From contig NZ_CP014579.1 in the NCBI RefSeq assembly GCF_001634365.1, forward strand, positions 1,054,001-1,118,000: a stretch of DNA of 64,000 bases, written 5' to 3'. Positions 1 to 64,000 of this stretch are shown one piece after another (positions within the stretch are counted from its first letter, which is position 1; each line of letters begins with the position of its first letter). Made by a program: the position numbers and the translations under genes. The DNA is from Paraburkholderia phytofirmans OLGA172 (GTDB lineage: Bacteria; Pseudomonadota; Gammaproteobacteria; Burkholderiales; Burkholderiaceae). Under the pieces are notes generated by a model. The model was not told the origin of the DNA. It searched no databases and was given only the letters and a program-made list of their open reading frames with translations.

Positions 1-2
1 TA

Positions 3-611
3 AAATTCGGCACGGCCGTTGCCCACGTTCTCGGTCCGTCGAACCACGACGCTATGTCGAGTACCTACTATGCACGTTTCCTTGTGAAACATACTGACAA
101 TAGCGATTCATACCTCCGTCAGGCTTATCGGCTGTTCACCATGCACACCGATGGCACTTTTGTTAGCGAGGCGACGGACTGGCTGCTGATGATGAAGTTT
201 GCCGAGAATAATGCATTCGGCGGCGAGTCGAGGTTTCTACATCTCGACGATTGGGAGGAGCGCGACTCGTTCGTGAATCACCATTACGGCACAAAGCCAT
301 TCCTTTACAAGGCGCCCGGTTCGAAAAACGTGAGCGAAAAGGTTCAGCGCCCAATCTTCTTCCAAAGTGAGTTTGGTTTGTCGATTTCGTTTATCGACCA
401 GTTCGTGCAACCCGCCAACCGAGACGAGGCAGCGTTCCTTCGCGCCCTTTCCGAGTCGATGGAAGCATCGAGCGGCACAAAGGAAGTTGTATTACCGGTG
501 GGCGACCTGGTCGTTCTGAACAACTACTTCTACCTCCATGGTCGGGCGCCGTTCGAAACGAACGAAGCGTTGCACCGCGAGCTGATGCGGCAACGGGGCA
601 TGTTCTCGTAG
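3..611 (+). CDS. glaH: Glutarate 2-hydroxylase (GlaH/CsiD family), 3' part; gene cut by the window edge
   Basis: The frame is open from the first complete codon at position 3, and the residues before the first internal ATG (GTAVAH...) also match the family, so this is the C-terminal ~202 residues of a protein usually about 310-325 aa long. The family is an Fe(II)/2-oxoglutarate-dependent dioxygenase that converts glutarate to L-2-hydroxyglutarate in lysine/5-aminovalerate breakdown. Visible hallmarks are HTDGTF (the His-x-Asp iron ligands), the DWLLMMK stretch after it, FIDQFVQP, the distal histidine in YLHGR and the ending RRELMRQRG. The protein stops slightly earlier than E. coli CsiD as I remember it. 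The next gene on the strand encodes an alpha-hydroxyacid dehydrogenase that could oxidise its product. The assignment rests on remembered family sequence and is strong; the true start lies outside the window. Confidence 0.9.
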   Translation, partial: KFGTAVAHVLGPSNHDAMSSTYYARFLVKHTDNSDSYLRQAYRLFTMHTDGTFVSEATDWLLMMKFAENNAFGGESRFLHLDDWEERDSFVNHHYGTKPFLYKAPGSKNVSEKVQRPIFFQSEFGLSISFIDQFVQPANRDEAAFLRALSESMEASSGTKEVVLPVGDLVVLNNYFYLHGRAPFETNEALHRELMRQRGMFS

Positions 612-686
612 GGTGAATTTTTTTGGAGGCTGCTGCCTCGCGTGGCGCGCCGCCATCGTGTGGGATGCGTTTTTGTGGAGAAACAG

Positions 687-1943
687 ATGAAAGATGACGT
701 CGACAGTGGACGAGTGAGTCACATGTCGCAGGGCGGGACGCCAAATCAGACTGCATATGGCGTCAGGAGCGATGTACCTGCGCGGCTTCGCAAGCTATTG
801 TCGCTAGCGGACTTTGAATTGGCCGCGAGAAAAATTCTGCCGCGCCCGCTGTTCGGATATATCGCTGGTGCTGCCGAGGACGGGACTTCTCACGCTGCCA
901 ACCGCACCGCGTTTGAGCAGCTTAAATTCCAGCCTCGGATACTTGTAGACGTGTCACGACGATCGCAGGCCGCCACGATCTTCGGGAAGACGTACGCGTC
1001 ACCATTCGGAATCGCCCCTATAGGAATTAGTGCAATCTCCGCCTATCGAGGCGACGTTGTCCTGGCGACAGCCGCGAAGGAAGAGAACATCCCCGCAATC
1101 ATGAGCGGTTCCTCGCTCATTCCGATGGAGACGGTCCGAACCGCCGCGCCGGACACATGGTTTCAGGCGTACCTCCCGGGTGACACTGCTCGTATCGATG
1201 CACTGATCGACAGAGTCAAGGTTGCAGGATTTTCGACACTGGTTGTGACGGTCGATATACCGGTTTGGGCGAACCGGGAAAATAATGTTCGAACGGGTTT
1301 CTCGTTGCCATTGCGCCCGTCGCTGCGTCTGGCGATCGATGGCATCTCCCACCCAAAATGGTTGGCGGGCACCTTTCTGCGGACGCTGATCAACCATGGT
1401 ATGCCGCACTTTGAAAACTCGTTCGCAACACGCGGTGCACCGATGCTGTCGGCTACGGCCGTCCGTGACACAACCGGGCGTGATCATCTTTCATGGGGGG
1501 ACATTGAACGAATTCGCCAGCGTTGGAGCGGCAACCTGGTTATCAAGGGAATTCTCCATGTTGATGACGCAAGACAGGCGGCGGAAATTGGCGCGGACGG
1601 AATCATCATTTCTAACCACGGGGGACGCCAGCTAGACGGTGCCGTTGAACCGCTGGGCGTCCTACCTCATATCAGTGACACCGTTGGCCATAAAACGGTT
1701 GTGATGATGGATAGCGGAATCCGACGGGGAGGAGACGTGCTCAAGGCGTTAGCGCTCGGAGCACGGTTCGTATTTGTTGGTCGACCGTTCATGTATGCGG
1801 CCGCAGTAGGTGGCGCTCCTGGGGTGCGCCATGCGATCTCGCTGCTCAGAGATGAGGTGGACCGAAACATGGCGATGCTTGGCACGTCGTCGATTACGGA
1901 GCTGCGCAATAAAGTAATCAGCGGCGACACTGGAGGACGTTGA
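687..1943 (+). CDS. FMN-dependent alpha-hydroxyacid dehydrogenase (LldD/mandelate dehydrogenase family)
   Basis: The ATG at 687 is chosen because GGAG lies 6 bases upstream (677-680). A GTG at 642 would add 15 residues, and an ATG at 723 is also possible. The 418-aa protein is a TIM-barrel flavoenzyme oxidising (S)-2-hydroxy acids to 2-oxo acids. Visible motifs are the N-terminal FGYIAGAAEDG, the FMN-phosphate and strand motifs SPFGIAPIG and DGIIISNHGGRQLDG (catalytic His about residue 311), and MMDSGIRRGGDVLKALALGA. It lies 75 bp behind glaH on the same strand. In the known csiD operon this position is held by lhgO, an FAD enzyme oxidising L-2-hydroxyglutarate. Function as a replacement for LhgO is inference; lactate, glycolate or mandelate could equally be the substrate. 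Confidence 0.85.
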   Translation: MKDDVDSGRVSHMSQGGTPNQTAYGVRSDVPARLRKLLSLADFELAARKILPRPLFGYIAGAAEDGTSHAANRTAFEQLKFQPRILVDVSRRSQAATIFGKTYASPFGIAPIGISAISAYRGDVVLATAAKEENIPAIMSGSSLIPMETVRTAAPDTWFQAYLPGDTARIDALIDRVKVAGFSTLVVTVDIPVWANRENNVRTGFSLPLRPSLRLAIDGISHPKWLAGTFLRTLINHGMPHFENSFATRGAPMLSATAVRDTTGRDHLSWGDIERIRQRWSGNLVIKGILHVDDARQAAEIGADGIIISNHGGRQLDGAVEPLGVLPHISDTVGHKTVVMMDSGIRRGGDVLKALALGARFVFVGRPFMYAAAVGGAPGVRHAISLLRDEVDRNMAMLGTSSITELRNKVISGDTGGR

Positions 1944-2019
1944 CGCCTTGGCTACCGTGCCCCGCGCGGAAATGGCAGGGTTAGGATTTCTTCTATAAGG
2001 CGAGGACTTGCCCCTCTTT

Positions 2020-2038
2020 GCAGGCCCTTCGGGCCTGT
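2020..2038. terminator. Stem-loop between convergent genes
   Basis: A perfect 7-bp stem CAGGCCC / GGGCCTG with a TTC loop (2021-2037) sits in the 153-bp gap between the dehydrogenase (ends 1943) and the convergent LysR gene (ends 2097). Position and symmetry suit a bidirectional transcription stop. No clear U-tract follows on the plus strand, so this is a weak call. Confidence 0.4.
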
Positions 2039-2096
2039 GCGTCGCCTACCGCAGGTGTCGTGCGCGTCTCTTGAAGCCGGGCCATTCCCCCGAGGG

Positions 2097-2993
2097 TCAT
2101 TGCGCCTCGAGCACTTCTGCGCATAATGCTAGCCACGCGCGTGCAGCGTGGGACAAATAGCGGTCGTGTGACCAGATGTTGGCCAGGGTCCACTCCAGTT
2201 CTGGCTCCGTGACCCGTGCAACCGAAAGCCCACTGACGTCTAATCGCGCCAGAAATGGTTGAGGTAAGAATGTTGTCCCGAGCCCCGCTTCGGACAACGC
2301 CGCGAGAAATTCCCAATGCCCGCTTTGGGCCACCACATGGGGCTCGATGTCTAACTCGCGAAACGCTGAGCGAAGCCGACGAGTCAAGGCGGATCCTTCC
2401 TCGAGGAGAACCAGCGGCTGGTCCTTAAATGTGGAGAGCTCCACGGTAGGCCGGCCAGCCCACGGTACATTCCGAGGGCCGACCGCGTATATCGCGTAAC
2501 GCGCGATGACCCGCGAGGCAAGTTTCTCCTGGATGCCACCCGAAAACAGTACGGTTGCGGCCACTTCCAGTTCGCCGCCGATGATTTTCTGTTCGAGAAC
2601 GCTACCCCCATGTTCAGCGAGACATAGCTCAAGCTTTGGGTAACGTCGTCGAAATTCACTCACGACAGCCGGGAAAAAAAGGTTGCCCATTCGTGGCATG
2701 CCTACGGTCAATTCACCACGGCCAAGCTGAGCGACATCAGCAACCTCGAGCTGCAGTTCGCGGATCACGCCTAATGCCTGCAACCCACGTTCATAAACGA
2801 CGCGCCCTACGTCGGTGGGGTGGACCTTCCTTCCTTCACGGATCAAAAGCGGCTGACCGATCTCCTCCTCGAGTTGGCGCACCATTTTGCTGATTGTCGA
2901 CTGGGTGACAAACACTGCGGCAGCGGCATGTGTAAAGCTGCCGAGTTTTACAGTCTCGACGAAATAGCGCAGGGCGCGGATATCTATAGACAT
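2097..2993 (-). CDS. LysR-family transcriptional regulator
   Basis: A 298-aa protein with a typical winged HTH at residues 1-62 (ALRYFVETVKLGSFTHAAAA, VTQSTISKMVRQLEEEIG) followed by a two-lobed substrate-binding domain (QLGRGELTVGMP onward to about residue 290). It is divergent from the CoA-transferase/aldehyde dehydrogenase pair starting at 3165, the usual arrangement for a LysR protein that controls the neighbouring catabolic operon in response to a pathway metabolite. It converges on the glaH/hydroxyacid dehydrogenase genes. The effector is unknown; glutarate, 2-hydroxyglutarate or a short-chain acid are guesses from context. Confidence 0.9.
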   Translation of the reverse strand: MSIDIRALRYFVETVKLGSFTHAAAAVFVTQSTISKMVRQLEEEIGQPLLIREGRKVHPTDVGRVVYERGLQALGVIRELQLEVADVAQLGRGELTVGMPRMGNLFFPAVVSEFRRRYPKLELCLAEHGGSVLEQKIIGGELEVAATVLFSGGIQEKLASRVIARYAIYAVGPRNVPWAGRPTVELSTFKDQPLVLLEEGSALTRRLRSAFRELDIEPHVVAQSGHWEFLAALSEAGLGTTFLPQPFLARLDVSGLSVARVTEPELEWTLANIWSHDRYLSHAARAWLALCAEVLEAQ

Positions 2994-3164
2994 GCTTGTT
3001 GCTTGTAGTCGGAAAAAATCGAATACCTTCTATGATAATTAATCGTACTGAGAATGACAAAACATTAACTACACTTTCGTGGAGCGACGTTAGCTGCCGG
3101 TTCGTGGGCAGTGAACAACAGATACCGTCCTGCACGAACTGACGCGAGATTAAAGGAGACTGAA
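2994..3164. promoter_or_regulatory. Divergent promoter region between lysR and the CoA-transferase operon
   Basis: An AT-rich 171-bp stretch between divergent genes, holding an imperfect dyad around GATAATTAATC (3034-3044). LysR regulators commonly bind T-N11-A dyads in exactly this place, but I cannot name a convincing site or the -35/-10 elements. AAAGGAG at 3152-3158 is the ribosome binding site for the downstream TTG start at 3165. Confidence 0.4.
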
Positions 3165-4670
3165 TTGTTAGAGGACCGTGTTCGATTGCCGCTGCTTCGC
3201 AGCAAAATAACGACAGCCGAGGAGGCGGCGTCACTGATTCATGATGGTATGACTGTCGGGACGAGTGGCTTTGGGGCTGCGGGCGACTGCAAGGTTGTGC
3301 CGCGCGCTCTCGCTGCCCGAGCGCGAGAGGGACTGCGGATTAATTTGATGACGGGGGCATCGGGCGGGTACGACAGCGATGGTGTGCTAGCTGAGGCTAA
3401 GGCCATTCGTCGGCGCATGCCCTACCAGTCCGACAAGACGCTCCGTAATCAGATCAACGCTGGCGAGGTCATGTTTTTCGACCTTCACCTTTCAGAGATG
3501 GCGGAGCAACTGCGTGACGGCTATCTAGGTCCGGTGGACGTCGCCATCATCGAAGCCGTCGCAGTGACAGAAGCAGGCATTGTACCGACCATGTCGGTTG
3601 GAAACTCAGCCGTGTTTGCGTCGCTCGCAAAGCAGGTAATTGTTGAGATCAATCTTGACATGCCGCTCACGCTGGAAGGGTTGCACGACGTTTACGCACC
3701 GGGTCCACGCGCCCACCGCTTGCCAATTCCGCTAACGGCAACAGAGCAGCGAGTTGGTCTACCGTATATTCCCGTGGATCTCGAGAAGATTGCGGCCATC
3801 GTTATAACCCGTAAGGGTGACAGTCCAAACCAGATTCAACCGCCCGACGCCGAAACAATGCAGATCGCGGGACATTTGAGCGAGTTTTTTGCAAATGAGG
3901 TCAGGGTAGGGCGGCTGCCACCGTCGTTGCAACCACTCCAGGCAGGTGTGGGTTCCATTGCGAATGCGGTTCTACATGGGCTGGTCGATTCTGGCTATCG
4001 TGGTCTGCGCATGTACTCAGAGGTACTGCAGGACAGTGCAATTGAATTGTTGGACGCGGGGTGTGTTGATTTTGCCTGCGCGTCGGCGCTCATGTTATCT
4101 GCACCATATCAGGCGCGGTTTTTTGATGATATCGAGAGGTACAGGTCTCGCATCCTCCTGCGGCCGCAGGAAATCAGCAACCATCCCGAGATCATTCGTC
4201 GGCTTGGCGTCATTGCAGTGAACACAGCTCTTGAGTGTGACATCTACGGAAACGTGAATTCGACACACGTCTGCGGCACGCACATGATGAACGGCCTGGG
4301 TGGTTCGGGAGATTATGCACGCAACGCATACCTGTCCGTATTCGTGACGAAATCCTTGGCGAAGGGGGGTGACATTTCCAGCATCGTGCCAATGGTGTCG
4401 CATGTCGACCACGTCGGTCAAGATGTTGACGTCCTCGTGACCGAACACGGACTGGCCGATCTACGAGGCCTTGCGCCGCGCGAACGGGCACAGCAGATAA
4501 TCACCAATTGCGCTGACCCGTTGTACCGGGACGCACTGCGTGACTACGTTACGAGAGCCGGAACTCGCGGCGGACACACTCCTCATTTGCTGGAGAGCGC
4601 CTTTGCGTGGCATACGTCTTACCAGCAACATGGCAACATGCGCGAGGCGCTGAAGTTGGATCTCTTTTGA
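3165..4670 (+). CDS. Acetyl-CoA hydrolase/succinate CoA-transferase family protein
   Basis: The start is taken as TTG at 3165: AAAGGAG ends 6 bases before it, and the protein then begins LLEDRVRLPLLRSK like its family; a GTG at 3111 is in frame but has no such site. The 501-aa protein belongs to the class I CoA-transferases (Cat1/AarC/YgfH type), which exchange CoA between succinyl-CoA or acetyl-CoA and short-chain acids through a glutamyl-CoA thioester. Conserved stretches include MTVGTSGFG, VDVAIIEAVAVTEAG, LQAGVGSIANAVLHGL, YSEVLQDS (Glu about 286, probably the nucleophile) and GGSGDYARNAYLS. It is 21 bp from the aldehyde dehydrogenase gene, so the pair is almost certainly co-transcribed. 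The acid activated is not evident; a C4 or C5 acid fits the context. Confidence 0.88.
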   Translation: MLEDRVRLPLLRSKITTAEEAASLIHDGMTVGTSGFGAAGDCKVVPRALAARAREGLRINLMTGASGGYDSDGVLAEAKAIRRRMPYQSDKTLRNQINAGEVMFFDLHLSEMAEQLRDGYLGPVDVAIIEAVAVTEAGIVPTMSVGNSAVFASLAKQVIVEINLDMPLTLEGLHDVYAPGPRAHRLPIPLTATEQRVGLPYIPVDLEKIAAIVITRKGDSPNQIQPPDAETMQIAGHLSEFFANEVRVGRLPPSLQPLQAGVGSIANAVLHGLVDSGYRGLRMYSEVLQDSAIELLDAGCVDFACASALMLSAPYQARFFDDIERYRSRILLRPQEISNHPEIIRRLGVIAVNTALECDIYGNVNSTHVCGTHMMNGLGGSGDYARNAYLSVFVTKSLAKGGDISSIVPMVSHVDHVGQDVDVLVTEHGLADLRGLAPRERAQQIITNCADPLYRDALRDYVTRAGTRGGHTPHLLESAFAWHTSYQQHGNMREALKLDLF

Positions 4671-4691
4671 AAGTCACTGAGTTTACAAATT

Positions 4692-6119
4692 ATGTATGAA
4701 AAGTTATCTCTGTATATAGACGGCGAGTTCATCGACGGAGGGCCGCGATCGAGTCAGAACGTCCTAAACCCTTCCACCCTCGAAACAATCGCTCATCTCC
4801 CGCATGCCGATGAAGTGGACCTGGACCGTGCCATCGCTGCTGCGCATCGCGCGTTCGAATCATGGCGGCAGACGTCCGCGATGGACCGCGCAACGATTCT
4901 CCGGAATGTAGGGGCAAGGATTCGGGATGAAGTAGACGTGATTGCGCGCAATATCACGCTGGATCAGGGCAAGCCGCTCGCGGAGGCCAAAGCCGAGGTT
5001 CTGGCATGCGCAGATCACGTCGATTGGCACGCGGAAGAATGTCGACGCATCTACGGCCGAGTTATTCCAGCGCGCCATTCATCTATCCGTCAGATTGTCG
5101 TCCACGAACCCGTTGGCGTGTGTGCGGCGTTCACGCCGTGGAATTTCCCCTTTAACCAGGCTATTCGGAAAGTCGCGGCTGCCTTGGGCGCCGGATGTAC
5201 GCTCATATTGAAGGGACCTGAAGAGTCGCCAAGCGCGATTATGGCGATTGCGCGGCTGTTTCACGATGCCGGATTGCCCAAAGGTTGTCTCAACATCGTA
5301 TGGGGCAAGCCTGCCGAAATATCGCATCGGCTTATCACGTCTCCGATCGTCCGCAAGATTTCTTTTACCGGCTCCGTCGAAGTCGGCAAACAGTTGGCCG
5401 CCTTGGCAGGGAGCCACATGAAACGAGTGACCATGGAGCTCGGTGGGCATGCGCCAGTTCTCGTCTTCGACGATAGTGACGTTCCCCGGGCGGCAAAGAT
5501 GCTTGCCAAACTCAAGGTCCTCAATGCAGGTCAGGTCTGTGTTTCTCCGACGCGCTTCTTTGTACAGGAGGGCGCGTACGATGAGTTCGTTTCGATATTT
5601 CGGGATACCCTCGCATCTGTGAAAGTCGATGACGGTCTGCAGGCCAACGTCAACATGGGGCCGGTGGCCAACGAGCGGCGCGTCGCGGCGATGTCAGCAT
5701 TTGTGGAGGATGCGAGACGCCTGGGAGGTAAAGTGCTTTTCGGTGGCGAACCGCTGCAGCGTACAGGCCATTTCTTTCCACCTACTCTCATTACGGACTT
5801 GCCCGACAGCGCAAAGCTGATGCGTGAAGAGCCGTTTGGCCCGATCGCGCCGATCGTTCGTTTCAAGGACGTCGACGAAGGGATCCGTCGTGCCAATAGC
5901 CTTCCGTTTGGCCTGGCCTCCTACGTGTTCACGGGGTCGCTGCACACCGCAACGTACGTCTCCAACGCCATCGAAGCCGGAATGGTAAACATCAACCACT
6001 TCGGGATATCACTGCCCGAGACGCCATTCGGCGGCATTAAAGATAGTGGCATTGGTGTCGAGGGCGGTAGTGAGACGTTCGACGGGTACGTAAGCGCCAA
6101 GTTCATCACGCAACGATAG
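4692..6119 (+). CDS. NAD(P)-dependent succinate/glutarate-semialdehyde dehydrogenase family protein
   Basis: A 475-aa aldehyde dehydrogenase of normal length. Catalytic Glu249 (TMELGGHAP) and Cys283 (LNAGQVCVSPT) are present, as are the Rossmann segment FTGSVEVGKQLA, the oxyanion Asn stretch FTPWNFPFNQ and the C-terminal EEPFGPIAP. It resembles the GabD/DavD branch, oxidising succinate or glutarate semialdehyde to the diacid. With the CoA-transferase upstream and glaH nearby, a role in 5-aminovalerate/lysine or GABA-type degradation is plausible. A short imperfect hairpin (6126-6151, GAGGGG/CCCCTC) just after the stop may help terminate transcription. Exact substrate is inference. Confidence 0.88.
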   Translation: MYEKLSLYIDGEFIDGGPRSSQNVLNPSTLETIAHLPHADEVDLDRAIAAAHRAFESWRQTSAMDRATILRNVGARIRDEVDVIARNITLDQGKPLAEAKAEVLACADHVDWHAEECRRIYGRVIPARHSSIRQIVVHEPVGVCAAFTPWNFPFNQAIRKVAAALGAGCTLILKGPEESPSAIMAIARLFHDAGLPKGCLNIVWGKPAEISHRLITSPIVRKISFTGSVEVGKQLAALAGSHMKRVTMELGGHAPVLVFDDSDVPRAAKMLAKLKVLNAGQVCVSPTRFFVQEGAYDEFVSIFRDTLASVKVDDGLQANVNMGPVANERRVAAMSAFVEDARRLGGKVLFGGEPLQRTGHFFPPTLITDLPDSAKLMREEPFGPIAPIVRFKDVDEGIRRANSLPFGLASYVFTGSLHTATYVSNAIEAGMVNINHFGISLPETPFGGIKDSGIGVEGGSETFDGYVSAKFITQR

Positions 6120-6280
6120 TCCGTGGAGGGGGCATCGGCGACGCGCCCCTCTCGAAACTATTCGTTATCTGCGCCCTCGTGTACTAAAGTTGAACACAGG
6201 GGCGGATCCCTTAAAAGCACCGAACTGTCCGCACTGACCGGGCGCGTATCCGAGTGACCGCCGACCGGCGCCACGGCGTC

Positions 6281-6375
6281 CTGCCCCATATGCGAAACCG
6301 CGTGCACGATACCCGTCCGATCGGGACACGACAGCTTCAGGATGTAGCTGTTTTCAAGGTGGGGCAGGAGCGGTT
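6281..6375 (-). pseudogene. purU: Remnant of formyltetrahydrofolate deformylase (purU), N-terminal fragment
   Basis: Directly behind the flavoprotein gene's stop (6385) the minus strand encodes NSYILKLSCPDRTGIVHAVS (about 6352-6293), which is the start of the ACT domain of PurU as I remember it. The similarity then ends abruptly and the rest of the ~290-aa protein is absent. No convincing start codon precedes it. PurU releases formate from 10-formyl-THF, which fits a neighbour handling one-carbon units from methylated glycines, so this is probably the stump of a former operon partner lost by deletion. The right end of the stump merges into unrecognised sequence up to the aldehyde dehydrogenase stop. 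Confidence 0.7.
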
Positions 6376-6384
6376 CCGGTTCGA

Positions 6385-8889
6385 TCAGCTTTTGACACGT
6401 TCTGAGCGCGGGTCGTAGGGTGCTTTGAGATGCACGGTGGCAGGCAGAAGGTCGCCGGCCACGTCGATCTCGTAGCGGCCGCTGCTCAGATACGCCGTGT
6501 CCGCGGCACCGTCCGGATTGTTGATGTAGCCCATCGCCACCGGGCAGCCGAGCGTATGGCCGAAGGCGGCCGAGCTGACGAAGCCGACTGGCTTGCCGTC
6601 GCGCAGGATCGCCTCGCCGCCCCATAGCATGCGATCGGCGGCGCCGTCGGCGGTGAGTACGGCCATGCGTCGGCGCAGCGGCTCCGCGCGCAGTTTCAGC
6701 AAGGCTTCGCGGCCACGGAACGGAATGTCTTTATCGAGCTTGCAGGCGAACGAGAGACCTGCTTCGAACGGGGTGGAGTCCGGTGTCAGTTCGCGGCCCC
6801 ATGCGCGGTAGCCTTTCTCGATGCGCAGCGAATCGATGGCGTAATAGCCCGCGTTGACGAGGCCGAACGGTTTGCCTGCCGCCTGCAGCGTCTCGTAGAC
6901 CCCCGCGGCGAATTCGACCGGCACGTACAGTTCCCAGCCGAGTTCGCCCACGTAGGTGAGCCGCGTGGCGCGCACCGTCGCATAGCCGATATCCACTTCA
7001 CGGCTCTGGCCGAACGGAAATGCCGCGTTGCTCCAGTCAGCCTTCGAGATGCTCTGCAGCAGCTCGCGCGAGCTCGGGCCCATCACCGCCAGCACCGCGT
7101 ATTGGCCGGTGACGTCGACTAGCGCGCAGTGCTTGTCGTGCGGGATCGACTTCTCGATGTAGTCGAAATCGCGTGTGGTCTGCGCCGAGCCCGAGACGAT
7201 CAGGTATTGATCGTCGGCGAGGCGGGTCAACGTGAAGTCGGACTCGTAGGTGCCGCGCTCGTTGAGCATCCCGGTGTAGACGGTGGTGCCGGTCGGCACG
7301 GCAACATCGTTGGTGACGATGCCTTGCAGCACGCTTTGCGCGTCGCGCCCCTTCACGAGGAATTTCGAAAACGAGGTCATGTCGAACAGCACCACGCCTT
7401 CGCGGCAGGCGCGATGCTCGGCGCCGCTCCATGGCAGCCAGTTCTGCTGACCGAAGGCGTAGTCGATCTTTGCTTCGGCCACGCTTGGCGCGAAGAAGTT
7501 CGGACGCTCCCAACCCATCTTGCTGCCGAAGCTCGCGCCCTGGTCGTGCAGCATCGGGTAGAGCGGCGAGCGGCGGAACGGGTGAGCGGTATCGAGTTCG
7601 CGGTTCGGCCAGGGCATGGCGTAGTGCAGGCCGAGGGTTTCCTTCACGCGATCGTGCAGCCAGGTGTCGTTGCCGTTAAAGCGCGCAAAGCGGCGAATGT
7701 CGACCGGCCACAGGTCCATCGTGGGTTCGCCTGCGACGATCCATTCGGCGAGCGCCATGCCCGCACCGCCCGCCGACGCGATGCCCATCGAATTGAACCC
7801 CGCGCCGACGAAAAAGCGCCGCAACTCCGGCGCTTCGCCGAGCATGAAGTTGTTGTCCGGCGTGAACGACTCCGGGCCGTTGTAGAACTGCTTCACCTGC
7901 GCTGTTTCGAGTGCGGGCACGCGCTGCAGTGCATTTTCCATCAGGATTTCGAACTGATCCCAATCGTCGGGCAGCAGCTGGAATTCGAAATTGTCCGGGA
8001 TGCCGTTCATGCCCCACGGCTTCGCGTTCGGCTCGAAGCCGCCCATCACGAGGCCGCCGACTTCCTCCTTGAAATAGATGAAGCCGTCCGGATCGCGCAT
8101 CACGGGCAGGTCTGGATGCACGCCGGCAATGCGCTCGGTGACGATGTAGTAATGCTCGGCCGAGTGCAGCGGCACGGTCACGCCGCACAGGCGGCCGACC
8201 GCCTTGGCCCACTGGCCTGCGCAATTCACGACGATATCCGCGCCGATTGTGCCTTCTTCGCCGTCCTTGTTGCGCCACGCGAGGCCGCTGACTTCGCGCG
8301 CGCCGGTTGTGCCGTTTGCCTTGTCTTCGAGCGCAGTGCGCGTATGAATCGCCGTGACGCGGGTGTTTTCGACAATCCGTGCGCCGCGCGTGCGGGCGCC
8401 GCGGGCGAGCGCCTGGGTCAGATCGGTGGGATTCGCTTTGCCGTCGCCGGGTAGCCAGACGGCGCCGAGCAGGTCGTCGGTGCGCATCACCGGCCATAGA
8501 TCGCCGGCTTCCTGCGGGCTGATCACGTCGCACGCTACGCCGTAGGCGCGCGCGACGGCGGCGGTGCGCTTGAGTTGGGTCATCCGTTCGGCCGTGCGGG
8601 CCACCGAGAGCGAGCCGCATTGCTTCCAGCCGGTTGCGAGGCCGGTGTCGGCTTCGAGTTCGGCGTAGAGCGCGGTCGAATAGCGGATCAGCTTGGTCAT
8701 GCTTTCCTGCGCGCGCAGTTGGCCGACGAGGCCGGCCGCGTGCCAGGTCGTGCCGCACGACAACTGACCCTGTTCGAGCAGAACCACATCGGTCCAACCC
8801 AGTTTGGCGAGGTGATAGGCGACCGAACAGCCGATAATGCCACCCCCGATGATGACGACGCGGGCGTGGGCTGGAATGGATGTGGACAT
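6385..8889 (-). CDS. FAD-dependent dimethylglycine/sarcosine dehydrogenase-like protein with GcvT domains
   Basis: An 834-aa protein. Residues 10-400 form a DAO-type FAD domain (VVIIGGGIIGCSVAYHLAKLG dinucleotide motif; CGTTWHAAGL, where the His is the site of covalent FAD attachment in the family). The C-terminal half holds the folate-binding GcvT/aminomethyltransferase domains (LFDMTSFSKFLVKG, GELGWELYVP, ESLRIEKGYRAWGREL-like region). The family oxidatively demethylates dimethylglycine or sarcosine and passes the methylene group to tetrahydrofolate. The purU stump immediately downstream supports a one-carbon role. There is no strong ribosome site before the ATG at 8889. Specific substrate unknown. 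Confidence 0.88.
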   Translation of the reverse strand: MSTSIPAHARVVIIGGGIIGCSVAYHLAKLGWTDVVLLEQGQLSCGTTWHAAGLVGQLRAQESMTKLIRYSTALYAELEADTGLATGWKQCGSLSVARTAERMTQLKRTAAVARAYGVACDVISPQEAGDLWPVMRTDDLLGAVWLPGDGKANPTDLTQALARGARTRGARIVENTRVTAIHTRTALEDKANGTTGAREVSGLAWRNKDGEEGTIGADIVVNCAGQWAKAVGRLCGVTVPLHSAEHYYIVTERIAGVHPDLPVMRDPDGFIYFKEEVGGLVMGGFEPNAKPWGMNGIPDNFEFQLLPDDWDQFEILMENALQRVPALETAQVKQFYNGPESFTPDNNFMLGEAPELRRFFVGAGFNSMGIASAGGAGMALAEWIVAGEPTMDLWPVDIRRFARFNGNDTWLHDRVKETLGLHYAMPWPNRELDTAHPFRRSPLYPMLHDQGASFGSKMGWERPNFFAPSVAEAKIDYAFGQQNWLPWSGAEHRACREGVVLFDMTSFSKFLVKGRDAQSVLQGIVTNDVAVPTGTTVYTGMLNERGTYESDFTLTRLADDQYLIVSGSAQTTRDFDYIEKSIPHDKHCALVDVTGQYAVLAVMGPSSRELLQSISKADWSNAAFPFGQSREVDIGYATVRATRLTYVGELGWELYVPVEFAAGVYETLQAAGKPFGLVNAGYYAIDSLRIEKGYRAWGRELTPDSTPFEAGLSFACKLDKDIPFRGREALLKLRAEPLRRRMAVLTADGAADRMLWGGEAILRDGKPVGFVSSAAFGHTLGCPVAMGYINNPDGAADTAYLSSGRYEIDVAGDLLPATVHLKAPYDPRSERVKS

Positions 8890-9021
8890 TTGTGGAAATG
8901 AGTTGAATTAACGCGCGTAGATTGCGACAAAATTTGGCAAAAAGCAACGATCGATTTGGCTGATCTGGGATCAAAGGAGGTCGCGGATGCGTCGGCAAGA
9001 GACGGCGGCGCTACCTTTTTG

Positions 9022-9036
9022 TAACCAAGTAGGTTA
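9022..9036. promoter_or_regulatory. Palindromic operator of the mqsRA promoter (MqsA-type site)
   Basis: TAACC-AAGTA-GGTTA (9022-9036) is a perfect 5-bp dyad with a 5-base spacer, 19 bp before the mqsR start. As I remember it, the E. coli MqsA operator has the same half-sites (TAACC...GGTTA), so the antitoxin encoded by the second gene very likely binds here to autoregulate the pair. An AT-rich TTAATAT partly overlapping the right half may be a -10 element. Confidence 0.75.
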
Positions 9037-9055
9037 ATATCGATCGGAGGCCAGA

Positions 9056-9352
9056 GTGGAAAAAAATACGCCTCACTGCAAATTGGCAGATGTCCAGGGC
9101 CTGGTGCGCGCAGGGAAGGTCAGAATCACGAAATCGGCCGTGATTGGGGCTGCGGCACTCGGCCTCGGACCTGCAGCAATCGTCGAAACGTTGATGTCGC
9201 TTGATCGGCGCCAATTCAGAAAAAGCATGACCACGTACGCGGATCACCGGGTCTGGCAGGACGTCTACTGCGCCGTGACTGAAGCAGGCATGGTCTATTT
9301 GAAATTGACGGTGGTCGATGACGTCCTCGTCGTGTCATTCAAGGAGTGCTGA
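9056..9352 (+). CDS. mqsR: MqsR-family toxin (type II, GCU-specific mRNA interferase)
   Basis: 98 aa, the same length as E. coli MqsR. The GTG start at 9056 is preceded by GGAGG (9046-9050) five bases upstream. Recognisable family features are the N-terminal KNTPHCKLADVQGLV, the central ...FRKSMTTYADHRVWQDVY stretch and the ending VYLKLTVVDDVLVVSFKE. MqsR is a RelE-fold ribonuclease cleaving mRNA and is neutralised by MqsA. The toxin gene comes first, as is usual for this system, and is separated from mqsA by only 2 bp. The reading frame is intact, so the toxin is presumably active. Confidence 0.93.
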   Translation: MEKNTPHCKLADVQGLVRAGKVRITKSAVIGAAALGLGPAAIVETLMSLDRRQFRKSMTTYADHRVWQDVYCAVTEAGMVYLKLTVVDDVLVVSFKEC

Positions 9353-9354
9353 GC

Positions 9355-9756
9355 ATGAAATGTCCGAACTGCGGAGCGGCCGAACTGGTGCGCGATACGC
9401 GCAATATGCGCTATGTCTACAAGGGGGAGACGGCCATCTTCGAGGCCGTCACTGGCGACTATTGCCCGGCATGCGAAGAGGCGGTGCTCGACATGGACGA
9501 GGCGACCCGCACGGGTCAAATGATGCTGGCCTTCAACAAAGAGGTGAATGCATCGCAAGTGGATCCCGCCTTCATTTCCGCCGTACGCAAGAAGCTTGAT
9601 CTGGACCAGCGCGAGGCAGCAGAAATTTTCGGCGGCGGGGTGAACGCTTTTTCGCGGTACGAGAATGGCAAGACCAGGCCACCGCTCGCGCTTATCAAGC
9701 TGTTGAAGGTGCTGGATCGGCACCCGGAGCTGCTGGCGGAAGTGAGGGCGGGCTGA
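9355..9756 (+). CDS. mqsA: MqsA-family antitoxin (zinc-binding, HTH Xre-type)
   Basis: 133 aa starting MKCPNCG at 9355, with AAGGAG inside the end of mqsR. The N-terminal domain has two CxxC pairs (MKCPNCG and YCPACEE) that bind zinc and cover the toxin; the C-terminal domain is an HTH (RKKLDLDQREAAEIFGGGVNAFSRYENGK) that binds the palindrome before mqsR. The sequence ends LKVLDRHPELLAEVRAG, like E. coli MqsA. Stop-to-start spacing of two bases shows translational coupling with the toxin gene. Confidence 0.93.
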   Translation: MKCPNCGAAELVRDTRNMRYVYKGETAIFEAVTGDYCPACEEAVLDMDEATRTGQMMLAFNKEVNASQVDPAFISAVRKKLDLDQREAAEIFGGGVNAFSRYENGKTRPPLALIKLLKVLDRHPELLAEVRAG

Positions 9757-9860
9757 ACTTCAGTGCGCCGCATGTGGGTTTGTATGGGAGTTCGTTGGGA
9801 TTTCTTGGTGAACTATGAGGTGTTTGCTAGACTGGGTGCCGTCATCCCGGTCTCCATCCT

Positions 9861-10694
9861 ATGTTCTCCACCCAACGCCAAGCCGAAATCCTGAGGCTCG
9901 TCCGCGAGCAGCGCACCTGCACGATCAGTGATCTCGCCAGCCGCTTCGAGGTTTCCGACGAGACCATCCGCCGCAATATCAAGCCACTAATCGCCGATGG
10001 CCTGCTCATCAAGGTCCATGGCGGCATCATGCTGCCCGAGCGTCTCGACGAGCCGCCGTTCCAGCGGCGCATGGTGGCAAGCCGCAAGGGCAAGCAGGCG
10101 ATTGGCGCGCGCATCGGCGAACTCGTGCGCGACGGCGATTCGCTGATTCTCGACGGCGGTACGACCTGCCTGCATATCGCCCAGGCACTCTGCGCGCGCT
10201 CGCGGCTCACGGTGGTGACCCATTCCATCGAAGTGGCCCGCCTGCTGGCGCCGCGCAACGGCAATCGGGTGTTCATCGCGGGGGGCGAACTGCGCGCCGA
10301 CGACTCCGCCGCTTTCGGCGACAGCGTGTTGACCTTCCTGCGTCAGTTCCACGTGCGCTACGCGATCGTCTCGGTCACCGCAATCGACATGCAGGGCCGC
10401 TTCATGGACGCGCTGCCTGCCGACGTGGCGTTTTCGCTCGCGGCCTTTGCGCAGGCCGAGCGGCGCGTGGTGGCGGCGGATCACGCGAAATTCGGTCATA
10501 GCGCGTTGGTGCACGCTTTCGGCCCGGATGCGGCCGATCTGCTGGTCACCGACGAGGCGCCGGCTCCCGCGCTCGCTCAGGTGTTTGCTGCGGCGGGGCT
10601 GGAAGTGAGCGTCGGAGCGCCTGCGCAAGGCGGTGCCGCGCCGGATGCGGGAAACGGTGATCATGCCAACCTGCCGACAGGCGCTGCGCCCTGA
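9861..10694 (+). CDS. DeoR-family transcriptional regulator (GlpR-like)
   Basis: 277 aa. Residues 1-57 are a DeoR winged HTH (RQAEILRLVREQRTCTISDLA, VSDETIRRNIKPL, HGGIML); residues 75-235 are the sugar-phosphate sensor domain (DGDSLILDGGTTCLHIAQAL, FIAGGELRADDSAAFG, VAADHAKFGHSALV). Such repressors respond to phosphorylated sugars or glycerol-3-phosphate. The ~40-residue C-terminal extension is Ala/Gly/Pro-rich and poorly conserved. No sugar operon adjoins it: mqsRA lies upstream and a helicase gene downstream, so its target is not visible here. Confidence 0.88.
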   Translation: MFSTQRQAEILRLVREQRTCTISDLASRFEVSDETIRRNIKPLIADGLLIKVHGGIMLPERLDEPPFQRRMVASRKGKQAIGARIGELVRDGDSLILDGGTTCLHIAQALCARSRLTVVTHSIEVARLLAPRNGNRVFIAGGELRADDSAAFGDSVLTFLRQFHVRYAIVSVTAIDMQGRFMDALPADVAFSLAAFAQAERRVVAADHAKFGHSALVHAFGPDAADLLVTDEAPAPALAQVFAAAGLEVSVGAPAQGGAAPDAGNGDHANLPTGAAP

Positions 10695-10936
10695 GAAGTC
10701 GGGCCGCTGATCGGCCGGCGAGTCAGGCGAACCAGTCCCGGCCGCGCTTTCGACGCCTTTCTCAGCCCTCAAAGCCGCCGCCACAGCCGATTGCGTCCAA
10801 CGCGTAAAATGGCGGGTTACCACGGGCAATCCATGCTGGACCGAAACTGCGCGGGCAGTCGCCATTCATCGCCTGCCGCGCGGCTTCCGTGTCCACGCAT
10901 CGTCGCCTTCGCCGGCTTGAAAAGGAATGGACCCTG

Positions 10937-13900
10937 ATGTCGTCAGTTTTCTTCGATCGGGAACGGATTACGGAATGGCTGGGTGACCACACCGTCGCCA
11001 AGGCGCGCTCGGTTGGCGCAGTCACGAAGGTGGAGTGGCGCGGCGACACGCTAAGCGGCGATGTACAAGGCACGCAACGCCAACCCTACCGCACGCGAGT
11101 GCGATTTCGTACCGATGGCGGTTCACCGTGGGCGCAGGGCGACTGCAGCTGCCCGGTCGGCCGCAACTGCAAGCATGTCGCCGCGCTGCTGCTCGCGGAG
11201 CTCGAGTATCACGACGAGATGGACCACATCACCCGCGTCGATATCGGCGCCGATGAGCACCCGTTCGGCGGCTACCCGCAGGCGCCGTCCGGAGGAGCGA
11301 CAGCGCAGTCGCCGTCTGGCGTGCGTCCCGAACTGGTCAGCTGGCTGGAGCGTTTTCGCGCGCGCGCCGAGGCCGCCGATGCGGTCGCCCAGAAGGCGGC
11401 CGCCGCGCGCACCCAAACGCTGGCCTATCTCCTGAACTGGTCCAGGTTCCACCTGCGCCATGAGGTGGTGTTGTACCGGGCGCGCTGTAAGCCGGACGGC
11501 ACGATTGTCGAAGTCGACGAGCCTTGGGGCAATGTGGAAGCGGCCCTGCTCAAGCAACCCAGATTCGTCTCCGACGAAGACCTGTCGATCCTGCGCGGCC
11601 TGTGGCTCGGCCGCTCGCGCGAGGACTTCGGGCAGTTCATTCTGCGCGGCACGAGCGGCGCGGAGATGCTGCAAAAACTGATCGCCACGGGTCGCCTGTT
11701 CTTCGAGTTCAAGCCGGCGCCGGGTCACGATGGGCCGACTCCGCTGTCGCGCGGCGCCGACCGGCCCGGACGGATCGAATGGGAGCCGCTGGCGGACGAA
11801 CGCCTGCGGCCCGTGCTGCGCACCGAGCCGCGCGCCACCATGGTGCTGCCCACCGAGCCGGTCTGGTACGTCGACGGCATCGCCAATGAAGCGGGCATCG
11901 TCGAATCGTCACTGCCGTTCCAGCAGTTGCCCGATTACCTTGCCATGCCGCCGATCTCGCTAGCCGAAGCGCCGCTCGTCGCCGCGGTGCTGCGCGAGAT
12001 CGCGCCCGACCTGCCGCTGCCGCCCACGCACGACGCCTCCTCGATCCGCGTGATCGACGTCGATCCCGTGCCGGTGCTCACGCTCAATAGCCATGCGCTG
12101 CCGTCTGCGGGCAAGACGGGGCAACGCAAAGCCGAGGCCGTTGAGCTGGCCGGCGTCAGCTTCGATTACGACGGCGTCAGCATCAATGTCGACAGCAGCG
12201 TCACGCTTGTGCCGATGCCGGGCGGCGACGTCATCCATATCCGCCGGCGCTACGAGGCCGAGAAGAAGCGCTTGCTCGAACTGCGCAAGACCGGGCTGCA
12301 GAAAGTGCCGACGAGCCGTGTGTACGCATCGCGGCTTTTGCCCGATACGATGCTCGGCCTGCCCGATGCCGAATCCTGGTCCGCCTTCGTCAACGACGCC
12401 GTGCCTGACCTCGTGAGCCAAGGCTGGCGCGTGACGATGGCGCCGCAATTCCGCTACAACGTCATCGAGATCGATGCGATCGAAGGCACCGCGCAGCAGG
12501 CGGGCGACGGCTGGTTCGATCTGGAGATGGGCATCCGCATCGGCGAGCGCAACGTGCGGCTCGAGCCGCTGCTTGCCGATCTGTTCCGGCGCGACCGGCG
12601 CTGGCTCGGCGGCAAGCTCGAAGCCATCGCCGACGACGAGCCGATCGAGCTGAAGACCGAAGAAAACAAACGTCTGCGTCTGCGCGCCGACCGGTTGAAG
12701 CCGGTGGTGCGCGTGCTGGTCGACCTGTTCGACGCCTTGGGCGGCACGTTAGCGGAAGGCGCGCCGCTGCGCGTGCCGTCCGTCGATGCGGGCCGGCTCG
12801 AAGCATTGAACAGCACGGGCCGCTGGCAATTCCAGGGCGACGATTCGATTCGCCAACTGGCGCGCCGTCTGCAGGCTGGCCCGGGCTTGCATGAGGTGCC
12901 GGTGCCGCGTGGCCTGAAAGCGGAGTTGCGCGGGTATCAGCAGCAGGGTCTGAACTGGATGCAGTTTCTACGCGAACACGATCTGGCCGGCGTGCTCGCC
13001 GACGACATGGGTCTCGGCAAGACCGTGCAGACGCTCGCGCACATCCTCGCGGAGAAAGAAGCGGGGCGGCTCGACCGTCCCGCGCTGATCGTCGTGCCGA
13101 CCACGCTCGTGCACAACTGGCGCGAGGAAGCGCGCCGCTTCGCGCCCGAACTGAACGTGCTGGTGCTGAACGGCCCGCAGCGCAAGGAGCGCTTCGAACA
13201 GATCGGCGAGCACGAACTGATTCTCACGACTTACGCGCTGCTGTGGCGCGATCAGAAGGTGCTCGCCGAGCATGACTACCACCTGCTGATCCTCGACGAG
13301 GCGCAGTACGTCAAGAATGCAACGACCAAAGCCGCGCAGGCGATCCGCGGGTTGCGCGCGCGGCATCGGCTGTGTTTGACGGGGACGCCGCTGGAAAATC
13401 ACCTTGGCGAACTGTGGTCGCAATTCGATTTTCTGTTGCCGGGCTTTCTCGGCAGCCAGAAAGATTTCACCAAACGCTGGCGCAATCCCATCGAGAAAAA
13501 CGGCGACGGTGTGCGCCGCGCGCTGCTGGCCCGCCGCATCCGGCCGTTCATGCTGCGCCGGCGTAAGGACGAGGTCGCGAAGGAGTTGCCGGCCAAGACC
13601 ACCATTCTGTGTTCGGTCGATCTGGAAGGCGCGCAGCGCGATCTCTACGAAACAGTGCGTACGGCGATGCAGGAGAGGGTGCGTGCGGCGGTCAGCGCTC
13701 AGGGCCTCGCGCGCAGCCACATTATCGTGCTCGACGCCTTGCTCAAGCTGCGCCAGGTCTGCTGCGATCCGCGCCTCGTGCGGAAAATCCAGGTGGACGA
13801 GAAGCAGGGCGAACCTGGCGAGAAGCGCGGCAATGAGCGGCGCGGCAAAGCGGACAAGGCGGACAAAGCGGACAAAGCGGACAAAGCCGAAAGGGGGGCG

Positions 13901-14443
13901 CGCGTTACGCGCTCGGCCAAGCTCGATTTGCTCCTGTCGATGCTGCCTGAATTGATCGAGGAAGGACGGCGCGTGCTGCTGTTCTCGCAGTTCACCGGCA
14001 TGTTGTCGCTGATTGCCGAAGCGCTCGAGGAAGCCGCGATTCCCTATGTGATCCTGACCGGCGACACGGCGGACCGCATCACGCCGGTCGAGCGTTTCCA
14101 GCAGGGCGAGGTGCCGCTGTTCCTGATCAGTCTGAAGGCAGGCGGCGTGGGCTTGAATCTGACCGCCGCCGATACGGTGATTCACTACGATCCGTGGTGG
14201 AACCCCGCCGCCGAGAATCAGGCCACCGACCGCGCGCATCGGCTGGGGCAGGACAAGCCTGTGTTCGTCTACAAGCTGATTGCCGCGGGCAGCATCGAAG
14301 AAAAGATCGTGGCGTTACAGGAGCAGAAGGCGGGACTCGCCGACAGCATTCTCTCCGAAGACGCGGCCGGCGCCGCCAAGTTCTCGGACGACGATCTCGA
14401 CGCGCTATTCGCGCCGATGCCGGAGATTGAAAGTGGGCGGTGA
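10937..14443 (+). CDS. SWIM zinc-finger SNF2-family DEAD/DEAH helicase
   Basis: The ATG at 10937 (MSSVFFDRERI) is preferred over a GTG at 10889; AAAGGA lies 11 bases upstream. 1168 aa: a SWIM zinc finger (CSCPVGRNCKH, about residues 68-82), a long central region of the kind found in bacterial SNF2 proteins, then the SF2 motor with Walker A (DDMGLGKTVQT, about 690), DEAQ box (LILDEAQYVKN, about 785), SLTGTP-like motif III (CLTGTPLENHLGELWSQ) and the helicase C domain (FSQFTGMLSLI; LKAGGVGLNLTAADTVIHYD; TDRAHRLGQ). It probably remodels protein-nucleic acid complexes (RapA-like role, inferred). The insert between the two RecA lobes carries a short ADK tandem repeat. Confidence 0.9.
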   Translation: MSSVFFDRERITEWLGDHTVAKARSVGAVTKVEWRGDTLSGDVQGTQRQPYRTRVRFRTDGGSPWAQGDCSCPVGRNCKHVAALLLAELEYHDEMDHITRVDIGADEHPFGGYPQAPSGGATAQSPSGVRPELVSWLERFRARAEAADAVAQKAAAARTQTLAYLLNWSRFHLRHEVVLYRARCKPDGTIVEVDEPWGNVEAALLKQPRFVSDEDLSILRGLWLGRSREDFGQFILRGTSGAEMLQKLIATGRLFFEFKPAPGHDGPTPLSRGADRPGRIEWEPLADERLRPVLRTEPRATMVLPTEPVWYVDGIANEAGIVESSLPFQQLPDYLAMPPISLAEAPLVAAVLREIAPDLPLPPTHDASSIRVIDVDPVPVLTLNSHALPSAGKTGQRKAEAVELAGVSFDYDGVSINVDSSVTLVPMPGGDVIHIRRRYEAEKKRLLELRKTGLQKVPTSRVYASRLLPDTMLGLPDAESWSAFVNDAVPDLVSQGWRVTMAPQFRYNVIEIDAIEGTAQQAGDGWFDLEMGIRIGERNVRLEPLLADLFRRDRRWLGGKLEAIADDEPIELKTEENKRLRLRADRLKPVVRVLVDLFDALGGTLAEGAPLRVPSVDAGRLEALNSTGRWQFQGDDSIRQLARRLQAGPGLHEVPVPRGLKAELRGYQQQGLNWMQFLREHDLAGVLADDMGLGKTVQTLAHILAEKEAGRLDRPALIVVPTTLVHNWREEARRFAPELNVLVLNGPQRKERFEQIGEHELILTTYALLWRDQKVLAEHDYHLLILDEAQYVKNATTKAAQAIRGLRARHRLCLTGTPLENHLGELWSQFDFLLPGFLGSQKDFTKRWRNPIEKNGDGVRRALLARRIRPFMLRRRKDEVAKELPAKTTILCSVDLEGAQRDLYETVRTAMQERVRAAVSAQGLARSHIIVLDALLKLRQVCCDPRLVRKIQVDEKQGEPGEKRGNERRGKADKADKADKADKAERGARVTRSAKLDLLLSMLPELIEEGRRVLLFSQFTGMLSLIAEALEEAAIPYVILTGDTADRITPVERFQQGEVPLFLISLKAGGVGLNLTAADTVIHYDPWWNPAAENQATDRAHRLGQDKPVFVYKLIAAGSIEEKIVALQEQKAGLADSILSEDAAGAAKFSDDDLDALFAPMPEIESGR
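13850..13885 (+). repeat. 9-bp tandem repeat (4 units) inside the helicase gene
   Basis: Four units of GCGGACAAA/G encode (ADK) repeats in the charged linker between the two motor lobes. It is in frame, so copy-number changes would lengthen or shorten the linker without breaking the protein. Confidence 0.85.
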
Positions 14444-14454
14444 GAGGTGTGGGC

Positions 14455-14668
14455 TGCGCCTGCCGTAGAGCCTATGCGGTTCTGTCCGGTGCGCAAGCGG
14501 CGCCGGCGCGTGGTGCTGGAAGTGCACCGCGTGGCCCGAGAAGGGCGACAGGCCGGTCGCGACGAACAGCAGCCAGGAGAGCATTTCCGCATGTTCTGAC
14601 GGCGTGGCCGGCAAGAACCTGCGATGCGTGGCGGCCAGGTGGAGCAGGATCGCATGGGAGTCGAACAC
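14455..14668 (-). pseudogene. Fragment of a glutathione S-transferase gene
   Basis: The minus strand encodes FDSHAILLHLAATHRRFLPA followed by a WLLFVATGLSPFSGHAVHFQHHAP segment, the GSH-binding loop and first helices of a GST (compare the usual D/ES-x-AIL-x-YLA motif). Only about 70 residues remain of about 210. The thioredoxin-fold beginning is missing, because the MerR gene ends at 14677, and the helical domain is lost toward the helicase stop at 14443. I call it a truncated relic. Confidence 0.65.
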
Positions 14669-14676
14669 GCGAAGCG

Positions 14677-15447
14677 CTACCTCACGCTGAGCGTTTCAAA
14701 AATGGCCGCGACGCGGTCGGCCAGATAGGCGTCGGAGACTTCCTTGAGTGCCCGGTTCATTTCACTTTCGACGAGCACCATACCGAGTGGCCAAATCCGC
14801 CAGATCGCCTCGATGAGCATGGGCGTGTCGGCGGCCGGTCGCAGTGGGTCGGCATCATAGCGGGCGAGCTGGCGGATGACCAGGTCTACCAGCGACTTTG
14901 CGATGGCTGTGAAATGCGGGCGCACGACGCGCACAGCATCGAGCAGCTCCGCGAGCGCGGCGGGACTCGTCGCAGCAGAGGGCGGACCGTTGCGCTCCAG
15001 CAGTCCAAGATCGACCGCTTTGGCGAGCATCGTTAGCGACGCCTTATCACCGAACATCTGCTCGAGTTCGCCTAGCGGATCCTGGTCCGGATGTTCGCCC
15101 GACCCGTCGTTGTCGTTCTCCGGTCCGAGCCCCAGGATCGAACGCAAGTCGTGCCCCTCGTAGAAGACCGTGATCAGATCCAGGATGTTCGCGAGGGTGT
15201 AGCCGCGCGCGAGCAGATAGTTGATGAGTTTGAGTCGCGCGAGGTGCCTGTCGTCGTAGACGCCGACGCGCCCACGCCGTTTCGGCGGCGCGAGGAGGCC
15301 GCGATCCTGATACGCGCGCACGTTACGGACGGTGCTGTTGGCAACACGTGCAAGTTCGTCGATCGTGTATTCATGGGGCGGCGCCTCGGGTGGCGCGTCG
15401 GGCGCCGGCGTTGGGGGAGGAGGAAGGGGAAGGGGCATTTTGGGCAT
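14677..15447 (-). CDS. MerR-family transcriptional regulator
   Basis: 256 aa. After a Pro-rich leader of about 25 residues comes a MerR winged HTH (YTIDELARVANSTVRNVRAYQDRGLLAPP, then YDDRHLARLKLINYLLARGYTLANIL), then a helical coiled region and a ~120-aa C-terminal domain I do not recognise. There is no cysteine pattern of metal-sensing MerR proteins. Start ATG at 15447 with AAAAGG about 10 bases upstream. It lies 27 bp behind the beta-barrel gene on the same strand and is probably co-transcribed. The effector cannot be told. Confidence 0.82.
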   Translation of the reverse strand: MPKMPLPLPPPPTPAPDAPPEAPPHEYTIDELARVANSTVRNVRAYQDRGLLAPPKRRGRVGVYDDRHLARLKLINYLLARGYTLANILDLITVFYEGHDLRSILGLGPENDNDGSGEHPDQDPLGELEQMFGDKASLTMLAKAVDLGLLERNGPPSAATSPAALAELLDAVRVVRPHFTAIAKSLVDLVIRQLARYDADPLRPAADTPMLIEAIWRIWPLGMVLVESEMNRALKEVSDAYLADRVAAIFETLSVR

Positions 15448-15474
15448 ATCTCGATGACCTTTTCTCGCGCGGCG

Positions 15475-17076
15475 TCAGAATGTGAACGCAACGCCGGCAA
15501 ACACGGAATACCGCAACAGGCTGCCAAACTCGCTACTGCTCGGTCCGCGTGTGACGGACGGAACCAGATACAGCTGCCAGTTCTCACCCACTTCGTATTC
15601 GAGATCGGAGACGAGTTCGGTGGAGTGGTCGTTAAGATCCTGGATAACGCGCACCGTCAGGTTGAGGTTATGGAAGATCTTTGTATCGACATACTGCAGC
15701 AGGACGTAGTCTCTGCGGGGTAAAGGATTGGTTGGATCGAGGTTCGCTGGCGATACGCACCGATCGATCTGCGAACCGTTACAACCGATGTTGTGATGAA
15801 AATACTCGACGGTAATGGTGGGGCCGGCTGCAAGCGTGTACGCGGCGCCGACGAGTATGTCGTAATCGGTGCGCGGTGTGGACGAATTGTGCGATACCGC
15901 TACGCTGCCTTCCGAATACGTCAGCAGGGCGTCGGAAACGGTCCAGCCACCGAAATAGCCGATCCTGTAGGGCGTCGTCTCGCGTTTGGACGCGATCACC
16001 GAGAAATAGCCCCTGTCCGCGGTGTAATCCAGCTTCGCGGCATACGCCTTGTGGAACGGACCGGTTTCCTCGCCACTATCTTCGAGACGGCCGACCCCGG
16101 TGTTCGCGATCAGCGACAGGGTCCAGGAGGAGTTCGGGATGACGACGACCCTGCCGTAGTCCTGTCCCGGCTGCTCGATAGCCGGATTGTTCTTGCCGTT
16201 ATTCTGGTTGAAGGGATTAGACGGGGACAGCAGTTGGGACGGTCCCCACTGCAGGTTTTCGCGTCCATAGCTCACTAACAGCTGATTCGTTACGCGATAG
16301 CGGGCAATCCATTCATTGATGTATGCGGTAGCCGTCGTCGTGTCGGTGTTGGCATCGACGCCGTTTTGCACCCTGCTCCATGAAGTCGTGAAGCGGGGCT
16401 TGATGCCAAATTCGAACTGACGGAAATTCAGATCGAAATCAGGCCTGAAGTTCAGTTCCGTCTGATATCGAGGAATCGCTAAAGCATTGTCTGGATTGAG
16501 TCCCGAGTTGACCGGGTCCTGCACGATGCCGTAGCCGATAAGATAGATCCTTGAATAGAACCCGTCGAGGAGTTCCTGGCCGAGCGTTGGCGTTGGCGTT
16601 GACGTTGACATTGACGGTTGGGCAGCGTCGGAAGCGCCGAGGGTCAGGGGCGGCGCGTTGACGGACGGCTGGCCAGTGATCGTCGGTTGCGTACCCTCAG
16701 AATCCGCGAAGGTTGCGGCAGGTTCGTTCGCGAAGGCCTCCGCGCGCGTTGTCGGCGGTGGCGTATCGTTTGAGTCGACGGCAGTCGCGCCTGGCGCGTT
16801 CGCGACCGTCTCGCCCGACGTCTGCGTTGCCGGTTGCGCTGCAGCGGCCTCGGCGGCCCGCCGGCGTAGCGCGTCGTCGATCGCCTGCGCGAAGGTTCGC
16901 GGCGTCGGTTGCACACCGTTGGAATCGGCAAGCGTCACGGTTGGCGCGTTGACGGGCGGCTGGGCAAGCGTCTGTTCGGTTGGCGGGGCGTTGACGGGAT
17001 CGGCGATGCCGAGTCGGGGTGTGGCGAGGCTCATACCAAGTGCGATCCCCGACACAATGCTTAACGGTGTTGTCAT
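15475..17076 (-). CDS. Outer-membrane beta-barrel protein with repeat-containing N-terminal region
   Basis: The ATG at 17076 is preferred (GAGGG 5 bases upstream) over an in-frame TTG at 17094. 533 aa: a signal peptide (about residues 1-25), a ~150-residue low-complexity stretch with four to five degenerate units built on NAP...T.ADS.G.QPT, then about 360 residues of alternating-strand sequence ending in Phe (FAGVAFTF), the mark of an outer-membrane barrel inserted by Bam. Two Cys (CNGSQIDRC) may form a loop disulfide. I do not recognise the family; a porin-like protein is the best description. Its neighbours are the autotransporter gene upstream and merR downstream, all minus strand. Confidence 0.7.
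   Translation of the reverse strand: MTTPLSIVSGIALGMSLATPRLGIADPVNAPPTEQTLAQPPVNAPTVTLADSNGVQPTPRTFAQAIDDALRRRAAEAAAAQPATQTSGETVANAPGATAVDSNDTPPPTTRAEAFANEPAATFADSEGTQPTITGQPSVNAPPLTLGASDAAQPSMSTSTPTPTLGQELLDGFYSRIYLIGYGIVQDPVNSGLNPDNALAIPRYQTELNFRPDFDLNFRQFEFGIKPRFTTSWSRVQNGVDANTDTTTATAYINEWIARYRVTNQLLVSYGRENLQWGPSQLLSPSNPFNQNNGKNNPAIEQPGQDYGRVVVIPNSSWTLSLIANTGVGRLEDSGEETGPFHKAYAAKLDYTADRGYFSVIASKRETTPYRIGYFGGWTVSDALLTYSEGSVAVSHNSSTPRTDYDILVGAAYTLAAGPTITVEYFHHNIGCNGSQIDRCVSPANLDPTNPLPRRDYVLLQYVDTKIFHNLNLTVRVIQDLNDHSTELVSDLEYEVGENWQLYLVPSVTRGPSSSEFGSLLRYSVFAGVAFTF
16584..16617. repeat. 6-bp microsatellite in the beta-barrel gene
   Basis: GTTGGC/GTTGAC/ATTGAC hexamer units in tandem encode the Ser/Thr/Pro linker (STSTPTPTLG) ahead of the barrel. 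In-frame changes would only alter linker length. Confidence 0.7.
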
Positions 17077-17138
17077 GGCAGCCCTCAATTTCAATGGCTC
17101 GATGCGGGGATCGCGTACTGAGGCAGGAGACCGGGCCG

Positions 17139-17176
17139 TTCATCACGTCACCCCGCGGGGTGTGTCGCGTGATGAA
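17139..17176. terminator. Long inverted repeat downstream of the autotransporter gene
   Basis: TTCATCACG (17139-17147) pairs with CGTGATGAA (17168-17176), enclosing an inner perfect dyad CACCCCGCGGGGTG. It fills the gap between the autotransporter stop (17241) and the beta-barrel start (17076), both minus strand. The position suits a terminator or mRNA-protecting hairpin; there is no U-tract, so the role is uncertain. Confidence 0.45.
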
Positions 17177-17240
17177 GGGCCCTGGATGGTCATCGGTTCG
17201 CACGAAATCCCCGTCATTTGCCGAGCACGCTTTGCCCTCA

Positions 17241-20200
17241 TCAGAACCGGTAGTTCAGCTTCACGCTCCCGGCTTTGACGGATGCGTGATCGGTGTCGAG
17301 CAATGTGTCAAAGCCCGCGGAGATCTGAAGTGCCTTGGTAGCCTGTACGGTCAGCGCAAAGCCGGCCGTCACCAGGTTCTTCGGCAGGGTCGCCCCGTAA
17401 CCGGTGAACAGGGTGCCGTCTTGCGCACTCACCGACACCGCACGATTCGTAGTCCCAAGCTCTCGCGCATAGTCCACCTTCATTTCCAGAGTCGCGGGCC
17501 GCGTCACGCTACCGAAGGCGTACTTCAATGCCAGTTCGGCATACGGCTGCACGCTCTGGATGTTGTCGGTTCCGACTGACAGGTCTTGCCCGCCGGCCCC
17601 CGATTCGCTAAACGCGTCGCCGTGGAAATACGCGTAACGGATCCCGGCGCTCGGGATCAGCCTGAAGCCGCCAAGCGCTGGGGTTGGCATGCTTGCCTGC
17701 GCCGCTGCGGTCACTTCGAAGCCGTTGTGGTCACCCGTCGCCGTTTCCGTTTGCCCGGGATTGAAAGGCCGTTTCTGAGCGAGGAAGTCGTAACCCAGAC
17801 CCACCGTTGCGCCCAGATTGACCGAACCCATCGAGGTCGCGGCGTAGATCGACGAACGTAGGCTATCCACGGTGCCGGTGTCGGGCGTCGAGCTTTCGCT
17901 CACGTCTGAGTGACTGTAGGCGACGGTACCGCCCACGGTATAGACCCCGATCTGATGATCGTAGCCAGCGACGAAGCCGTATTGATGCGCGGAGAAGCCT
18001 GACACCGTCCCGCTATCGATCCGCTCATAGTCTCCGTCCGCCTTGATCCAGAGTGAATCGCCGTTACCCGTGCAGTCGGCTGCGTTGCCGTCGCGGCACA
18101 GCACACGGAGGCGTTCCAGCACCGTTGCGTTCATCGACTGGGCGCTCTGCGACGCGGCCGAGCCGGTGGCCGTGAAGATGCTGGTGTTGATCGGTGCAAG
18201 AACAAGGTCGACTTCGGTCGGTTTGTAGCTGACCGATGGCGTCACATATTGGAAACTCGCGCCCGGTTCGAGCGTATTCGTGGGCGGCGACGTGAACGTG
18301 CCACTCACCGAGGAGGCAGTCAGGATCTTGATCGTTCCCGGCGCGTACGCCGTGGTGCCGGCATCGTAGACAATTCCCAGCGTGCCATTCAGTGTCGCAT
18401 TGCCCAGGATGCTCAACCGCGAGTTGGCGGTCGGACTGATTTCGACCGTCAGCGTCCCGGTCGGCGCCTGCGTGTAGTTGCCGCCAATTGTCGTCGTGCC
18501 GATCGAGCCGCCAGGCATGACGGTGCCGCTGTTGACGACATTGCCGCCGATCGTGCCATAGCCGCGCAACGTGCCGCCCGGGTCGACCACCACGTTTCCG
18601 CCGAGCGAAGCGGTGGGGTGGGCGCTGTCGCCGACTTCGAGCGTGCCCGACATGACGTTCGTCGTGCCGCTGAATCCGGAGTTCACGCCATTCAATATCA
18701 CCATGCCGCTGCTTTCCTGGACAAGGGCGCCGCTGCCGCTGACGGCATCGCTATACATATACGTGCCGGCGAGATCGAACATCACCGCGCCGTTATTAGC
18801 CGCGTTGCCGACAAGATTTCCGGACGGACTGCCTTGTCCGATCTCGAGCGTGCCGCCGCTGTTCACCGTGGCGCTGATGACCGTACCGTCGACATACTGA
18901 TAGCCGCCGCTGTTGACGGTGGAATTGCTTGTCGTGCCGCCGCTCGCCACGGTTTGCTCGCCGCCCTTGTTGATGGTGGTGCTGACGGCGGTGCCGCCGT
19001 AGCTGACCATCTGATGGCCTCCGCTGTTGATCGCGGTCATGCTTGCCATGCCGCCGCTGGCGACGGACTGTGTTCCGGCGTTCTTGAGCGTGGTGCCGAT
19101 GGCGGTGCCACCGCTGTTCACGCGCTGGTAGCCGCCGTTGTTGACCTTGGTGGTGTTGGCGGTGCTCCCGCTGTTGACGTACTGAACGCCGCCGTCGAGC
19201 TTCGTGCTGTACACCGTGCCGCCGCGCGCCACTGTCTGTACACCGCCGCTGTCGACCGTGTTGTTGGTGGCGGTGCCGCCGTAGACGTCCTGATAAGCGC
19301 CGCTGCCGACCGTGGTGAGGTTGGTGGTGCCGCCGCTGTGGACGTACTGGATGCCACCGCTGCTGAGCATCGTGCTGTTGGCCGTACCACCGCTGCCCAC
19401 CGTTTGCACGCCGCCGCTGTTGATGGTGTTGCTGGTGGCGCTGCCGCCGTAGACGTCCTGGTGGCCACGGCTGTTGACGGTCGTGACGTTTGCCGTGCCG
19501 CCGCCGCCGACGTACTGGATGCCACCGCTGTTGAGCATCGTGCTGTTGGCCGTACCACCGCTGACCACCGTTTGCACGCCGCCGCTGTTGATCGTATTGT
19601 CGGTGGCGGTGCCGCCAAAGACGTTCTGATAGCCGCCGCTGCCAACCGAGGTGAGGTTTGCGCTGCCACCGCTGTCGACATACTGGGCGCCGCCGCTGAT
19701 CGTGTTGCTGGTAGCCGTGCCACCGTTGGCCACGGTCTGCGTGCCACCGCTGCCGATGGTGTTGCTGGTGGCGCTGCCGCCGTAGACGTCCTGGTGGCCA
19801 CCGCTGTTGACGGTCGTGACGTTTGCGGTGCCGCCGCCGCCGACGTACTGGATGCCACCGCTGTTGAGCATCGTGCTGTTGGCCGTACCACCGCTGACCA
19901 CCGCTTGTATGCCGCCGCCGCTGATCGTGTTGCTGGTGGCCGTGCCACCGCTGGCCACGGTCTGCGTGCCACCGCCGCTGACGGTGTTGCTGGTGGCGCT
20001 GCCGCCGTAGACGTCCTGGTGGCCACCGCTGTTGACGGTCGTGACGTTTGCCGTGCCGCCGCCGCCGACGTACTGGATGCCACCGCCGTTGAGCATCGTG
20101 CTGTTGGCCGTACCACCGCTGACCACCGTTTGCACGCCACCGCCGTTGATCGTATTGCCGGTGGCGGTGCCGCCAAAGACGTTCTGGTAGCCGCCGCTGC

Positions 20201-21761
20201 CAACCGAGGTGAGGTTTGCGCTGCCACCGCTGTAGACATACTGGGCGCCGCCGCTGATCGTGTTACTGGTGACCGTACCACCGCTGGCCACGGTCTGCGT
20301 GCCGCCGCTGCTGATGGTGTTGCTGGTGGCATTGCCGCCACTGATCACGGTCTGCGTGCCGCCGCTGTTGACCGTCGTGATGTTCGCGGTGCCACCGTCG
20401 CTGACGTACTGGGCGCCGCCGCTGATCGTGCTACTGGTCGCCGTGCCGCCACTGATCACGGTCTGCGTGCCGCCGCCGCCAATGGTGTTGCTGGTGGCGT
20501 TGCCGCCGTAGACGTCCTGGTTGCCACCATTGTTGACGGTAGTGACGTTTGCGGTGCCGCCGCTGTCGACGTACTGGATGCCGGAATTGACTGTGCTACT
20601 GATCGCCGTGCCACCGTAGCCGATATCCTGGATGCTGTTGTTGATCGTGGTGTCGATGGCCGTGCCGCCGTAGAGGATCTGCTGGATGCTCGTGTTGAGT
20701 GTGGTGCTGGTGGCAGAGCCGGCAAAGGCAATGACCTGATAGCCCGCGTTAAGCGTGGTGCTGGTCGCCGCGCCCCCCGTGTCGATGACCTGAACGCCCG
20801 CGGTAATCGTCGTGTCATTCGCCGTACCGCTGCCGTTGATCAACTGGATGCCGGCGGTGATGGTGTTGTCTTTGGCAGTGCCGCTGTTGTTGATGACCTG
20901 GACGCCGGCAATGATCGTGTTGCTGGTGGCCGACCCACCGTCGTCGATGTACTGGATGCCAGCGTTGATCGTGGCACTGCTGACTGTCCCGCCGGAGTTG
21001 ACCGTCACCGTAATGCTATCTGCGGTCGCGGGAATGACGGACACCGAAAACTGGCTTGGGTTCTGCAGTCCTCCGGCTACCAGTGCCACTGCATTGGCCA
21101 CCTGAGCAGCAGTCCCGGTGCCATTGACCACAGTGTCGGTGGCCGAGCCGCCGCTGCCCACGTATTGGAGACCGGTGTAGACCGTGGTGCTGGTGACCGA
21201 ACCACCGCCGAGGACTTGCTGGGTACCCGCGTTATTGACGGTGGTGCTGACGGCGTGGCCGCCGTAGACGTCCTGATAGCTGCCGCCATTGACCGTGGTG
21301 ACGCTCGCGGTGCCGCCGCTGCCGACGTACTCGCTGCCGCCGCTGTTGATGGTGTTGTTGACGGCGGTGCCGCTGCTGGCCACGGTCTGGGTGCCGCCGT
21401 CGACCATGGTGCTGGTGGCGCTGCCGCCGTTGACGACCTGCTGGGTGCCGGCGTTGTCAACGAGGGTGCCGCCAGCCGAGCCGCCCGTGACATCCTGAGT
21501 GCCACCGCTGCTAACGACGGTGCCGGAGGCCGTGCCGCCGCTGAGGACGAACTGGGTAGCGCCCGCCGGCACGGACACCCCTGTGCTTGTCACCCCGGAC
21601 GAAACGACGCATGAAACGACGCATTGCGCCATCGCCGGTGGCGCGATCCAGACATGAACAATGACGCTCGCAAGCAGTAGGGACGTCAAGCGTGGGAGCC
21701 GCCGTGTGCGGCGGCCGAACGTATGGACACAGAACGTGCGACGGTAAGTGATCGGTTTCAT
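17241..21761 (-). CDS. AIDA-type autotransporter adhesin (type Va secretion) with strand-loop-strand passenger repeats
   Basis: The start is ATG at 21761 (GGAG 8 bases upstream), giving 1506 aa; further in-frame codons upstream do not resemble a leader. A long signal peptide with an extended charged N-region ends near AMAQCVVSC. The passenger is a beta-helix of dozens of ~19-residue units (GGTATSNTISGGGTQTVASG type), the repeat family that receives O-heptose in AIDA-I/TibA-like proteins. After residue ~1050 follow a pertactin-like linker (GTLEVGDSAHPTASLGGN) and the C-terminal autotransporter barrel (LWIKADGDYERIDSG ... ending KLNYRF), about 300 residues. It lies downstream of a cognate heptosyltransferase gene on the same strand. 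Expected role: surface adhesion, aggregation or biofilm formation. Confidence 0.92.
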   Translation of the reverse strand: MKPITYRRTFCVHTFGRRTRRLPRLTSLLLASVIVHVWIAPPAMAQCVVSCVVSSGVTSTGVSVPAGATQFVLSGGTASGTVVSSGGTQDVTGGSAGGTLVDNAGTQQVVNGGSATSTMVDGGTQTVASSGTAVNNTINSGGSEYVGSGGTASVTTVNGGSYQDVYGGHAVSTTVNNAGTQQVLGGGSVTSTTVYTGLQYVGSGGSATDTVVNGTGTAAQVANAVALVAGGLQNPSQFSVSVIPATADSITVTVNSGGTVSSATINAGIQYIDDGGSATSNTIIAGVQVINNSGTAKDNTITAGIQLINGSGTANDTTITAGVQVIDTGGAATSTTLNAGYQVIAFAGSATSTTLNTSIQQILYGGTAIDTTINNSIQDIGYGGTAISSTVNSGIQYVDSGGTANVTTVNNGGNQDVYGGNATSNTIGGGGTQTVISGGTATSSTISGGAQYVSDGGTANITTVNSGGTQTVISGGNATSNTISSGGTQTVASGGTVTSNTISGGAQYVYSGGSANLTSVGSGGYQNVFGGTATGNTINGGGVQTVVSGGTANSTMLNGGGIQYVGGGGTANVTTVNSGGHQDVYGGSATSNTVSGGGTQTVASGGTATSNTISGGGIQAVVSGGTANSTMLNSGGIQYVGGGGTANVTTVNSGGHQDVYGGSATSNTIGSGGTQTVANGGTATSNTISGGAQYVDSGGSANLTSVGSGGYQNVFGGTATDNTINSGGVQTVVSGGTANSTMLNSGGIQYVGGGGTANVTTVNSRGHQDVYGGSATSNTINSGGVQTVGSGGTANSTMLSSGGIQYVHSGGTTNLTTVGSGAYQDVYGGTATNNTVDSGGVQTVARGGTVYSTKLDGGVQYVNSGSTANTTKVNNGGYQRVNSGGTAIGTTLKNAGTQSVASGGMASMTAINSGGHQMVSYGGTAVSTTINKGGEQTVASGGTTSNSTVNSGGYQYVDGTVISATVNSGGTLEIGQGSPSGNLVGNAANNGAVMFDLAGTYMYSDAVSGSGALVQESSGMVILNGVNSGFSGTTNVMSGTLEVGDSAHPTASLGGNVVVDPGGTLRGYGTIGGNVVNSGTVMPGGSIGTTTIGGNYTQAPTGTLTVEISPTANSRLSILGNATLNGTLGIVYDAGTTAYAPGTIKILTASSVSGTFTSPPTNTLEPGASFQYVTPSVSYKPTEVDLVLAPINTSIFTATGSAASQSAQSMNATVLERLRVLCRDGNAADCTGNGDSLWIKADGDYERIDSGTVSGFSAHQYGFVAGYDHQIGVYTVGGTVAYSHSDVSESSTPDTGTVDSLRSSIYAATSMGSVNLGATVGLGYDFLAQKRPFNPGQTETATGDHNGFEVTAAAQASMPTPALGGFRLIPSAGIRYAYFHGDAFSESGAGGQDLSVGTDNIQSVQPYAELALKYAFGSVTRPATLEMKVDYARELGTTNRAVSVSAQDGTLFTGYGATLPKNLVTAGFALTVQATKALQISAGFDTLLDTDHASVKAGSVKLNYRF
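18890..21540 (-). repeat. Tandem ~57-bp repeats with higher-order blocks in the autotransporter passenger
   Basis: The passenger is made of ~57-bp units. Some multi-unit blocks are nearly identical: the block containing TACTGGATGCCACCG occurs at 19513, 19846 and 20071 (plus-strand reading), with a related copy at 19345. Spacings of 168, 333 and 225 bp show duplication of groups of units rather than single ones. Such repeats allow length change by recombination and hamper short-read assembly. Confidence 0.9.
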
Positions 21762-22008
21762 GAAGGATTCTCCATTGCGTGCGCATACTCGAAAGCTCTG
21801 ACAAAGGGGGCGATGGCGCTGCCACCCCGCGGCGTGCTCTATCACGAGACCGTCACTTCTATCCGTTGCAAAACGAGAAGCGTCGTAAACTCTCCGTTGG
21901 TTCGATAGCGAAGAGGGCTTGGGTAAAACTACAACTCGAGAGCCGGCTGTGATCACTGCTCCGGCCGCCACTTCCGTCTATCTGACGTAATATGGACAAC
22001 GTATTAAG

Positions 22009-23292
22009 TCAGTCGATTTCACTGTCAGACTCGAAAAACCCAGGGATCCGGCGTAGCACCGATTTGACCTGCTCCGGCGTAATCAGACGGGTGCATTCGA
22101 ATTGACGTGGCGTCCCCGCATGTCGGGGGCACCACAAAAAATCGGCATGGTCAAAGCGCACGCGTGCGTCGTTCCAGCAACTGTTGCAGGGGTGGTAATT
22201 GATCACCCGATACGGTGTCGAAAATTCGTTGGCCGCACTTGAGAAGCCGCTGATCAGCACGACGGGCGTACCTGCCGCCCACGCCAGCCAGGACAGCCCG
22301 CTCGAGAGTCCGATGAAGAAGTCGGCATGCTTGAGCCAGCGCGCCCGCTCGGTGAGCGGCTGATCGCCGGTCTGATCCTCCGCGCCGTAGGGAATGTGAT
22401 TCCATACGATCCCGTGACCATGTGTCGGCTTCTGGTCAATGCAAATCACCCGGTAGCCGCGTGCCCTGAGAAACTCGACGATCTCCCGCCAACCAGTTGG
22501 GTGGTTCCAGTATTTGCACTGCGTCGTGCTTTGCGCTGCTATGCAGACATAGCGCTCGGGGATCGGCCGGCTGTCGTCTTCGAGGGCCAGCAGAGGCGCC
22601 TGCTCCGCAGCATCCACACCGAGGATGTGGCCGGCGGTTCGATGCAATCCGACTTGCCGGAAATCGCATGGCTGCCATTCGGACGACGCGTCGTCAAAGA
22701 ACAGTCCGATGTTATAAGTCGCGTAGTACTGTTCGGGCTTGACTTCTTCCGGCGTGATGAACTGGATGTCCGGATAGGCCTCCTCGAATAGGGGAATGAG
22801 TACGCCGGACATCGCACAGGTCAACCGGCAGCCATGCTGCTGCTGGAATTTCACTGCATAGGGGAACCAGCCGATGATGTCGCCTAGCGTGCCGACGGGG
22901 AACTGAATCAGCACAGGCCGGCTCTTCGCGTCGTAGGTGTGATCCACGACGCGCAGGCCGTCGCCATGCGACTGATCCCAGACCTCGATCCCAAAGCGCA
23001 CGTAGTACTTCTTGGCGCTCGACACCGCGCCGGCCCCAATTGCGGTTTCAAACAGGACGTTGCCGGTATCGAGATCGCGCAAACGGATGCGCCATTTACC
23101 GTCGGGCAGCGTGATCCTGCAGCCAAGGTTGAAGTCAAACCGGATTCCCCTGGATGCCTTCTGCGTCGGGATGCCAGCGGGTGCGGGAAACGGCCCCTTC
23201 GCGGGTGCGGGCGAGGTCGCGGGGGCGACTCCAGCCGACGCGGGAGGCGCATCCAGCAAAGTAACATCCGTCGATTCGGAATAGTTAGTCAT
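22009..23292 (-). CDS. Autotransporter strand-loop-strand O-heptosyltransferase (BAHT family, Aah/TibC-like)
   Basis: 427 aa. After a ~45-residue Pro/Ala-rich N-terminus come the family's beta-barrel accessory domain and the GT-B catalytic part (FPVGTLGDIIGWFPYAVKFQ; YVCIAAQSTTQCKYWNHPTGW; FFIGLSSGLSWLAWAAGTPVV). The C-terminal cysteines CNSC...C...C (HPCNSCWND, FLWCPRH, FECTRL) match the four iron-binding cysteines of TibC as I remember them. The enzyme transfers heptose from ADP-heptose to Ser/Thr in AIDA-type repeats before secretion. AAGAGG precedes the ATG by about 8 bases. It sits 247 bp upstream of the autotransporter gene in the same direction, which fixes the partner. Confidence 0.92.
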   Translation of the reverse strand: MTNYSESTDVTLLDAPPASAGVAPATSPAPAKGPFPAPAGIPTQKASRGIRFDFNLGCRITLPDGKWRIRLRDLDTGNVLFETAIGAGAVSSAKKYYVRFGIEVWDQSHGDGLRVVDHTYDAKSRPVLIQFPVGTLGDIIGWFPYAVKFQQQHGCRLTCAMSGVLIPLFEEAYPDIQFITPEEVKPEQYYATYNIGLFFDDASSEWQPCDFRQVGLHRTAGHILGVDAAEQAPLLALEDDSRPIPERYVCIAAQSTTQCKYWNHPTGWREIVEFLRARGYRVICIDQKPTHGHGIVWNHIPYGAEDQTGDQPLTERARWLKHADFFIGLSSGLSWLAWAAGTPVVLISGFSSAANEFSTPYRVINYHPCNSCWNDARVRFDHADFLWCPRHAGTPRQFECTRLITPEQVKSVLRRIPGFFESDSEID

Positions 23293-23669
23293 GCTGACCT
23301 CTTAGTAAAAAATGTACCCGTGATGGAAAGCCATGGAGATTGCTCCAATAGTGTTCCACGGAAGGCAAGACGGCCTGACCCTTCAATCCGTGGCTTCCTT
23401 CTGAACCGGAAAGCGTCTTGCGCCGGTCCGCCATCCTGGAATGAAACGTTCTCCGGAAATGGTCTGTCTCATTCGCTAACGATGCGTCAATACGTCACTT
23501 CAGTAAAATAAGCAAAACTAAATAACACTGCGAGTGAGGCGATGACGGATGTCGCGCGAGAATTGACAGTCAGGCGCCAGCTTGCTGCGATGCGGTTTTC
23601 GGGTTTGTTTAAAACTTGTCCCGCCTGACCAATCCAGATGTCCTCACCTGAACGTCTGCCTGAGCGCTG
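23293..23669. other. Intergenic region, 377 bp
   Basis: Lies between the heptosyltransferase start and the 3' end of the GlxA-type regulator. It must hold the promoter of the heptosyltransferase/autotransporter unit; the AT-richer part around 23500-23530 is the likeliest place. No gene or clear motif is seen. Confidence 0.5.
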
Positions 23670-24719
23670 CTATGTTCCTGAATTGACTCCGTTGGGTGCC
23701 TTGCCGCTAACAGCCCGATCACGAGCTAGCATCCGATATTCGACCGGGGAGACCGCGAGGTACTTCAGAAAATATTTGCGTAGATGGTCGCCGTTGAACA
23801 GGCCGCATCGCCGGGCAATCTTGTCGACTGGCAGGTCGGTTTGCACCAGCAACAGTTGTGCATTTTCGAGGCGAACCCGGGCCAGATATTCGTGCGGAGT
23901 CTGGCCGATTTCCGATTTGAAGCGCCGGAGAAAATTTCGCTCACTCATGGATGCGCGTCGGGCCAGCTCGGAGATCGAGACAGAACCGGCGTGATTGCTT
24001 TTGATCCAGAGGACAGACGCTTCAATTCGTTCGCTCAACGCGACGGTGCCACGGACGCTGATCGGCGCAGCGCCCCCCCGGGTGAGGGAGCGATTGGCGC
24101 GCAGTATTTCGCTGCGGATCCGCACCAGCACGCCAAAGTCACGTTCGACCGTCGCAAGTAGCCGGTGCAACGCCTGTTCGCCTTGGGCGAGCTTCACTTC
24201 GGGATAGCCCGGCTTCGAAGGGTTGGCCACGCCACGCGCTCCGTGCTCCAGTTCCGCAAGCGGGGCGCCCAGCGCCGTGGCAGGCAACAGGCCGGTCGCG
24301 GCGAGCATATCATGGGCGTCAGCCGAAATCGCAATGAGTTCGACTTCAGGGCCGGCTTGCGCCAGCCAGCTGGCAACCCGCGGATCACACGTACCACCGC
24401 CCCCGCCAACAAAAATCGACTTGAAGATGCGCGGGTCGAAATCGTCGATGTTCTCTGCAAACAGGCGAATTGAGGATGCGCATGACACGAACCCTTTCTG
24501 GGTAGACAGCATGTGGACGCTGTAGCGGTGCGCGTCTGCGCTCGTATAGGGTAACGACTCATTCCACCGCTGATAGGTCTCGGCAACGGCGGCTGCTTCG
24601 CTGAGAGGACATTCATCAAGAATAAGCAGCGCAATTTGGCGCGTACCGTCCATGAGGGGCGCTTGCTCAGTCTGAATTTGCGCACCATCCGCAGCATCGT
24701 TCCAGTGTCTCAGGTTCAT
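23670..24719 (-). CDS. GlxA-type AraC-family transcriptional regulator (DJ-1/PfpI-like N-terminus), copy 1
   Basis: 349 aa. Residues 30-210 form a DJ-1/PfpI (GATase1-like) domain (IALLILDECPLSEAAAVAETYQ; SIFVGGGGGTCDPRVASWL). Residues 240-335 form an AraC HTH pair (VSISELARRASMSERNFLRRF; LPVDKIARRCGLFNGDHLRKYF). GGGGGA lies about 5 bases before the ATG at 24719. It is one of four such regulators in this window, the most divergent, and it stands next to the polyketide cluster that starts at 25.7 kb in the opposite direction, so it is a candidate regulator of that cluster (inference from position only). Confidence 0.88.
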   Translation of the reverse strand: MNLRHWNDAADGAQIQTEQAPLMDGTRQIALLILDECPLSEAAAVAETYQRWNESLPYTSADAHRYSVHMLSTQKGFVSCASSIRLFAENIDDFDPRIFKSIFVGGGGGTCDPRVASWLAQAGPEVELIAISADAHDMLAATGLLPATALGAPLAELEHGARGVANPSKPGYPEVKLAQGEQALHRLLATVERDFGVLVRIRSEILRANRSLTRGGAAPISVRGTVALSERIEASVLWIKSNHAGSVSISELARRASMSERNFLRRFKSEIGQTPHEYLARVRLENAQLLLVQTDLPVDKIARRCGLFNGDHLRKYFLKYLAVSPVEYRMLARDRAVSGKAPNGVNSGT

Positions 24720-25708
24720 CGATTCCCCCGTCTCGTATCCGCAGATTTATCCAGCGGTTGCGTTGCAGCATACTGACGAATTATTGGGGCGGATGGTTTT
24801 CGTCCGAAAAGTAGGTTTTTTTGGCGGTTTTCGGAACGACAGCGCATTCCGCGTGAAGGCGACCATCGATTCCGCGGCACCAGGCCCCGAGATTGCACAG
24901 CAAACAGACTGCGCATTCCACAGGAAAACCCGCGACTTCCCAGGCGCCGTGAGTGCGATGACCCGATCGAGGTGTCAACCAGAACATCCATGCGCAGACG
25001 TGTTGGACATGGTGTTGTTGCGTTCGGTCAACCCCCTGGCATTGCTCACCGATTTCATCTCCTCGCAGCTCCGACCCTGCTCGTCTGCAAAATACGCTGC
25101 TCGTGTCCGGAGCAGACGCAGCATCGCCGATCCCCTTGTATTGAACAGGAGAGGCAACTACACGAGCGGCGATGTGCGGCGTCGCAAAATATGAAGGTCG
25201 CGTCCGAAATCTAGGGCAGGTTGTCGGAATTGAAGAAAATTATCCAATAACATGGTCATTAACAGATCGACGTTTGAAACTGCAACCGGGGTTCCAGGGC
25301 ATTCCCCAGGCGACGAAAAAACTGGATGCGGCTTTGAATGCACCCAGAATGGGTTGATCGAAACTGAGATTGCTCGTTGTCATCGTGACACGGGCGAGTT
25401 GAACGGGGTATCCATAACACTGAATGCGTGAACACGCTCACCGACGAAGCGCGACGCGTAAGCTTGTCTTGCCGAGGCGTGCGCGGTCATTCCTGAATGT
25501 GCGGACCGGTGTGAAGGATATCAGCCGGCGGTATTAGCTGGCTGATTCCACACTCGTTTGATCGTTGATAGACGAAGCGGACCCACTCCCGGCGGTAGTG
25601 CTGTTCGGGAATCGGTGGGGCCGAACTGGAATTGTCGGTCGCAAATATGATGGTTAAAGAGAACACAGCACGGGCGGTATCCTTGTACAACATTTAGGAT
25701 GACGAAAA
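24720..25708. other. Non-coding or unassigned stretch, about 1 kb, upstream of the polyketide cluster
   Basis: Short open frames exist on both strands, but none has a convincing start site or recognisable product. The right end must carry the promoter of the ten-gene plus-strand cluster; I cannot name the -35/-10 boxes. It also serves the divergent GlxA-type regulator. Confidence 0.5.
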
Positions 25709-26503
25709 ATGAATGCTGACGCCATTGTGATGACAAAGCTGCGCGATACGTTTAGCCATGTCGAATTTGCTGGCAGTCTGGATGAATGTCTGGGCGAACT
25801 GGCATTGAGGGCAGGCGAGATGCTTAATGCGGGATGCGCGATCGCAATGTTGAGCGAACGGCAGGTGGAGGAGATCGGCTTGCGTCCGGGGACGGAATTT
25901 GGCGATGTGCCGGACAGGCCATTTGAAATGGCCGACGCTCAAGGATCCATGCATCCCGGTTATGACGCTTCGGTGCCGGGCGAGGATGTGGAGTGCGGGA
26001 TCATTCCCGCAGGCATTGCCGCGGATACCCGAACGGGAAAACGCATGTTTTCGGCCATCGTGATGCATGGAAAAGTCATCGGTGTCGTTCGTGCCTACCA
26101 GCCACAACACCGGCATTGCTTCAGCGCCGATGACCTGCAATTGTTCGCCATTCTGACGCTTGTCATTACGAAGTCGATTCAGGTGATTCAGTTGCAAAAC
26201 ATTCTGAGGTCACGCTTTACGCAGATGGCGTTGACGCGATCTGGGGAGAAGACCATTGGGGAAATTGTGGCGGAATCAGCCCAGACACCCAATCAGATGG
26301 CGCGGATTCTGGCCAAATCGTTTTACCGGGAAATGATCGGTGCGGGATTCAATTTCAATCAGATTATTTTCGCGGCGTCGGAAGTGATTTCAGAGTTGAC
26401 CGACAACATGCGCAAGCACCGCGATGCGTACAAACGCCGCGTCGCCCACACCGAAGTGCGAGAGGGTAGGCCGAGCCAGTCCGGACAACCCGAGGTTGTC
26501 TGA
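25709..26503 (+). CDS. GAF-domain protein at the head of the polyketide cluster
   Basis: 264 aa. Residues ~20-165 look like a GAF sensor domain (FAGSLDECLGELALRAGEMLNAGCAIAML ... TGKRMFSAIVMHGKVIGVVRAYQ ... FSADDLQLFAILTLVITKSIQ), which usually binds a small ligand, nucleotide or haem. The ~90-aa C-terminal part (EIVAESAQTPNQMARILAKSF ... SEVISELTDNMRKHRDAYKRR) is helical and unrecognised; it may be DNA- or protein-binding. First gene of the co-directional cluster, 111 bp before the adenylation fragment. A regulatory or signal-sensing role is inferred. Confidence 0.65.
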   Translation: MNADAIVMTKLRDTFSHVEFAGSLDECLGELALRAGEMLNAGCAIAMLSERQVEEIGLRPGTEFGDVPDRPFEMADAQGSMHPGYDASVPGEDVECGIIPAGIAADTRTGKRMFSAIVMHGKVIGVVRAYQPQHRHCFSADDLQLFAILTLVITKSIQVIQLQNILRSRFTQMALTRSGEKTIGEIVAESAQTPNQMARILAKSFYREMIGAGFNFNQIIFAASEVISELTDNMRKHRDAYKRRVAHTEVREGRPSQSGQPEVV

Positions 26504-26614
26504 GGGCCGCACGCGCAGGGACGATTGTGGCGCGCAGGCGCGACGAACGGGGTAGGTGGAAGAAAAGCCACACGCTGGGTGCCATAGCGGTGTGGCGTAC
26601 GGGGGATGCTGATC

Positions 26615-27556
26615 ATGACTGTCAGACCTGACGTTGGCAAGTGGATGACCGATCATCATGTTGTCTGGATGGACGGCGACGAGCTGTTGTGCCGTGTCCC
26701 CTTCACAGGGGTTGACTGGACGATGCTCGAGGAGATGGTTTTACACGAGGCGCCAGTGGCCTGCGCGCACGAAGACGAGGCACAACGATCCGCAAGGCCG
26801 GCGCCTGCCGCTGTTAACCTGGTTCGGCAACCCGTGCACCGACGCTTCGAGGTGTACGCCCAACTGAATCCCGGCGCACGTGCCGTGAAGTTCAACCAGT
26901 CCGAACTCACCTATGGCGAACTGGACAGTCAGGCAGATGGACTGGCCGTTCTCCTGCAGGCCCAGGGACTGGGCCCCGGCGATCTGTGTGCCATCTGCAT
27001 GCAGGGATCGTTGGCGATGGTGCGCGCGATTCTGGCGGTGCTGAAAGCTGGCGGGGCCTGTTTGCCACTGGACCCGACGCTCCACGACGCGCGGATTGCA
27101 GCCACGCTCAGCGCTTCGAACGCAAGAACCGTGATCACCCAGGAAGCGTTCTCGGACCGGTTCGCCGGGACGAACGCGCAGATCATTTACTGCGGTGAGC
27201 AAACCGATGATTTGCCATGTTCATGGCCTCTGGATTGTCTGACTGAAGACGTTTCGCCGGCCTGCGCAATTTGCAGGTTTTCCGAGGTGGACTGTCCGGT
27301 CATCGTGGTGAAAGACCACGCAAACGTGATCGACGGGCTGGAGTCGATGCAAGAGATCAGCCCGATCGGCCAGGGCGATTCCCTATTGCAGAGCTCTGAT
27401 TACGCTTTTGACGCCAGCGTATGGGAATTTCTTTGGCCGCTGACCCACGGGGCGCGATTGGTGATTCTGCCGGCGCGGGAAAAGATGGATCTCGAGCGAA
27501 TACGGCAACTCATCGTTCAAGAGCGCATCACCGTCATGCACGTCAACTTACGATGA
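26615..27556 (+). CDS. Degenerate, truncated NRPS-type adenylation-domain protein
   Basis: 313 aa (an ATG at 26606 would add three). A ~70-aa unrecognised leader precedes an AMP-binding fold: core A1 (LTYGELDSQADGLA), A2 (LKAGGACLPLDPT), and A4-like FDASVWEFLWPLTHGARLVI. The ATP-binding A3 loop, normally TSGSTGxPKG, is replaced by CRFSEVDCPVIVVKDHANV, and the protein stops right after ITVMHVNL, before A5-A10 and any carrier protein. It therefore cannot be a normal acyl/amino-acid activating enzyme. The frame is nevertheless intact for more than 900 bp and ends only 13 bp before the megasynthase start, so it may have been kept for another role, or be a recent relic. Confidence 0.75.
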   Translation: MTVRPDVGKWMTDHHVVWMDGDELLCRVPFTGVDWTMLEEMVLHEAPVACAHEDEAQRSARPAPAAVNLVRQPVHRRFEVYAQLNPGARAVKFNQSELTYGELDSQADGLAVLLQAQGLGPGDLCAICMQGSLAMVRAILAVLKAGGACLPLDPTLHDARIAATLSASNARTVITQEAFSDRFAGTNAQIIYCGEQTDDLPCSWPLDCLTEDVSPACAICRFSEVDCPVIVVKDHANVIDGLESMQEISPIGQGDSLLQSSDYAFDASVWEFLWPLTHGARLVILPAREKMDLERIRQLIVQERITVMHVNLR

Positions 27557-27569
27557 AGAGGTTGGTCTC

Positions 27570-30500
27570 ATGAGAGCAGCTCGATTGAAATCTGTGCCGG
27601 TGGTGGCGATTACACCGTCGCATCGGCTGACACCCGGGATCGCGATTGGCGCGTGCAGGGCCGGGGCATCAGGCGTGCTGGACCTGGGCATCCGCAGGGA
27701 GTCGCCGGACATCAAGGCGGCGCTGGCCGAGTTGACCCGCGCGGCGGGTAGCGCGGAGCACTGGGGGATTCGCTGGGATACCCTGGGGGAAGCGTCGAAA
27801 GACCTCACACGCCTCGCGGAAATCGTCGGCTCGCTCGCGCCTGTACCCGTTCTGGTGCTGGCCGGCCTCACGGCCGAAGACGCCACGCGGGTCCACGAAG
27901 CCGCGAAGCGGCTAGGACGCGAAGTCATCCTGGAAGTGCACGATCTGGCTACGGCGCGTGCGGCACAGGCGGCGGGCTATGACGGACTCGTTGTCAAAGG
28001 GCATGAGTCTGGCGGACGGGTCAGTCCACATTCGTCGTTCATGTTGCTGCAAGAGTTTCATGGGCAACTCAGCATTCCCTACTGGATTCAAGGCGGCGTT
28101 GCCCTGCATAGTGCCGCATCGGCCGTGCTGGCGGGAGCCGCAGGCGTGGTTCTATGCGAGCAGTTGTGGTTGGCCGAAGAAGGGCCATTCACTACGGTCG
28201 AGTCGCGCACACAGTGGGGGCATCTCGATGGCAGTGAAACCTCGTTGATCGGCGCAACTGATGCGCTCTATCGGTTCTTTAGCCGCTCGGGTCGAGGCCG
28301 GCTGCGTGAGCTCGAAGTTGCGGTTGCCAAAGGGGAACCCTGGCAGGAGACCGTGGCGGACGGCCTGGCAGAACCCGACAATGGATTGATCGCCGTCGGA
28401 CAGGATATCGCGTTCGCGGCGCCTCTTGCCAGGCGCTATGGGACGGTTGGACGCGTTATCACCGCCGTTCGCGAAAGCATCGCTGAGTGCCTGGAAAGGG
28501 CGGCTGCGCAGACTCCCCTTGTACCGGGTTCAGCGCTTGCAACACTGCATGGAACACGTTTCCCGATTGTTCAAGGACCGATGACGCGGGTCAGCGACGT
28601 CGGATCCTTTGCAAAAGCCGTGGCCGACGGGGGCGCACTTCCGTTCATGGCGCTGGCCGTTCTGCGTGGCCCGCAGGTGCGTGCGATGCTGACCCGAACC
28701 AAGGAGCTGATCGGCGATCTGCCTTGGGGCGTAGGCATACTCGGCTTCATACCCCTCGAGTTACGCCAGCAGCAGCTCGACATCGTACGGGAGGTCAAGC
28801 CGCCATTCGCGATCATCGCGGGCGGTCGGCCTAGCCAGGCGCGCGAACTGGAGGACGTCGGTATTACCACGTATCTGCATGTACCTTCGCCGGGCTTACT
28901 GCGCGGCTTTCTGGCGGACGGCGCGCGCAGATTCGTGTTCGAGGGCAGCGAATGCGGCGGTCATACGGGCCCCCGCACCAGCTTTATCCTTTGGGAATCC
29001 GCGATCGAGATCCTGACGAGCGCCGACATCAAGGATCCAGAATCGGTTCAAGTCCTGTTTGCGGGTGGCATCCACGACGCGATGTCTGCGGCCATGGTGT
29101 CCGTGCTGGCCTCGCCCCTGGTCGCGCGCGGCATGAAGGTGGGCGTGCTCATGGGCACGGCTTATCTCTTCACCCATGAGATCGTCCGCGCCGGAGCGAT
29201 CGTAGAGGAGTTCCAGCAGCAGGCCGTCGATTGTCAGGAAACAGCGCTGTTGCAATCTGGCGTCGGAATTTACACGCGCTGCGCGCAGACGCCGTTCTGC
29301 GATGAGTTTGAAGGGGTGCGGCGCGAGCTCGTTCTGGCATCGAAGTCCGAAGACGAGACCTTGATGGCGCTGGAGTTGATGAACATCGGCAGGTTGCGCA
29401 TCGCAGCCAAGGGGATCGCGCACAACAGCGATCCCGCCTCCCAGAGTGGTGACGATCGCTACGTCAACGTCGATAGCGAAACCCAGCGTCGCGAAGGCAT
29501 GTACATGTTGGGCGAAGTGGCACGGCTAAGAAGTCGCACGTGCAGCATCGCCGAACTTCACGCTTCCGTATCGACGGGCAGCGAAGCACTGCTGAGGCAT
29601 CGCAAAGCGCGCAGCATACAGCTGCCTCCTCGGTCCCGTCGCGAGGATATCGCCATTGTCGGGATGGCTTGCCTGTTTCCTCGCGCGGAAGGACTGCGTG
29701 ACTATTGGCAAAACATTTTGCGGGGGGTGGACGCGATCCGGGAGGTGACTGACGATCGGTGGAGCGTAGCCGATCTGTTTGATCCAAAGCGCGGTACGCC
29801 GGACAAGGTCTATTCGAAGTGGGGCGGATTTGTCGACGATATCCAGTTTGATCCGCAGCGGTATGGGATTGCACCGGCGAGTCTGGCCTCCATCGAGCCT
29901 GTGCAACTTCTCGCGCTGGAGGTCGCAAGGCAGGCACTGGAAGACGCGGGATTCGATCGCCGCCCGTTCCCTCGTGAAAAGACGGCGACGATCTTCGCGG
30001 TAGGCGGGATGAACGACCTGGGCACGATCTTCAATTTTCGCACGCTCTTGCCTCAATACCTCGCCAAGGTGCCGGACCTTCCCGAGCAGACCCGCAAGCA
30101 CATCCTGGATGCGCTGTTCAGGGATGAACTGCCGAAATGGACCGAGGACACCTTCCCGGGCATCCTCGGTAACGTGGTCTCCGGTCGGGTAGCCAATCGC
30201 CTCGACCTGGGCGGAGCCAACTTTACGGTGGACGCTGCCTGTGCTGCGTCACTCGCGGCGCTCGATGCGGGCATCAGGCAGTTGCGCAACCACGATGCCG
30301 ATGTCGCGCTGGTGGGCGGAGTCGATGGTACAAACAGTCCAATCGGTTATATGTGTTTCGCGCAAACCCATGCTCTTTCGCCACGCGGACGCTCGAGACC
30401 TTTCGACGAGACCGCGGACGGTATTGCGATCAGCGAAGGGGTGGGGGCTGTGGTGCTCAAGCGCGTGAGCGATGCGGAGCGCGACGGTGACCGGATCTAC

Positions 30501-33500
30501 GCGGTCATCCGGGGAATCGGCAGCTCGAGCGACGGGCGCAACCGCAGCTTGACGGCACCTCATCCTCCCGGCCAGGTAACGGCCTTGAAGCGGGCGTACG
30601 CCGATGGCGACGTGGACCCCGCGACCGTCACGCTGATTGAAGCACACGGCACAGGCACAGCACTGGGCGACAAATCGGAGATCGAGTCACTCAACCTTGC
30701 CTTTGGCGAGGCATCGCTCGCGACGCAAGTTTGCGCGGTCGGGTCGGTGAAGTCGATGATCGGCCACACCAAGGTGGCGGCCGGCCTGGCAGGCCTGATC
30801 AAAGCCGCGCTTGCCCTCAAGCACCGTGTGTTGCCGCCGACGCTGGGCGTCGACAAGCCCGCGAGCGGGATCGATTTCGCCAGGTCGCCGTTTTACATCA
30901 ATACCGAGACGCGGCCATGGCTGCACGACGGCCGGAATCATCCGCGGCACTGCGGCGTCAGCGCGTTCGGCTTCGGCGGGACAAACTTCCATGCCGTGCT
31001 GGCGGAGTACACCGGGGCCTATCGTGACTCCGATGCGGTCGATCTGAATCCCCGTGACGGCGAAATCTTCGCGTTCGCGGGCGCCACCCGCGCCGAGATC
31101 GAAAGTGACGTGCGGCGTATGTTGCAAGGGCTGGAGCACGCGGAACAGATTGACCTCGCCCAGCTTGCGTATTCGCTTTACCGGGAGCAGCACGTCGTGC
31201 GGCGCGCAAATGGCGGGCAGCCTTGCCGGCTTACACTGCTGGCCGCTTCGGTCGTGGATCTCAAACAGAAGCTGTTACGCGTTCTCGAACTGCTGCCCAG
31301 GCACGCGGAGATTACGCAGCCGCCCGGTATCTACTATCGGGAAACAGCCGACAAGGCAGGCGGGGTCTGTTTCCTCTTTCCTGGACAAGGTTCGCAGCGT
31401 ATCAATATGCTGCGCGATCTGGCGGTGGCGCTGCCCGCACTGCACGAGTGCTTTGCAGATGACCGGGTCAGGCGCGGCGAAGACCCCAGCCAGCCGATAT
31501 CGCGCTTTATCTATCCACTGCCCGCTTTCAGCGACGCGGAGCGCGAGGCTCAGCAGCAGGCCCTGAATGCGACCGAAATTGCTCAGCCTGCGTTAGGCAT
31601 GGTCGAAATGGCGGCGTTCCAGGTGCTCACTGGCTACGGTTTGCGTCCCGACTTTGTCGCAGGTCACAGCTACGGTGAATATGTCGCGCTGTGCGCCGCG
31701 GGAGCGATCACGTATGACGACCTGCTGCACCTGTCGCGGTTCCGCGGGCGGCTGTCTGCGAGCGCGCCACCGGGAGCGATGGCGGCGCTCGATGGCGACG
31801 GTGAGCAGGTGGCGGCCGCGATCGCCCAGCACGGTCTTGAGGTGAGCATTGCCAATCTGAACGCACCGGACCAGACCATCATCGCCGGAAAGACCGAGGC
31901 GATCGACGCGGCGGTGACGTGCTTGAGTCAAGCGTCGCTGCGTGTCAAGAAGCTGCCCGTGAGCGCTGCATTTCATTGCGAAATCATGGCCGGCGCGCGC
32001 GACACGCTGGCGGGTGAACTGGCAACGGTCGAGTTCCGTTCGCCGACGATCCCTGTGTACAGCAACACCACTTGCCGCCCCTATCCACAGACGAGCGATG
32101 AGGTGCGCGCGCTCCTCGCGAAGCACATTGCGGAGCCTGTCAGGTTCAGGGACGAAATTGACGCACTCTACGAAGCTGGCGCCCGGGTGTTCATCGAATG
32201 TGGTCCCGGCCTTGTGCTAGGTGGGTTGGTCGACCGTATCCTGGCCGACAGAACGCACACGACCCTGGCTATCGACGCACCGGGTCGACCCGGTTGGCTG
32301 CAACTCGCGCAATTGCTGACCCAGGCTGTGGCGATCGGGCTCCCGGTGCGGCTTGACACGTGGTTCGCCGGTCGCGGCCTGGTTGAATGTAGTCCGGAGG
32401 AGGTCTTTGCCGAGGCGGGCAAGCGGGCTGCCCCAGGACCACTGGTGTGGCGAGTCAACGCGGCTCGCGCACAACCATGGCACGGACCCCAACGAAAGGC
32501 GGCGCAACCTCGCAAAGCTCCGGGCGTGACGGAAATTGCCGCACCAGTGGTCGAAGCCCGTCCTTCCCGCACGGCGGAGTCACCCGTCGAAGCCCGTCCT
32601 TCCCGCACGGCGGAGTCACCCGTCGAAGCCCCCAAGCCAACGTTGATAGCGACTCGACACCTGGAGAGTCCATCCATCAGCGACAGGAGAAACGCAATGA
32701 AAGCAGATACTGTATCAAGCGACGGGCCAATGGCGACTGGCGCCGGCCCCCAACCTGCAGGCGCCCGCTGCTCGGAGTCCGAGTTCGCGCAGATCCAGTA
32801 CGGTGTCGGGCGGCTCCTCGACCTGCAATGCGAGCAGCAGCAGAGCCTGCGCCATTTTCTGGATTTCCAGGCACAGCTGATCGGGGTCCAACTGCTGCAC
32901 TCGCCGCAGCACGTGGGGCAACCCATGGCGATACCTGTTCAGGTGAGCGCAGCGAATCTCGCGCCCCCTCCGCGTGCACAGGCGGAGGCTGTCCCTTCCG
33001 TGGCTCCGATGATCCTCAGTGCGGCTCCGCCCACCCCGGTATTGCCCAAACAGTTGGTCGCTTCCAGTACGAGTGAGCCGACTCTGGAGTTCGCGGGTTC
33101 CATCGAGGCCCCCGAACCCGTGGCCGCGCCGCTCGAAAGCGGGCCCGCTGCGACGCGTAGCAATGGCAGCCTGCCGCCGAGCCATGCTTCGGCTGCCGAA
33201 TTCAAGGCTGACCTGCTAAGCACGGTATCGGAACGCACGGGATATCCTGCCGACATGCTGGATCTCGACGCACATATGGAGGCCGACCTCGGCATCGATT
33301 CCATCAAGCGGATCGAGATTTTCAGTGGCCTCACGAGCAAATACAACCTGCTTGGCGAGCGCAACGAAGAAGCGGTCATCGAGGAGCTGTCGGGGCTCAA
33401 GACCCTGAACGAGGTTATGGGGTGGTACGAGCAGTTACTGGGCGGCGCAGTTGCCGCTGAGCTGGGAGTGATGTCCCCAAAAAAAGCTCAGACTCCACTG

Positions 33501-35162
33501 TCCACGTTCAATGAGACGGTGGAGTCCAAAATCGATACGACGCAGACCGATCCGGTGCAGTGCTATACGGTCCAGCCGATTGCTGCACACTTTGATGATG
33601 GCGTCGGCGTAACCGATTTTCCGGCCGGTTACCCGATCCTGTTGATCGGCGATGAGACGCCGCTAGGCAACGCGTTCAAGAGCGCGCTGAGGCGTGGCGG
33701 CCACTCTGTACGCCAGCTCATACCGGGCAAAGCGACACGCGTGCTGGATGAGGGCCGCTATGAAGTCGATTTCTCGTCGCTCGAGTCCGTGCAGCAGCTT
33801 CGCGAACTGCTCGCTGGCTCGGCTGAACCGGTCGGCACACTGATCAATTTGATGGGGGCGTCCGGTGACAGCGATGCGCGTGGCCACCATCAACAGGATG
33901 GGCGTGCGTTGTTTTTGCTGTTGAAAGTATTCGAGAGGGATCTGAAAAACAGCGCTCAGGGCGGCGCGGGCTGGATAGTCAACGTGACCTCCTTCGACGG
34001 ACAGTTTGGCCTCAGTCAGTCGCGCGCGTTTGCAGCTGAAAGCGCTGGCATTCTGGGTGTCGCAAAGTCCGTCGCGCGAGAGTGGTCGACGGTCCGCGTG
34101 AAGTGCATCGACGTCGCGCCCGGGCTGGAGCCAGACTGGCTGGCGGCGCAGGTGCTGGCTGAGATGCGCAGCGGGCAACCGGGTGTCGAAGTCGGGTACA
34201 CGGGGCAGGGACGCTGGCGGCTTGACCTGAAAAACCATGACGTGCTCCGTCAGGACCTGTCCAGATTGACCCTGGATCCCGACGCGGTGGTGCTGGTCAC
34301 CGGCGGCGCCTACGGCATCACCGCGGACGTTACCCGCGCGCTCGCCGAAAAGTATCGTCCAAGGTTGATTGTGGTCGGACGCAGCGCACTGCCAGAGGAC
34401 GAAGCGGAGACGATTTTCGACATCGAGGATCCGGCCGAACTGAAGCAGTTCCTGATCCGGGACATGCGAGCCCGGCACGGCAAGGTGACCCCGGCGGAGG
34501 TCGACCGCGCACTCAAACGGGTGATAAGGGACCGCGAGATCCGGGCCAATCTGGCCGCGATGCGAGCGACGGGCGCCCAGGTCGAATATCACAGCCTTGA
34601 CGTGCGCGACCGGGTCGCGTTCGGCAACCTGATCGACGATGTCTATGCGCGCTGTGGCCGCATCGATGGCGTCCTGCATGGCGCAGGCGTGATTAGCGAC
34701 AAGCTGATTGCGGACAAGTCCGTCGAATCGTTCGACGCCGTGTTCGATACCAAGGTGACTCCGGCACTCGTGCTGGAGAGCAAGCTGCGCCCGTCGAGCC
34801 TGAAGTTCATCGTGTTTTTCTCGTCGGTCACCGGTCGCTTCGGCAACGTCGGTCAGTGCGATTACAGCGCTGCCAATGAGGTGTTGAACAAACTGGCCAA
34901 CCGGCTCTGTCATACCTGGCCGCATGTCCATGCCGTCTCGATCAACTGGGGGCCGTGGGATGCGGGCATGGTCAGCGACGAGTTGCGCAAACTCTATGCG
35001 GCACGATCCATCCGGCCAATACCGGCTGAGCTTGGGCGGCGCCATTTTCTTGACGAATTGGAGCGTGGGGCGAGCGGCAAACCCGAACTCGTCATTTCGT
35101 CGAGCATCCAGCAAATCGCCACGCTGCGCCTTGGCCACGAAAAAGGAGCATCAATCAAATGA
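27570..35162 (+). CDS. PUFA-synthase-like type I megasynthase: NMO-NMO-KS-AT-ACP-(pseudo-KR)-KR
   Basis: 2530 aa. Order: a first nitronate-monooxygenase-like TIM barrel (about 8-260; KGHESGGRVSP), a second, better conserved one (about 310-620; GTRFPIVQGPM, EGSECGGHTGPRTSF, FAGGIHDAMSA), KS (about 690-1140; VDAACAAS, Cys 891; EAHGTGT; GSVKSMIGHTKVAAG), AT (about 1260-1560; GHSYGEY, Ser 1367), a repeat-containing linker, ACP (about 1870-1945; LGIDSIKR, Ser 1911), a Rossmann-like half domain, and KR (about 2230-2480; VTGGAYGITADV, YSAAN). The KS type, the LGIDSIKR carrier motif and the FMN reductase-like barrels recall PfaA/PfaD-type and heterocyst-glycolipid synthases. No thioesterase. It overlaps the next gene by 4 bp. 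Expected product: a (hydroxy)acyl chain. Confidence 0.88.
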   Translation: MRAARLKSVPVVAITPSHRLTPGIAIGACRAGASGVLDLGIRRESPDIKAALAELTRAAGSAEHWGIRWDTLGEASKDLTRLAEIVGSLAPVPVLVLAGLTAEDATRVHEAAKRLGREVILEVHDLATARAAQAAGYDGLVVKGHESGGRVSPHSSFMLLQEFHGQLSIPYWIQGGVALHSAASAVLAGAAGVVLCEQLWLAEEGPFTTVESRTQWGHLDGSETSLIGATDALYRFFSRSGRGRLRELEVAVAKGEPWQETVADGLAEPDNGLIAVGQDIAFAAPLARRYGTVGRVITAVRESIAECLERAAAQTPLVPGSALATLHGTRFPIVQGPMTRVSDVGSFAKAVADGGALPFMALAVLRGPQVRAMLTRTKELIGDLPWGVGILGFIPLELRQQQLDIVREVKPPFAIIAGGRPSQARELEDVGITTYLHVPSPGLLRGFLADGARRFVFEGSECGGHTGPRTSFILWESAIEILTSADIKDPESVQVLFAGGIHDAMSAAMVSVLASPLVARGMKVGVLMGTAYLFTHEIVRAGAIVEEFQQQAVDCQETALLQSGVGIYTRCAQTPFCDEFEGVRRELVLASKSEDETLMALELMNIGRLRIAAKGIAHNSDPASQSGDDRYVNVDSETQRREGMYMLGEVARLRSRTCSIAELHASVSTGSEALLRHRKARSIQLPPRSRREDIAIVGMACLFPRAEGLRDYWQNILRGVDAIREVTDDRWSVADLFDPKRGTPDKVYSKWGGFVDDIQFDPQRYGIAPASLASIEPVQLLALEVARQALEDAGFDRRPFPREKTATIFAVGGMNDLGTIFNFRTLLPQYLAKVPDLPEQTRKHILDALFRDELPKWTEDTFPGILGNVVSGRVANRLDLGGANFTVDAACAASLAALDAGIRQLRNHDADVALVGGVDGTNSPIGYMCFAQTHALSPRGRSRPFDETADGIAISEGVGAVVLKRVSDAERDGDRIYAVIRGIGSSSDGRNRSLTAPHPPGQVTALKRAYADGDVDPATVTLIEAHGTGTALGDKSEIESLNLAFGEASLATQVCAVGSVKSMIGHTKVAAGLAGLIKAALALKHRVLPPTLGVDKPASGIDFARSPFYINTETRPWLHDGRNHPRHCGVSAFGFGGTNFHAVLAEYTGAYRDSDAVDLNPRDGEIFAFAGATRAEIESDVRRMLQGLEHAEQIDLAQLAYSLYREQHVVRRANGGQPCRLTLLAASVVDLKQKLLRVLELLPRHAEITQPPGIYYRETADKAGGVCFLFPGQGSQRINMLRDLAVALPALHECFADDRVRRGEDPSQPISRFIYPLPAFSDAEREAQQQALNATEIAQPALGMVEMAAFQVLTGYGLRPDFVAGHSYGEYVALCAAGAITYDDLLHLSRFRGRLSASAPPGAMAALDGDGEQVAAAIAQHGLEVSIANLNAPDQTIIAGKTEAIDAAVTCLSQASLRVKKLPVSAAFHCEIMAGARDTLAGELATVEFRSPTIPVYSNTTCRPYPQTSDEVRALLAKHIAEPVRFRDEIDALYEAGARVFIECGPGLVLGGLVDRILADRTHTTLAIDAPGRPGWLQLAQLLTQAVAIGLPVRLDTWFAGRGLVECSPEEVFAEAGKRAAPGPLVWRVNAARAQPWHGPQRKAAQPRKAPGVTEIAAPVVEARPSRTAESPVEARPSRTAESPVEAPKPTLIATRHLESPSISDRRNAMKADTVSSDGPMATGAGPQPAGARCSESEFAQIQYGVGRLLDLQCEQQQSLRHFLDFQAQLIGVQLLHSPQHVGQPMAIPVQVSAANLAPPPRAQAEAVPSVAPMILSAAPPTPVLPKQLVASSTSEPTLEFAGSIEAPEPVAAPLESGPAATRSNGSLPPSHASAAEFKADLLSTVSERTGYPADMLDLDAHMEADLGIDSIKRIEIFSGLTSKYNLLGERNEEAVIEELSGLKTLNEVMGWYEQLLGGAVAAELGVMSPKKAQTPLSTFNETVESKIDTTQTDPVQCYTVQPIAAHFDDGVGVTDFPAGYPILLIGDETPLGNAFKSALRRGGHSVRQLIPGKATRVLDEGRYEVDFSSLESVQQLRELLAGSAEPVGTLINLMGASGDSDARGHHQQDGRALFLLLKVFERDLKNSAQGGAGWIVNVTSFDGQFGLSQSRAFAAESAGILGVAKSVAREWSTVRVKCIDVAPGLEPDWLAAQVLAEMRSGQPGVEVGYTGQGRWRLDLKNHDVLRQDLSRLTLDPDAVVLVTGGAYGITADVTRALAEKYRPRLIVVGRSALPEDEAETIFDIEDPAELKQFLIRDMRARHGKVTPAEVDRALKRVIRDREIRANLAAMRATGAQVEYHSLDVRDRVAFGNLIDDVYARCGRIDGVLHGAGVISDKLIADKSVESFDAVFDTKVTPALVLESKLRPSSLKFIVFFSSVTGRFGNVGQCDYSAANEVLNKLANRLCHTWPHVHAVSINWGPWDAGMVSDELRKLYAARSIRPIPAELGRRHFLDELERGASGKPELVISSSIQQIATLRLGHEKGASIK
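32550..32631 (+). repeat. 36-bp direct repeat (2 copies plus a partial third) in the AT-ACP linker
   Basis: Two identical 36-bp units (32550-32585, 32586-32621) and the start of a third encode VEARPSRTAESP twice, then VEAP. In-frame duplication in a Pro/Ala linker, consistent with a flexible hinge or a recombinational fusion scar. Confidence 0.9.
32685..32699 (+). promoter_or_regulatory. Internal Shine-Dalgarno plus in-frame ATG inside the megasynthase gene
   Basis: AGGAGA (32685-32690) stands 6 bases before an in-frame ATG (32697), codon 1710, just behind the 36-bp repeats. It would start a separate ~820-aa protein MKADTVSSDG... carrying a coiled segment, ACP and KR. It looks like the start of a formerly separate gene or a second translation entry point. 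Confidence 0.5.
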
Positions 35163-36388
35163 ACACTTTCGCCAAGCCGGTTCTCACCCACTTCTGGCCG
35201 GCACAAGTTGCCAAGCCCGTGGCACAGCGCATTACCCTGGAAGTCAGCGCCTATGCGTTGGCGATGGGTTACTGCAAGACCCACGACATTCAGAACAAGG
35301 AGGGCGTTCGCCAGGCGATGCGCGACCTGAAGGACAAGTTCTCGAAGTACGCTGTATCGCCCGATCAGATCAGGCGGCGGCAACTCGTGTTCTTCCCGCG
35401 GATCAGGGACATTCGCTTCGTCGATGGCGAGCTGGTCCTCGCCGAACCGACTGCAGAGAACAGGCACCTGCGGTTGCACTCATCCGATATGAAGGATCCC
35501 AAAGGGGCGAATATCCGGGAGCGTCATGAGAGTTATGGAAAGGTGGTCGGTACCTGCCTCGCCGAGATGTACGACGGCATCACCGCTGCGCCCGATGACA
35601 TGATCCACGTGACGAGTACCGGATACCTCGCGCCGAGTCCTGTGGAACGGATGGTCGCAAACAAGGAATGGTTCGATACGACGGTCACTCACAGCTATCA
35701 CATGGGCTGTTACGGCGCCTTTCCCGCCATCAGGATGGCGCACGGCTTTCTGTCGTCCTCGCACTTTGGGGCTACGCCGCCGAAGCAACGTGTGGACGTC
35801 GTCCATACCGAGCTTCTGTCGGCTCACCATAATCTCGAGGACTCCAGCGCGGAAAACATCGTGGCGATGACCCTGTTCGGCGATGGATTCATCAAGTATT
35901 CGGTCTGCTCCGACGAGTACGTGCGAGCGCGAGGACTCCGGGGCCTGAGAATCCTCGCCTTCCGGGAGAACCTGCTCCCGGACTCCGCTGACGACATGAC
36001 CGAAGTGCCTTCGTCGCACCAGTTCCAGATGACCCTGACGATCAGAGTGCCGATCGTCATCAAGCGCCACGTGCGCCGCTTCGTCATAGCGTTGCTGCAA
36101 AGCATCGGAATCGATTTCGAACGCGACAAGCATTCGCTCGTGTTCGCGATTCATCCGGGAGGACCGAGGATCGTCGAGCACATTCAGGACGAGCTTGGAC
36201 TGCGCGATGATCATGTCGTCATCAGCAAGGAAGTCTTCCGTGATAACGGCAACATGACCTCCGCCACGATCCCGCACATCCTCAAACGAATCGTGGAGGA
36301 GAAGGCGATTGCGCCGGGTACGCGTGTCGTATCGCTTGGTTTTGGGCCAGGCTTGACGGTGACCGGACTGGTTATGGAGAAAGTGTGA
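35159..36388 (+). CDS. Type III PKS / KAS III-like condensing enzyme
   Basis: 409 aa, starting with an ATGA overlap on the megasynthase stop. Thiolase fold with the Cys-His-Asn triad: Cys in SYHMGCYGAFPAIRMA, His in FAIHPGGPRIVEHI, Asn in DNGNMTSATIPHI; also TLFGDGFIKYSV and GFGPGLTVTGLVME at the end. The layout resembles the chalcone/stilbene/alkylresorcinol synthase family more than FabH. Such enzymes take an acyl thioester and extend it with malonyl units, often cyclising it to a resorcinol or pyrone. In Azotobacter, alkylresorcinols are made by passing chains from a type I synthase straight to a type III enzyme; the gene coupling here suggests something similar. Confidence 0.8.
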   Translation: MNTFAKPVLTHFWPAQVAKPVAQRITLEVSAYALAMGYCKTHDIQNKEGVRQAMRDLKDKFSKYAVSPDQIRRRQLVFFPRIRDIRFVDGELVLAEPTAENRHLRLHSSDMKDPKGANIRERHESYGKVVGTCLAEMYDGITAAPDDMIHVTSTGYLAPSPVERMVANKEWFDTTVTHSYHMGCYGAFPAIRMAHGFLSSSHFGATPPKQRVDVVHTELLSAHHNLEDSSAENIVAMTLFGDGFIKYSVCSDEYVRARGLRGLRILAFRENLLPDSADDMTEVPSSHQFQMTLTIRVPIVIKRHVRRFVIALLQSIGIDFERDKHSLVFAIHPGGPRIVEHIQDELGLRDDHVVISKEVFRDNGNMTSATIPHILKRIVEEKAIAPGTRVVSLGFGPGLTVTGLVMEKV

Positions 36389-38247
36389 TGGTCAATCACT
36401 ATAACCATGGCACGCCGCTGATCGCGCGGATTCACGAAGTGAATTCCGCGGCCGAGGTGAGCCGCATCGAAGGGTTCGCTCTGGAGCGATCGTCACCGCC
36501 CGCCACGCCGGCCCGCAGAGCACCAGAAGCGGCCGAGGCGACCGCGCGGCGGGAGCGTCCCCCGAAGGGGGGGGATGACGAGGACAACGTATTGCCCTTC
36601 ATCGGCGAGGTCGTGAGTTACGTTCCAGGCCAGTCAGTCTGCATTGAGCGCACACTTTCGCTGGAAGAAGACCTGCATCTCGCCGACCACCACTTTGTCC
36701 ACGCTCCCGGCGTCAAGCCGCTCGCCGCCTGTTTTCCCGTCGTTCCGATGACGGTAAGCCTCGAGATCATGGCTGAAGCTGCAGCGTGCCTTGCCCCTGG
36801 GTACGGCCTCATCGGTTTCGAGGATGTCTCTGCGGGGCGCTGGATTGCGCTTGCGGATACTGACGAGTTGACGCTGCGAGTGGAGGGGGCCGTCAAGGCT
36901 GTCGATACGTCTGCCCAGATCTGCCGGCTCAGCGTCGCCGTTTTCATCAAGGGAGAGTCGCGTCCCTCAGTCAGTGCGACTGTCCTGTTCGGCGCGCACT
37001 ATCAGCTCAGCCTTTCGTTTGGATCAGGTGCGCCTGCCGACGAAGGACGCCGTTCGTTGCGCGCTGCGCAGGCCTACGAGGAGCGCCACCTGTTTCACGG
37101 CCCGCGCTTTCAGTGTCTGGCGGGAACCATGCAACTGGGCGAGCATGGCGCGGCGGTTGAGCTAGTGGTTCGCTCGCCGGACGACATGTTTCGCTCGACC
37201 ACCCGTCCGCAGTTACTGACCGATCCAGCTCTGCTCGACACGGTCGGACAGACGATGGCGATATGGACCATGGAACAGGGGGACATCGTCTTTCCGGTCG
37301 GAATCGGCAAGCTTGAGTTTTACCGGCCCGCCCCGGCTTGCGGAACGCGCGTCCCGATGCGCGTCGAGGTGACCGCGAGCAAAGGGAAGACCCTGACCGC
37401 GGACGTCGAAATTCAGGACGGTGCCGGTGGCGTGTGGCTGCGAATCAAGGACTGGAAGTCGTGGCGATTCCAGTGGGACAAACGGCTTACGGCGTTTCGC
37501 CGGCTGCCAACCCGGTATCTCCTGAGCGATACGCTCCAGCTACCCGCATTCGAGGCACGCCCGGAGCCGGTCTGTCAGCGAGTCACGAAGCAGCGCCTCG
37601 CCGGATTCGATCTCGTCCTCCTTGCACGCCACTACTTGCATATGGATGAAATGGCGATCTTTGCGAGCAAGAACGGTACGCGCGCCCGTCAGATGCAATG
37701 GCTGCTTGGTCGTATCGCCGCGAAAGACGCAGTGCGGGCCCTGGATGCCCGACAACGCCGCACCGGGGAAACGCTTCACCCGGCCGCGTTTGCCATCGGC
37801 AACGACGAGAAAGGCCAGCCGGTCGTCTCCCGTTGGCGGGATGATGGCGTGCCACCTCCCACAGTGAGTATCGCTCACTGTGACGATGAGGCCATTGCCA
37901 TTGCTCATTGGAAACCGGTTGGGATCGATCTGGAGCGGATTGCCGAGCACGATGCGCACTTCGTCAAAGCCTTCGCCAGCGAGTCGGAACGTGCGCTGCT
38001 GGCGGACTTTTCCGGCGCCGAGCGTCAAGAGTGGATCACGCGCTTGTGGTGCGCCAAGGAAACGCTCGGCAAGCTCATGGGGACGGGAGTCAATGGCGCG
38101 CCTCAGCACTTCGAGGCCACCGTCATCGACGCCGACGGCGGTGTTCAGATGCGTCATCGGAGCAGCGGTCACGAGGCGGTCATCACGACAGTGCGCGACG
38201 GCAATTTCATTGTTGCCATTGGTCTGGATCTGGCGCGCGCAGGGTGA
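36388..38247 (+). CDS. PKS-type dehydratase fused to a 4'-phosphopantetheinyl transferase
   Basis: The ATG at 36388 overlaps the upstream stop by one base; GTG at 36385 is also in frame. 619 aa. A ~65-residue charged leader with a G8 run is followed by a double-hotdog dehydratase (about 75-370): LADHHFVHAPGVKPL with the catalytic His, and DPALLDTVGQ with the Asp of the second hotdog. Residues ~400-615 are a Sfp-like PPTase (VGIDLERIAEHD, WCAKETLGKLMG), which loads phosphopantetheine on carrier proteins. The fusion gives the cluster its own ACP activation and a stand-alone DH for the first megasynthase, which lacks one. Confidence 0.85.
   Translation: MVNHYNHGTPLIARIHEVNSAAEVSRIEGFALERSSPPATPARRAPEAAEATARRERPPKGGDDEDNVLPFIGEVVSYVPGQSVCIERTLSLEEDLHLADHHFVHAPGVKPLAACFPVVPMTVSLEIMAEAAACLAPGYGLIGFEDVSAGRWIALADTDELTLRVEGAVKAVDTSAQICRLSVAVFIKGESRPSVSATVLFGAHYQLSLSFGSGAPADEGRRSLRAAQAYEERHLFHGPRFQCLAGTMQLGEHGAAVELVVRSPDDMFRSTTRPQLLTDPALLDTVGQTMAIWTMEQGDIVFPVGIGKLEFYRPAPACGTRVPMRVEVTASKGKTLTADVEIQDGAGGVWLRIKDWKSWRFQWDKRLTAFRRLPTRYLLSDTLQLPAFEARPEPVCQRVTKQRLAGFDLVLLARHYLHMDEMAIFASKNGTRARQMQWLLGRIAAKDAVRALDARQRRTGETLHPAAFAIGNDEKGQPVVSRWRDDGVPPPTVSIAHCDDEAIAIAHWKPVGIDLERIAEHDAHFVKAFASESERALLADFSGAERQEWITRLWCAKETLGKLMGTGVNGAPQHFEATVIDADGGVQMRHRSSGHEAVITTVRDGNFIVAIGLDLARAG
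36567..36574 (+). repeat. G8 homopolymer tract in the dehydratase/PPTase gene
   Basis: Eight consecutive G within codons for PKGGD, next to CCCCC-GAA, so the DNA can also form a short hairpin. The tract lies near the 5' end of the gene; slippage would frameshift both catalytic domains. Confidence 0.8.
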
Positions 38248-38328
38248 TCGACGGGGCGGGTGGCGCGGAAATTTACGACGTCCGGGGATGTGCTTCGTCA
38301 AACACCCCAAACATCGAGGAAACGGAAA

Positions 38329-39066
38329 ATGTCTTCAGCAGATTTGACTCCTCTTGTCGAACTACGTCAGGTCGTTAAGCACTACCAACTTGGTGAGGCG
38401 CAGATCACCGCACTCAAACACGTCGACGTGGCCATCCGCTCCGGAGAGTTCGTGGCCGTATGGGGGCCGTCCGGTTCGGGTAAGTCGACGTTGTGCAATC
38501 TCGTCGGATTGCTCGACACGCCTTCCTCGGGAGCCGTATTTTTCAAGGGACAAGATGCCGCGACGCTCTCGGATGATCAGCGCAGCGAGGCGCGCAATCA
38601 CGCCATCGGATTCATCTTCCAGGGATTCAATCTGATCCCGGTGCTGTCAGCGCTCGAAAACGTGATGCTGCCAATCCAGATCGGGAATCTGGCTGCTCGA
38701 TCCTCCCGGGAGATGGCCCTCAAACGTCTCAACGATGTAGGCCTCGCGAGCCATGCCGGGCATCGCCCGGCGAAACTCTCGGGGGGGCAGCAGCAGCGCG
38801 TGGCGATCGCGCGGGCACTGATCACCCGCCCCGCACTGGTCGTTGCGGACGAGCCGACTGCCAATCTCGACTCGGAAAACGCGCTCAGGATCATCGACCT
38901 GATGCGCCAGATCAGCAGGAAGGAAGGCACGACCTTCATTTTCTCCACCCATGATGAGCGCTTACTCGATCGCGTGGACCGTCGGATCATGATGCGCGAC
39001 GGCGAAGTCATCGACGATCAGCGGGTGGCTGTGGATAACCGTTCTGCAATGGGGGTGGACTCATGA
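38329..39066 (+). CDS. ABC transporter ATP-binding protein (LolD/MacB type)
   Basis: ATG at 38329 with GAGGA 8 bases upstream; longer in-frame starts (38260) lack a site. 245 aa: Walker A GPSGSGKST, Q-loop FIFQGFNLIP, signature LSGGQQQR, Walker B LVVADEPTANLDS, His switch STHDERLLDR. The type pairs with FtsX-like permeases that extrude molecules from the outer leaflet of the inner membrane instead of pumping through a channel. It overlaps the permease gene (ATGA). With the LolA-like protein downstream it forms a Lol-like set embedded in the polyketide cluster. Confidence 0.9.
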   Translation: MSSADLTPLVELRQVVKHYQLGEAQITALKHVDVAIRSGEFVAVWGPSGSGKSTLCNLVGLLDTPSSGAVFFKGQDAATLSDDQRSEARNHAIGFIFQGFNLIPVLSALENVMLPIQIGNLAARSSREMALKRLNDVGLASHAGHRPAKLSGGQQQRVAIARALITRPALVVADEPTANLDSENALRIIDLMRQISRKEGTTFIFSTHDERLLDRVDRRIMMRDGEVIDDQRVAVDNRSAMGVDS

Positions 39067-40313
39067 TGACCTGGATCAAGCTCGCAATCAGAAATCTCTT
39101 CAGGAACGGGAGACGGTCCCTTTTCACCATAGTCGCCATTGGTGTGGGTTTCCTTGCGGTCAATACGTTGGGTGGATTTACCCGATATATCTTCACGAGC
39201 CTGAAGGATAGCTATATCTATGCCGAAGCGAACGGGAACCTGACCATCTTCAAGTCGGGGTTTCTGGATCACGGCAAGCTCGAGCCGACGAAATATCTAT
39301 TGAGCGAAGGCGACGTGAAGACCATGAGAAAGATACTGGCCCGGCACCCGGAGGTCATCGTCGTCACACCGCAGCTGCAGATATCGGGCTTGCTGAGCAA
39401 CGGAAAAGTGTCGACCATTTTTTTTGCACCGGGCCGGGTCCCTTCGGATATTCAGGCGATTGCCAGCCATGCGGTTGGCGTAATGGGCAAGGCGAAGCTG
39501 TATGACGGCAATCCGCTCTCGGACAAGCTTGACCACGGTATCGGTGTAACTCACGGCCTCGCGAGGCAGCTGAATCTACAGCTCGGTTCGGACGCAGTCG
39601 CCATGTCGCCTACGGTGTCAGGGCAGATCAATGCGCTCGATGCGCAGCTCGTTCAGCTCATCGATGCACCGGACGAAGCGCTGGAAGATACCTTTGCGAC
39701 CGTTCCGCTGAAGTTCGCTCAAAGCCTGTATGACACAACGAGCGTCGATCGTTTGACCGTGTTGCTGTCTAACGACGAACGGACCGGCGCCATGAGAACG
39801 ATCGTGGCCCGGGAATTTGCCGCAGCCGGCCTGAACGTGGATGTCAGGACATGGAATGAACTCTCGCCGTTCTATACCAAGGTGAAGAAGATGTTCAATG
39901 TCATATTTTTGATCACCTTCCTGATCGTGTTCACGATCGTTGTGATGAGCATCGTCAATACGGTCACGATGGCCATCATGGAGCGTACGCGGGAGATCGG
40001 AACCTTGCGTGCGCTGGGCGTGAAGCGCAGGGGTATCGTCGCACTTTTCGCGCTGGAAAGCTTGATGCTGGGTATCTTTGGCGCGTTGCTCGGGATCGCC
40101 CTCAACCTGCTCGTTCTCTATGCGGTCTGGCTGCTTCAGCCAACATGGGTCCCACCGCAAGTGAGCCGGGAAGTACCGCTGCAAATCTACCTGGTGCCGG
40201 ACTATTGGGGGTACAGCGTGCTGCTTCTGATATTTCTGTCGCTACTGTCGGCGTTGCTGCCCGCGCGGAAGGCGGCACGCATGGTAATCGTGGGCGCATT
40301 GGCTTACGCGTGA
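39063..40313 (+). CDS. FtsX/LolC-E-like ABC transporter permease
   Basis: 416 aa beginning MMTWIKLAIRNLFRNGRRS. One N-terminal membrane helix (about 18-40), a large periplasmic domain (about 45-275), then three C-terminal helices in the FtsX domain (VIFLITFLIVFTIVVMSIV; ERTREIGTLRALGVKRRGIVALF; a last pair near LLVLYAVWLLQ and VLLLIFLSLLSALLPA). This is the topology of LolC/LolE and MacB, which hand lipids or lipoproteins to periplasmic carriers. The only permease present, so a homodimer is expected. Confidence 0.88.
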   Translation: MMTWIKLAIRNLFRNGRRSLFTIVAIGVGFLAVNTLGGFTRYIFTSLKDSYIYAEANGNLTIFKSGFLDHGKLEPTKYLLSEGDVKTMRKILARHPEVIVVTPQLQISGLLSNGKVSTIFFAPGRVPSDIQAIASHAVGVMGKAKLYDGNPLSDKLDHGIGVTHGLARQLNLQLGSDAVAMSPTVSGQINALDAQLVQLIDAPDEALEDTFATVPLKFAQSLYDTTSVDRLTVLLSNDERTGAMRTIVAREFAAAGLNVDVRTWNELSPFYTKVKKMFNVIFLITFLIVFTIVVMSIVNTVTMAIMERTREIGTLRALGVKRRGIVALFALESLMLGIFGALLGIALNLLVLYAVWLLQPTWVPPQVSREVPLQIYLVPDYWGYSVLLLIFLSLLSALLPARKAARMVIVGALAYA

Positions 40314-40334
40314 CGGCAAACGAACGAGGGAATC

Positions 40335-41078
40335 ATGAAGAGAATCCAGTACATCGTGCTTCTCCTGCTGAGCTTCCTGAGCTGCGCGAGCGCTCACGCG
40401 GCGCTTACCCCGCGGGACATTCTGAAGGCGGCCGATGAGGCGCGTGGCAACGTGGCAGGGGTGGCGTGGGAAGTGACGATCGAATCAACGGAAAATCAGC
40501 AGATCACGGACACTCTGAGGTATGACATCAAGGCCCGCGGTTTCAACATCTCTGGCCTGAGCCTTGCCCCTCCGAAATATCGAGGCGAGAAGCTGCTCAT
40601 GCTCAGCACCAGCATGTGGTTTTACAAGCCGGGGCTTAGCAAGCCTGTGCCGATCTCGCAGCGGCAGAAGCTGATGGGCGACGCGGCGTACGGTGATATT
40701 GCGTCGACGAACTACGCAGAGGACTACGATGCAACCCAGCTTGCCGATGAAGCGGTGGAGGGTGAAGATTGTTACGTTTTCGATCTCAAGGCGAAGAGTG
40801 ACAATACCACTTACGACCGCATCAAATACTGGGTTTCAAAAAAGCGCCTGCTCGGCATCAAGGCGCAATATTTCACGGTGTCAGGGAAGGCATTCAAGTC
40901 ATCGACCATGGACTACGACAACGTCGTTCGTGTAGGTGGAGAAACTCGGCCGTTTATTTCCCGGATCACATTTCACGGGGAATTGATGAACGGGGAAGTC
41001 ACTTATCTGAATTTGCGCAATCCGCGCGTCGAACCTTTGCCAGATTACGTGTTCGACCTGAATCTGTTCATGCGATGA
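40335..41078 (+). CDS. LolA-like periplasmic outer-membrane lipid/lipoprotein-sorting protein
   Basis: 247 aa with a clear Sec signal peptide (YIVLLLLSFLSCASAHA, cleavage about residue 22). The mature part follows the pattern of COG2834-type sorting proteins: ILKAADEARG near the start, a long run of beta strands (LMLSTSMWFYKPGLSKPVPISQ; CYVFDLKAKS; RIKYWVSKKRLLGIKAQYFT) and a final strand ending YVFDLNLFMR. These proteins shuttle acylated cargo across the periplasm. It is 21 bp behind the permease gene, so it is the probable acceptor of whatever the ABC pair extracts; the likely cargo is the cluster's lipid. Confidence 0.82.
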   Translation: MKRIQYIVLLLLSFLSCASAHAALTPRDILKAADEARGNVAGVAWEVTIESTENQQITDTLRYDIKARGFNISGLSLAPPKYRGEKLLMLSTSMWFYKPGLSKPVPISQRQKLMGDAAYGDIASTNYAEDYDATQLADEAVEGEDCYVFDLKAKSDNTTYDRIKYWVSKKRLLGIKAQYFTVSGKAFKSSTMDYDNVVRVGGETRPFISRITFHGELMNGEVTYLNLRNPRVEPLPDYVFDLNLFMR

Positions 41079-41169
41079 AGAAGTGTTTGCCAAATGTGAA
41101 TATCACGTTCGTTTCGATTGCTTGCCACGCCATCACGGCCGCAAGCTAAAGAAATACGAGGAAAATGGG

Positions 41170-44100
41170 ATGAATACGCCAATTGCGATAGTGGGAATGG
41201 CATGCCGGTTTCCTGGCGGTGTGTGCAATCCTGACGATTACTGGAATCTTCTGGTCGCAGAGAAGGATGCAGTAACCGAGGTACCTCCAGAGCGCTTCGG
41301 TACCGAGTTTTACCAGCATCCAGCAAAGCGCGAGCCCGGCAAGAGCTACACATTTTCGGCAGGCGTGCTCGACGATGTCATGGGTTTCGATGCGGAATTT
41401 TTTGGCATCTCGCCGCGCGAAGCGGCGCAAATGGACCCGCAGCAGCGACTCCTGCTCGAACTCGCCTGGGAGACGTTTGAGGACGCCGGCCGCTTGCCAG
41501 GCAAGATGGCCGGCAGCAATTGCGCGGTGTTCGTCGGTGTTTCGAGTCAGGACTATGGCGACCGCAATGTGGACGACCTGAGCGTCATCGACGCCTATTC
41601 GGCGACTGGCAATACGTCCAGCATTGTCTCGAACCGGATTTCGTACCTGTTCGACCTGCGTGGTCCGAGCATGTCGATCGACACGGCCTGTTCCTCCTCG
41701 CTGGTGGCGGTGCATCAGGCTTGCCGGTCGATCTGGTCGGGTGAAGCGGACGCAGCGCTTGCCGGTGGCGTCAATCTGTTGCTCCACCCGTTCGCTTTCA
41801 TCGGGTTTTCGAAGGCGTCGATGCTTTCGCCAACGGGCCGTTGCCGCGCTTTCGATGCTGCGGGGGACGGCTACGTACGTGCGGAAGGCGGCGCGCTCAT
41901 CCTGCTGAAATCCCTCGAGAAGGCTATCGCCGACGGCGATTCGGTCCATGCCGTGATCGTCTCGTCCGGCGTCAATTCGGACGGTCACTCGCAAGGCGGG
42001 ATCAATGTGCCCGCCACGGCGACCCAGGCGCGCCTGCTGGAAGACGTCTACGCGCGTGCGGGTATCGATCCAGCCTATGTCTCGTACATCGAGGCGCACG
42101 GCACGGGCACCGCGGTCGGCGATCCGGTCGAAGCTCGCGCGCTGAGCGAGGTCATCGGGCGGCGACGCGCGCCAGGCAGCCCGTTGCTGATCGGCTCGGC
42201 GAAGAGCAATCTGGGACACCTCGAGCCCGCGTCTGGCATGGCCGGCCTGCTGAAGGCGATTCTCTGCCTCAAACACCGCGCCGTTCCGGCCTCGATCCAT
42301 TTCAGGAATCCCAATCCCAACATCGACTTTGCCGGGGGCGGACTGCAGGTGGTCGATCGCTATACGCCGCTCGAGGCCCACGCGCATCCATTGACGATAG
42401 GCATCAATTCGTTTGGATTCGGGGGGACGAATGCGCATGTGCTGATACGCGAGGCTGACCCAGCGTCGCGCGCGGGGCATCCTGGGTTGGTCCCGCAGGA
42501 GGGTGCACAACCGCTGCCGCTCATGCTAAGCGCGCGTTCTCCGAAGGCGTTGCATGCACTGGCCGCCGCGTATAAGACTCGTCTCGAGCGAGGCGATCCG
42601 TGGTCAGCGCTTGCGCTCGGCGCCGCACGCAAACGGGAATGGCTGAGTCATCGCGCCATCGTCAGTCCCGCAGCATTGGAAGACGGCGTGGCAGCGCTCG
42701 ACCAGCTGTCCCAGGGCGAAACGACATCCTCGATCGTCACCGGGGAGGCGTTGGACCCGAACGGAAAGGTCGCGCTGGTCTTCTCTGGCAACGGCTCGCA
42801 ATGGGCTGGCATGGGGCAACGTCTGCTCGAAGAGGACGACAACTTCCGCGCAGCACTGACCGAACTCGACATACTGTGGCGAGCGGACGGCAGTCCTTCC
42901 CTCGTCGATGAACTGCGCGCTGGCGTCACGGCCGAACGGCTTGCCGACACTGATTGTGCCCAGCCACTGCTTTTCGCGCTCCAGTTTGGCGTCGTGCGCG
43001 TCATGCAGTCACGCGGCCTGCAATACGATGCATGTTTCGGCCACAGCGTCGGCGAGGTCGCTGCTGCCTGGGCATCCGGAGCTTTGACGATCGAGCAGGC
43101 GGTGCACGTCATCAAGATTCGCAGCGGCGCACAGGCGAAAACCCGTGGTACAGGGAGAATGGCGGCGGCAGGTCTGAGTGAGGCGGCGGCGCGCCAGTTG
43201 ATCGACACACTGGGTCTTGCGGATGAACTTGAAATTGCGGGCATCAACAGCCCGCAGGCAGTCACGCTTGTTGGCGCTCTGCAGGCACTGGAGGCAGTCC
43301 AACAGGTCCTTCTCTCAGGAGGGCAATTTTTCCAGATTCTCGATCTCGACTACGCATTTCACAGCGACCGCATGGACGCAATTCAGGGACTCGTGCTCGA
43401 CGGTCTCGACGATCTTCGTCCGCATGATACGCAGCGGGTGTTCGCGTCATCGGTGACGGGCGGCCTGCTATCCGGACACGCGCTCGATGCGTCGTACTGG
43501 TGGAGAAACATCCGCGAGCCGGTTCGCTTCGACGAAGCGACTCGCAGCCTGATCGACGCTGGCGTGCGGCTTTTCGTCGAAGTGGGCCCGCATCCGATCC
43601 TGCGCACCTACATGACGCACACGATCGAACAGTCGAAGGTGAAAGGCCGTCCACTCCCCACGCTCATGCGCAACCAGGACAGCGCCGCGGATCTGCATCT
43701 CGCGATCCACGCAGCTTTCGCGAACGGCGCCAGCATCGACCTCGATAAGGGTTTCCCTGTCAGTGCTGGCAGCATGAACTGCTCGTTGCCGACCTATCCG
43801 TGGCAACGGGAGCATTACATGTCGCCGCCGACCCCAGAAGGCTACAACCTCGTCAACCGGCGCCGCGAACATCCACTGCTCGGCTATCCACTGAAAGATC
43901 ATGCGGCTGCCTGGGAAAATCAGATCGACCCGGTCAGGATGCCCGTGCTCGCAGACCACGAAGTCGATGGCGCGGCTACCTTTCCGGGTGCGGGATATGC
44001 AGAAATGGCACTAGCGGCGGCGCGGATTCACTTCGGCACGGTGAAATGCGCGGTTGAAAACCTTGAAATCCGGACACCGGTCGTATTTCAGCCGCAACAT

Positions 44101-47100
44101 GCCAAGCTGTTCCGCTTCACACTCGACACGCACACCGCTGGCTTTACGATTGAGACGCGCACGCGCATGTCGGACGAGCCCTGGGCGCTCAATGTAACCG
44201 GTCGCCTGCTGGCAGGCGGTCCAGACTCCGCTGGCGCGCCAAATGTTGCGGCCGATGAGCTGGCGCAGTTCGACACGTACCCTCGGATCGATGCTGCGTC
44301 GCTCTATGAGGGCGCAGCGTCGATTGGGTTGCACTACGGTGATGCGTTCCGGTGGGTGCAATCGTTGCGCCTGGCGGGCGACGCCGCGCTCGGCGAGCTC
44401 GCCGCACCGCCCGCGCTGCAGGGCGCGCTGCAGGATTATGTCTTCCACCCGGCAGCGATGGATAGCGGTTTTCATCCGTTGTTCGCTCTCGTCGCGAACC
44501 AGGACAGCACTGACGAGGGGCATCCCGCGTACGTTCCGGTACACATGGGACGCATCGACTTTTTCGGCGGCAACGCGCCGGCTCGCGTACTCGTGCGAAT
44601 CGAGCGGCGCAGCCCTCATTCCCTCGTCGCCTCATTCACCTATCTTGACCAGGACGCAGGCGTCATTGCAAGGATCAGCGCCTGCCGCTTCCGCCGTGTG
44701 GACTTCACTGGCCGTCACCGCCCCGAACCCGGGCGTTTCGTATTCGTCGCAGAGGCGCGACCGTACAACGGTGACGTTATCGCGGCCGGTTTGCCGGCTC
44801 CTGCAGTCCTGTTTGAGTCTGCCTCGGGCGCAGTGGCCGCAAAAGAAGATGCGCAACACCGCAATACGCATCTGACGCAGGTCTTGCCCCTTCTCGACGT
44901 GCTCGCCGCGGCTTATGCGCTGCGCGCTATCGAAGCGCTGAACATCATCGGCAGCACGTCGTTGCCAGCCACCCGGAACCAGCCGCTGCTCGAGCGTCTC
45001 GTCGCGATGCTCGTCGAGGACGGCGTGCTCGAGATCGTCGATGGACATGTTGAGCGCGGTCAGGAAGCGTTGCCGTCCATCGAAGACTTGTGGCGCGGCC
45101 TTCTCGCGCTCTCGCCTGGTCATGCCGCCGAGCTCGCGCTGATGGCGCGCTGCGGTGCAGCGTTGCCTGCCGTGCTGAGCAGCGAGGCGCAGGCAGATAC
45201 GGTGCTCCCTCCTGTTCGCAGTGATCTGGTCGATCATCTTTACGAGTCCTCGCCGAGCTGGTCACACGCCAATGCATTCGTGCGCGCGAGCCTCGAGGCA
45301 GCAGTCGACGCGTGGCGTGAGCCCCGTCGGCTGCGGGTGCTCGAAATCGCGACACCTGGCATAGGTGCATTTCACCCAGTCGCTGCGCATCTGCAGACCC
45401 GCTGCGATTATGCAATCGCAGCGGGCGTGGAGCAGCTAGGTACGATCGATGCGAGCAGCCATCCATACATTCGCACGGTTTCGCTGGAGCTCGGCGAGGA
45501 ACCGACGCTGGCGACCGAACCGGGGCGGCCCGCGCAGTATGACGTGGTGGTGATCAAAAACATGTTGCGTGCGAGTGCGCAACCGGCACGGCTGATACAG
45601 GCGGCACGCTCGTGGATGACGCCGGATGCGATCCTGCTGGTGAGCGAAAGCCAGCCGAGCCGCGTCTCGGACCTGGTATTTGGCCTCGACGCCAGCGCGT
45701 GGACGCACGAGCGCGCCGGACTGCTCAGCGCGAACCAGATCACGACGCTGCTGCATGGCCAGGGGCTTGAGGACCTGGTGCGTCATATGGAAGGTGACCT
45801 CGAGATCGAAGGTGCGCCGGTTGTGATCGCCGCGCGGCTACCTGCGAACGACGCGCTCGTGACACCCGAAGCAACCGTTGAGCCCCAATCGGCGCACTGG
45901 CTCGTCGTATTTGCCGGGGCAGCGCAGCAGCCGCTGGCGGATACCCTCGTGAATGCATTGCAGGCCGCCAGTCAGGTCGCGGCCAGCTGCACCCTCGAGG
46001 CTTTGGCCGACGAGCCGGCCCGGCTTGCTCGACCAATGGGTAACGGCACGCCTCGCATTGTGTTCATGGCGGCAACGGCAGATGCCGTACCGCACAACGC
46101 GGACGGTGCCGCGCTGATGGAGGCACAGGAAAGCACGTCGATTGCGCTCGCACGGCTCGTACGCACCATCATCGGCAGTGCGCCGGACGCGCATGCGAGC
46201 CTGTGGATCGTGACGAGCGGCGGCGCTCCGATCCTGGGCGAGACCGGCGATGCACTGGCAACCCGTCCCGAACAGGCCACGCTCTGGGGACTCGGGCGCG
46301 TGCTGATGAATGAGCATGCGGAACTGGGTTGCCGCCTCGTCGACGTCGAACCGGGCTGCGACGCACCAGAAGCGCTGCTCGTTCGCGAGCTGTTGTCACA
46401 GGAGAGCGAGGAGGAGGTACTGCTGACCTCGCGAGGCCGTTTCGTGTCGCGCATGGTGCCTGCCGCAACGGAGGATCTGCGCAAGACCCGTGCTCAGGCA
46501 GGTGCGCACGAGCGTCCAGCCGTGCTCGGGTTCGAGGCGCCCGGATCGTTGCGTAATCTTCAGTGGTTCGCGCTGAAGGAGCGCGAACTGGCGTCAAACG
46601 AAGTCGAGATTGAACCTGTTGCCGCGGGCCTTAACTTCCGCGACGTGATGTACGCGATGGGTTTGCTGTCCGACGAGGCGGTCGAAAATGGCTTTGCGGG
46701 GCCGACCATCGGGATGGAAGTCTCGGGGCGAATTGTGCGCGCCGGTCCGCAGGTGGACGGCTTCAAGGTCGGCGACGCGGTGCTGGGCTTTGCGCCCGCA
46801 TGCTTTGCGTCGCGTGTCAGGACACGTGCTACGGCGATTGTGATCAAGCCGGAGAGGTTGACTTTCGCGGAAGCAGCGACGATTCCGACGACCTTTTTAA
46901 CCGTGTACTACTCACTGCGCGAACTCGCCCGGCTGCGCCCCGGCGAGCGCGTGCTGGTGCATGGCGCGGCAGGGGGGGTCGGCATTGCGGCCGTCCAGAT
47001 CGCGAAACACTTGGGTGCCGAAGTCTACGCGACCGCAAGCAAGGAGAAGCGAGAGTTTGTCCGGCTGCTCGGCGCCGATCACGTATTCGATTCACGCAGC

Positions 47101-48768
47101 CTCGCTTTCGCCGACGAAATCCTGCATCGCACCGCAGGCGCAGGTGTCGACGTCGTTCTCAATTCGCTGGCTGGCGAGGCGATGGTCCGCAGTATCGATG
47201 TGCTGCGTCCGTTTGGCCGTTTTATCGAGCTAGGCAAGCGGGATTTCTACGAGAACACGCTGATTGGACTGCGGCCGTTTCGCAATAACATCAGCTACTT
47301 CGGCGTCGACGCAGACCAGTTGATGAGTGCACTGCCGCAACTGGCGGCGCGCCTGTTCGACGAGATCATGGACCTGGTCGCGCAAGGCGCGCTCCATCCG
47401 TTGCCTTACCGCACGTTCGCGGCTGAACATGCCGGGGACGCTTTCCGGTACATGCAACAGGCAAAGCAGGTCGGGAAGATACTGCTGACTTTCGATGCGG
47501 GCGTGCCGCCACCGCAAACGGCACCCGCCACCCCTCTGCGGCTCGACCCACACGCCGCTTATCTGGTTGTCGGCGGCACAAGCGGGCTGGGTTTTGCAAC
47601 AGCGCGCTGGTTTGTCGAAAAGGGCGCGCGGCATCTTGTGCTCGCGAGCCGTACCGCGAAACTCGCGCCGGAGCTTACTACCGAAGTTCAATACTGGACG
47701 GACGAGTTGGGGGTGGCGGTCACGCTCGCATCGTGCGATGTAACGGACGCGGCAGCGGTAGCGCAGCTCATCGAAAGAACTGACAAGGCGGTGGCGCCGC
47801 TCAAGGGCGTGGTGCATTCGGCGTTGAGCATTTCCGACGGCCTCGTTGCGAACCTCGACGATGCGCGCATGCGTACGGTGATGGCGCCCAAGGTGGCGGG
47901 CGCGTGGAATCTGCATCAGGCAACGCGCGGGCTGTCGCTTGACTTTTTCGTTGTGTACTCGTCGGCAACGACGTTCCTTGGAAATCCAGGGCAATCCAAT
48001 TATGTTGCCGCGAATGCATTCCTCGAATCGCTGGTTCTGTTGCGCCGTGCAGCAGGACAGCCGGCGTGCTTCATGGCATGGGGGCCTATCGATGATGTCG
48101 GTTTCTTGTCACGCAACAGGGAGACCCGCGATGCGCTTGAAGCGCGTATCGGTGGTCGTTCGATTACCTCGGGCGAAGCAATGGCCGCGCTGGAGCGCGT
48201 GCTGGTCGCGCAACGGGCGGGGGAGGCGGTGGTATGGCTAGAGTGGGAAGCGATTACGCGGGTGATTCCGTCAGCACGTTCCGAGCGCTACATCGAGATG
48301 CGCAAGCGCGAGTCTAACGACGCGCAACGCGCCGAGGGCCCGGGCCTGCGAGAGGACGTTCTCGCGCTGACGGTGACAGAAGCCCAGCAACTGGTTGCCG
48401 AGGCGTTGCGGGCTGAGATCGGGCGCATCCTGAACCTGTCGACGGCGAAGATCGAACTGGATCGATCGATCCTCGACATGGGGATGGATTCACTGATGGG
48501 TATGGAACTGCGCATGGCGATCGAGGAATGCTTCCAGGTCAAGCTGTCGGTCATGATGCTGACCGAGGGCGTCACCGTGAATTCGCTCGCGCAGAGAATC
48601 GTTGAGTTGATCCGGGGGGACGGCCAGGACAGTAGTCAGAAATCGGAACTGGAGCAGCAGGTCAGCGCCCTGGCGGCAACGCACGCGGTCGAGGTCAGTG
48701 CGGATGATGTCAGGGAAATGGCCGACCGTGCGATGCAACCCTCGCGGAAACAGGCATCCGGCCGGTAA
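41170..48768 (+). CDS. Reducing type I polyketide synthase: KS-AT-DH-(degenerate MT)-ER-KR-ACP
   Basis: ATG 41170 with GAGG 8 bases upstream; the 29 in-frame codons before it are not PKS-like. 2532 aa. KS (1-430; DTACSSS, Cys 174; EAHGTGT; SNLGHLEPASG), AT (about 530-850; GHSVGEVAAAW, Ser 626; YAFHS), DH (about 890-1180; LADHEVDGAATFPG = HxxxGxxxxP, His 930), a C-methyltransferase-like region (about 1250-1560) whose SAM motif reads LRVLEIATPGIGAF and seems broken, ER (about 1790-2100; HGAAGGVGIAA), KR (about 2130-2310; GGTSGLG, NYVAAN), ACP (about 2410-2485; MGMDSLMG, Ser 2441). The full reductive loop implies saturated chain building, used iteratively. There is no thioesterase; release is probably by the next gene's product. 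Confidence 0.92.
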   Translation: MNTPIAIVGMACRFPGGVCNPDDYWNLLVAEKDAVTEVPPERFGTEFYQHPAKREPGKSYTFSAGVLDDVMGFDAEFFGISPREAAQMDPQQRLLLELAWETFEDAGRLPGKMAGSNCAVFVGVSSQDYGDRNVDDLSVIDAYSATGNTSSIVSNRISYLFDLRGPSMSIDTACSSSLVAVHQACRSIWSGEADAALAGGVNLLLHPFAFIGFSKASMLSPTGRCRAFDAAGDGYVRAEGGALILLKSLEKAIADGDSVHAVIVSSGVNSDGHSQGGINVPATATQARLLEDVYARAGIDPAYVSYIEAHGTGTAVGDPVEARALSEVIGRRRAPGSPLLIGSAKSNLGHLEPASGMAGLLKAILCLKHRAVPASIHFRNPNPNIDFAGGGLQVVDRYTPLEAHAHPLTIGINSFGFGGTNAHVLIREADPASRAGHPGLVPQEGAQPLPLMLSARSPKALHALAAAYKTRLERGDPWSALALGAARKREWLSHRAIVSPAALEDGVAALDQLSQGETTSSIVTGEALDPNGKVALVFSGNGSQWAGMGQRLLEEDDNFRAALTELDILWRADGSPSLVDELRAGVTAERLADTDCAQPLLFALQFGVVRVMQSRGLQYDACFGHSVGEVAAAWASGALTIEQAVHVIKIRSGAQAKTRGTGRMAAAGLSEAAARQLIDTLGLADELEIAGINSPQAVTLVGALQALEAVQQVLLSGGQFFQILDLDYAFHSDRMDAIQGLVLDGLDDLRPHDTQRVFASSVTGGLLSGHALDASYWWRNIREPVRFDEATRSLIDAGVRLFVEVGPHPILRTYMTHTIEQSKVKGRPLPTLMRNQDSAADLHLAIHAAFANGASIDLDKGFPVSAGSMNCSLPTYPWQREHYMSPPTPEGYNLVNRRREHPLLGYPLKDHAAAWENQIDPVRMPVLADHEVDGAATFPGAGYAEMALAAARIHFGTVKCAVENLEIRTPVVFQPQHAKLFRFTLDTHTAGFTIETRTRMSDEPWALNVTGRLLAGGPDSAGAPNVAADELAQFDTYPRIDAASLYEGAASIGLHYGDAFRWVQSLRLAGDAALGELAAPPALQGALQDYVFHPAAMDSGFHPLFALVANQDSTDEGHPAYVPVHMGRIDFFGGNAPARVLVRIERRSPHSLVASFTYLDQDAGVIARISACRFRRVDFTGRHRPEPGRFVFVAEARPYNGDVIAAGLPAPAVLFESASGAVAAKEDAQHRNTHLTQVLPLLDVLAAAYALRAIEALNIIGSTSLPATRNQPLLERLVAMLVEDGVLEIVDGHVERGQEALPSIEDLWRGLLALSPGHAAELALMARCGAALPAVLSSEAQADTVLPPVRSDLVDHLYESSPSWSHANAFVRASLEAAVDAWREPRRLRVLEIATPGIGAFHPVAAHLQTRCDYAIAAGVEQLGTIDASSHPYIRTVSLELGEEPTLATEPGRPAQYDVVVIKNMLRASAQPARLIQAARSWMTPDAILLVSESQPSRVSDLVFGLDASAWTHERAGLLSANQITTLLHGQGLEDLVRHMEGDLEIEGAPVVIAARLPANDALVTPEATVEPQSAHWLVVFAGAAQQPLADTLVNALQAASQVAASCTLEALADEPARLARPMGNGTPRIVFMAATADAVPHNADGAALMEAQESTSIALARLVRTIIGSAPDAHASLWIVTSGGAPILGETGDALATRPEQATLWGLGRVLMNEHAELGCRLVDVEPGCDAPEALLVRELLSQESEEEVLLTSRGRFVSRMVPAATEDLRKTRAQAGAHERPAVLGFEAPGSLRNLQWFALKERELASNEVEIEPVAAGLNFRDVMYAMGLLSDEAVENGFAGPTIGMEVSGRIVRAGPQVDGFKVGDAVLGFAPACFASRVRTRATAIVIKPERLTFAEAATIPTTFLTVYYSLRELARLRPGERVLVHGAAGGVGIAAVQIAKHLGAEVYATASKEKREFVRLLGADHVFDSRSLAFADEILHRTAGAGVDVVLNSLAGEAMVRSIDVLRPFGRFIELGKRDFYENTLIGLRPFRNNISYFGVDADQLMSALPQLAARLFDEIMDLVAQGALHPLPYRTFAAEHAGDAFRYMQQAKQVGKILLTFDAGVPPPQTAPATPLRLDPHAAYLVVGGTSGLGFATARWFVEKGARHLVLASRTAKLAPELTTEVQYWTDELGVAVTLASCDVTDAAAVAQLIERTDKAVAPLKGVVHSALSISDGLVANLDDARMRTVMAPKVAGAWNLHQATRGLSLDFFVVYSSATTFLGNPGQSNYVAANAFLESLVLLRRAAGQPACFMAWGPIDDVGFLSRNRETRDALEARIGGRSITSGEAMAALERVLVAQRAGEAVVWLEWEAITRVIPSARSERYIEMRKRESNDAQRAEGPGLREDVLALTVTEAQQLVAEALRAEIGRILNLSTAKIELDRSILDMGMDSLMGMELRMAIEECFQVKLSVMMLTEGVTVNSLAQRIVELIRGDGQDSSQKSELEQQVSALAATHAVEVSADDVREMADRAMQPSRKQASGR

Positions 48769-48853
48769 ATGACGGCACGCTTACGTGCGTCAAGGTGGTG
48801 GCCGGCAATCGGTCATTAAATAAGGATGGCTAACAGATAGAAAGGAGCGGGAT

Positions 48854-50218
48854 ATGGGATTGGGTCAGCAATTCAGGCAACAGCTTGCCGCCAAGGCGCT
48901 CAAGCGCCAGCTCGAGCGTGTGGGCGACGATATCAGCGGGGTCACCCCGGTTGTGCATGAAGCACTGCGCTCCTCGCCATCGGGCCTGCGCTCGCCCGCG
49001 AATGGCTCCGTCGATTATGAGGCGCTGCGCCGTTTCGACACGATGCCCGGTTATCAGCAGGTGGCGATCATGCGGCAAATGCGGGAACAGCTTCATATCG
49101 AGTCGCCGTTTTTTCGCGTGCACGAAGGCAATGCGGGTGCGACGACGCGGATTGGCGAGAAGACCTACGTCAACTTCGCGAACTATAACTATCTCGGTCT
49201 CTCGGGTTCGCCCGTGGTTCTGGCCCGGGCGAAAGCTGCGATCGACCAGTACGGCACCTCCGCGTCGGCAAGTCGCATGGTCGCCGGAGAGCGGCCGATT
49301 CATGGCGAACTCGAGCGTGCACTAGCGAAGCTCTACGAGGTCGACGACTGTGTCGTATTTGTGAGTGGTCATGCAACGAATGTGACCGTTATTGGCTCGT
49401 TGTTCGGTCCGTCTGATCTGATCGTTCACGATTCGCTCTCGCACAACAGCGTCATACAAGGAGCGATACTGAGCGGTGCGAAGCGGCTCCCCTTTCCACA
49501 TAACGATTGGGCTGCGCTGGACGAATTGCTCACGCGCGTACGAGGCAACTATCAGCGTGTGCTGATTACGATTGAAGGGCTGTACAGCATGGACGGCGAC
49601 ATCCCCGATCTCGCCCGGTTCATCGAGATCAAGCGTCGCCATGCGGCGTTCCTGATGGTGGACGAGGCGCATTCGCTGGGTGTCCTGGGCGAAACCGGCA
49701 AAGGGGTGCGCGAGCATTTTGGTGTCGATGGGCGCGACGTCGACATCTGGATGGGCACGCTGAGCAAGACGCTTAGCGGTTGTGGCGGCTTTATCGCCGG
49801 CGCGCAGACACTCATCGATATCCTGCGCCATCTTGCGCCGGGCTTCATGTATAGCGTCGGCCTTGCGCCGGCGCTTGCCGCCGCTTCGCTCGCTTCGCTC
49901 GAGTGCATGCAATCTGAACCACAACGGGTCACCCAGCTTCGCGAGCGCGGCCAGCAGTTCCTGAAGGAAGCCCGGCGCGTCGGTTTGAACACAGGGACAA
50001 GTGCTGGATATGCGGTTATTCCGGTGATTACCGGAAGCTCGCTGAAGGCTGTTCAATGGTCGAACGCGCTCTTCGAACAGGGTATCAACGCTCAGCCGAT
50101 ATTTTATCCGGCGGTCGAAGAGAAGCTGGCGAGACTGCGATTTTTCATTTGTTCGACGCATACATCCGAGCACATTCGCGTCGTGATCGATGCGCTTGAG
50201 CGCATCGCTGGCGGCTAG
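48854..50218 (+). CDS. PLP-dependent alpha-oxoamine synthase (KBL/AONS/SPT family)
   Basis: 454 aa; AAAGGAG precedes the ATG by about 7 bases. Family hallmarks: NFANYNYLGLSG, YGTSASASRMVAGER, FVSGHATNVTVIGSL, LMVDEAHSLGVLG, and the PLP lysine in GTLSKTLSGCGGF (Lys 305). The ~85-residue N-terminal extension before the core is longer than in AONS. These enzymes join an amino acid to an acyl thioester with loss of CO2, as serine palmitoyltransferase does. Placed 85 bp after a PKS that lacks a thioesterase, it most likely releases the chain from the ACP as an amino-ketone (sphingoid-like). Substrate amino acid unknown. Confidence 0.9.
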   Translation: MGLGQQFRQQLAAKALKRQLERVGDDISGVTPVVHEALRSSPSGLRSPANGSVDYEALRRFDTMPGYQQVAIMRQMREQLHIESPFFRVHEGNAGATTRIGEKTYVNFANYNYLGLSGSPVVLARAKAAIDQYGTSASASRMVAGERPIHGELERALAKLYEVDDCVVFVSGHATNVTVIGSLFGPSDLIVHDSLSHNSVIQGAILSGAKRLPFPHNDWAALDELLTRVRGNYQRVLITIEGLYSMDGDIPDLARFIEIKRRHAAFLMVDEAHSLGVLGETGKGVREHFGVDGRDVDIWMGTLSKTLSGCGGFIAGAQTLIDILRHLAPGFMYSVGLAPALAAASLASLECMQSEPQRVTQLRERGQQFLKEARRVGLNTGTSAGYAVIPVITGSSLKAVQWSNALFEQGINAQPIFYPAVEEKLARLRFFICSTHTSEHIRVVIDALERIAGG

Positions 50219-50324
50219 GTGCGATAAGCACTTGGGTGATGCGAGGTCGACCAGGGGATGTGCAGTCGTCAGGCCAAACAGAATAAGCCGTACAAAGACC
50301 CGCATCACCTATGGGGATTCTTAT

Positions 50325-50594
50325 ATGTTCAGTGTCAAGGATGAAGTATCGGACGTGGCAGCTGAAATCGAAAATCTCTGCGGCACGCTCTTCGATCGAT
50401 GGTGCGAAAAGCGCAGTGTGGTTCCGCTTGCCTATTTGATGCACAGTTGGCCGCTCGCTGCGCCGACGCCGCTGCGGATCATGCGTTTGTCGTGTGTACT
50501 GCGAGACCTGATGAATGCTTATTGTGAGTCGTTGGACGTTGACGACCGCCAGCTCATTCACACAGTAGTCGCGATTGCCAACCGTGTGATTTAG
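50325..50594 (+). CDS. Small protein of unknown function, FDRWCEKR family, copy 1
   Basis: 89 aa from ATG 50325 (GGGG 8 bases upstream). I do not know the family. It aligns end to end with the 91-aa product at 53422: both share LFDRWCEKR.VVPLAYLMH.WP...PTP followed by a helical RDLM..Y..SLDVD...LI. No signal peptide or membrane helix; acidic N-terminus, conserved Trp and Cys. It lies 106 bp after the oxoamine synthase gene and could belong to the end of that transcript. The paralogy is direct evidence that it is a real gene. Confidence 0.75.
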   Translation: MFSVKDEVSDVAAEIENLCGTLFDRWCEKRSVVPLAYLMHSWPLAAPTPLRIMRLSCVLRDLMNAYCESLDVDDRQLIHTVVAIANRVI

Positions 50595-50768
50595 CGGACA
50601 GGAACTGGATGACCACGCCCGGCTGTCCGGTGCTCGATCGACATGGGTCAGGTACCGGGGTGCGCAGCCATGGATGAGGTGCGTCGTTGCGGCCGGTGCG
50701 GGCGGGGGCGGTGTGTGGATGCCGCGCGCTGGCTGCAGACCGTTAGCCAGACAAGGAGAGTGTCAGGT

Positions 50769-51449
50769 ATGTGTGGCCGCTATGTTCGCGCGCGTGCTGG
50801 ACTGGAGTATTTGGCGCCATTGGTGTCCGGTCATGGTGACTTTCCCGTGGGGCTTGATGTGTGCCCGAGCTGGAACATCGCGCCTGGCACGTGCCAGCCG
50901 ATCGTCTACCCGGCAGGCACGCCCCGCCGCGTGCGCTGGGGCTACCGGACCCCGTGGGCCATGCGTAAACGCCCGCGTACCATCATCGACGCCACAAGCG
51001 GAAATTTTGACTCGTCGGCGTGGAAAGCGCTCTGGAGAAATGGCCGGGTGATTGTGCCTGGCGACGGCTGGTTCGAGTGGGTGGACGCTGTGGACGGAAG
51101 TCAGCCGTACTTCATCCGGCGCATGGATGGCGAGCCACTGTTCATGGCAGCGCTGACCAGCCAGCAGCTGGAAACGGAAGCTCACGATGGTGATGGTTTC
51201 ATGATCGTTGTCACCGCCGCCGATGCAGGCCCCCTGGACGTGCACGCCTTGCGGCCTGTGGTGTTTGCCGCTCCCGATGCACGCGTATGGCTCGACCCCG
51301 ATACGTCGCCCGAGCTGGCAAGCTATCTGGTGCATCGTGTGGCGCTGCCCGCCGGATCCTTCGACCGGTTTGCGGTCAGCCGTGCCGTGAATTGGGCGGA
51401 CAGGCAGGATGGCCCGAGCCTGATTGAGCGCACCGCGGCGCCCAGGTGA
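50769..51449 (+). CDS. SOS response-associated peptidase family protein (SRAP/YedK/HMCES)
   Basis: 226 aa. ATG 50769 is fixed by the family rule that the protein begins Met-Cys (MCGRY), Cys2 becoming the N-terminus that crosslinks abasic sites in single-stranded DNA; AAGGAG is about 10 bases upstream. Other conserved parts are WNIAPGT, RVRWGYRTPW, the Asn in IDATSGN, the Glu in VPGDGWFEW, and the His in DVHALRPVV. It shields abasic sites during replication. Local context does not suggest anything beyond housekeeping DNA repair. Confidence 0.9.
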   Translation: MCGRYVRARAGLEYLAPLVSGHGDFPVGLDVCPSWNIAPGTCQPIVYPAGTPRRVRWGYRTPWAMRKRPRTIIDATSGNFDSSAWKALWRNGRVIVPGDGWFEWVDAVDGSQPYFIRRMDGEPLFMAALTSQQLETEAHDGDGFMIVVTAADAGPLDVHALRPVVFAAPDARVWLDPDTSPELASYLVHRVALPAGSFDRFAVSRAVNWADRQDGPSLIERTAAPR

Positions 51450-51629
51450 AAGGTTGCGATGCGTGCGATCAGTCGATCTGCCGACTCGTGATTCTGGTTT
51501 TCACCGATCGGCAGCCGAAACATTACGCGCACTTCGCCGTAAAGCCGCCCGATGACTCGCGCATTCCCCAAGGAAATGCCTGTCGATACCTGCGAGGGCC
51601 TGCGGGTGCGATTCCCGTGAGCTACTCAC

Positions 51630-52646
51630 CTAAGCGTTTCTAAGGGCGAGCCGCTCCGACGGCCGCTTGCTCGCCCGATATTGGCTTGGTGTTGTCGCAA
51701 GATGCTGACGGAAGAGCTTTGACAGCCGCGCACCGCAGCCGATTCCGCAGCGCCGTGCGACCTCGTCGACCGGGAGGTTGGTTTCAGCAAGCAGGTCGCA
51801 GCTCTTGTGAAGGCGTATGTGTAACAGATACTCAGAAGGTGTTATCCCCATTTCAATCTTGAACCGTCGCAGGAAGTTCCGCTCGCTCATGGCGGCCGCC
51901 TGTGCTGCGTCGTCGATTGCGATGGGATGATCGCTGTTTTCCTCCAGCCATCGCGCGGACGCCCGGATCTTTTCGCTGACGCAGGCACCTGCGTTCGTGC
52001 GCTCGATTGCATTCAAATGCGTCTGCACCGCGGGCGCTACCCAGTCGGCAATCCGTGTGGCGATCTCCGCGCCGAGGTCTTGCTGGACTATCGCTAGCGC
52101 GATTTGCATCGGGTTAATGAGGTCCGGGGAAGCGCATGCGTTCGCAGCACCGACTACGATGTCGCCAGCCCGTATTCCATCATGGAAACCGTAGGGGAGC
52201 GCTCTGCCTGCTGCGGCTTCGAGCAGCAACCGTCCTTCGTCGATCGGGAAGATCAGATCGGTGGACGCGTAGGTGTACCGCAACCATGTAATCAGGCGTT
52301 GGTCGCGCAGTGCGTTCTTCACCCCCGAGCCGCCAGCAATAAAGAGCGCGTAAAAATAACCGGCGCCGTTGAGCGCTTCAATACGCTCGCTTCCGACGAA
52401 CAACGATGACGAGCTTGCGATTCTACCGCCGGGGGCCGACAGGAGGCGGACGTCGTAAGGCGCACCTCCTTGCGCGGCGTAGTCAGTCAGCGCGTTCGCG
52501 GAGTGGAATATTTCTATGATGCGGGCGACCTTCGGTAGCGCAAAACCGTCGTACAAGGCGACACCGATACATCTCCGGGCGGTGACGCCAGGCCGGACAT
52601 GGGATTGAAGTTCGCAACCCGTTTCCTCATCGAAGCGGCAATTCAT
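51630..52646 (-). CDS. GlxA-type AraC-family transcriptional regulator, copy 2
   Basis: 338 aa. DJ-1/PfpI-like domain (IGVALYDGFALPKVARIIEIF; YALFIAGGSGVKNALRDQRL; DLIFPIDEGRLLLEAAAG) followed by the AraC HTH pair (AIDDAAQAAAMSERNFLRRF; LPVDEVARRCGIGCGARLSKLF). The glutamine-amidotransferase-type nucleophile Cys is absent at the GG(S/A)G turn, so the domain is a ligand sensor, not an enzyme. GGGGAAG precedes the ATG. Closely related to copies 3 and 4 and more distantly to copy 1. Confidence 0.88.
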   Translation of the reverse strand: MNCRFDEETGCELQSHVRPGVTARRCIGVALYDGFALPKVARIIEIFHSANALTDYAAQGGAPYDVRLLSAPGGRIASSSSLFVGSERIEALNGAGYFYALFIAGGSGVKNALRDQRLITWLRYTYASTDLIFPIDEGRLLLEAAAGRALPYGFHDGIRAGDIVVGAANACASPDLINPMQIALAIVQQDLGAEIATRIADWVAPAVQTHLNAIERTNAGACVSEKIRASARWLEENSDHPIAIDDAAQAAAMSERNFLRRFKIEMGITPSEYLLHIRLHKSCDLLAETNLPVDEVARRCGIGCGARLSKLFRQHLATTPSQYRASKRPSERLALRNA

Positions 52647-53421
52647 GTGGCTTCCCCGGAAATGTTCTATTGCTTTGTTTGCACGAGACTCAGTGCCTGA
52701 ACCGATCCTAGTCAGCCAGGCTCGCTGCAGTGTTTGATTTGACCGAATTAGTCACGATGTTGTCGGATCGAGATCATTTGCAGCGAAGGCGTTCGTGCTA
52801 TTCGTACGATGATTGCGCCACATCGAGATGTCCCCACTGCAGATCGAGGGCTCGCACCCACATGCCAACGGTGTTGCGACGCCCAGCGTTGGTGCGGCGC
52901 GGAAACGCTCCCCGAGCGGCTTTCGACGTTTTCTGGCGCTTCGCGCGCAAACGTGTGCGACGAAGAAAGCCGGCCTTTTAAGACGGGAAAGTAGTAATAA
53001 GTACCTCCCGTGTTGTAATCCGTCAAATGTGTATTTTTTCCCGCCAAGGTTTACGCCTGCTGGCGTATTATTGCTATGCTGCAACGCAATAGCGTAAATA
53101 TGAGCAACGAGAGCGGGGGCAGGCATGAGTAATACTCGGTCGGGGAAAGGTGTTGCGAATCGCACGCGACAGACGTTCGCGCTGCCGCGTGCGATTGGCA
53201 TGTGCGCTATGGCCTTCCGATTACTAGCAAAGTATTCGTCAGCGAAGTCATTTATTCGTCTGAGTAATGGGCGTCGCCTCAAATCCCCACATATTCCGGT
53301 GTCTCCAGGCGGATGTCATATGTCAGCTGGTGCCCGAACGCGCACTGGCCAAGCCATCAAGGCAGTCCAATAAATATTCGCTTGAATTTCACGCGGACTC
53401 GTTTGGTGAGAGGGGGCACGT
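52647..53421. other. Sparse region, 775 bp, with one weak small ORF
   Basis: Between regulator copy 2 and the second FDRWCEKR gene. An ATG at 53125 with GGGGGCAGG before it opens an 82-codon frame (to 53373; MSNTRSGKG...) with an SSAKSFIRLSNGRRLKS stretch that faintly recalls HPr-like proteins. I cannot support this as a gene. The sequence is less GC-rich than its neighbours. Nothing else is seen. Confidence 0.4.
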
Positions 53422-53697
53422 ATGTTGATCGATATGAGCAAGCGGCCAGAGCTTTCTGCAGAGATCGAAGCGTGTTGTCTTGCGCTATTTGACCGCTGGT
53501 GCGAAAAGAGGCGCGTCGTTCCCCTTGCATATTTGATGCACGCGTGGCCTATACCCAAGCCAACGCCGACTTTGATGAGGCATCTATCCAGATCGCTCCA
53601 CGATTTGATGCTTTCTTATTCCGATTCCCTTGACGTCGACGAGTGCCGCCTGATTGAGGACGCTATTGCGATTGCTGAAGAAAACTGCCGGGCCTGA
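53422..53697 (+). CDS. Small protein of unknown function, FDRWCEKR family, copy 2
   Basis: 91 aa; GAGAGGGGG lies just upstream of the ATG. Paralogue of the 50325-50594 product (shared FDRWCEKR, VVPLAYLMHAWP, SLDVDE). The conserved block is followed by two predicted amphipathic helices. No recognised domain, signal or membrane segment. It lies 142 bp before GlxA-type regulator copy 3 on the same strand, and copy 1 of the small gene likewise has a GlxA-type regulator nearby; a functional tie is possible but unproven. Confidence 0.75.
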   Translation: MLIDMSKRPELSAEIEACCLALFDRWCEKRRVVPLAYLMHAWPIPKPTPTLMRHLSRSLHDLMLSYSDSLDVDECRLIEDAIAIAEENCRA

Positions 53698-53839
53698 TGA
53701 GGTTGGTGCTTTGCGGACCTGTTTCGGGCAATTAACTGCAGAGTATCGGATATCGCGTCAAACATCGGAAACTTACACGTAATCGCATGAGCTTAAATAC
53801 AGCCGGAACGGCTCAGTGGTTCTATGGGGGCAAAGTGAG

Positions 53840-54874
53840 ATGGAATGCTTTTCCGAGGTACACAGTAACGGCAAGGTCTGGGAGAACGTAGTTCACGGTA
53901 CCCGCGCCGTACGACACATTGGCATTACCCTGTTCAACGGCTTCGCACTGCAGGAGGTGGTTGCCATCGGGCAGGCTTTCCAGTCGGCGAATGCGCTCTG
54001 CGAATCTACCCGGCACGGTACCGCGCTTTACAACGTCTGCCTGCTGTCGGCCACCGGCGGCATGATTGCCAGTTCGTCATCGGTGTTCGTCTGGACCGAA
54101 AATATCGATGCGTGCCGCCATACCGACAATTTTCATGCGCTCTTCATTGTTGGCGGCGCGGGGGCTCGCAGCGCGCTGCGCGACGAACATTTGATCCGCT
54201 GGCTGCGTCGCTCTGTCCCGCGCAGCCAACTGACGTTCCCGATCACCGAAGGACGGTTGCTGCTCGAAGCCGCTGCGCTCGGACAGGCTGGTACCGACGA
54301 TGCATGGGGCAATCGCGCGGACAGCCTGGCCGCAAAACATCTCGACGCTGCTCATTATGCCAACGCTGTGGGCCCGTTGCGAGCCGCGTTGAACGTGATC
54401 CGGGAAGATCTCGGCACTGACATCACAAGGAAGATTGCCTCTGGCGTAGCGACGCTAGTCGAAACGGAATTCACCTCGATTGTGAGCAGGAACGCCGCGC
54501 CGAACGTCAGCGAAAGGATTCAGGCATCGGCGCGATGGCTGGCAGCGAATAGCGACCGACAGATCACGATCGATGAGGCGGCGCAAGTCTGCGCCATGAG
54601 CGAGCGAAACTTCCTGCGGCGCTTCAAGACCGAACTGGGCGTCACACCGTCCGATTATCTGATGTATGTTCGGCTCGACATGTGCTGCCGCCTTCTGGTT
54701 GAAACCGATCTGCCGGTCGACAAGATCGCGCTGCGCTGTGGAATCAGCGGTGGTGGGCGGGTCTCGAAACTCTTCCGGCGGTATCTTGCGATGACGCCGA
54801 CGGCCTATCGCATGCGCAATCGAGCTTCGACGCGTCAAACGCGCGTGAGCCCCGTTGCCAGAGCCGCACCGTGA
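53840..54874 (+). CDS. GlxA-type AraC-family transcriptional regulator, copy 3
   Basis: The ATG at 53840 (GGGGG 9 bases upstream) gives 344 aa; a GTG at 53816 is in frame but unsupported. DJ-1/PfpI-like sensor (IGITLFNGFALQEVVAIGQAF; ALFIVGGAGARSALRDEHL; LTFPITEGRLLLEAAALG) plus AraC HTH (TIDEAAQVCAMSERNFLRRF; LPVDKIALRCGISGGGRVSKLF; MTPTAYRMRN). It faces the sedolisin gene, which is convergent. Confidence 0.88.
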   Translation: MECFSEVHSNGKVWENVVHGTRAVRHIGITLFNGFALQEVVAIGQAFQSANALCESTRHGTALYNVCLLSATGGMIASSSSVFVWTENIDACRHTDNFHALFIVGGAGARSALRDEHLIRWLRRSVPRSQLTFPITEGRLLLEAAALGQAGTDDAWGNRADSLAAKHLDAAHYANAVGPLRAALNVIREDLGTDITRKIASGVATLVETEFTSIVSRNAAPNVSERIQASARWLAANSDRQITIDEAAQVCAMSERNFLRRFKTELGVTPSDYLMYVRLDMCCRLLVETDLPVDKIALRCGISGGGRVSKLFRRYLAMTPTAYRMRNRASTRQTRVSPVARAAP

Positions 54875-54901
54875 CGCGGGCAGCAAGGGGCAATAGCCAC
54901 G

Positions 54902-57034
54902 CTACCACGCGTTCACCAGATTGCTGACGTTGACCGTGCCAATGCCAGTGGAGAAGCTCCAGCCTATACCCGCAGCATAGGCTTTCGAGTAGGTGCTATC
55001 GCTTGTCGAGAGGACGCCGTAAGTGCCGCTCGGTACATAGCAGTTGTTCGTGCCCGAGCAGTTCACGTCGATGTCGCCGAGCGTGATGCCGTAGAAGATG
55101 CAGTTGCTGGCGACGCCGTTGCCGAGACTGGAATTGCAGTTGCCGCTGCCGCCCGATCTGTATTCTGCCGCGGCGAGGGCGTAGTAGACCGTGTTGGGAT
55201 TACCTTGACGGGCTTGGGCCTTCTGGTTTACCAAGGCCTGGAAGCCAGCCCAGATCGGCGAGGCGAACGAGGTTCCTCCAGCGCCTGTCCATGTGCTCGG
55301 AGCCCCGGCGCATGCTGCGCCGCCGTCGGATTTGTCGGAGTCGCAAAAGATGTAGTAGTGACCCCAGACACCGTTGGCCGCGAACAGGGAGACGTCGGGA
55401 AGATCACGCACGGCGTCTGCCGGGTTGCCTACCAGTGACTGCCAGGAGGGCTTGGCGTATCCCTTGCACGTGCCGCTAACGACGCCGCTCTTCGATGGGG
55501 CGCCTGTGGCACAGCCGCTCGGGCCCCCGCTGCCGCTCGCTGTCGTCAGGAAGTTGGCGTTGCCGGTTGCACTGTTGCAGAAACCGTTTTTGCCATAAGA
55601 CGCAGCATAACCTTCCACTTTGGCGATCAGCCCGCTGGCACAGGAATCGTTCCACGGAATCTCGGGGACATAGGATATCGCTGAGCCGTAGTTCGCAGCA
55701 TTGGCCGCATTCCAGTAGGAAGCGGTGACCCCGGCATAGGTGTCTCCGAAGTCAGTGCCTCCGACGGCAACGTTATAGGGCGTCGAAGCAAGGCCGCTGA
55801 CGCCGATACCATGAGTCGCATTTTTCTGGTCAGCGTCGCAGCTCGCCGCCCCCTCGTCACCAGCCGAGACGAACACCGAGACACCACGGGCGACAGCCTG
55901 CTGGTAAACCGAGTTGTAAGCGGCATTGGCCGCCGCTCCGTTCTTCGACTCGCATTCGCCGTAGCTGATGCTGACTATCGCTGGGGGGGTGCTGCTGTTC
56001 ACGAGATTCTGGAGCGCAATCAGGCCGCCAAACGTCGTACCCGTATCCTTGCAGGACGCGACGACGATGGCCGCGCTTGGCGCTGCAGCGCTCGCCCATT
56101 GCGCGTCGAGTTCGGCTTCCATTTCATTGCCCGCAACGACGCCCGGGTCCCTGCAATTGTTAGTGCCGCTCGCTGGCGCCGGATGGACCTGCGTGAAGGA
56201 GCCCGATGTGTAACCCGACAGTCCGAAGGTCGAGCGGAACGTCGTCCAGTCCGCGGCGCTGTATACGTCGGTATCTTCGATCACGACGATCGTCTGGCCC
56301 TGACCCGAGATGCCGGCTTTGAATAGAGGATTCAGATTGTAGATCGTCGCGAGATCAGCCGGAACGACCGGATGATAGGTCAAACTGCCGCTGGTGTATG
56401 TGTATTGGGGGCGGGACATGAAATTTGAATGCGGACGGAAGTCATTCAGCGACACGATCCCGCTCACGGCGTCGGCAAGGGCGGCTGGAATGTATGGATT
56501 GCTCATGTTGGCGAGGTGGGCGACACCGCCCACCTCGACCTGATGGATCTCGGTCTTGAATGTGTCGCGGATCTGTCCTGCCGTTCCAGAAAAGTCAATC
56601 ACCATGCCGTTCGGCTGCACGCCGTTTATCTTGAGACCATGTCTGGAAAGCCAATCGCTGACTACGTTCACGTCCGCGTCTGCCGGGCCGAAATCCGCGC
56701 GAAACTGCTCCGCACTGAGCCACTGGTGAAAATACGGCGACTTCGGGTCATGGAGCAGGTCGATAAAATGTGCGAGGGCAGCTTCTCGCTCCGCTGGCCG
56801 CTTCATGAGCAGTTGCATATGGTCGAGAACGAGCGCGTCTTCGACACGCCCGCGATCATTCTCGCTGTTCATCTCAGGACGGGTATTGGCAATCATCTCG
56901 ACGGTCTGTCGCTCGTCGATCACCCGGGTGACCACCTGTCGGGCCGCCTGCGCCATTGATTCGGGTGCGGCACAGATCAGGGTGATGAGTATTGCAAGCC
57001 GTACCGGAAAGCTTGAGTTGAATTTCTTGAGCAT
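54902..57034 (-). CDS. Secreted S53 peptidase (sedolisin/pro-kumamolisin type)
   Basis: 710 aa; AGGA about 7 bases before the ATG. Signal peptide 1-29 (LAILITLICAAPESMAQA). Pro-domain about 60-210 (activation domain; HDPKSPYFHQWLSAEQF; DWLSRHGLKINGV). Catalytic part: Glu306/Asp310 in EMEAELDAQW, the oxyanion Asp in FVSAGDEGA, and Ser589 in GGTSFASPIW. Several Cys pairs suggest disulfides. The C-terminus (about 655-710, GDIDVNCSGTNN ... GIGTVNVSNLV) resembles the calcium-binding end of the family. It works outside the cell as an acid-active serine-carboxyl endopeptidase. Monocistronic by context. Confidence 0.93.
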   Translation of the reverse strand: MLKKFNSSFPVRLAILITLICAAPESMAQAARQVVTRVIDERQTVEMIANTRPEMNSENDRGRVEDALVLDHMQLLMKRPAEREAALAHFIDLLHDPKSPYFHQWLSAEQFRADFGPADADVNVVSDWLSRHGLKINGVQPNGMVIDFSGTAGQIRDTFKTEIHQVEVGGVAHLANMSNPYIPAALADAVSGIVSLNDFRPHSNFMSRPQYTYTSGSLTYHPVVPADLATIYNLNPLFKAGISGQGQTIVVIEDTDVYSAADWTTFRSTFGLSGYTSGSFTQVHPAPASGTNNCRDPGVVAGNEMEAELDAQWASAAAPSAAIVVASCKDTGTTFGGLIALQNLVNSSTPPAIVSISYGECESKNGAAANAAYNSVYQQAVARGVSVFVSAGDEGAASCDADQKNATHGIGVSGLASTPYNVAVGGTDFGDTYAGVTASYWNAANAANYGSAISYVPEIPWNDSCASGLIAKVEGYAASYGKNGFCNSATGNANFLTTASGSGGPSGCATGAPSKSGVVSGTCKGYAKPSWQSLVGNPADAVRDLPDVSLFAANGVWGHYYIFCDSDKSDGGAACAGAPSTWTGAGGTSFASPIWAGFQALVNQKAQARQGNPNTVYYALAAAEYRSGGSGNCNSSLGNGVASNCIFYGITLGDIDVNCSGTNNCYVPSGTYGVLSTSDSTYSKAYAAGIGWSFSTGIGTVNVSNLVNAW

Positions 57035-57565
57035 GTAGGTCCTCGCTGTGTCCGCAAGCTTCTCGTGGGGCAGCCTCTCCGCTCTTTCGAATCAATCAGA
57101 TGGTTTTATGAGCGAGGCCCTGCCGATCAGTATTGAGCCCGCCATGGCGCTGCCACGTGAAGCGGCGAGTCAAGTCGGTAACGCGGCATGCATACGCCAG
57201 TCGGTACACTTCGCATTCCATATCATAGGAACTCTATCGTCGTTACCTCGTCGGTAGGAATTTCGGACGCCAGCTCTGACCGGCGGCCGGAAAACGCTGC
57301 TCAGAAAGGTCGCGACGCTTGTCTTGCGAGCGGGCTTCATGAGAACAATATAGCTGGAGGCCGCCCACGTGATTCCAATAAATGGCAGAAGAATCGGACA
57401 ATGAAAGTACGAAGCGCGGCTGCTCCCGATGAAATGGCTCGAAAGAAAGCCGGCGGATAAGGCCCAAATGTTGTCCTACCCTATGTGCTGCATTGCAGCG
57501 TAAACTGCATGCGATCTGATTAACCGCCGCTCGCTTTTTGCGCGGACCACACAGCGCAAGGTGAT
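57035..57565. other. Intergenic region, 531 bp
   Basis: Upstream of the sedolisin gene (minus) and of a small membrane protein gene (plus), so promoters for both are expected. No recognisable gene; the short open frames here have no support. Confidence 0.45.
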
Positions 57566-57823
57566 ATGGACATCGCTCTCTCTATTCTTTCCAAACTTTG
57601 CTTTGCTTGGATCCTTGTCTATCTGACCTTCAGCTTTCAGTCCGCCTTATGGGTCGGCGCACGGCATAGTCGCGGATTTGTCATTCTCGAGTTTCAGCCA
57701 TATCGTGCGCGTGGCAGCAGGGAAGCTGCGAGGGCAAGATTGCTGAAGCGAATGGCGTTATCGGCAGCTTTGGCGTTGCCGTCGGGTATCATTTCATATA
57801 TAGCAGGTCTGGCTATTTCGTAG
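57566..57823 (+). CDS. Small membrane protein of unknown function
   Basis: 85 aa. Two hydrophobic segments (LCFAWILVYLTFSFQSALWV about 12-31; ALSAALALPSGIISYIAGLA about 64-84) flank a basic loop (PYRARGSREAARARLLKRM), suggesting an inner-membrane hairpin. AAGGTGAT lies just before the ATG. No family recognised. Confidence 0.5.
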   Translation: MDIALSILSKLCFAWILVYLTFSFQSALWVGARHSRGFVILEFQPYRARGSREAARARLLKRMALSAALALPSGIISYIAGLAIS

Positions 57824-58148
57824 AGAATTCTGTTACGCGTAGTGCGATTTGGCGAAGCGCCTCGGCAGTTGACATACGGTCCGCATGCTTGAACGAGGGT
57901 TCAGTCGTGTGAAAGCGTGAAGAAAGGTCGGATGGCGGACGGTCGTTCAGGCCAGTCGAACCTTGTGCACTTCTTCTGTGAAATCCCTTCGGATTTCGCA
58001 ATATTTAACAGCTTTTCCGACTGCTTTCGCGTAAACTCGGGCCGTCACAACGCACCCGTCCGTTCCGCATGGCGTGGCAAGAGAAGTTCATGGACCTGTT
58101 CGCCCAAAACTAACCTCGTCGCTGCGCTCAGCGAGCGCGCCCGATCAT
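57824..58148. other. Intergenic region, 325 bp
   Basis: No gene seen; it must hold the promoter of the response-regulator gene that starts at 58149. Confidence 0.4.
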
Positions 58149-58364
58149 ATGCAAATCGCCATACTAGAATCCGATCTCAGAGCACTTGATTGCGCGCTGG
58201 AAATGCTGTCATCCGCTGGACACTTCTGCTTTGGCCTGTCAAGCGACGAATCGTTACCCGGATTGCTCAAACAGGTGTCCGTCGACCTGGTCATACTCGA
58301 TTGGGCGGCGCCGGATGCGGTCCGGTACGATACCCTGCGCTATCTCGCCAAACACGAGTCCCTA

Positions 58365-59221
58365 GAGGGTGTTAGGAACTTTGAGTTAGACCTGGTATCC
58401 TGGCGGAATGAAAAAACGCAGGCCATACCCAACGGATGTGTCGGATGAAGAGTGGTATTTCGCCGCTCCGTACCTGACCTTGATGAACAAAGACGCGCCG
58501 CAGCGCCGCTACGAACTGCGCGAGATGTTCAACGCGCTGCGCTGGATCGTACGTGCGGGTGCGCCGTGGCGTTTGTTGCCCAATGATTTTCCACCGTGGG
58601 AACTGGTCTACCAGCAGACGCAACGCTGGATTCAGGCAGGCTGTTTCGAGGCGATGGTGAATGACCTGCGTTCGATCATCCGGATCGCACAGGAGCGCCG
58701 TGGTCAACCCAGCGCGGTCATTCTCGACGGGCGGACCCTGCAGTCGACATGCGAGAGTGGGCCTCGCGCCGGTTACGACGGCTACAAACGCAAACGCGGC
58801 AGTAAGGTCCACATGGCGGTTGATACTTTGGGGCAGTTGCTTGCTGTGCATGTTACGCCGGCCAACGAACAGGAACGCGCGCAGGTCGGAGAACTGGCGC
58901 GTCAGGTTCAGCAGGCCACGGGCCAGACGGTCAAGGTGGCGTTCGCCGATCAGGGATATACCGGCGAAGAGCCTGCGCAGGCGGCACTCGACGAAGGGAT
59001 CGAGCTTCAGGTAATCAAGCTGCCGGAGGCGAAGAAGGGCTTCGTGCTGCTGCCGCGCCGATGGGTGGTCGAGCGCAGCTTCGGCTGGCTCAACCGGTTC
59101 CGCCGACTGGCCAGAGACTACGAACGATTGCCCGAAACCTTGGCTGGTTTGCATTTCGTCGTATTCTCCGTGCTTATGCTTGTTCACTTTGCAGCCCTTA
59201 ACAAAAGTGCCTAACACCCTC
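58365..59221 (+). mobile_element. IS5-family insertion sequence (IS427-like), 857 bp
   Basis: Ends carry inverted repeats: left GAGGGTGTTAGGAACTTT, right (reverse complement) GAGGGTGTTAGGCACTTT, one mismatch in 18. The element is flanked by TA on both sides (58363-58364 and 59222-59223), a 2-bp target duplication typical of this group. It carries one intact transposase gene and interrupts a response-regulator gene. Near-perfect ends and an intact gene suggest recent insertion. Confidence 0.93.
58408..59214 (+). CDS. IS5-family DDE transposase
   Basis: 268 aa, intact. N-terminal DUF4096-like part (YPTDVSDEEWYFAAPYL; REMFNALRWIVRAGAPWRLLPNDFPPW) and DDE catalytic core: Asp in VILDGRTLQS, Asp in FADQGYTGEEP, Glu in RRWVVERSFGWLNRFRRLARDYE. 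Fills nearly the whole element between its inverted repeats; the stop lies just inside the right repeat. Confidence 0.95.
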   Translation: MKKRRPYPTDVSDEEWYFAAPYLTLMNKDAPQRRYELREMFNALRWIVRAGAPWRLLPNDFPPWELVYQQTQRWIQAGCFEAMVNDLRSIIRIAQERRGQPSAVILDGRTLQSTCESGPRAGYDGYKRKRGSKVHMAVDTLGQLLAVHVTPANEQERAQVGELARQVQQATGQTVKVAFADQGYTGEEPAQAALDEGIELQVIKLPEAKKGFVLLPRRWVVERSFGWLNRFRRLARDYERLPETLAGLHFVVFSVLMLVHFAALNKSA

Positions 59222-59406
59222 TAATCCCAATCATCCTGTGCGTGACGCCGGGTACGCCGGATAAGGTGATCGTCTCAGGACTGGAGAGCGGCGCAAACAT
59301 TTGCCTCGAGAAGCCACTTGGCAGCGTCGAGTTGCTTGCGCACATCCATGCTTTGGGGCGCCAAAGCGATTCGTATTCCACAACCGCAGCAGTCAAGATT
59401 ACGTAG

Positions 59407-59812
59407 AAGTCCGTCCTGGACAATTTTATAGAAAATCACGACACGTCACTGGCCCGGTACTTCTCAACAAAAAATGCCCGCTCGTCCCATGCGGGCGGCG
59501 GGCTAAATCTCAGCGGCCGATACGTGGGGCAGCCCCTGAGATGGCCATGCACGATCATAGATTGACTCGAAGTGACGGTGATCATAGTGGCGGACAAGGT
59601 CACGGAATTGGCTGAATGCGACACCGAAATGCGCCGAAGCCCGTTGGTTTTTCCGCCATGAAATGAGAAAGGTTTGCCCGGCGCGCCAGCGATCCATCCA
59701 CCCCGGGCCTGATTTCATATCGACGGAATCAGCCAATGTTTTGGCGAAAGCGGTGAAGCAGGACGGAGGAGTATCGGTCTTGGGACGACTCCATCTACAC
59801 ACCTAATTCACC
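59407..59812. other. Unassigned stretch, 406 bp
   Basis: On the minus strand an open frame at 59503-59802 (99 codons from a GTG; an internal ATG gives about 71 codons, MKSGPGWMDRWRAG...) has protein-like composition but no known family and no ribosome site. I do not call it. Confidence 0.3.
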
Positions 59813-60196
59813 ATGATTCGGCTGCTTGAATTCGATTTGCTTGCGCGCACGGAACTGCTGACCTATCTCGTTGCTTCGCAATTGGCAATGCGTCATAAGA
59901 CTGGACGATGGCTCACGACCGAACACGTTGTCGAATCTACACATCTCTGGTTGCAGTTAAACGGGTACGAAGCCGACTGGCTGCAGCGCGTGTCACTTGC
60001 ATGCCGCGCGCAATATCTGGCGGAACGTGGAACGTGGGCCTCGCAAAGAAGGCCTGACGCGAAGACGGTCGCAGGCGCGTTTTTCAGTGGCGTGCGTCTC
60101 GACTTCAAGTCGCCGGCGGTAATAGAGATCTTCATCGCATGTGCGGCCAATCTTCCCGGGCTGATTAGGTTCCTTGGCACATCGAGGATTGCCTGA
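59813..60196 (+). CDS. Hypothetical protein, 127 aa
   Basis: MIRLLEFDLLARTELLTYLV... Two hydrophobic, helical stretches near both ends (LLTYLVASQLAM; IEIFIACAANLPGLIRFL) and a basic middle. No family recognised and no clear ribosome site. Composition is protein-like; I give it moderate-to-low confidence. Confidence 0.4.
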   Translation: MIRLLEFDLLARTELLTYLVASQLAMRHKTGRWLTTEHVVESTHLWLQLNGYEADWLQRVSLACRAQYLAERGTWASQRRPDAKTVAGAFFSGVRLDFKSPAVIEIFIACAANLPGLIRFLGTSRIA

Positions 60197-60657
60197 TGTT
60201 CGCCTGGTTCCGTCGCAGTAAGGTAAGCGGAACAGAAAGTGCCTGAAACGCTCTAGCACGACATCCTGCAGCAGGCGGACCGTGTGTACTCAAGGCAGTA
60301 CGCTTCCCGTGAGGTTCCGCTGCATCCGCCAACATGATGGTGGATTCGGTCATTCAATATTCGGGCTGGAAAGAGCTATGTACTATGTAATACGCAGTGG
60401 CCGATGATGCCGCTAAGCGCCCGTCAGAGCATTCATTTACACGTACACGGTCGAACATTGGTTATCCAAAGAAAACCATAAAATCAATGTCACGGTAGTA
60501 GCGGAAATAAGGAATCGAGAAGTCGATCATGTAGCCGACTGGAAAATAAACTCTTGTCGACTCGTTTTTAAACTTGTCGCCACGACTTTTCATTTGGCGG
60601 CGCCGCAGTCGATCAATCCGCTTCTGTTTCGGACCATGTCATGGAGACACGAAAACA
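60197..60657. other. Intergenic region, 461 bp
   Basis: AT-richer than average, especially around 60460-60580. No gene or motif identified; promoter for the membrane protein at 60658 expected here. Confidence 0.4.
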
Positions 60658-60960
60658 ATGGATGAATATCTTCCAGCGTATTTGATTCGCGAACAGGCTG
60701 CGGTGGGTGCGCTCGTGATATTTGGCGTATTGAGGGTCATTGCTGCAGCCGTCGCGTTCTCGAAAGGCTGGCGTATCACGATTCTTGAAAAATGCTTCAT
60801 TGCTGTAGCGGTGCTGTACTGTATTCCGCAACTATTCGATTTACTAACGCAGTTGTACCGTGTGCGTGTTGCGCTTCCTGAGTTCGAAGGCAAGGCTCTC
60901 GGGTGCACCATCGCACTTTTCTCCGCGCCCATTCTGAGTCATCGGCTCGGCTTCGAATAA
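60658..60960 (+). CDS. Small membrane protein of unknown function
   Basis: 100 aa from ATG 60658 (GGAGA about 10 bases upstream). Three hydrophobic segments (AVGALVIFGVLRVIAAAVAF; CFIAVAVLYCIPQLFDLL; ALGCTIALFSAPIL) indicate a polytopic inner-membrane protein. No family recognised. Confidence 0.5.
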   Translation: MDEYLPAYLIREQAAVGALVIFGVLRVIAAAVAFSKGWRITILEKCFIAVAVLYCIPQLFDLLTQLYRVRVALPEFEGKALGCTIALFSAPILSHRLGFE

Positions 60961-61030
60961 CGGGCAATCCCCGGGGGCGCGCCGTTACGATCGTCCCGAG
61001 GTTCGCCCGGCGCAGGCGCTTGCCGGGCCG

Positions 61031-62035
61031 CTACGCCGACTCGATCGACCGGCGCTTAATCGCGCGATACTCGGTCGGAGTCGTCCCGAGATATCTGCGG
61101 AAGATTTTCGACAGTCGCCCACCGTTGCCGATACCGCAACGTCGCGCGACCTTGTCTACTGGAAGATTGGTTTCAGCCAGCAGGCGGCAACACATGTCCA
61201 GTCGCACGAACAAAAGGTAGTCGGACGGCGTCACACCCATTTCCGTCTTGAAACGTCGTAAGAAGTTGCGCGTGCTCATTGCGACAACCTTTGCCGCTTC
61301 ATCGATCGTGATTGAGCGGTCGCCGTTCATCTCGAGCCACCGCGCTGAGGTCTGGATTTTTTCGCTAACGTCGTTTGACGCACCCTTGCGAAGGATCGCT
61401 GTGAACCGCGTTTCCAACTGCGGATCAATACCACTGGCGATCTGGCGCGCGATTTCGGCGCCGAGGTCGCTTTCGACTACCGCTAGTGCAGCTTGCAGTG
61501 GATCGGTGGTGTCGGGGGACAGTCGGGCTCTCAAACCGTTGCGCGACATTTGAGGGGAGCGCTCGTGGCGCCGTGGTTCGCCGGCAGCGAGCCCCAATCC
61601 GGCGATATCGAGCAGCAGGCGTCCTTCGGCGATCGGAAATATCAGCTCCGCATCAGAGGAAATGCGTCGCAGCCAGTTGATTAGCGTTTCATCTCGCAGC
61701 GCGGTTTTCACACCTGTGCCACCGGATAGGAACAGTGCGTGGAATTTGTTCCTATCATGGCGCGCGTCAATCCCCTCAGTCCAGACAAAGGCAGACGAGG
61801 AACTTGAAATCCTGCCGCCGGCGGCCGATAACAGGCAGACCTCGTATCGTACGGCGCAACTCCGGGTGGTCTCGCCGAGCGCATTTGCTGACTGGAAAAT
61901 CTCCGCGACCGCGGCGGCATCAGGCAACGCAAAGCCGTCAAACAGGACAATGCCGATGCGTTTCACGGCACAAGCATTCGCCAAGAGTTGAGATTGCGCC
62001 CAATGCCGGTCATAGCGATCCGGAAAATCTGCCAT
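61031..62035 (-). CDS. GlxA-type AraC-family transcriptional regulator, copy 4
   Basis: 334 aa, with GGGGGA about 8 bases before the ATG. DJ-1/PfpI-like sensor (IGIVLFDGFALPDAAAVAEIF; ALFLSGGTGVKTALRDETL; ELIFPIAEGRLLLDIAGLG) and AraC HTH (TIDEAAKVVAMSTRNFLRRF; LPVDKVARRCGIGNGGRLSKIF; TTPTEYRAIKRR). Closest to copies 2 and 3. It stands between the orphan small genes and the DUF1488/rfbC genes; a sugar-nucleotide or exopolysaccharide locus may begin past the right edge. Confidence 0.88.
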   Translation of the reverse strand: MADFPDRYDRHWAQSQLLANACAVKRIGIVLFDGFALPDAAAVAEIFQSANALGETTRSCAVRYEVCLLSAAGGRISSSSSAFVWTEGIDARHDRNKFHALFLSGGTGVKTALRDETLINWLRRISSDAELIFPIAEGRLLLDIAGLGLAAGEPRRHERSPQMSRNGLRARLSPDTTDPLQAALAVVESDLGAEIARQIASGIDPQLETRFTAILRKGASNDVSEKIQTSARWLEMNGDRSITIDEAAKVVAMSTRNFLRRFKTEMGVTPSDYLLFVRLDMCCRLLAETNLPVDKVARRCGIGNGGRLSKIFRRYLGTTPTEYRAIKRRSIESA

Positions 62036-62209
62036 CCGAACATCCCCCGAAGATAAGTGACCTCCTCCCGCCTTCGAGTCTGTTCTCTTTGGGGGGCATC
62101 CTACATACGGATTTCCGATAGCGGTGATGTGTGGCCGAATAGACTAATACGTTGGCGTGCGCGGACTGATTCCGCGGTGCATCCGGCGGTATGTTACTTG
62201 CAAGTTGCG

Positions 62210-62479
62210 TCATCGCGAAAAGTGCTTGGTAAGGATAACTATTGGCTCTGAACCATTCCGGAGAAGTCGTCTTTCGACTGCTGCGGCAATGCGAATGCGT
62301 CCGTCCCAGTATGTCCTGGACAAGCGCTCGCTGTCGGCACGATCTGGAGCCCAGAAGTGTTCTTCGAGTGCTTCGATCGAGATGGCGCACTGCACCGAAC
62401 GGCCCCGCCATACCGCGATGAAGCGGATTAGCTTGCCATCATCGGACAGACGGGTGTCCCTTGAGAGAGTAATGTCCAT
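62210..62479 (-). CDS. DUF1488-family protein
   Basis: 89 aa. The pattern MDITLSRDTRLSDDGKLIRF, AISIEALEEHF and a C-terminal IRIAAAVERRLLRNGSEPIVIL matches the small DUF1488 family common in Burkholderiales. No known function; probably cytosolic, no membrane segments. Confidence 0.65.
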   Translation of the reverse strand: MDITLSRDTRLSDDGKLIRFIAVWRGRSVQCAISIEALEEHFWAPDRADSERLSRTYWDGRIRIAAAVERRLLRNGSEPIVILTKHFSR

Positions 62480-62591
62480 CGCAGTTGCTTACTGGACGCA
62501 TGTCAGACCGAACTTAACGGCGGTCGGGTTGCTTCGGACCGGCTTTCGTTTCGAACTAATCTGAGCGGGAAGTGGCATCGCGTGGCCACCA

Positions 62592-63140
62592 TCAGTAGAC
62601 CTCGGCCATGCTAAAGCTCACACCGTCCGCATCCCCGGCGGCGGGGATCGAGCCGCCGTCGAGATTCCATGCAATGTTGACGTCGGGGTCGTCCCACCGC
62701 AACGTGCGTTCATGCTCGGGACTGCGTCGCTCGGTGGCCTTGCACAACACCTCCGCGACTTCTGATAACACCAGAAAGCCATGTGCGAAGCCGGGTGGAA
62801 TCCACAGTTGATGACAATTGGCCGCCGATAGTTGTGCACTGACCCATCGGCCGAAGGTGATCGACCAGCGCCGCAGGTCGACCGCCACGTCGAGCACTTC
62901 GCCTGATACGACCCGGATCAGTTTGCCCTGCGGACGCTGGATCTGATAATGCAGGCCGCAAAGCACGTGGCGCGCTGACACGGTGTGATACTCCTGCGTG
63001 AAGGTGTAGCCGCGCGTTACCTTTTCCTCGAATTCACTTTGGTCGAAACTCTCGAAGAACGCGCCGCGGGCATCGCTGATGATATGTGGTTCGATCAGCT
63101 TGACGTCGCGAATCTGTGTGTGCTGAACCTTAATGGTCAT
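62592..63140 (-). CDS. rfbC: dTDP-4-dehydrorhamnose 3,5-epimerase homologue with altered active site
   Basis: ATG 63140 (MTIKVQHTQI) gives 182 aa, the family's usual size; an upstream start at 63188 adds an unusual leader. Cupin fold with FESFDQSEFEE, GLHYQ (catalytic His), QGKLIRV (Lys), LWIPPGFAHGFLVLSE and RWDDPDVNIAW. In the usual FLYKATNYYSP stretch this protein has VLCKATERRSP, so the tyrosines known as 132 and 138 in Salmonella RmlC are Cys and Arg. The family epimerises C3/C5 in dTDP-rhamnose synthesis; the altered residues may mean C3-only or lost activity. No rml partner genes are visible in the window. Confidence 0.85.
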   Translation of the reverse strand: MTIKVQHTQIRDVKLIEPHIISDARGAFFESFDQSEFEEKVTRGYTFTQEYHTVSARHVLCGLHYQIQRPQGKLIRVVSGEVLDVAVDLRRWSITFGRWVSAQLSAANCHQLWIPPGFAHGFLVLSEVAEVLCKATERRSPEHERTLRWDDPDVNIAWNLDGGSIPAAGDADGVSFSMAEVY

Positions 63141-64000
63141 GGGCGGGGCGATCGGGATAGAAACGAGAAAGTGTTTGTCGCAGCGCATCTACTCCGACAG
63201 CGCGGTGAGGTGCGTTAGCGGGATTGCCGGCACTCCAGGCTCGCCTCGAAGTCGGTCATTCCGAGTCAGCGATGATAGCGAGAGAGAGGCGTTGTGCGCA
63301 TGCCTGTCGCATCGACTTGATCCTATATGAGGGGCGAATGTCTATTCCGCCAAAAATGTGGAGCAGGCCGCCATTTTCCTGCTACGCGATCGAATTGGTG
63401 TGGAGTGGCAATGTCATTCAGCGTCGGCTATGCATCGTGGAAATGGTCGGTCTAGCGCAAATCGTATGCGCGGACACGACGACCTCTGGCGTTAAACGGC
63501 ATACGGAAATGGCTGCATGCGCCTACTGCGATGCCGTATTTTTTTTGATCCCGTGATGTCGTTGGCGGGCTAGCGCTAGCAGTTTCCCCCAACGCGGCGC
63601 AGGCTGAACACGCCCGCGGTTGGCGTGCAGATACTGGAAAAAGTGTTCGTGCGACGCACAATCTTCTTTTCGCGCGGGATCGTCCACAACGTTGTGAAAA
63701 CGATATCTATGGTGATTTCTGCATCGTGTTCGTCTTCATTTTATTTTTTGTGGTCAGTCGATATATCCAATGGGAATGAGAAGCCTTTTTGGAGGCCGGT
63801 TCATTGTCCGAAGTCTGGTTCATCAAATCTCTGCGAGACGTTGGATGACATGTGCCCGTCAAGCGTACAGAGTGTGCGTGCGAACCTGCCAGGGAGACGC
63901 CACGGGACCAGTGACAGGCCAACTGGCGTGGGCTGCGGGTCTCCAGCGGCGCGCGTGCTTGCCAACGACGGTCACTCGTAGCGAGAGGGGCTCAGCTTCG
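63141..64000. other. Right-edge region without an assignable gene, 860 bp
   Basis: Several short open frames on both strands, none recognisable or with good start signals. It should carry the rfbC promoter at its left end. AT-richer around 63690-63790. Confidence 0.45.

Follow-up and report, generated by a model that had tools for sequence, protein, structure and literature searches.

Organization of the ten-gene locus

The window analyzed here, the whole 64,000-nt stretch from Paraburkholderia phytofirmans OLGA172, contains ten open reading frames (g1 to g10) on the plus strand between positions 25709 and 50218, all of them where the initial annotation had placed a set of co-directional, partly overlapping genes. 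The 4-base overlaps of g3/g4, g4/g5 and g6/g7 are real. Two genes probably start inside their reading frames: g6 at ~38329, as read from the sequence, and g9 at ~41170, as read from the start of its homologue in Burkholderia sp. lig30. The latter start leaves a gap of ~91 bp between g8 and g9, and 85 bp separate g9 from g10. The gene order is kept in other genomes and pN/pS values of 0.12–0.31 indicate purifying selection on the eight genes tested, which argues against chance reading frames. Judged by spacing alone, the ten genes would form one operon; a pattern scan of positions 36000–51700 for internal promoters and terminators gave 3 and 10 matches, respectively, against 3.5 and 12.4 in shuffled sequences, which is the chance level.

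Table 1 Predicted genes of the locus (positions in the window)
Gene	Coordinates	Strand	Assignment
g1	25709..26503	+	264 aa, possible GAF-type sensor/regulator
g2	26606..27556	+	half adenylation domain; AMP-binding, PF00501
g3	27570..35162	+	ArsA-type synthase, NMO(ER-like)-KS-AT-ACP-KR
g4	35159..36388	+	ArsB/ArsC-family type III PKS, Glu282 at the cyclization residue
g5	36385..38247	+	dehydratase (DH) + phosphopantetheinyl transferase (PPTase), ArsD position; PS-DH and ACPS matches
g6	38260..39066	+	LolD-like ABC ATPase
g7	39063..40313	+	LolC/E-like permease; FtsX match
g8	40335..41078	+	LolA-like periplasmic carrier; PF17131 LolA_like
g9	41083..48768	+	reducing PKS, KS-AT-DH-ER-KR-ACP, RkpA/WcbR-like
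g10	48854..50218	+	alpha-oxoamine synthase, RkpG/WcbT-like; BioF/SPT-like

Pfam and NCBIfam searches bore out the earlier domain reading of the genes, with corrections for g1 and g2. For g1 there was no Pfam match above the cut-off, the best being GAF (E 0.099); its orthologues precede nine of the 30 ars loci compared, all nine in Burkholderiales. The ~316-aa product of g2 has only half of an adenylation domain, and its P-loop region reads as degenerate. Its 13 orthologues span 219–358 aa and none of them contains a full A domain. A role of g2 as the amino-acid-activating enzyme for g10 was rejected because of this half domain, here and in the 13 orthologues.

An Azotobacter-type ars locus with a Lol-like trio

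In g3–g5, an ArsA-like synthase, a type III polyketide synthase (PKS) and a DH-PPTase are adjacent and in the ars order. The g3 product matches the Azotobacter vinelandii locus (L027) at 57% over 2548 aa and is collinear with it over the full length. It also scores 1124 against the PfaA model, above the cut-off of 1010 for a Pfa-type PUFA synthase. Tandem ACP domains are a feature of the Pfa PUFA synthases; in g3 we found a DSI motif only once, along with a single weak match to PP-binding, and no tandem ACP. A PUFA cluster was therefore rejected, since g3 has a single ACP motif and follows the A. vinelandii locus over its whole length.

The same succession of an ArsA-type synthase, a type III PKS and a DH-PPTase makes up arsABCD of A. 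vinelandii (PMC4824345, PMC6274091, PMC10651043), and in our comparison of loci the g6–g8-type trio follows there too. By homology and gene order, g3–g8 is an Azotobacter-type ars locus and thus an already known module. The two loci differ in that A. vinelandii has two type III PKSs whereas the present cluster has one, with Glu at the Trp/Gly cyclization residue. Here, g1 and g2 stand in front of the ars genes, an arrangement restricted, within the 30 loci, to Burkholderiales, and g9–g10 stand behind them. A. vinelandii and M. niastensis have an extra protein and a glycosyltransferase after the ars genes, and these are absent here.

The LolD/LolC/LolA-like trio follows g5 in 23 of the 30 ars loci, including that of A. 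vinelandii, and offers a concrete, testable export route for ars-type lipids; it was not seen in six loci (Methylocystis/Methylocystaceae, Beijerinckia), and one locus is cut by a contig end. It also follows the ars genes in A. beijerinckii and A. chroococcum. The NCBIfam scores of g6 (LolD, 237 bits, cut-off 308), g7 (lolCE, 74 bits, cut-off 362) and g8 (LolA3, 19, cut-off 83) all fall below the cut-offs, and g8 matches the Pfam model PF17131 LolA_like well above its own (117 bits, cut-off 30). The trio would therefore resemble the Lol lipoprotein system only in the way it works. In a study of encystment in an algU mutant, Table 3 places the ABC ATPase Avin_29510, which we equate with the g6 orthologue by gene order alone, with ArsA, ArsB and ArsC at a fold change of 0 (PMC10651043). 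This proteomics table and the co-location of the genes are indirect signs that the ars lipid and the trio may belong together. The earlier view that a lipid/polyketide operon here includes both a Lol-like ABC pair and a LolA-like carrier is supported. In the literature searched, we met no description of a route by which ars-type lipids reach the outer membrane.

The active site of the type III PKS

The g4 product belongs to the ArsB/ArsC family and has the Cys-His-Asn triad. At position 282, which is a site of difference between the PDB chains 3vs8 (G) and 3vs9 (W), g4 has Glu, where the resorcinol-forming ArsB has Trp (ArsB position 281) and the pyrone-forming ArsC has Gly. The pocket is further changed at S153, T154 and T367. 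The residues were compared across 39 type III sequences, ORFs of >800 aa and <300 aa being left out; the 21 Trp sequences used for the pocket are proteobacterial and hand-picked from these 39, and the second A. vinelandii type III enzyme, ArsC, is missing from them, its residue being taken from PDB 3vs8. A further pocket comparison of g4 covered the 120 listed of 3642 matches. The coupling between positions 153 and 282 is not strict: Gly282 occurs with Cys153 in the pyrone-forming ArsC and in two Azotobacter second copies.

Because Glu282 replaces the ArsB Trp and other pocket residues are also changed, a plain resorcinol product, which had been put forward as the 'resorcinol-type' lipid of the cluster, is doubtful. 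Glu282 weakens the case for an alkylresorcinol synthase and leaves ars-family membership untouched, as ArsC with Gly also belongs. In ArsB, W281G alone ends resorcinol formation (PMC6274091). A universal aldol-switch sequence has been argued against (PMC7217186), so the pocket changes cannot name the g4 product. We consider that ring closure by g4 probably gives an alkylpyrone or another product rather than a simple alkylresorcinol.

The nearest metagenome relatives of g4 were P0001 and P0002, and a tblastn search of plasmids (125 records) gave two matches near 58–59% (Beijerinckia, Methylosinus).

A capsule-type PKS and oxoamine synthase pair

Domain search of g9 gave no methyltransferase match between DH and ER. 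Together with the alpha-oxoamine synthase (AOS) g10, g9 is homologous to the reducing PKS and AOS pair of the rkp/wcb capsule-lipid module. The matches to nine Burkholderiaceae capsule loci are 56–66% for g9 and 68–74% for g10, and those to the S. meliloti pSymB pair are 35% and 53%, respectively. In the PKS tree, g9 groups with its lig30 homologue (100/100), and the two are then joined by two capsule-locus PKSs (88/89). The gene to which g10 is likened, wcbT, is a Burkholderia capsule gene. From these relationships, g9–g10 is an rkpA/rkpG-type capsule-lipid PKS/AOS pair and likewise a known module; the same reducing mono-modular PKS and AOS are reported for rhizobial rkp-1 (rkpA, rkpG-J) and Burkholderia wcb (PMC3908369, PMC7902896).

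Of 15 further genomic contexts fetched, 13 place relatives of the pair with an SDR, an LTA-synthase-like gene and capsule genes, and the rkp/wcb pair adjoins deacetylase and GNAT genes as well. In contrast, g9–g10 lack these neighbors and are joined to the ars operon; neither an SDR nor an LTA-synthase-like partner lies beside the pair in the window or in lig30. Genome-wide, no LTA-synthase-like gene was found in this genome or lig30, and no Capsule_synth (PF05159) match in this genome, lig30, Ac-20340 or P. mimosarum. We rejected a capsule locus because both capsule markers were not found in this genome. The AOS locus of Ac-20340 has Kps-type export genes in the absence of PF05159, so this marker alone is not decisive.

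Linkage of the two modules

The ars genes and a g9–g10-type pair are linked in only two of 398 family genomes, this one and Burkholderia sp. lig30, in a survey that scored, for each genome, the top four candidates from a first look and may contain misses. The closest match is lig30, and the junction is the same in these two genera. Three other genomes have both the ars genes and the pair on different contigs. The full ten-gene combination is thus rare, in keeping with the initial annotation, which knew of no description of it. A single unprecedented assembly of all ten genes was rejected because the comparison splits the genes into two known modules. Homologues scattered over other genomes had been named as a point against a ten-gene unit; those of g9–g10 are indeed mostly elsewhere, whereas the linkage of g3–g8 is conserved. 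We did not meet this gene combination in the mainly open-access literature searched, and no title on alkylresorcinol and Burkholderia concerned such a locus.

A possible two-product envelope-lipid operon

We favor, with a probability of roughly 0.6, a two-product envelope-lipid operon in which an ars lipid operon (g3–g8) is joined to a capsule-type lipid pair (g9–g10). The ArsA-like g3 and the DH/PPTase g5 would build a long acyl chain, and g4 would take over this chain and extend it with malonyl-CoA, its S153, T154, Glu282 and T367 pointing to the ring closure described above. For the A. vinelandii enzymes, the ArsA ACP is reported to hand the acyl chain to ArsB/ArsC (PMC6274091). The PPTase of g5 would also activate g9, which would build a second, reduced chain, and g10 would free this chain through a decarboxylative condensation in which an amino acid is the partner, yielding a long-chain alpha-amino ketone (a sphingoid-like base). 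In fungi, the fumonisin and sphinganine-analogue synthases similarly use an oxoamine synthase to release the chain made by a reducing PKS. The cluster contains no ketone-reducing SDR for the g10 product. An amino-lipid, proposed earlier, is plausible as a second product and not as the sole one. Passage through the periplasm to the outer membrane would be the task of the trio, for the ars-type lipid at least; that it also exports the g9–g10 lipid is a guess.

The locus could instead be an ordinary alkylresorcinol/alkylpyrone operon, in which g4 makes resorcinols despite Glu282 and g9–g10 are a chance neighbor with their own transcription and an unrelated lipid. The relatives of g9–g10 are mostly unlinked to ars genes, the terminator scan is compatible with a break between g8 and g9, and the denial of a universal aldol switch (PMC7217186) also fits. 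However, the tight join (~91 and 85 bp) recurs in two genera, purifying selection acts on each of the eight genes tested and ArsB loses resorcinol formation by W281G alone (PMC6274091); we regard this account as unlikely. That the locus makes one hybrid amino-polyketide lipid, by g9 priming g4 with its chain or by joining of the ars-type lipid to the g10 amino-ketone, appears improbable: a complete g3-g4-g5-type set occurs alone in other genomes, the PKS and AOS pair does so in capsule loci, and the cluster lacks a gene for joining two products, although operon and PPTase would be common to both parts and ars type III enzymes use acyl-ACP (PMC6274091).

A TibC-like glycosyltransferase and adhesin neighbor the cluster. 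Together with the capsule-locus kinship of g9–g10, this setting would suit a pair whose lipid still anchors or carries a surface polysaccharide or glycan produced by genes at another place in the genome, which we think quite improbable given that Capsule_synth and the LTA-synthase-like partner were found neither in this genome nor in lig30.

The cluster has likenesses to other envelope-lipid systems. The E. coli aryl polyene (PMC8253772) and Azoarcus arcuflavin (PMC3949708) clusters also combine an envelope lipid with a LolA-like carrier gene, but they use stand-alone (type II) KS enzymes, and the E. coli cluster has an RND-type exporter in place of the LolCD-like ABC pair.

We tentatively suggest, as a rather unlikely extension of the two-product operon, that the g4 clade (S153, T154, E282, T367) forms a third functional class, distinct from resorcinol-forming ArsB and pyrone-forming ArsC, with a product new to the family, and that the operon delivers this product and a capsule-derived sphingoid-like lipid to the outer membrane by one Lol-type route, the capsule-lipid module having turned into a free outer-membrane amino-lipid pathway. 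Standing without capsule genes, g9–g10 provide a simple system for finding the products of RkpA/RkpG-type enzymes, and the Glu282 clade lends itself to testing which features determine ring closure in the ars type III PKS family.

Two gene modules and their setting

The ten open reading frames g1–g10 lie where the initial annotation had placed them, all on the + strand and with three 4-base overlaps, in a Paraburkholderia genome of 8.57 Mb. Domain searches also bore out its domain reading for the cluster generally; the exceptions are g1, which has no family match above cut-off (GAF at E 0.099), and g2, which holds only half an adenylation domain. This half domain is retained 5' of the ArsA-like gene in g2 and 13 orthologues from Burkholderiales ars loci, and the P-loop region of g2 is degenerate in the window copy.

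Coordinates of features in and around the gene cluster
Feature	Position	Strand	Remark
AraC regulator, TibC-like glycosyltransferase, 1576-aa AIDA-type adhesin, 539-aa protein	14677-24719	-	Divergent set left of the cluster
g2, half adenylation domain	26606-27556	+	
SRAP-family gene	50643-51449	+	Directly 3' of g10; counterpart in Burkholderia sp. lig30 in the same place, 60%
Gene with pro-kumamolisin activation domain	54902-57034	-	Adjoins an AraC-type regulator

The module g3–g8 is an ars locus and a predicted operon. PMC4824345 assigns the role of fatty acid synthase to ArsA, alkylresorcinol and alkylpyrone formation to the type III PKSs ArsB and ArsC, and that of phosphopantetheinyl transferase to ArsD, and according to PMC6274091 the ArsA ACP can hand acyl groups straight to ArsB/ArsC. 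Contigs were scanned with a type III alignment, and of the 116 relatives confirmed in this way 80 were retained. Homologues of g3 (ArsA-type synthase), g4 (ArsB/ArsC-family type III PKS) and g5 (DH-PPTase) occur together in 30 of these 80 loci, and in 23 of the 30, including those of Azotobacter vinelandii, A. beijerinckii and A. chroococcum, they are followed by homologues of g6, g7 and g8. One ars locus (L016) stops at its contig end, and the trio was not seen in the other six (L026, L028, L030, L031, L034 and L040, from Methylocystis/Methylocystaceae and Beijerinckia), where the L030 stretch past g5 is only about 2 kb. The trio resembles LolD, LolC/E and LolA with scores below the NCBIfam cut-offs, and g8 passes Pfam LolA_like. 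Its link to ars lipids draws on co-location and on one co-regulation table: in Table 3 of PMC10651043, the ABC ATPase Avin_29510, ArsA (Avin_29560), ArsB and ArsC all have a fold change of 0 in an algU mutant in encystment. By gene order, we tentatively take Avin_29510 as the g6 orthologue.

Five ars loci (L015, L020, L021, L027 and L036; Massilia, Pseudoduganella, Duganella, Azotobacter and an Oxalobacteraceae MAG) carry a 390-465-aa protein and a glycosyltransferase-like protein 3' of the LolA-like gene. For the former, only the L015 copy gives a porin-like match, and a weak one; Pfam bears out the glycosyltransferase in L015 and in L027. These extra genes hint at glycosylated ars lipids.

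The module g9–g10, a reducing PKS and an alpha-oxoamine synthase (AOS), is a capsule-type pair. Relatives of g10 are present in 46 of 144 Paraburkholderia genomes at ≥68% identity (our genome counted), in 53 of 144 at E 1e-100 and, among 398 genomes sampled evenly across the family, in 77 at E 1e-150. Among 15 AOS contexts outside ars loci, chosen among the best matches (L100-L108, L128-L133), 13 place the AOS by a g9-like PKS and, with it, an SDR, genes for capsule synthesis or Kps-type export and an LTA-synthase-like gene; the PKS was not in the fetched stretch for Beijerinckia L103 and Methylocystis L104. On Sinorhizobium meliloti pSymB, PKS, AOS, SDR and capsule gene stand in a row, which fits rkpA and rkpG-J, the K-antigen synthesis genes of PMC7902896 and PMC3908369, with rkp names putatively given to the plasmid genes by their order and family. 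When 15 PKSs were placed in a tree, the window and lig30 group together (100/100) inside the Burkholderiaceae capsule PKSs and join two capsule-locus PKSs (88/89, below our starred level), with the S. meliloti and Pseudomonas outgroups on long branches. The AOS tree (18 rows) agrees at the level of this pair (99/100).

Junction of the two modules

Both modules are already known; their join at g8–g9 appears to be new, as far as the literature searched shows. Within the genus, g4 was found in 5 of 144 genomes: ours and those of P. eburnea, P. bannensis, P. mimosarum and P. sp. Ac-20340. Four of the five contain a g10 relative as well, but only ours has both genes in one place; separate contigs hold them in P. 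eburnea, P. bannensis and Ac-20340. The family draw gave g4 in 5 of 398 genomes, four with g10 kin, together in ours and in lig30. The latter has all ten genes in the same order, then the same SRAP-family gene. For each of g1–g8 the lig30 copy is the nearer one and that of P. eburnea, a member of the same genus, the more distant, which suggests that the gene set may have moved between genera. Between the window and lig30, pN/pS is 0.12 for g4, 0.14-0.20 for g6–g8, 0.25 for g1 and g2, 0.31 for g9 and 0.21 for g10 (dS 0.7-1.4; eight genes covered, all but g3 and g5).

The four left-hand genes (the 539-aa protein being without a Pfam match) are common to the window, lig30 and P. eburnea, so P. 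eburnea has the same site without g9–g10; a MerR regulator in this set is common to the window and lig30 only. Neither a Capsule_synth (PF05159) match nor an LTA-synthase-like partner was found in our genome or that of lig30; absence of PF05159 alone is not decisive, because Ac-20340 and P. mimosarum also lack it.

A distinct ring-closing pocket in g4

We aligned g4 (559 bits) to two PDB chains, 3vs8 for ArsC and 3vs9 for the G284W variant of ArsC, and found that the G/W difference between them falls on g4 position 282. In PMC6274091, ArsB W281G is reported to abolish resorcinol and make pyrone, and ArsC G284W to lower pyrone and raise resorcinol. Position 282 is Glu in g4, lig30, P. eburnea, P. 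bannensis and Ac-20340, and Trp in P. mimosarum; among the 120 database relatives listed, it is Trp in 113, Glu in 3, Met in 3 and Leu in 1. All 113 Trp relatives in this list have C153, S154 and S367, and all seven without Trp have Ser153. The coupling is not strict, as Gly282 occurs with Cys153 in ArsC and two Azotobacter second copies. In a 135-row tree with columns 153, 154, 282 and 367 removed, the Trp label takes five changes and the Glu label one (SH-aLRT 99). The Beijerinckia second copy L034 and relatives P0050, P0070, P0073 and P0103 have Leu or Met for the ArsB-type Trp, with residue 153 changed in each.

We compared the five Glu rows with 21 Trp rows at the 168 columns that hardly vary among the latter. 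Nineteen are altered in at least one Glu row and nine in all five (118, 120, 153, 154, 235, 282, 296, 352 and 367), seven of these nine carrying one and the same residue in every Glu row (exceptions 118 and 352); a stricter rule leaves 153, 154, 235, 282, 367 and column 97, which consists mostly of gaps. Residue 367 lies two past catalytic Asn365, an offset from which we take it to be the Ser338 position of chalcone synthase; 153/154 are presumably its Thr132/Ser133. The aldol-switch network includes Thr132 and Ser338. PMC7217186, however, holds that there is no universal aldol-switch sequence. The data thus show a remodelled ring-closing pocket in g4 and do not indicate its product. The Glu282 pocket type also appears to be new in the literature searched.

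Proposed pathway

With functions of g3–g10 assigned from their families, g3 and g5 would build a long acyl chain that g4 would elongate and cyclise, while g9, primed by g5, would build a second chain that g10 would free as an alpha-amino ketone; the trio may take at least the g4 product to the outer membrane. The cluster contains no ketone-reducing SDR. Read from sequence, the arrangement could be of interest to work on how lipids are exported and how polyketide rings are closed. Elsewhere, the main chromosome (G000:C1:3505851-3510004) has three ketosynthase domains in a run, which may represent a type II cluster, for example one for an aryl polyene.
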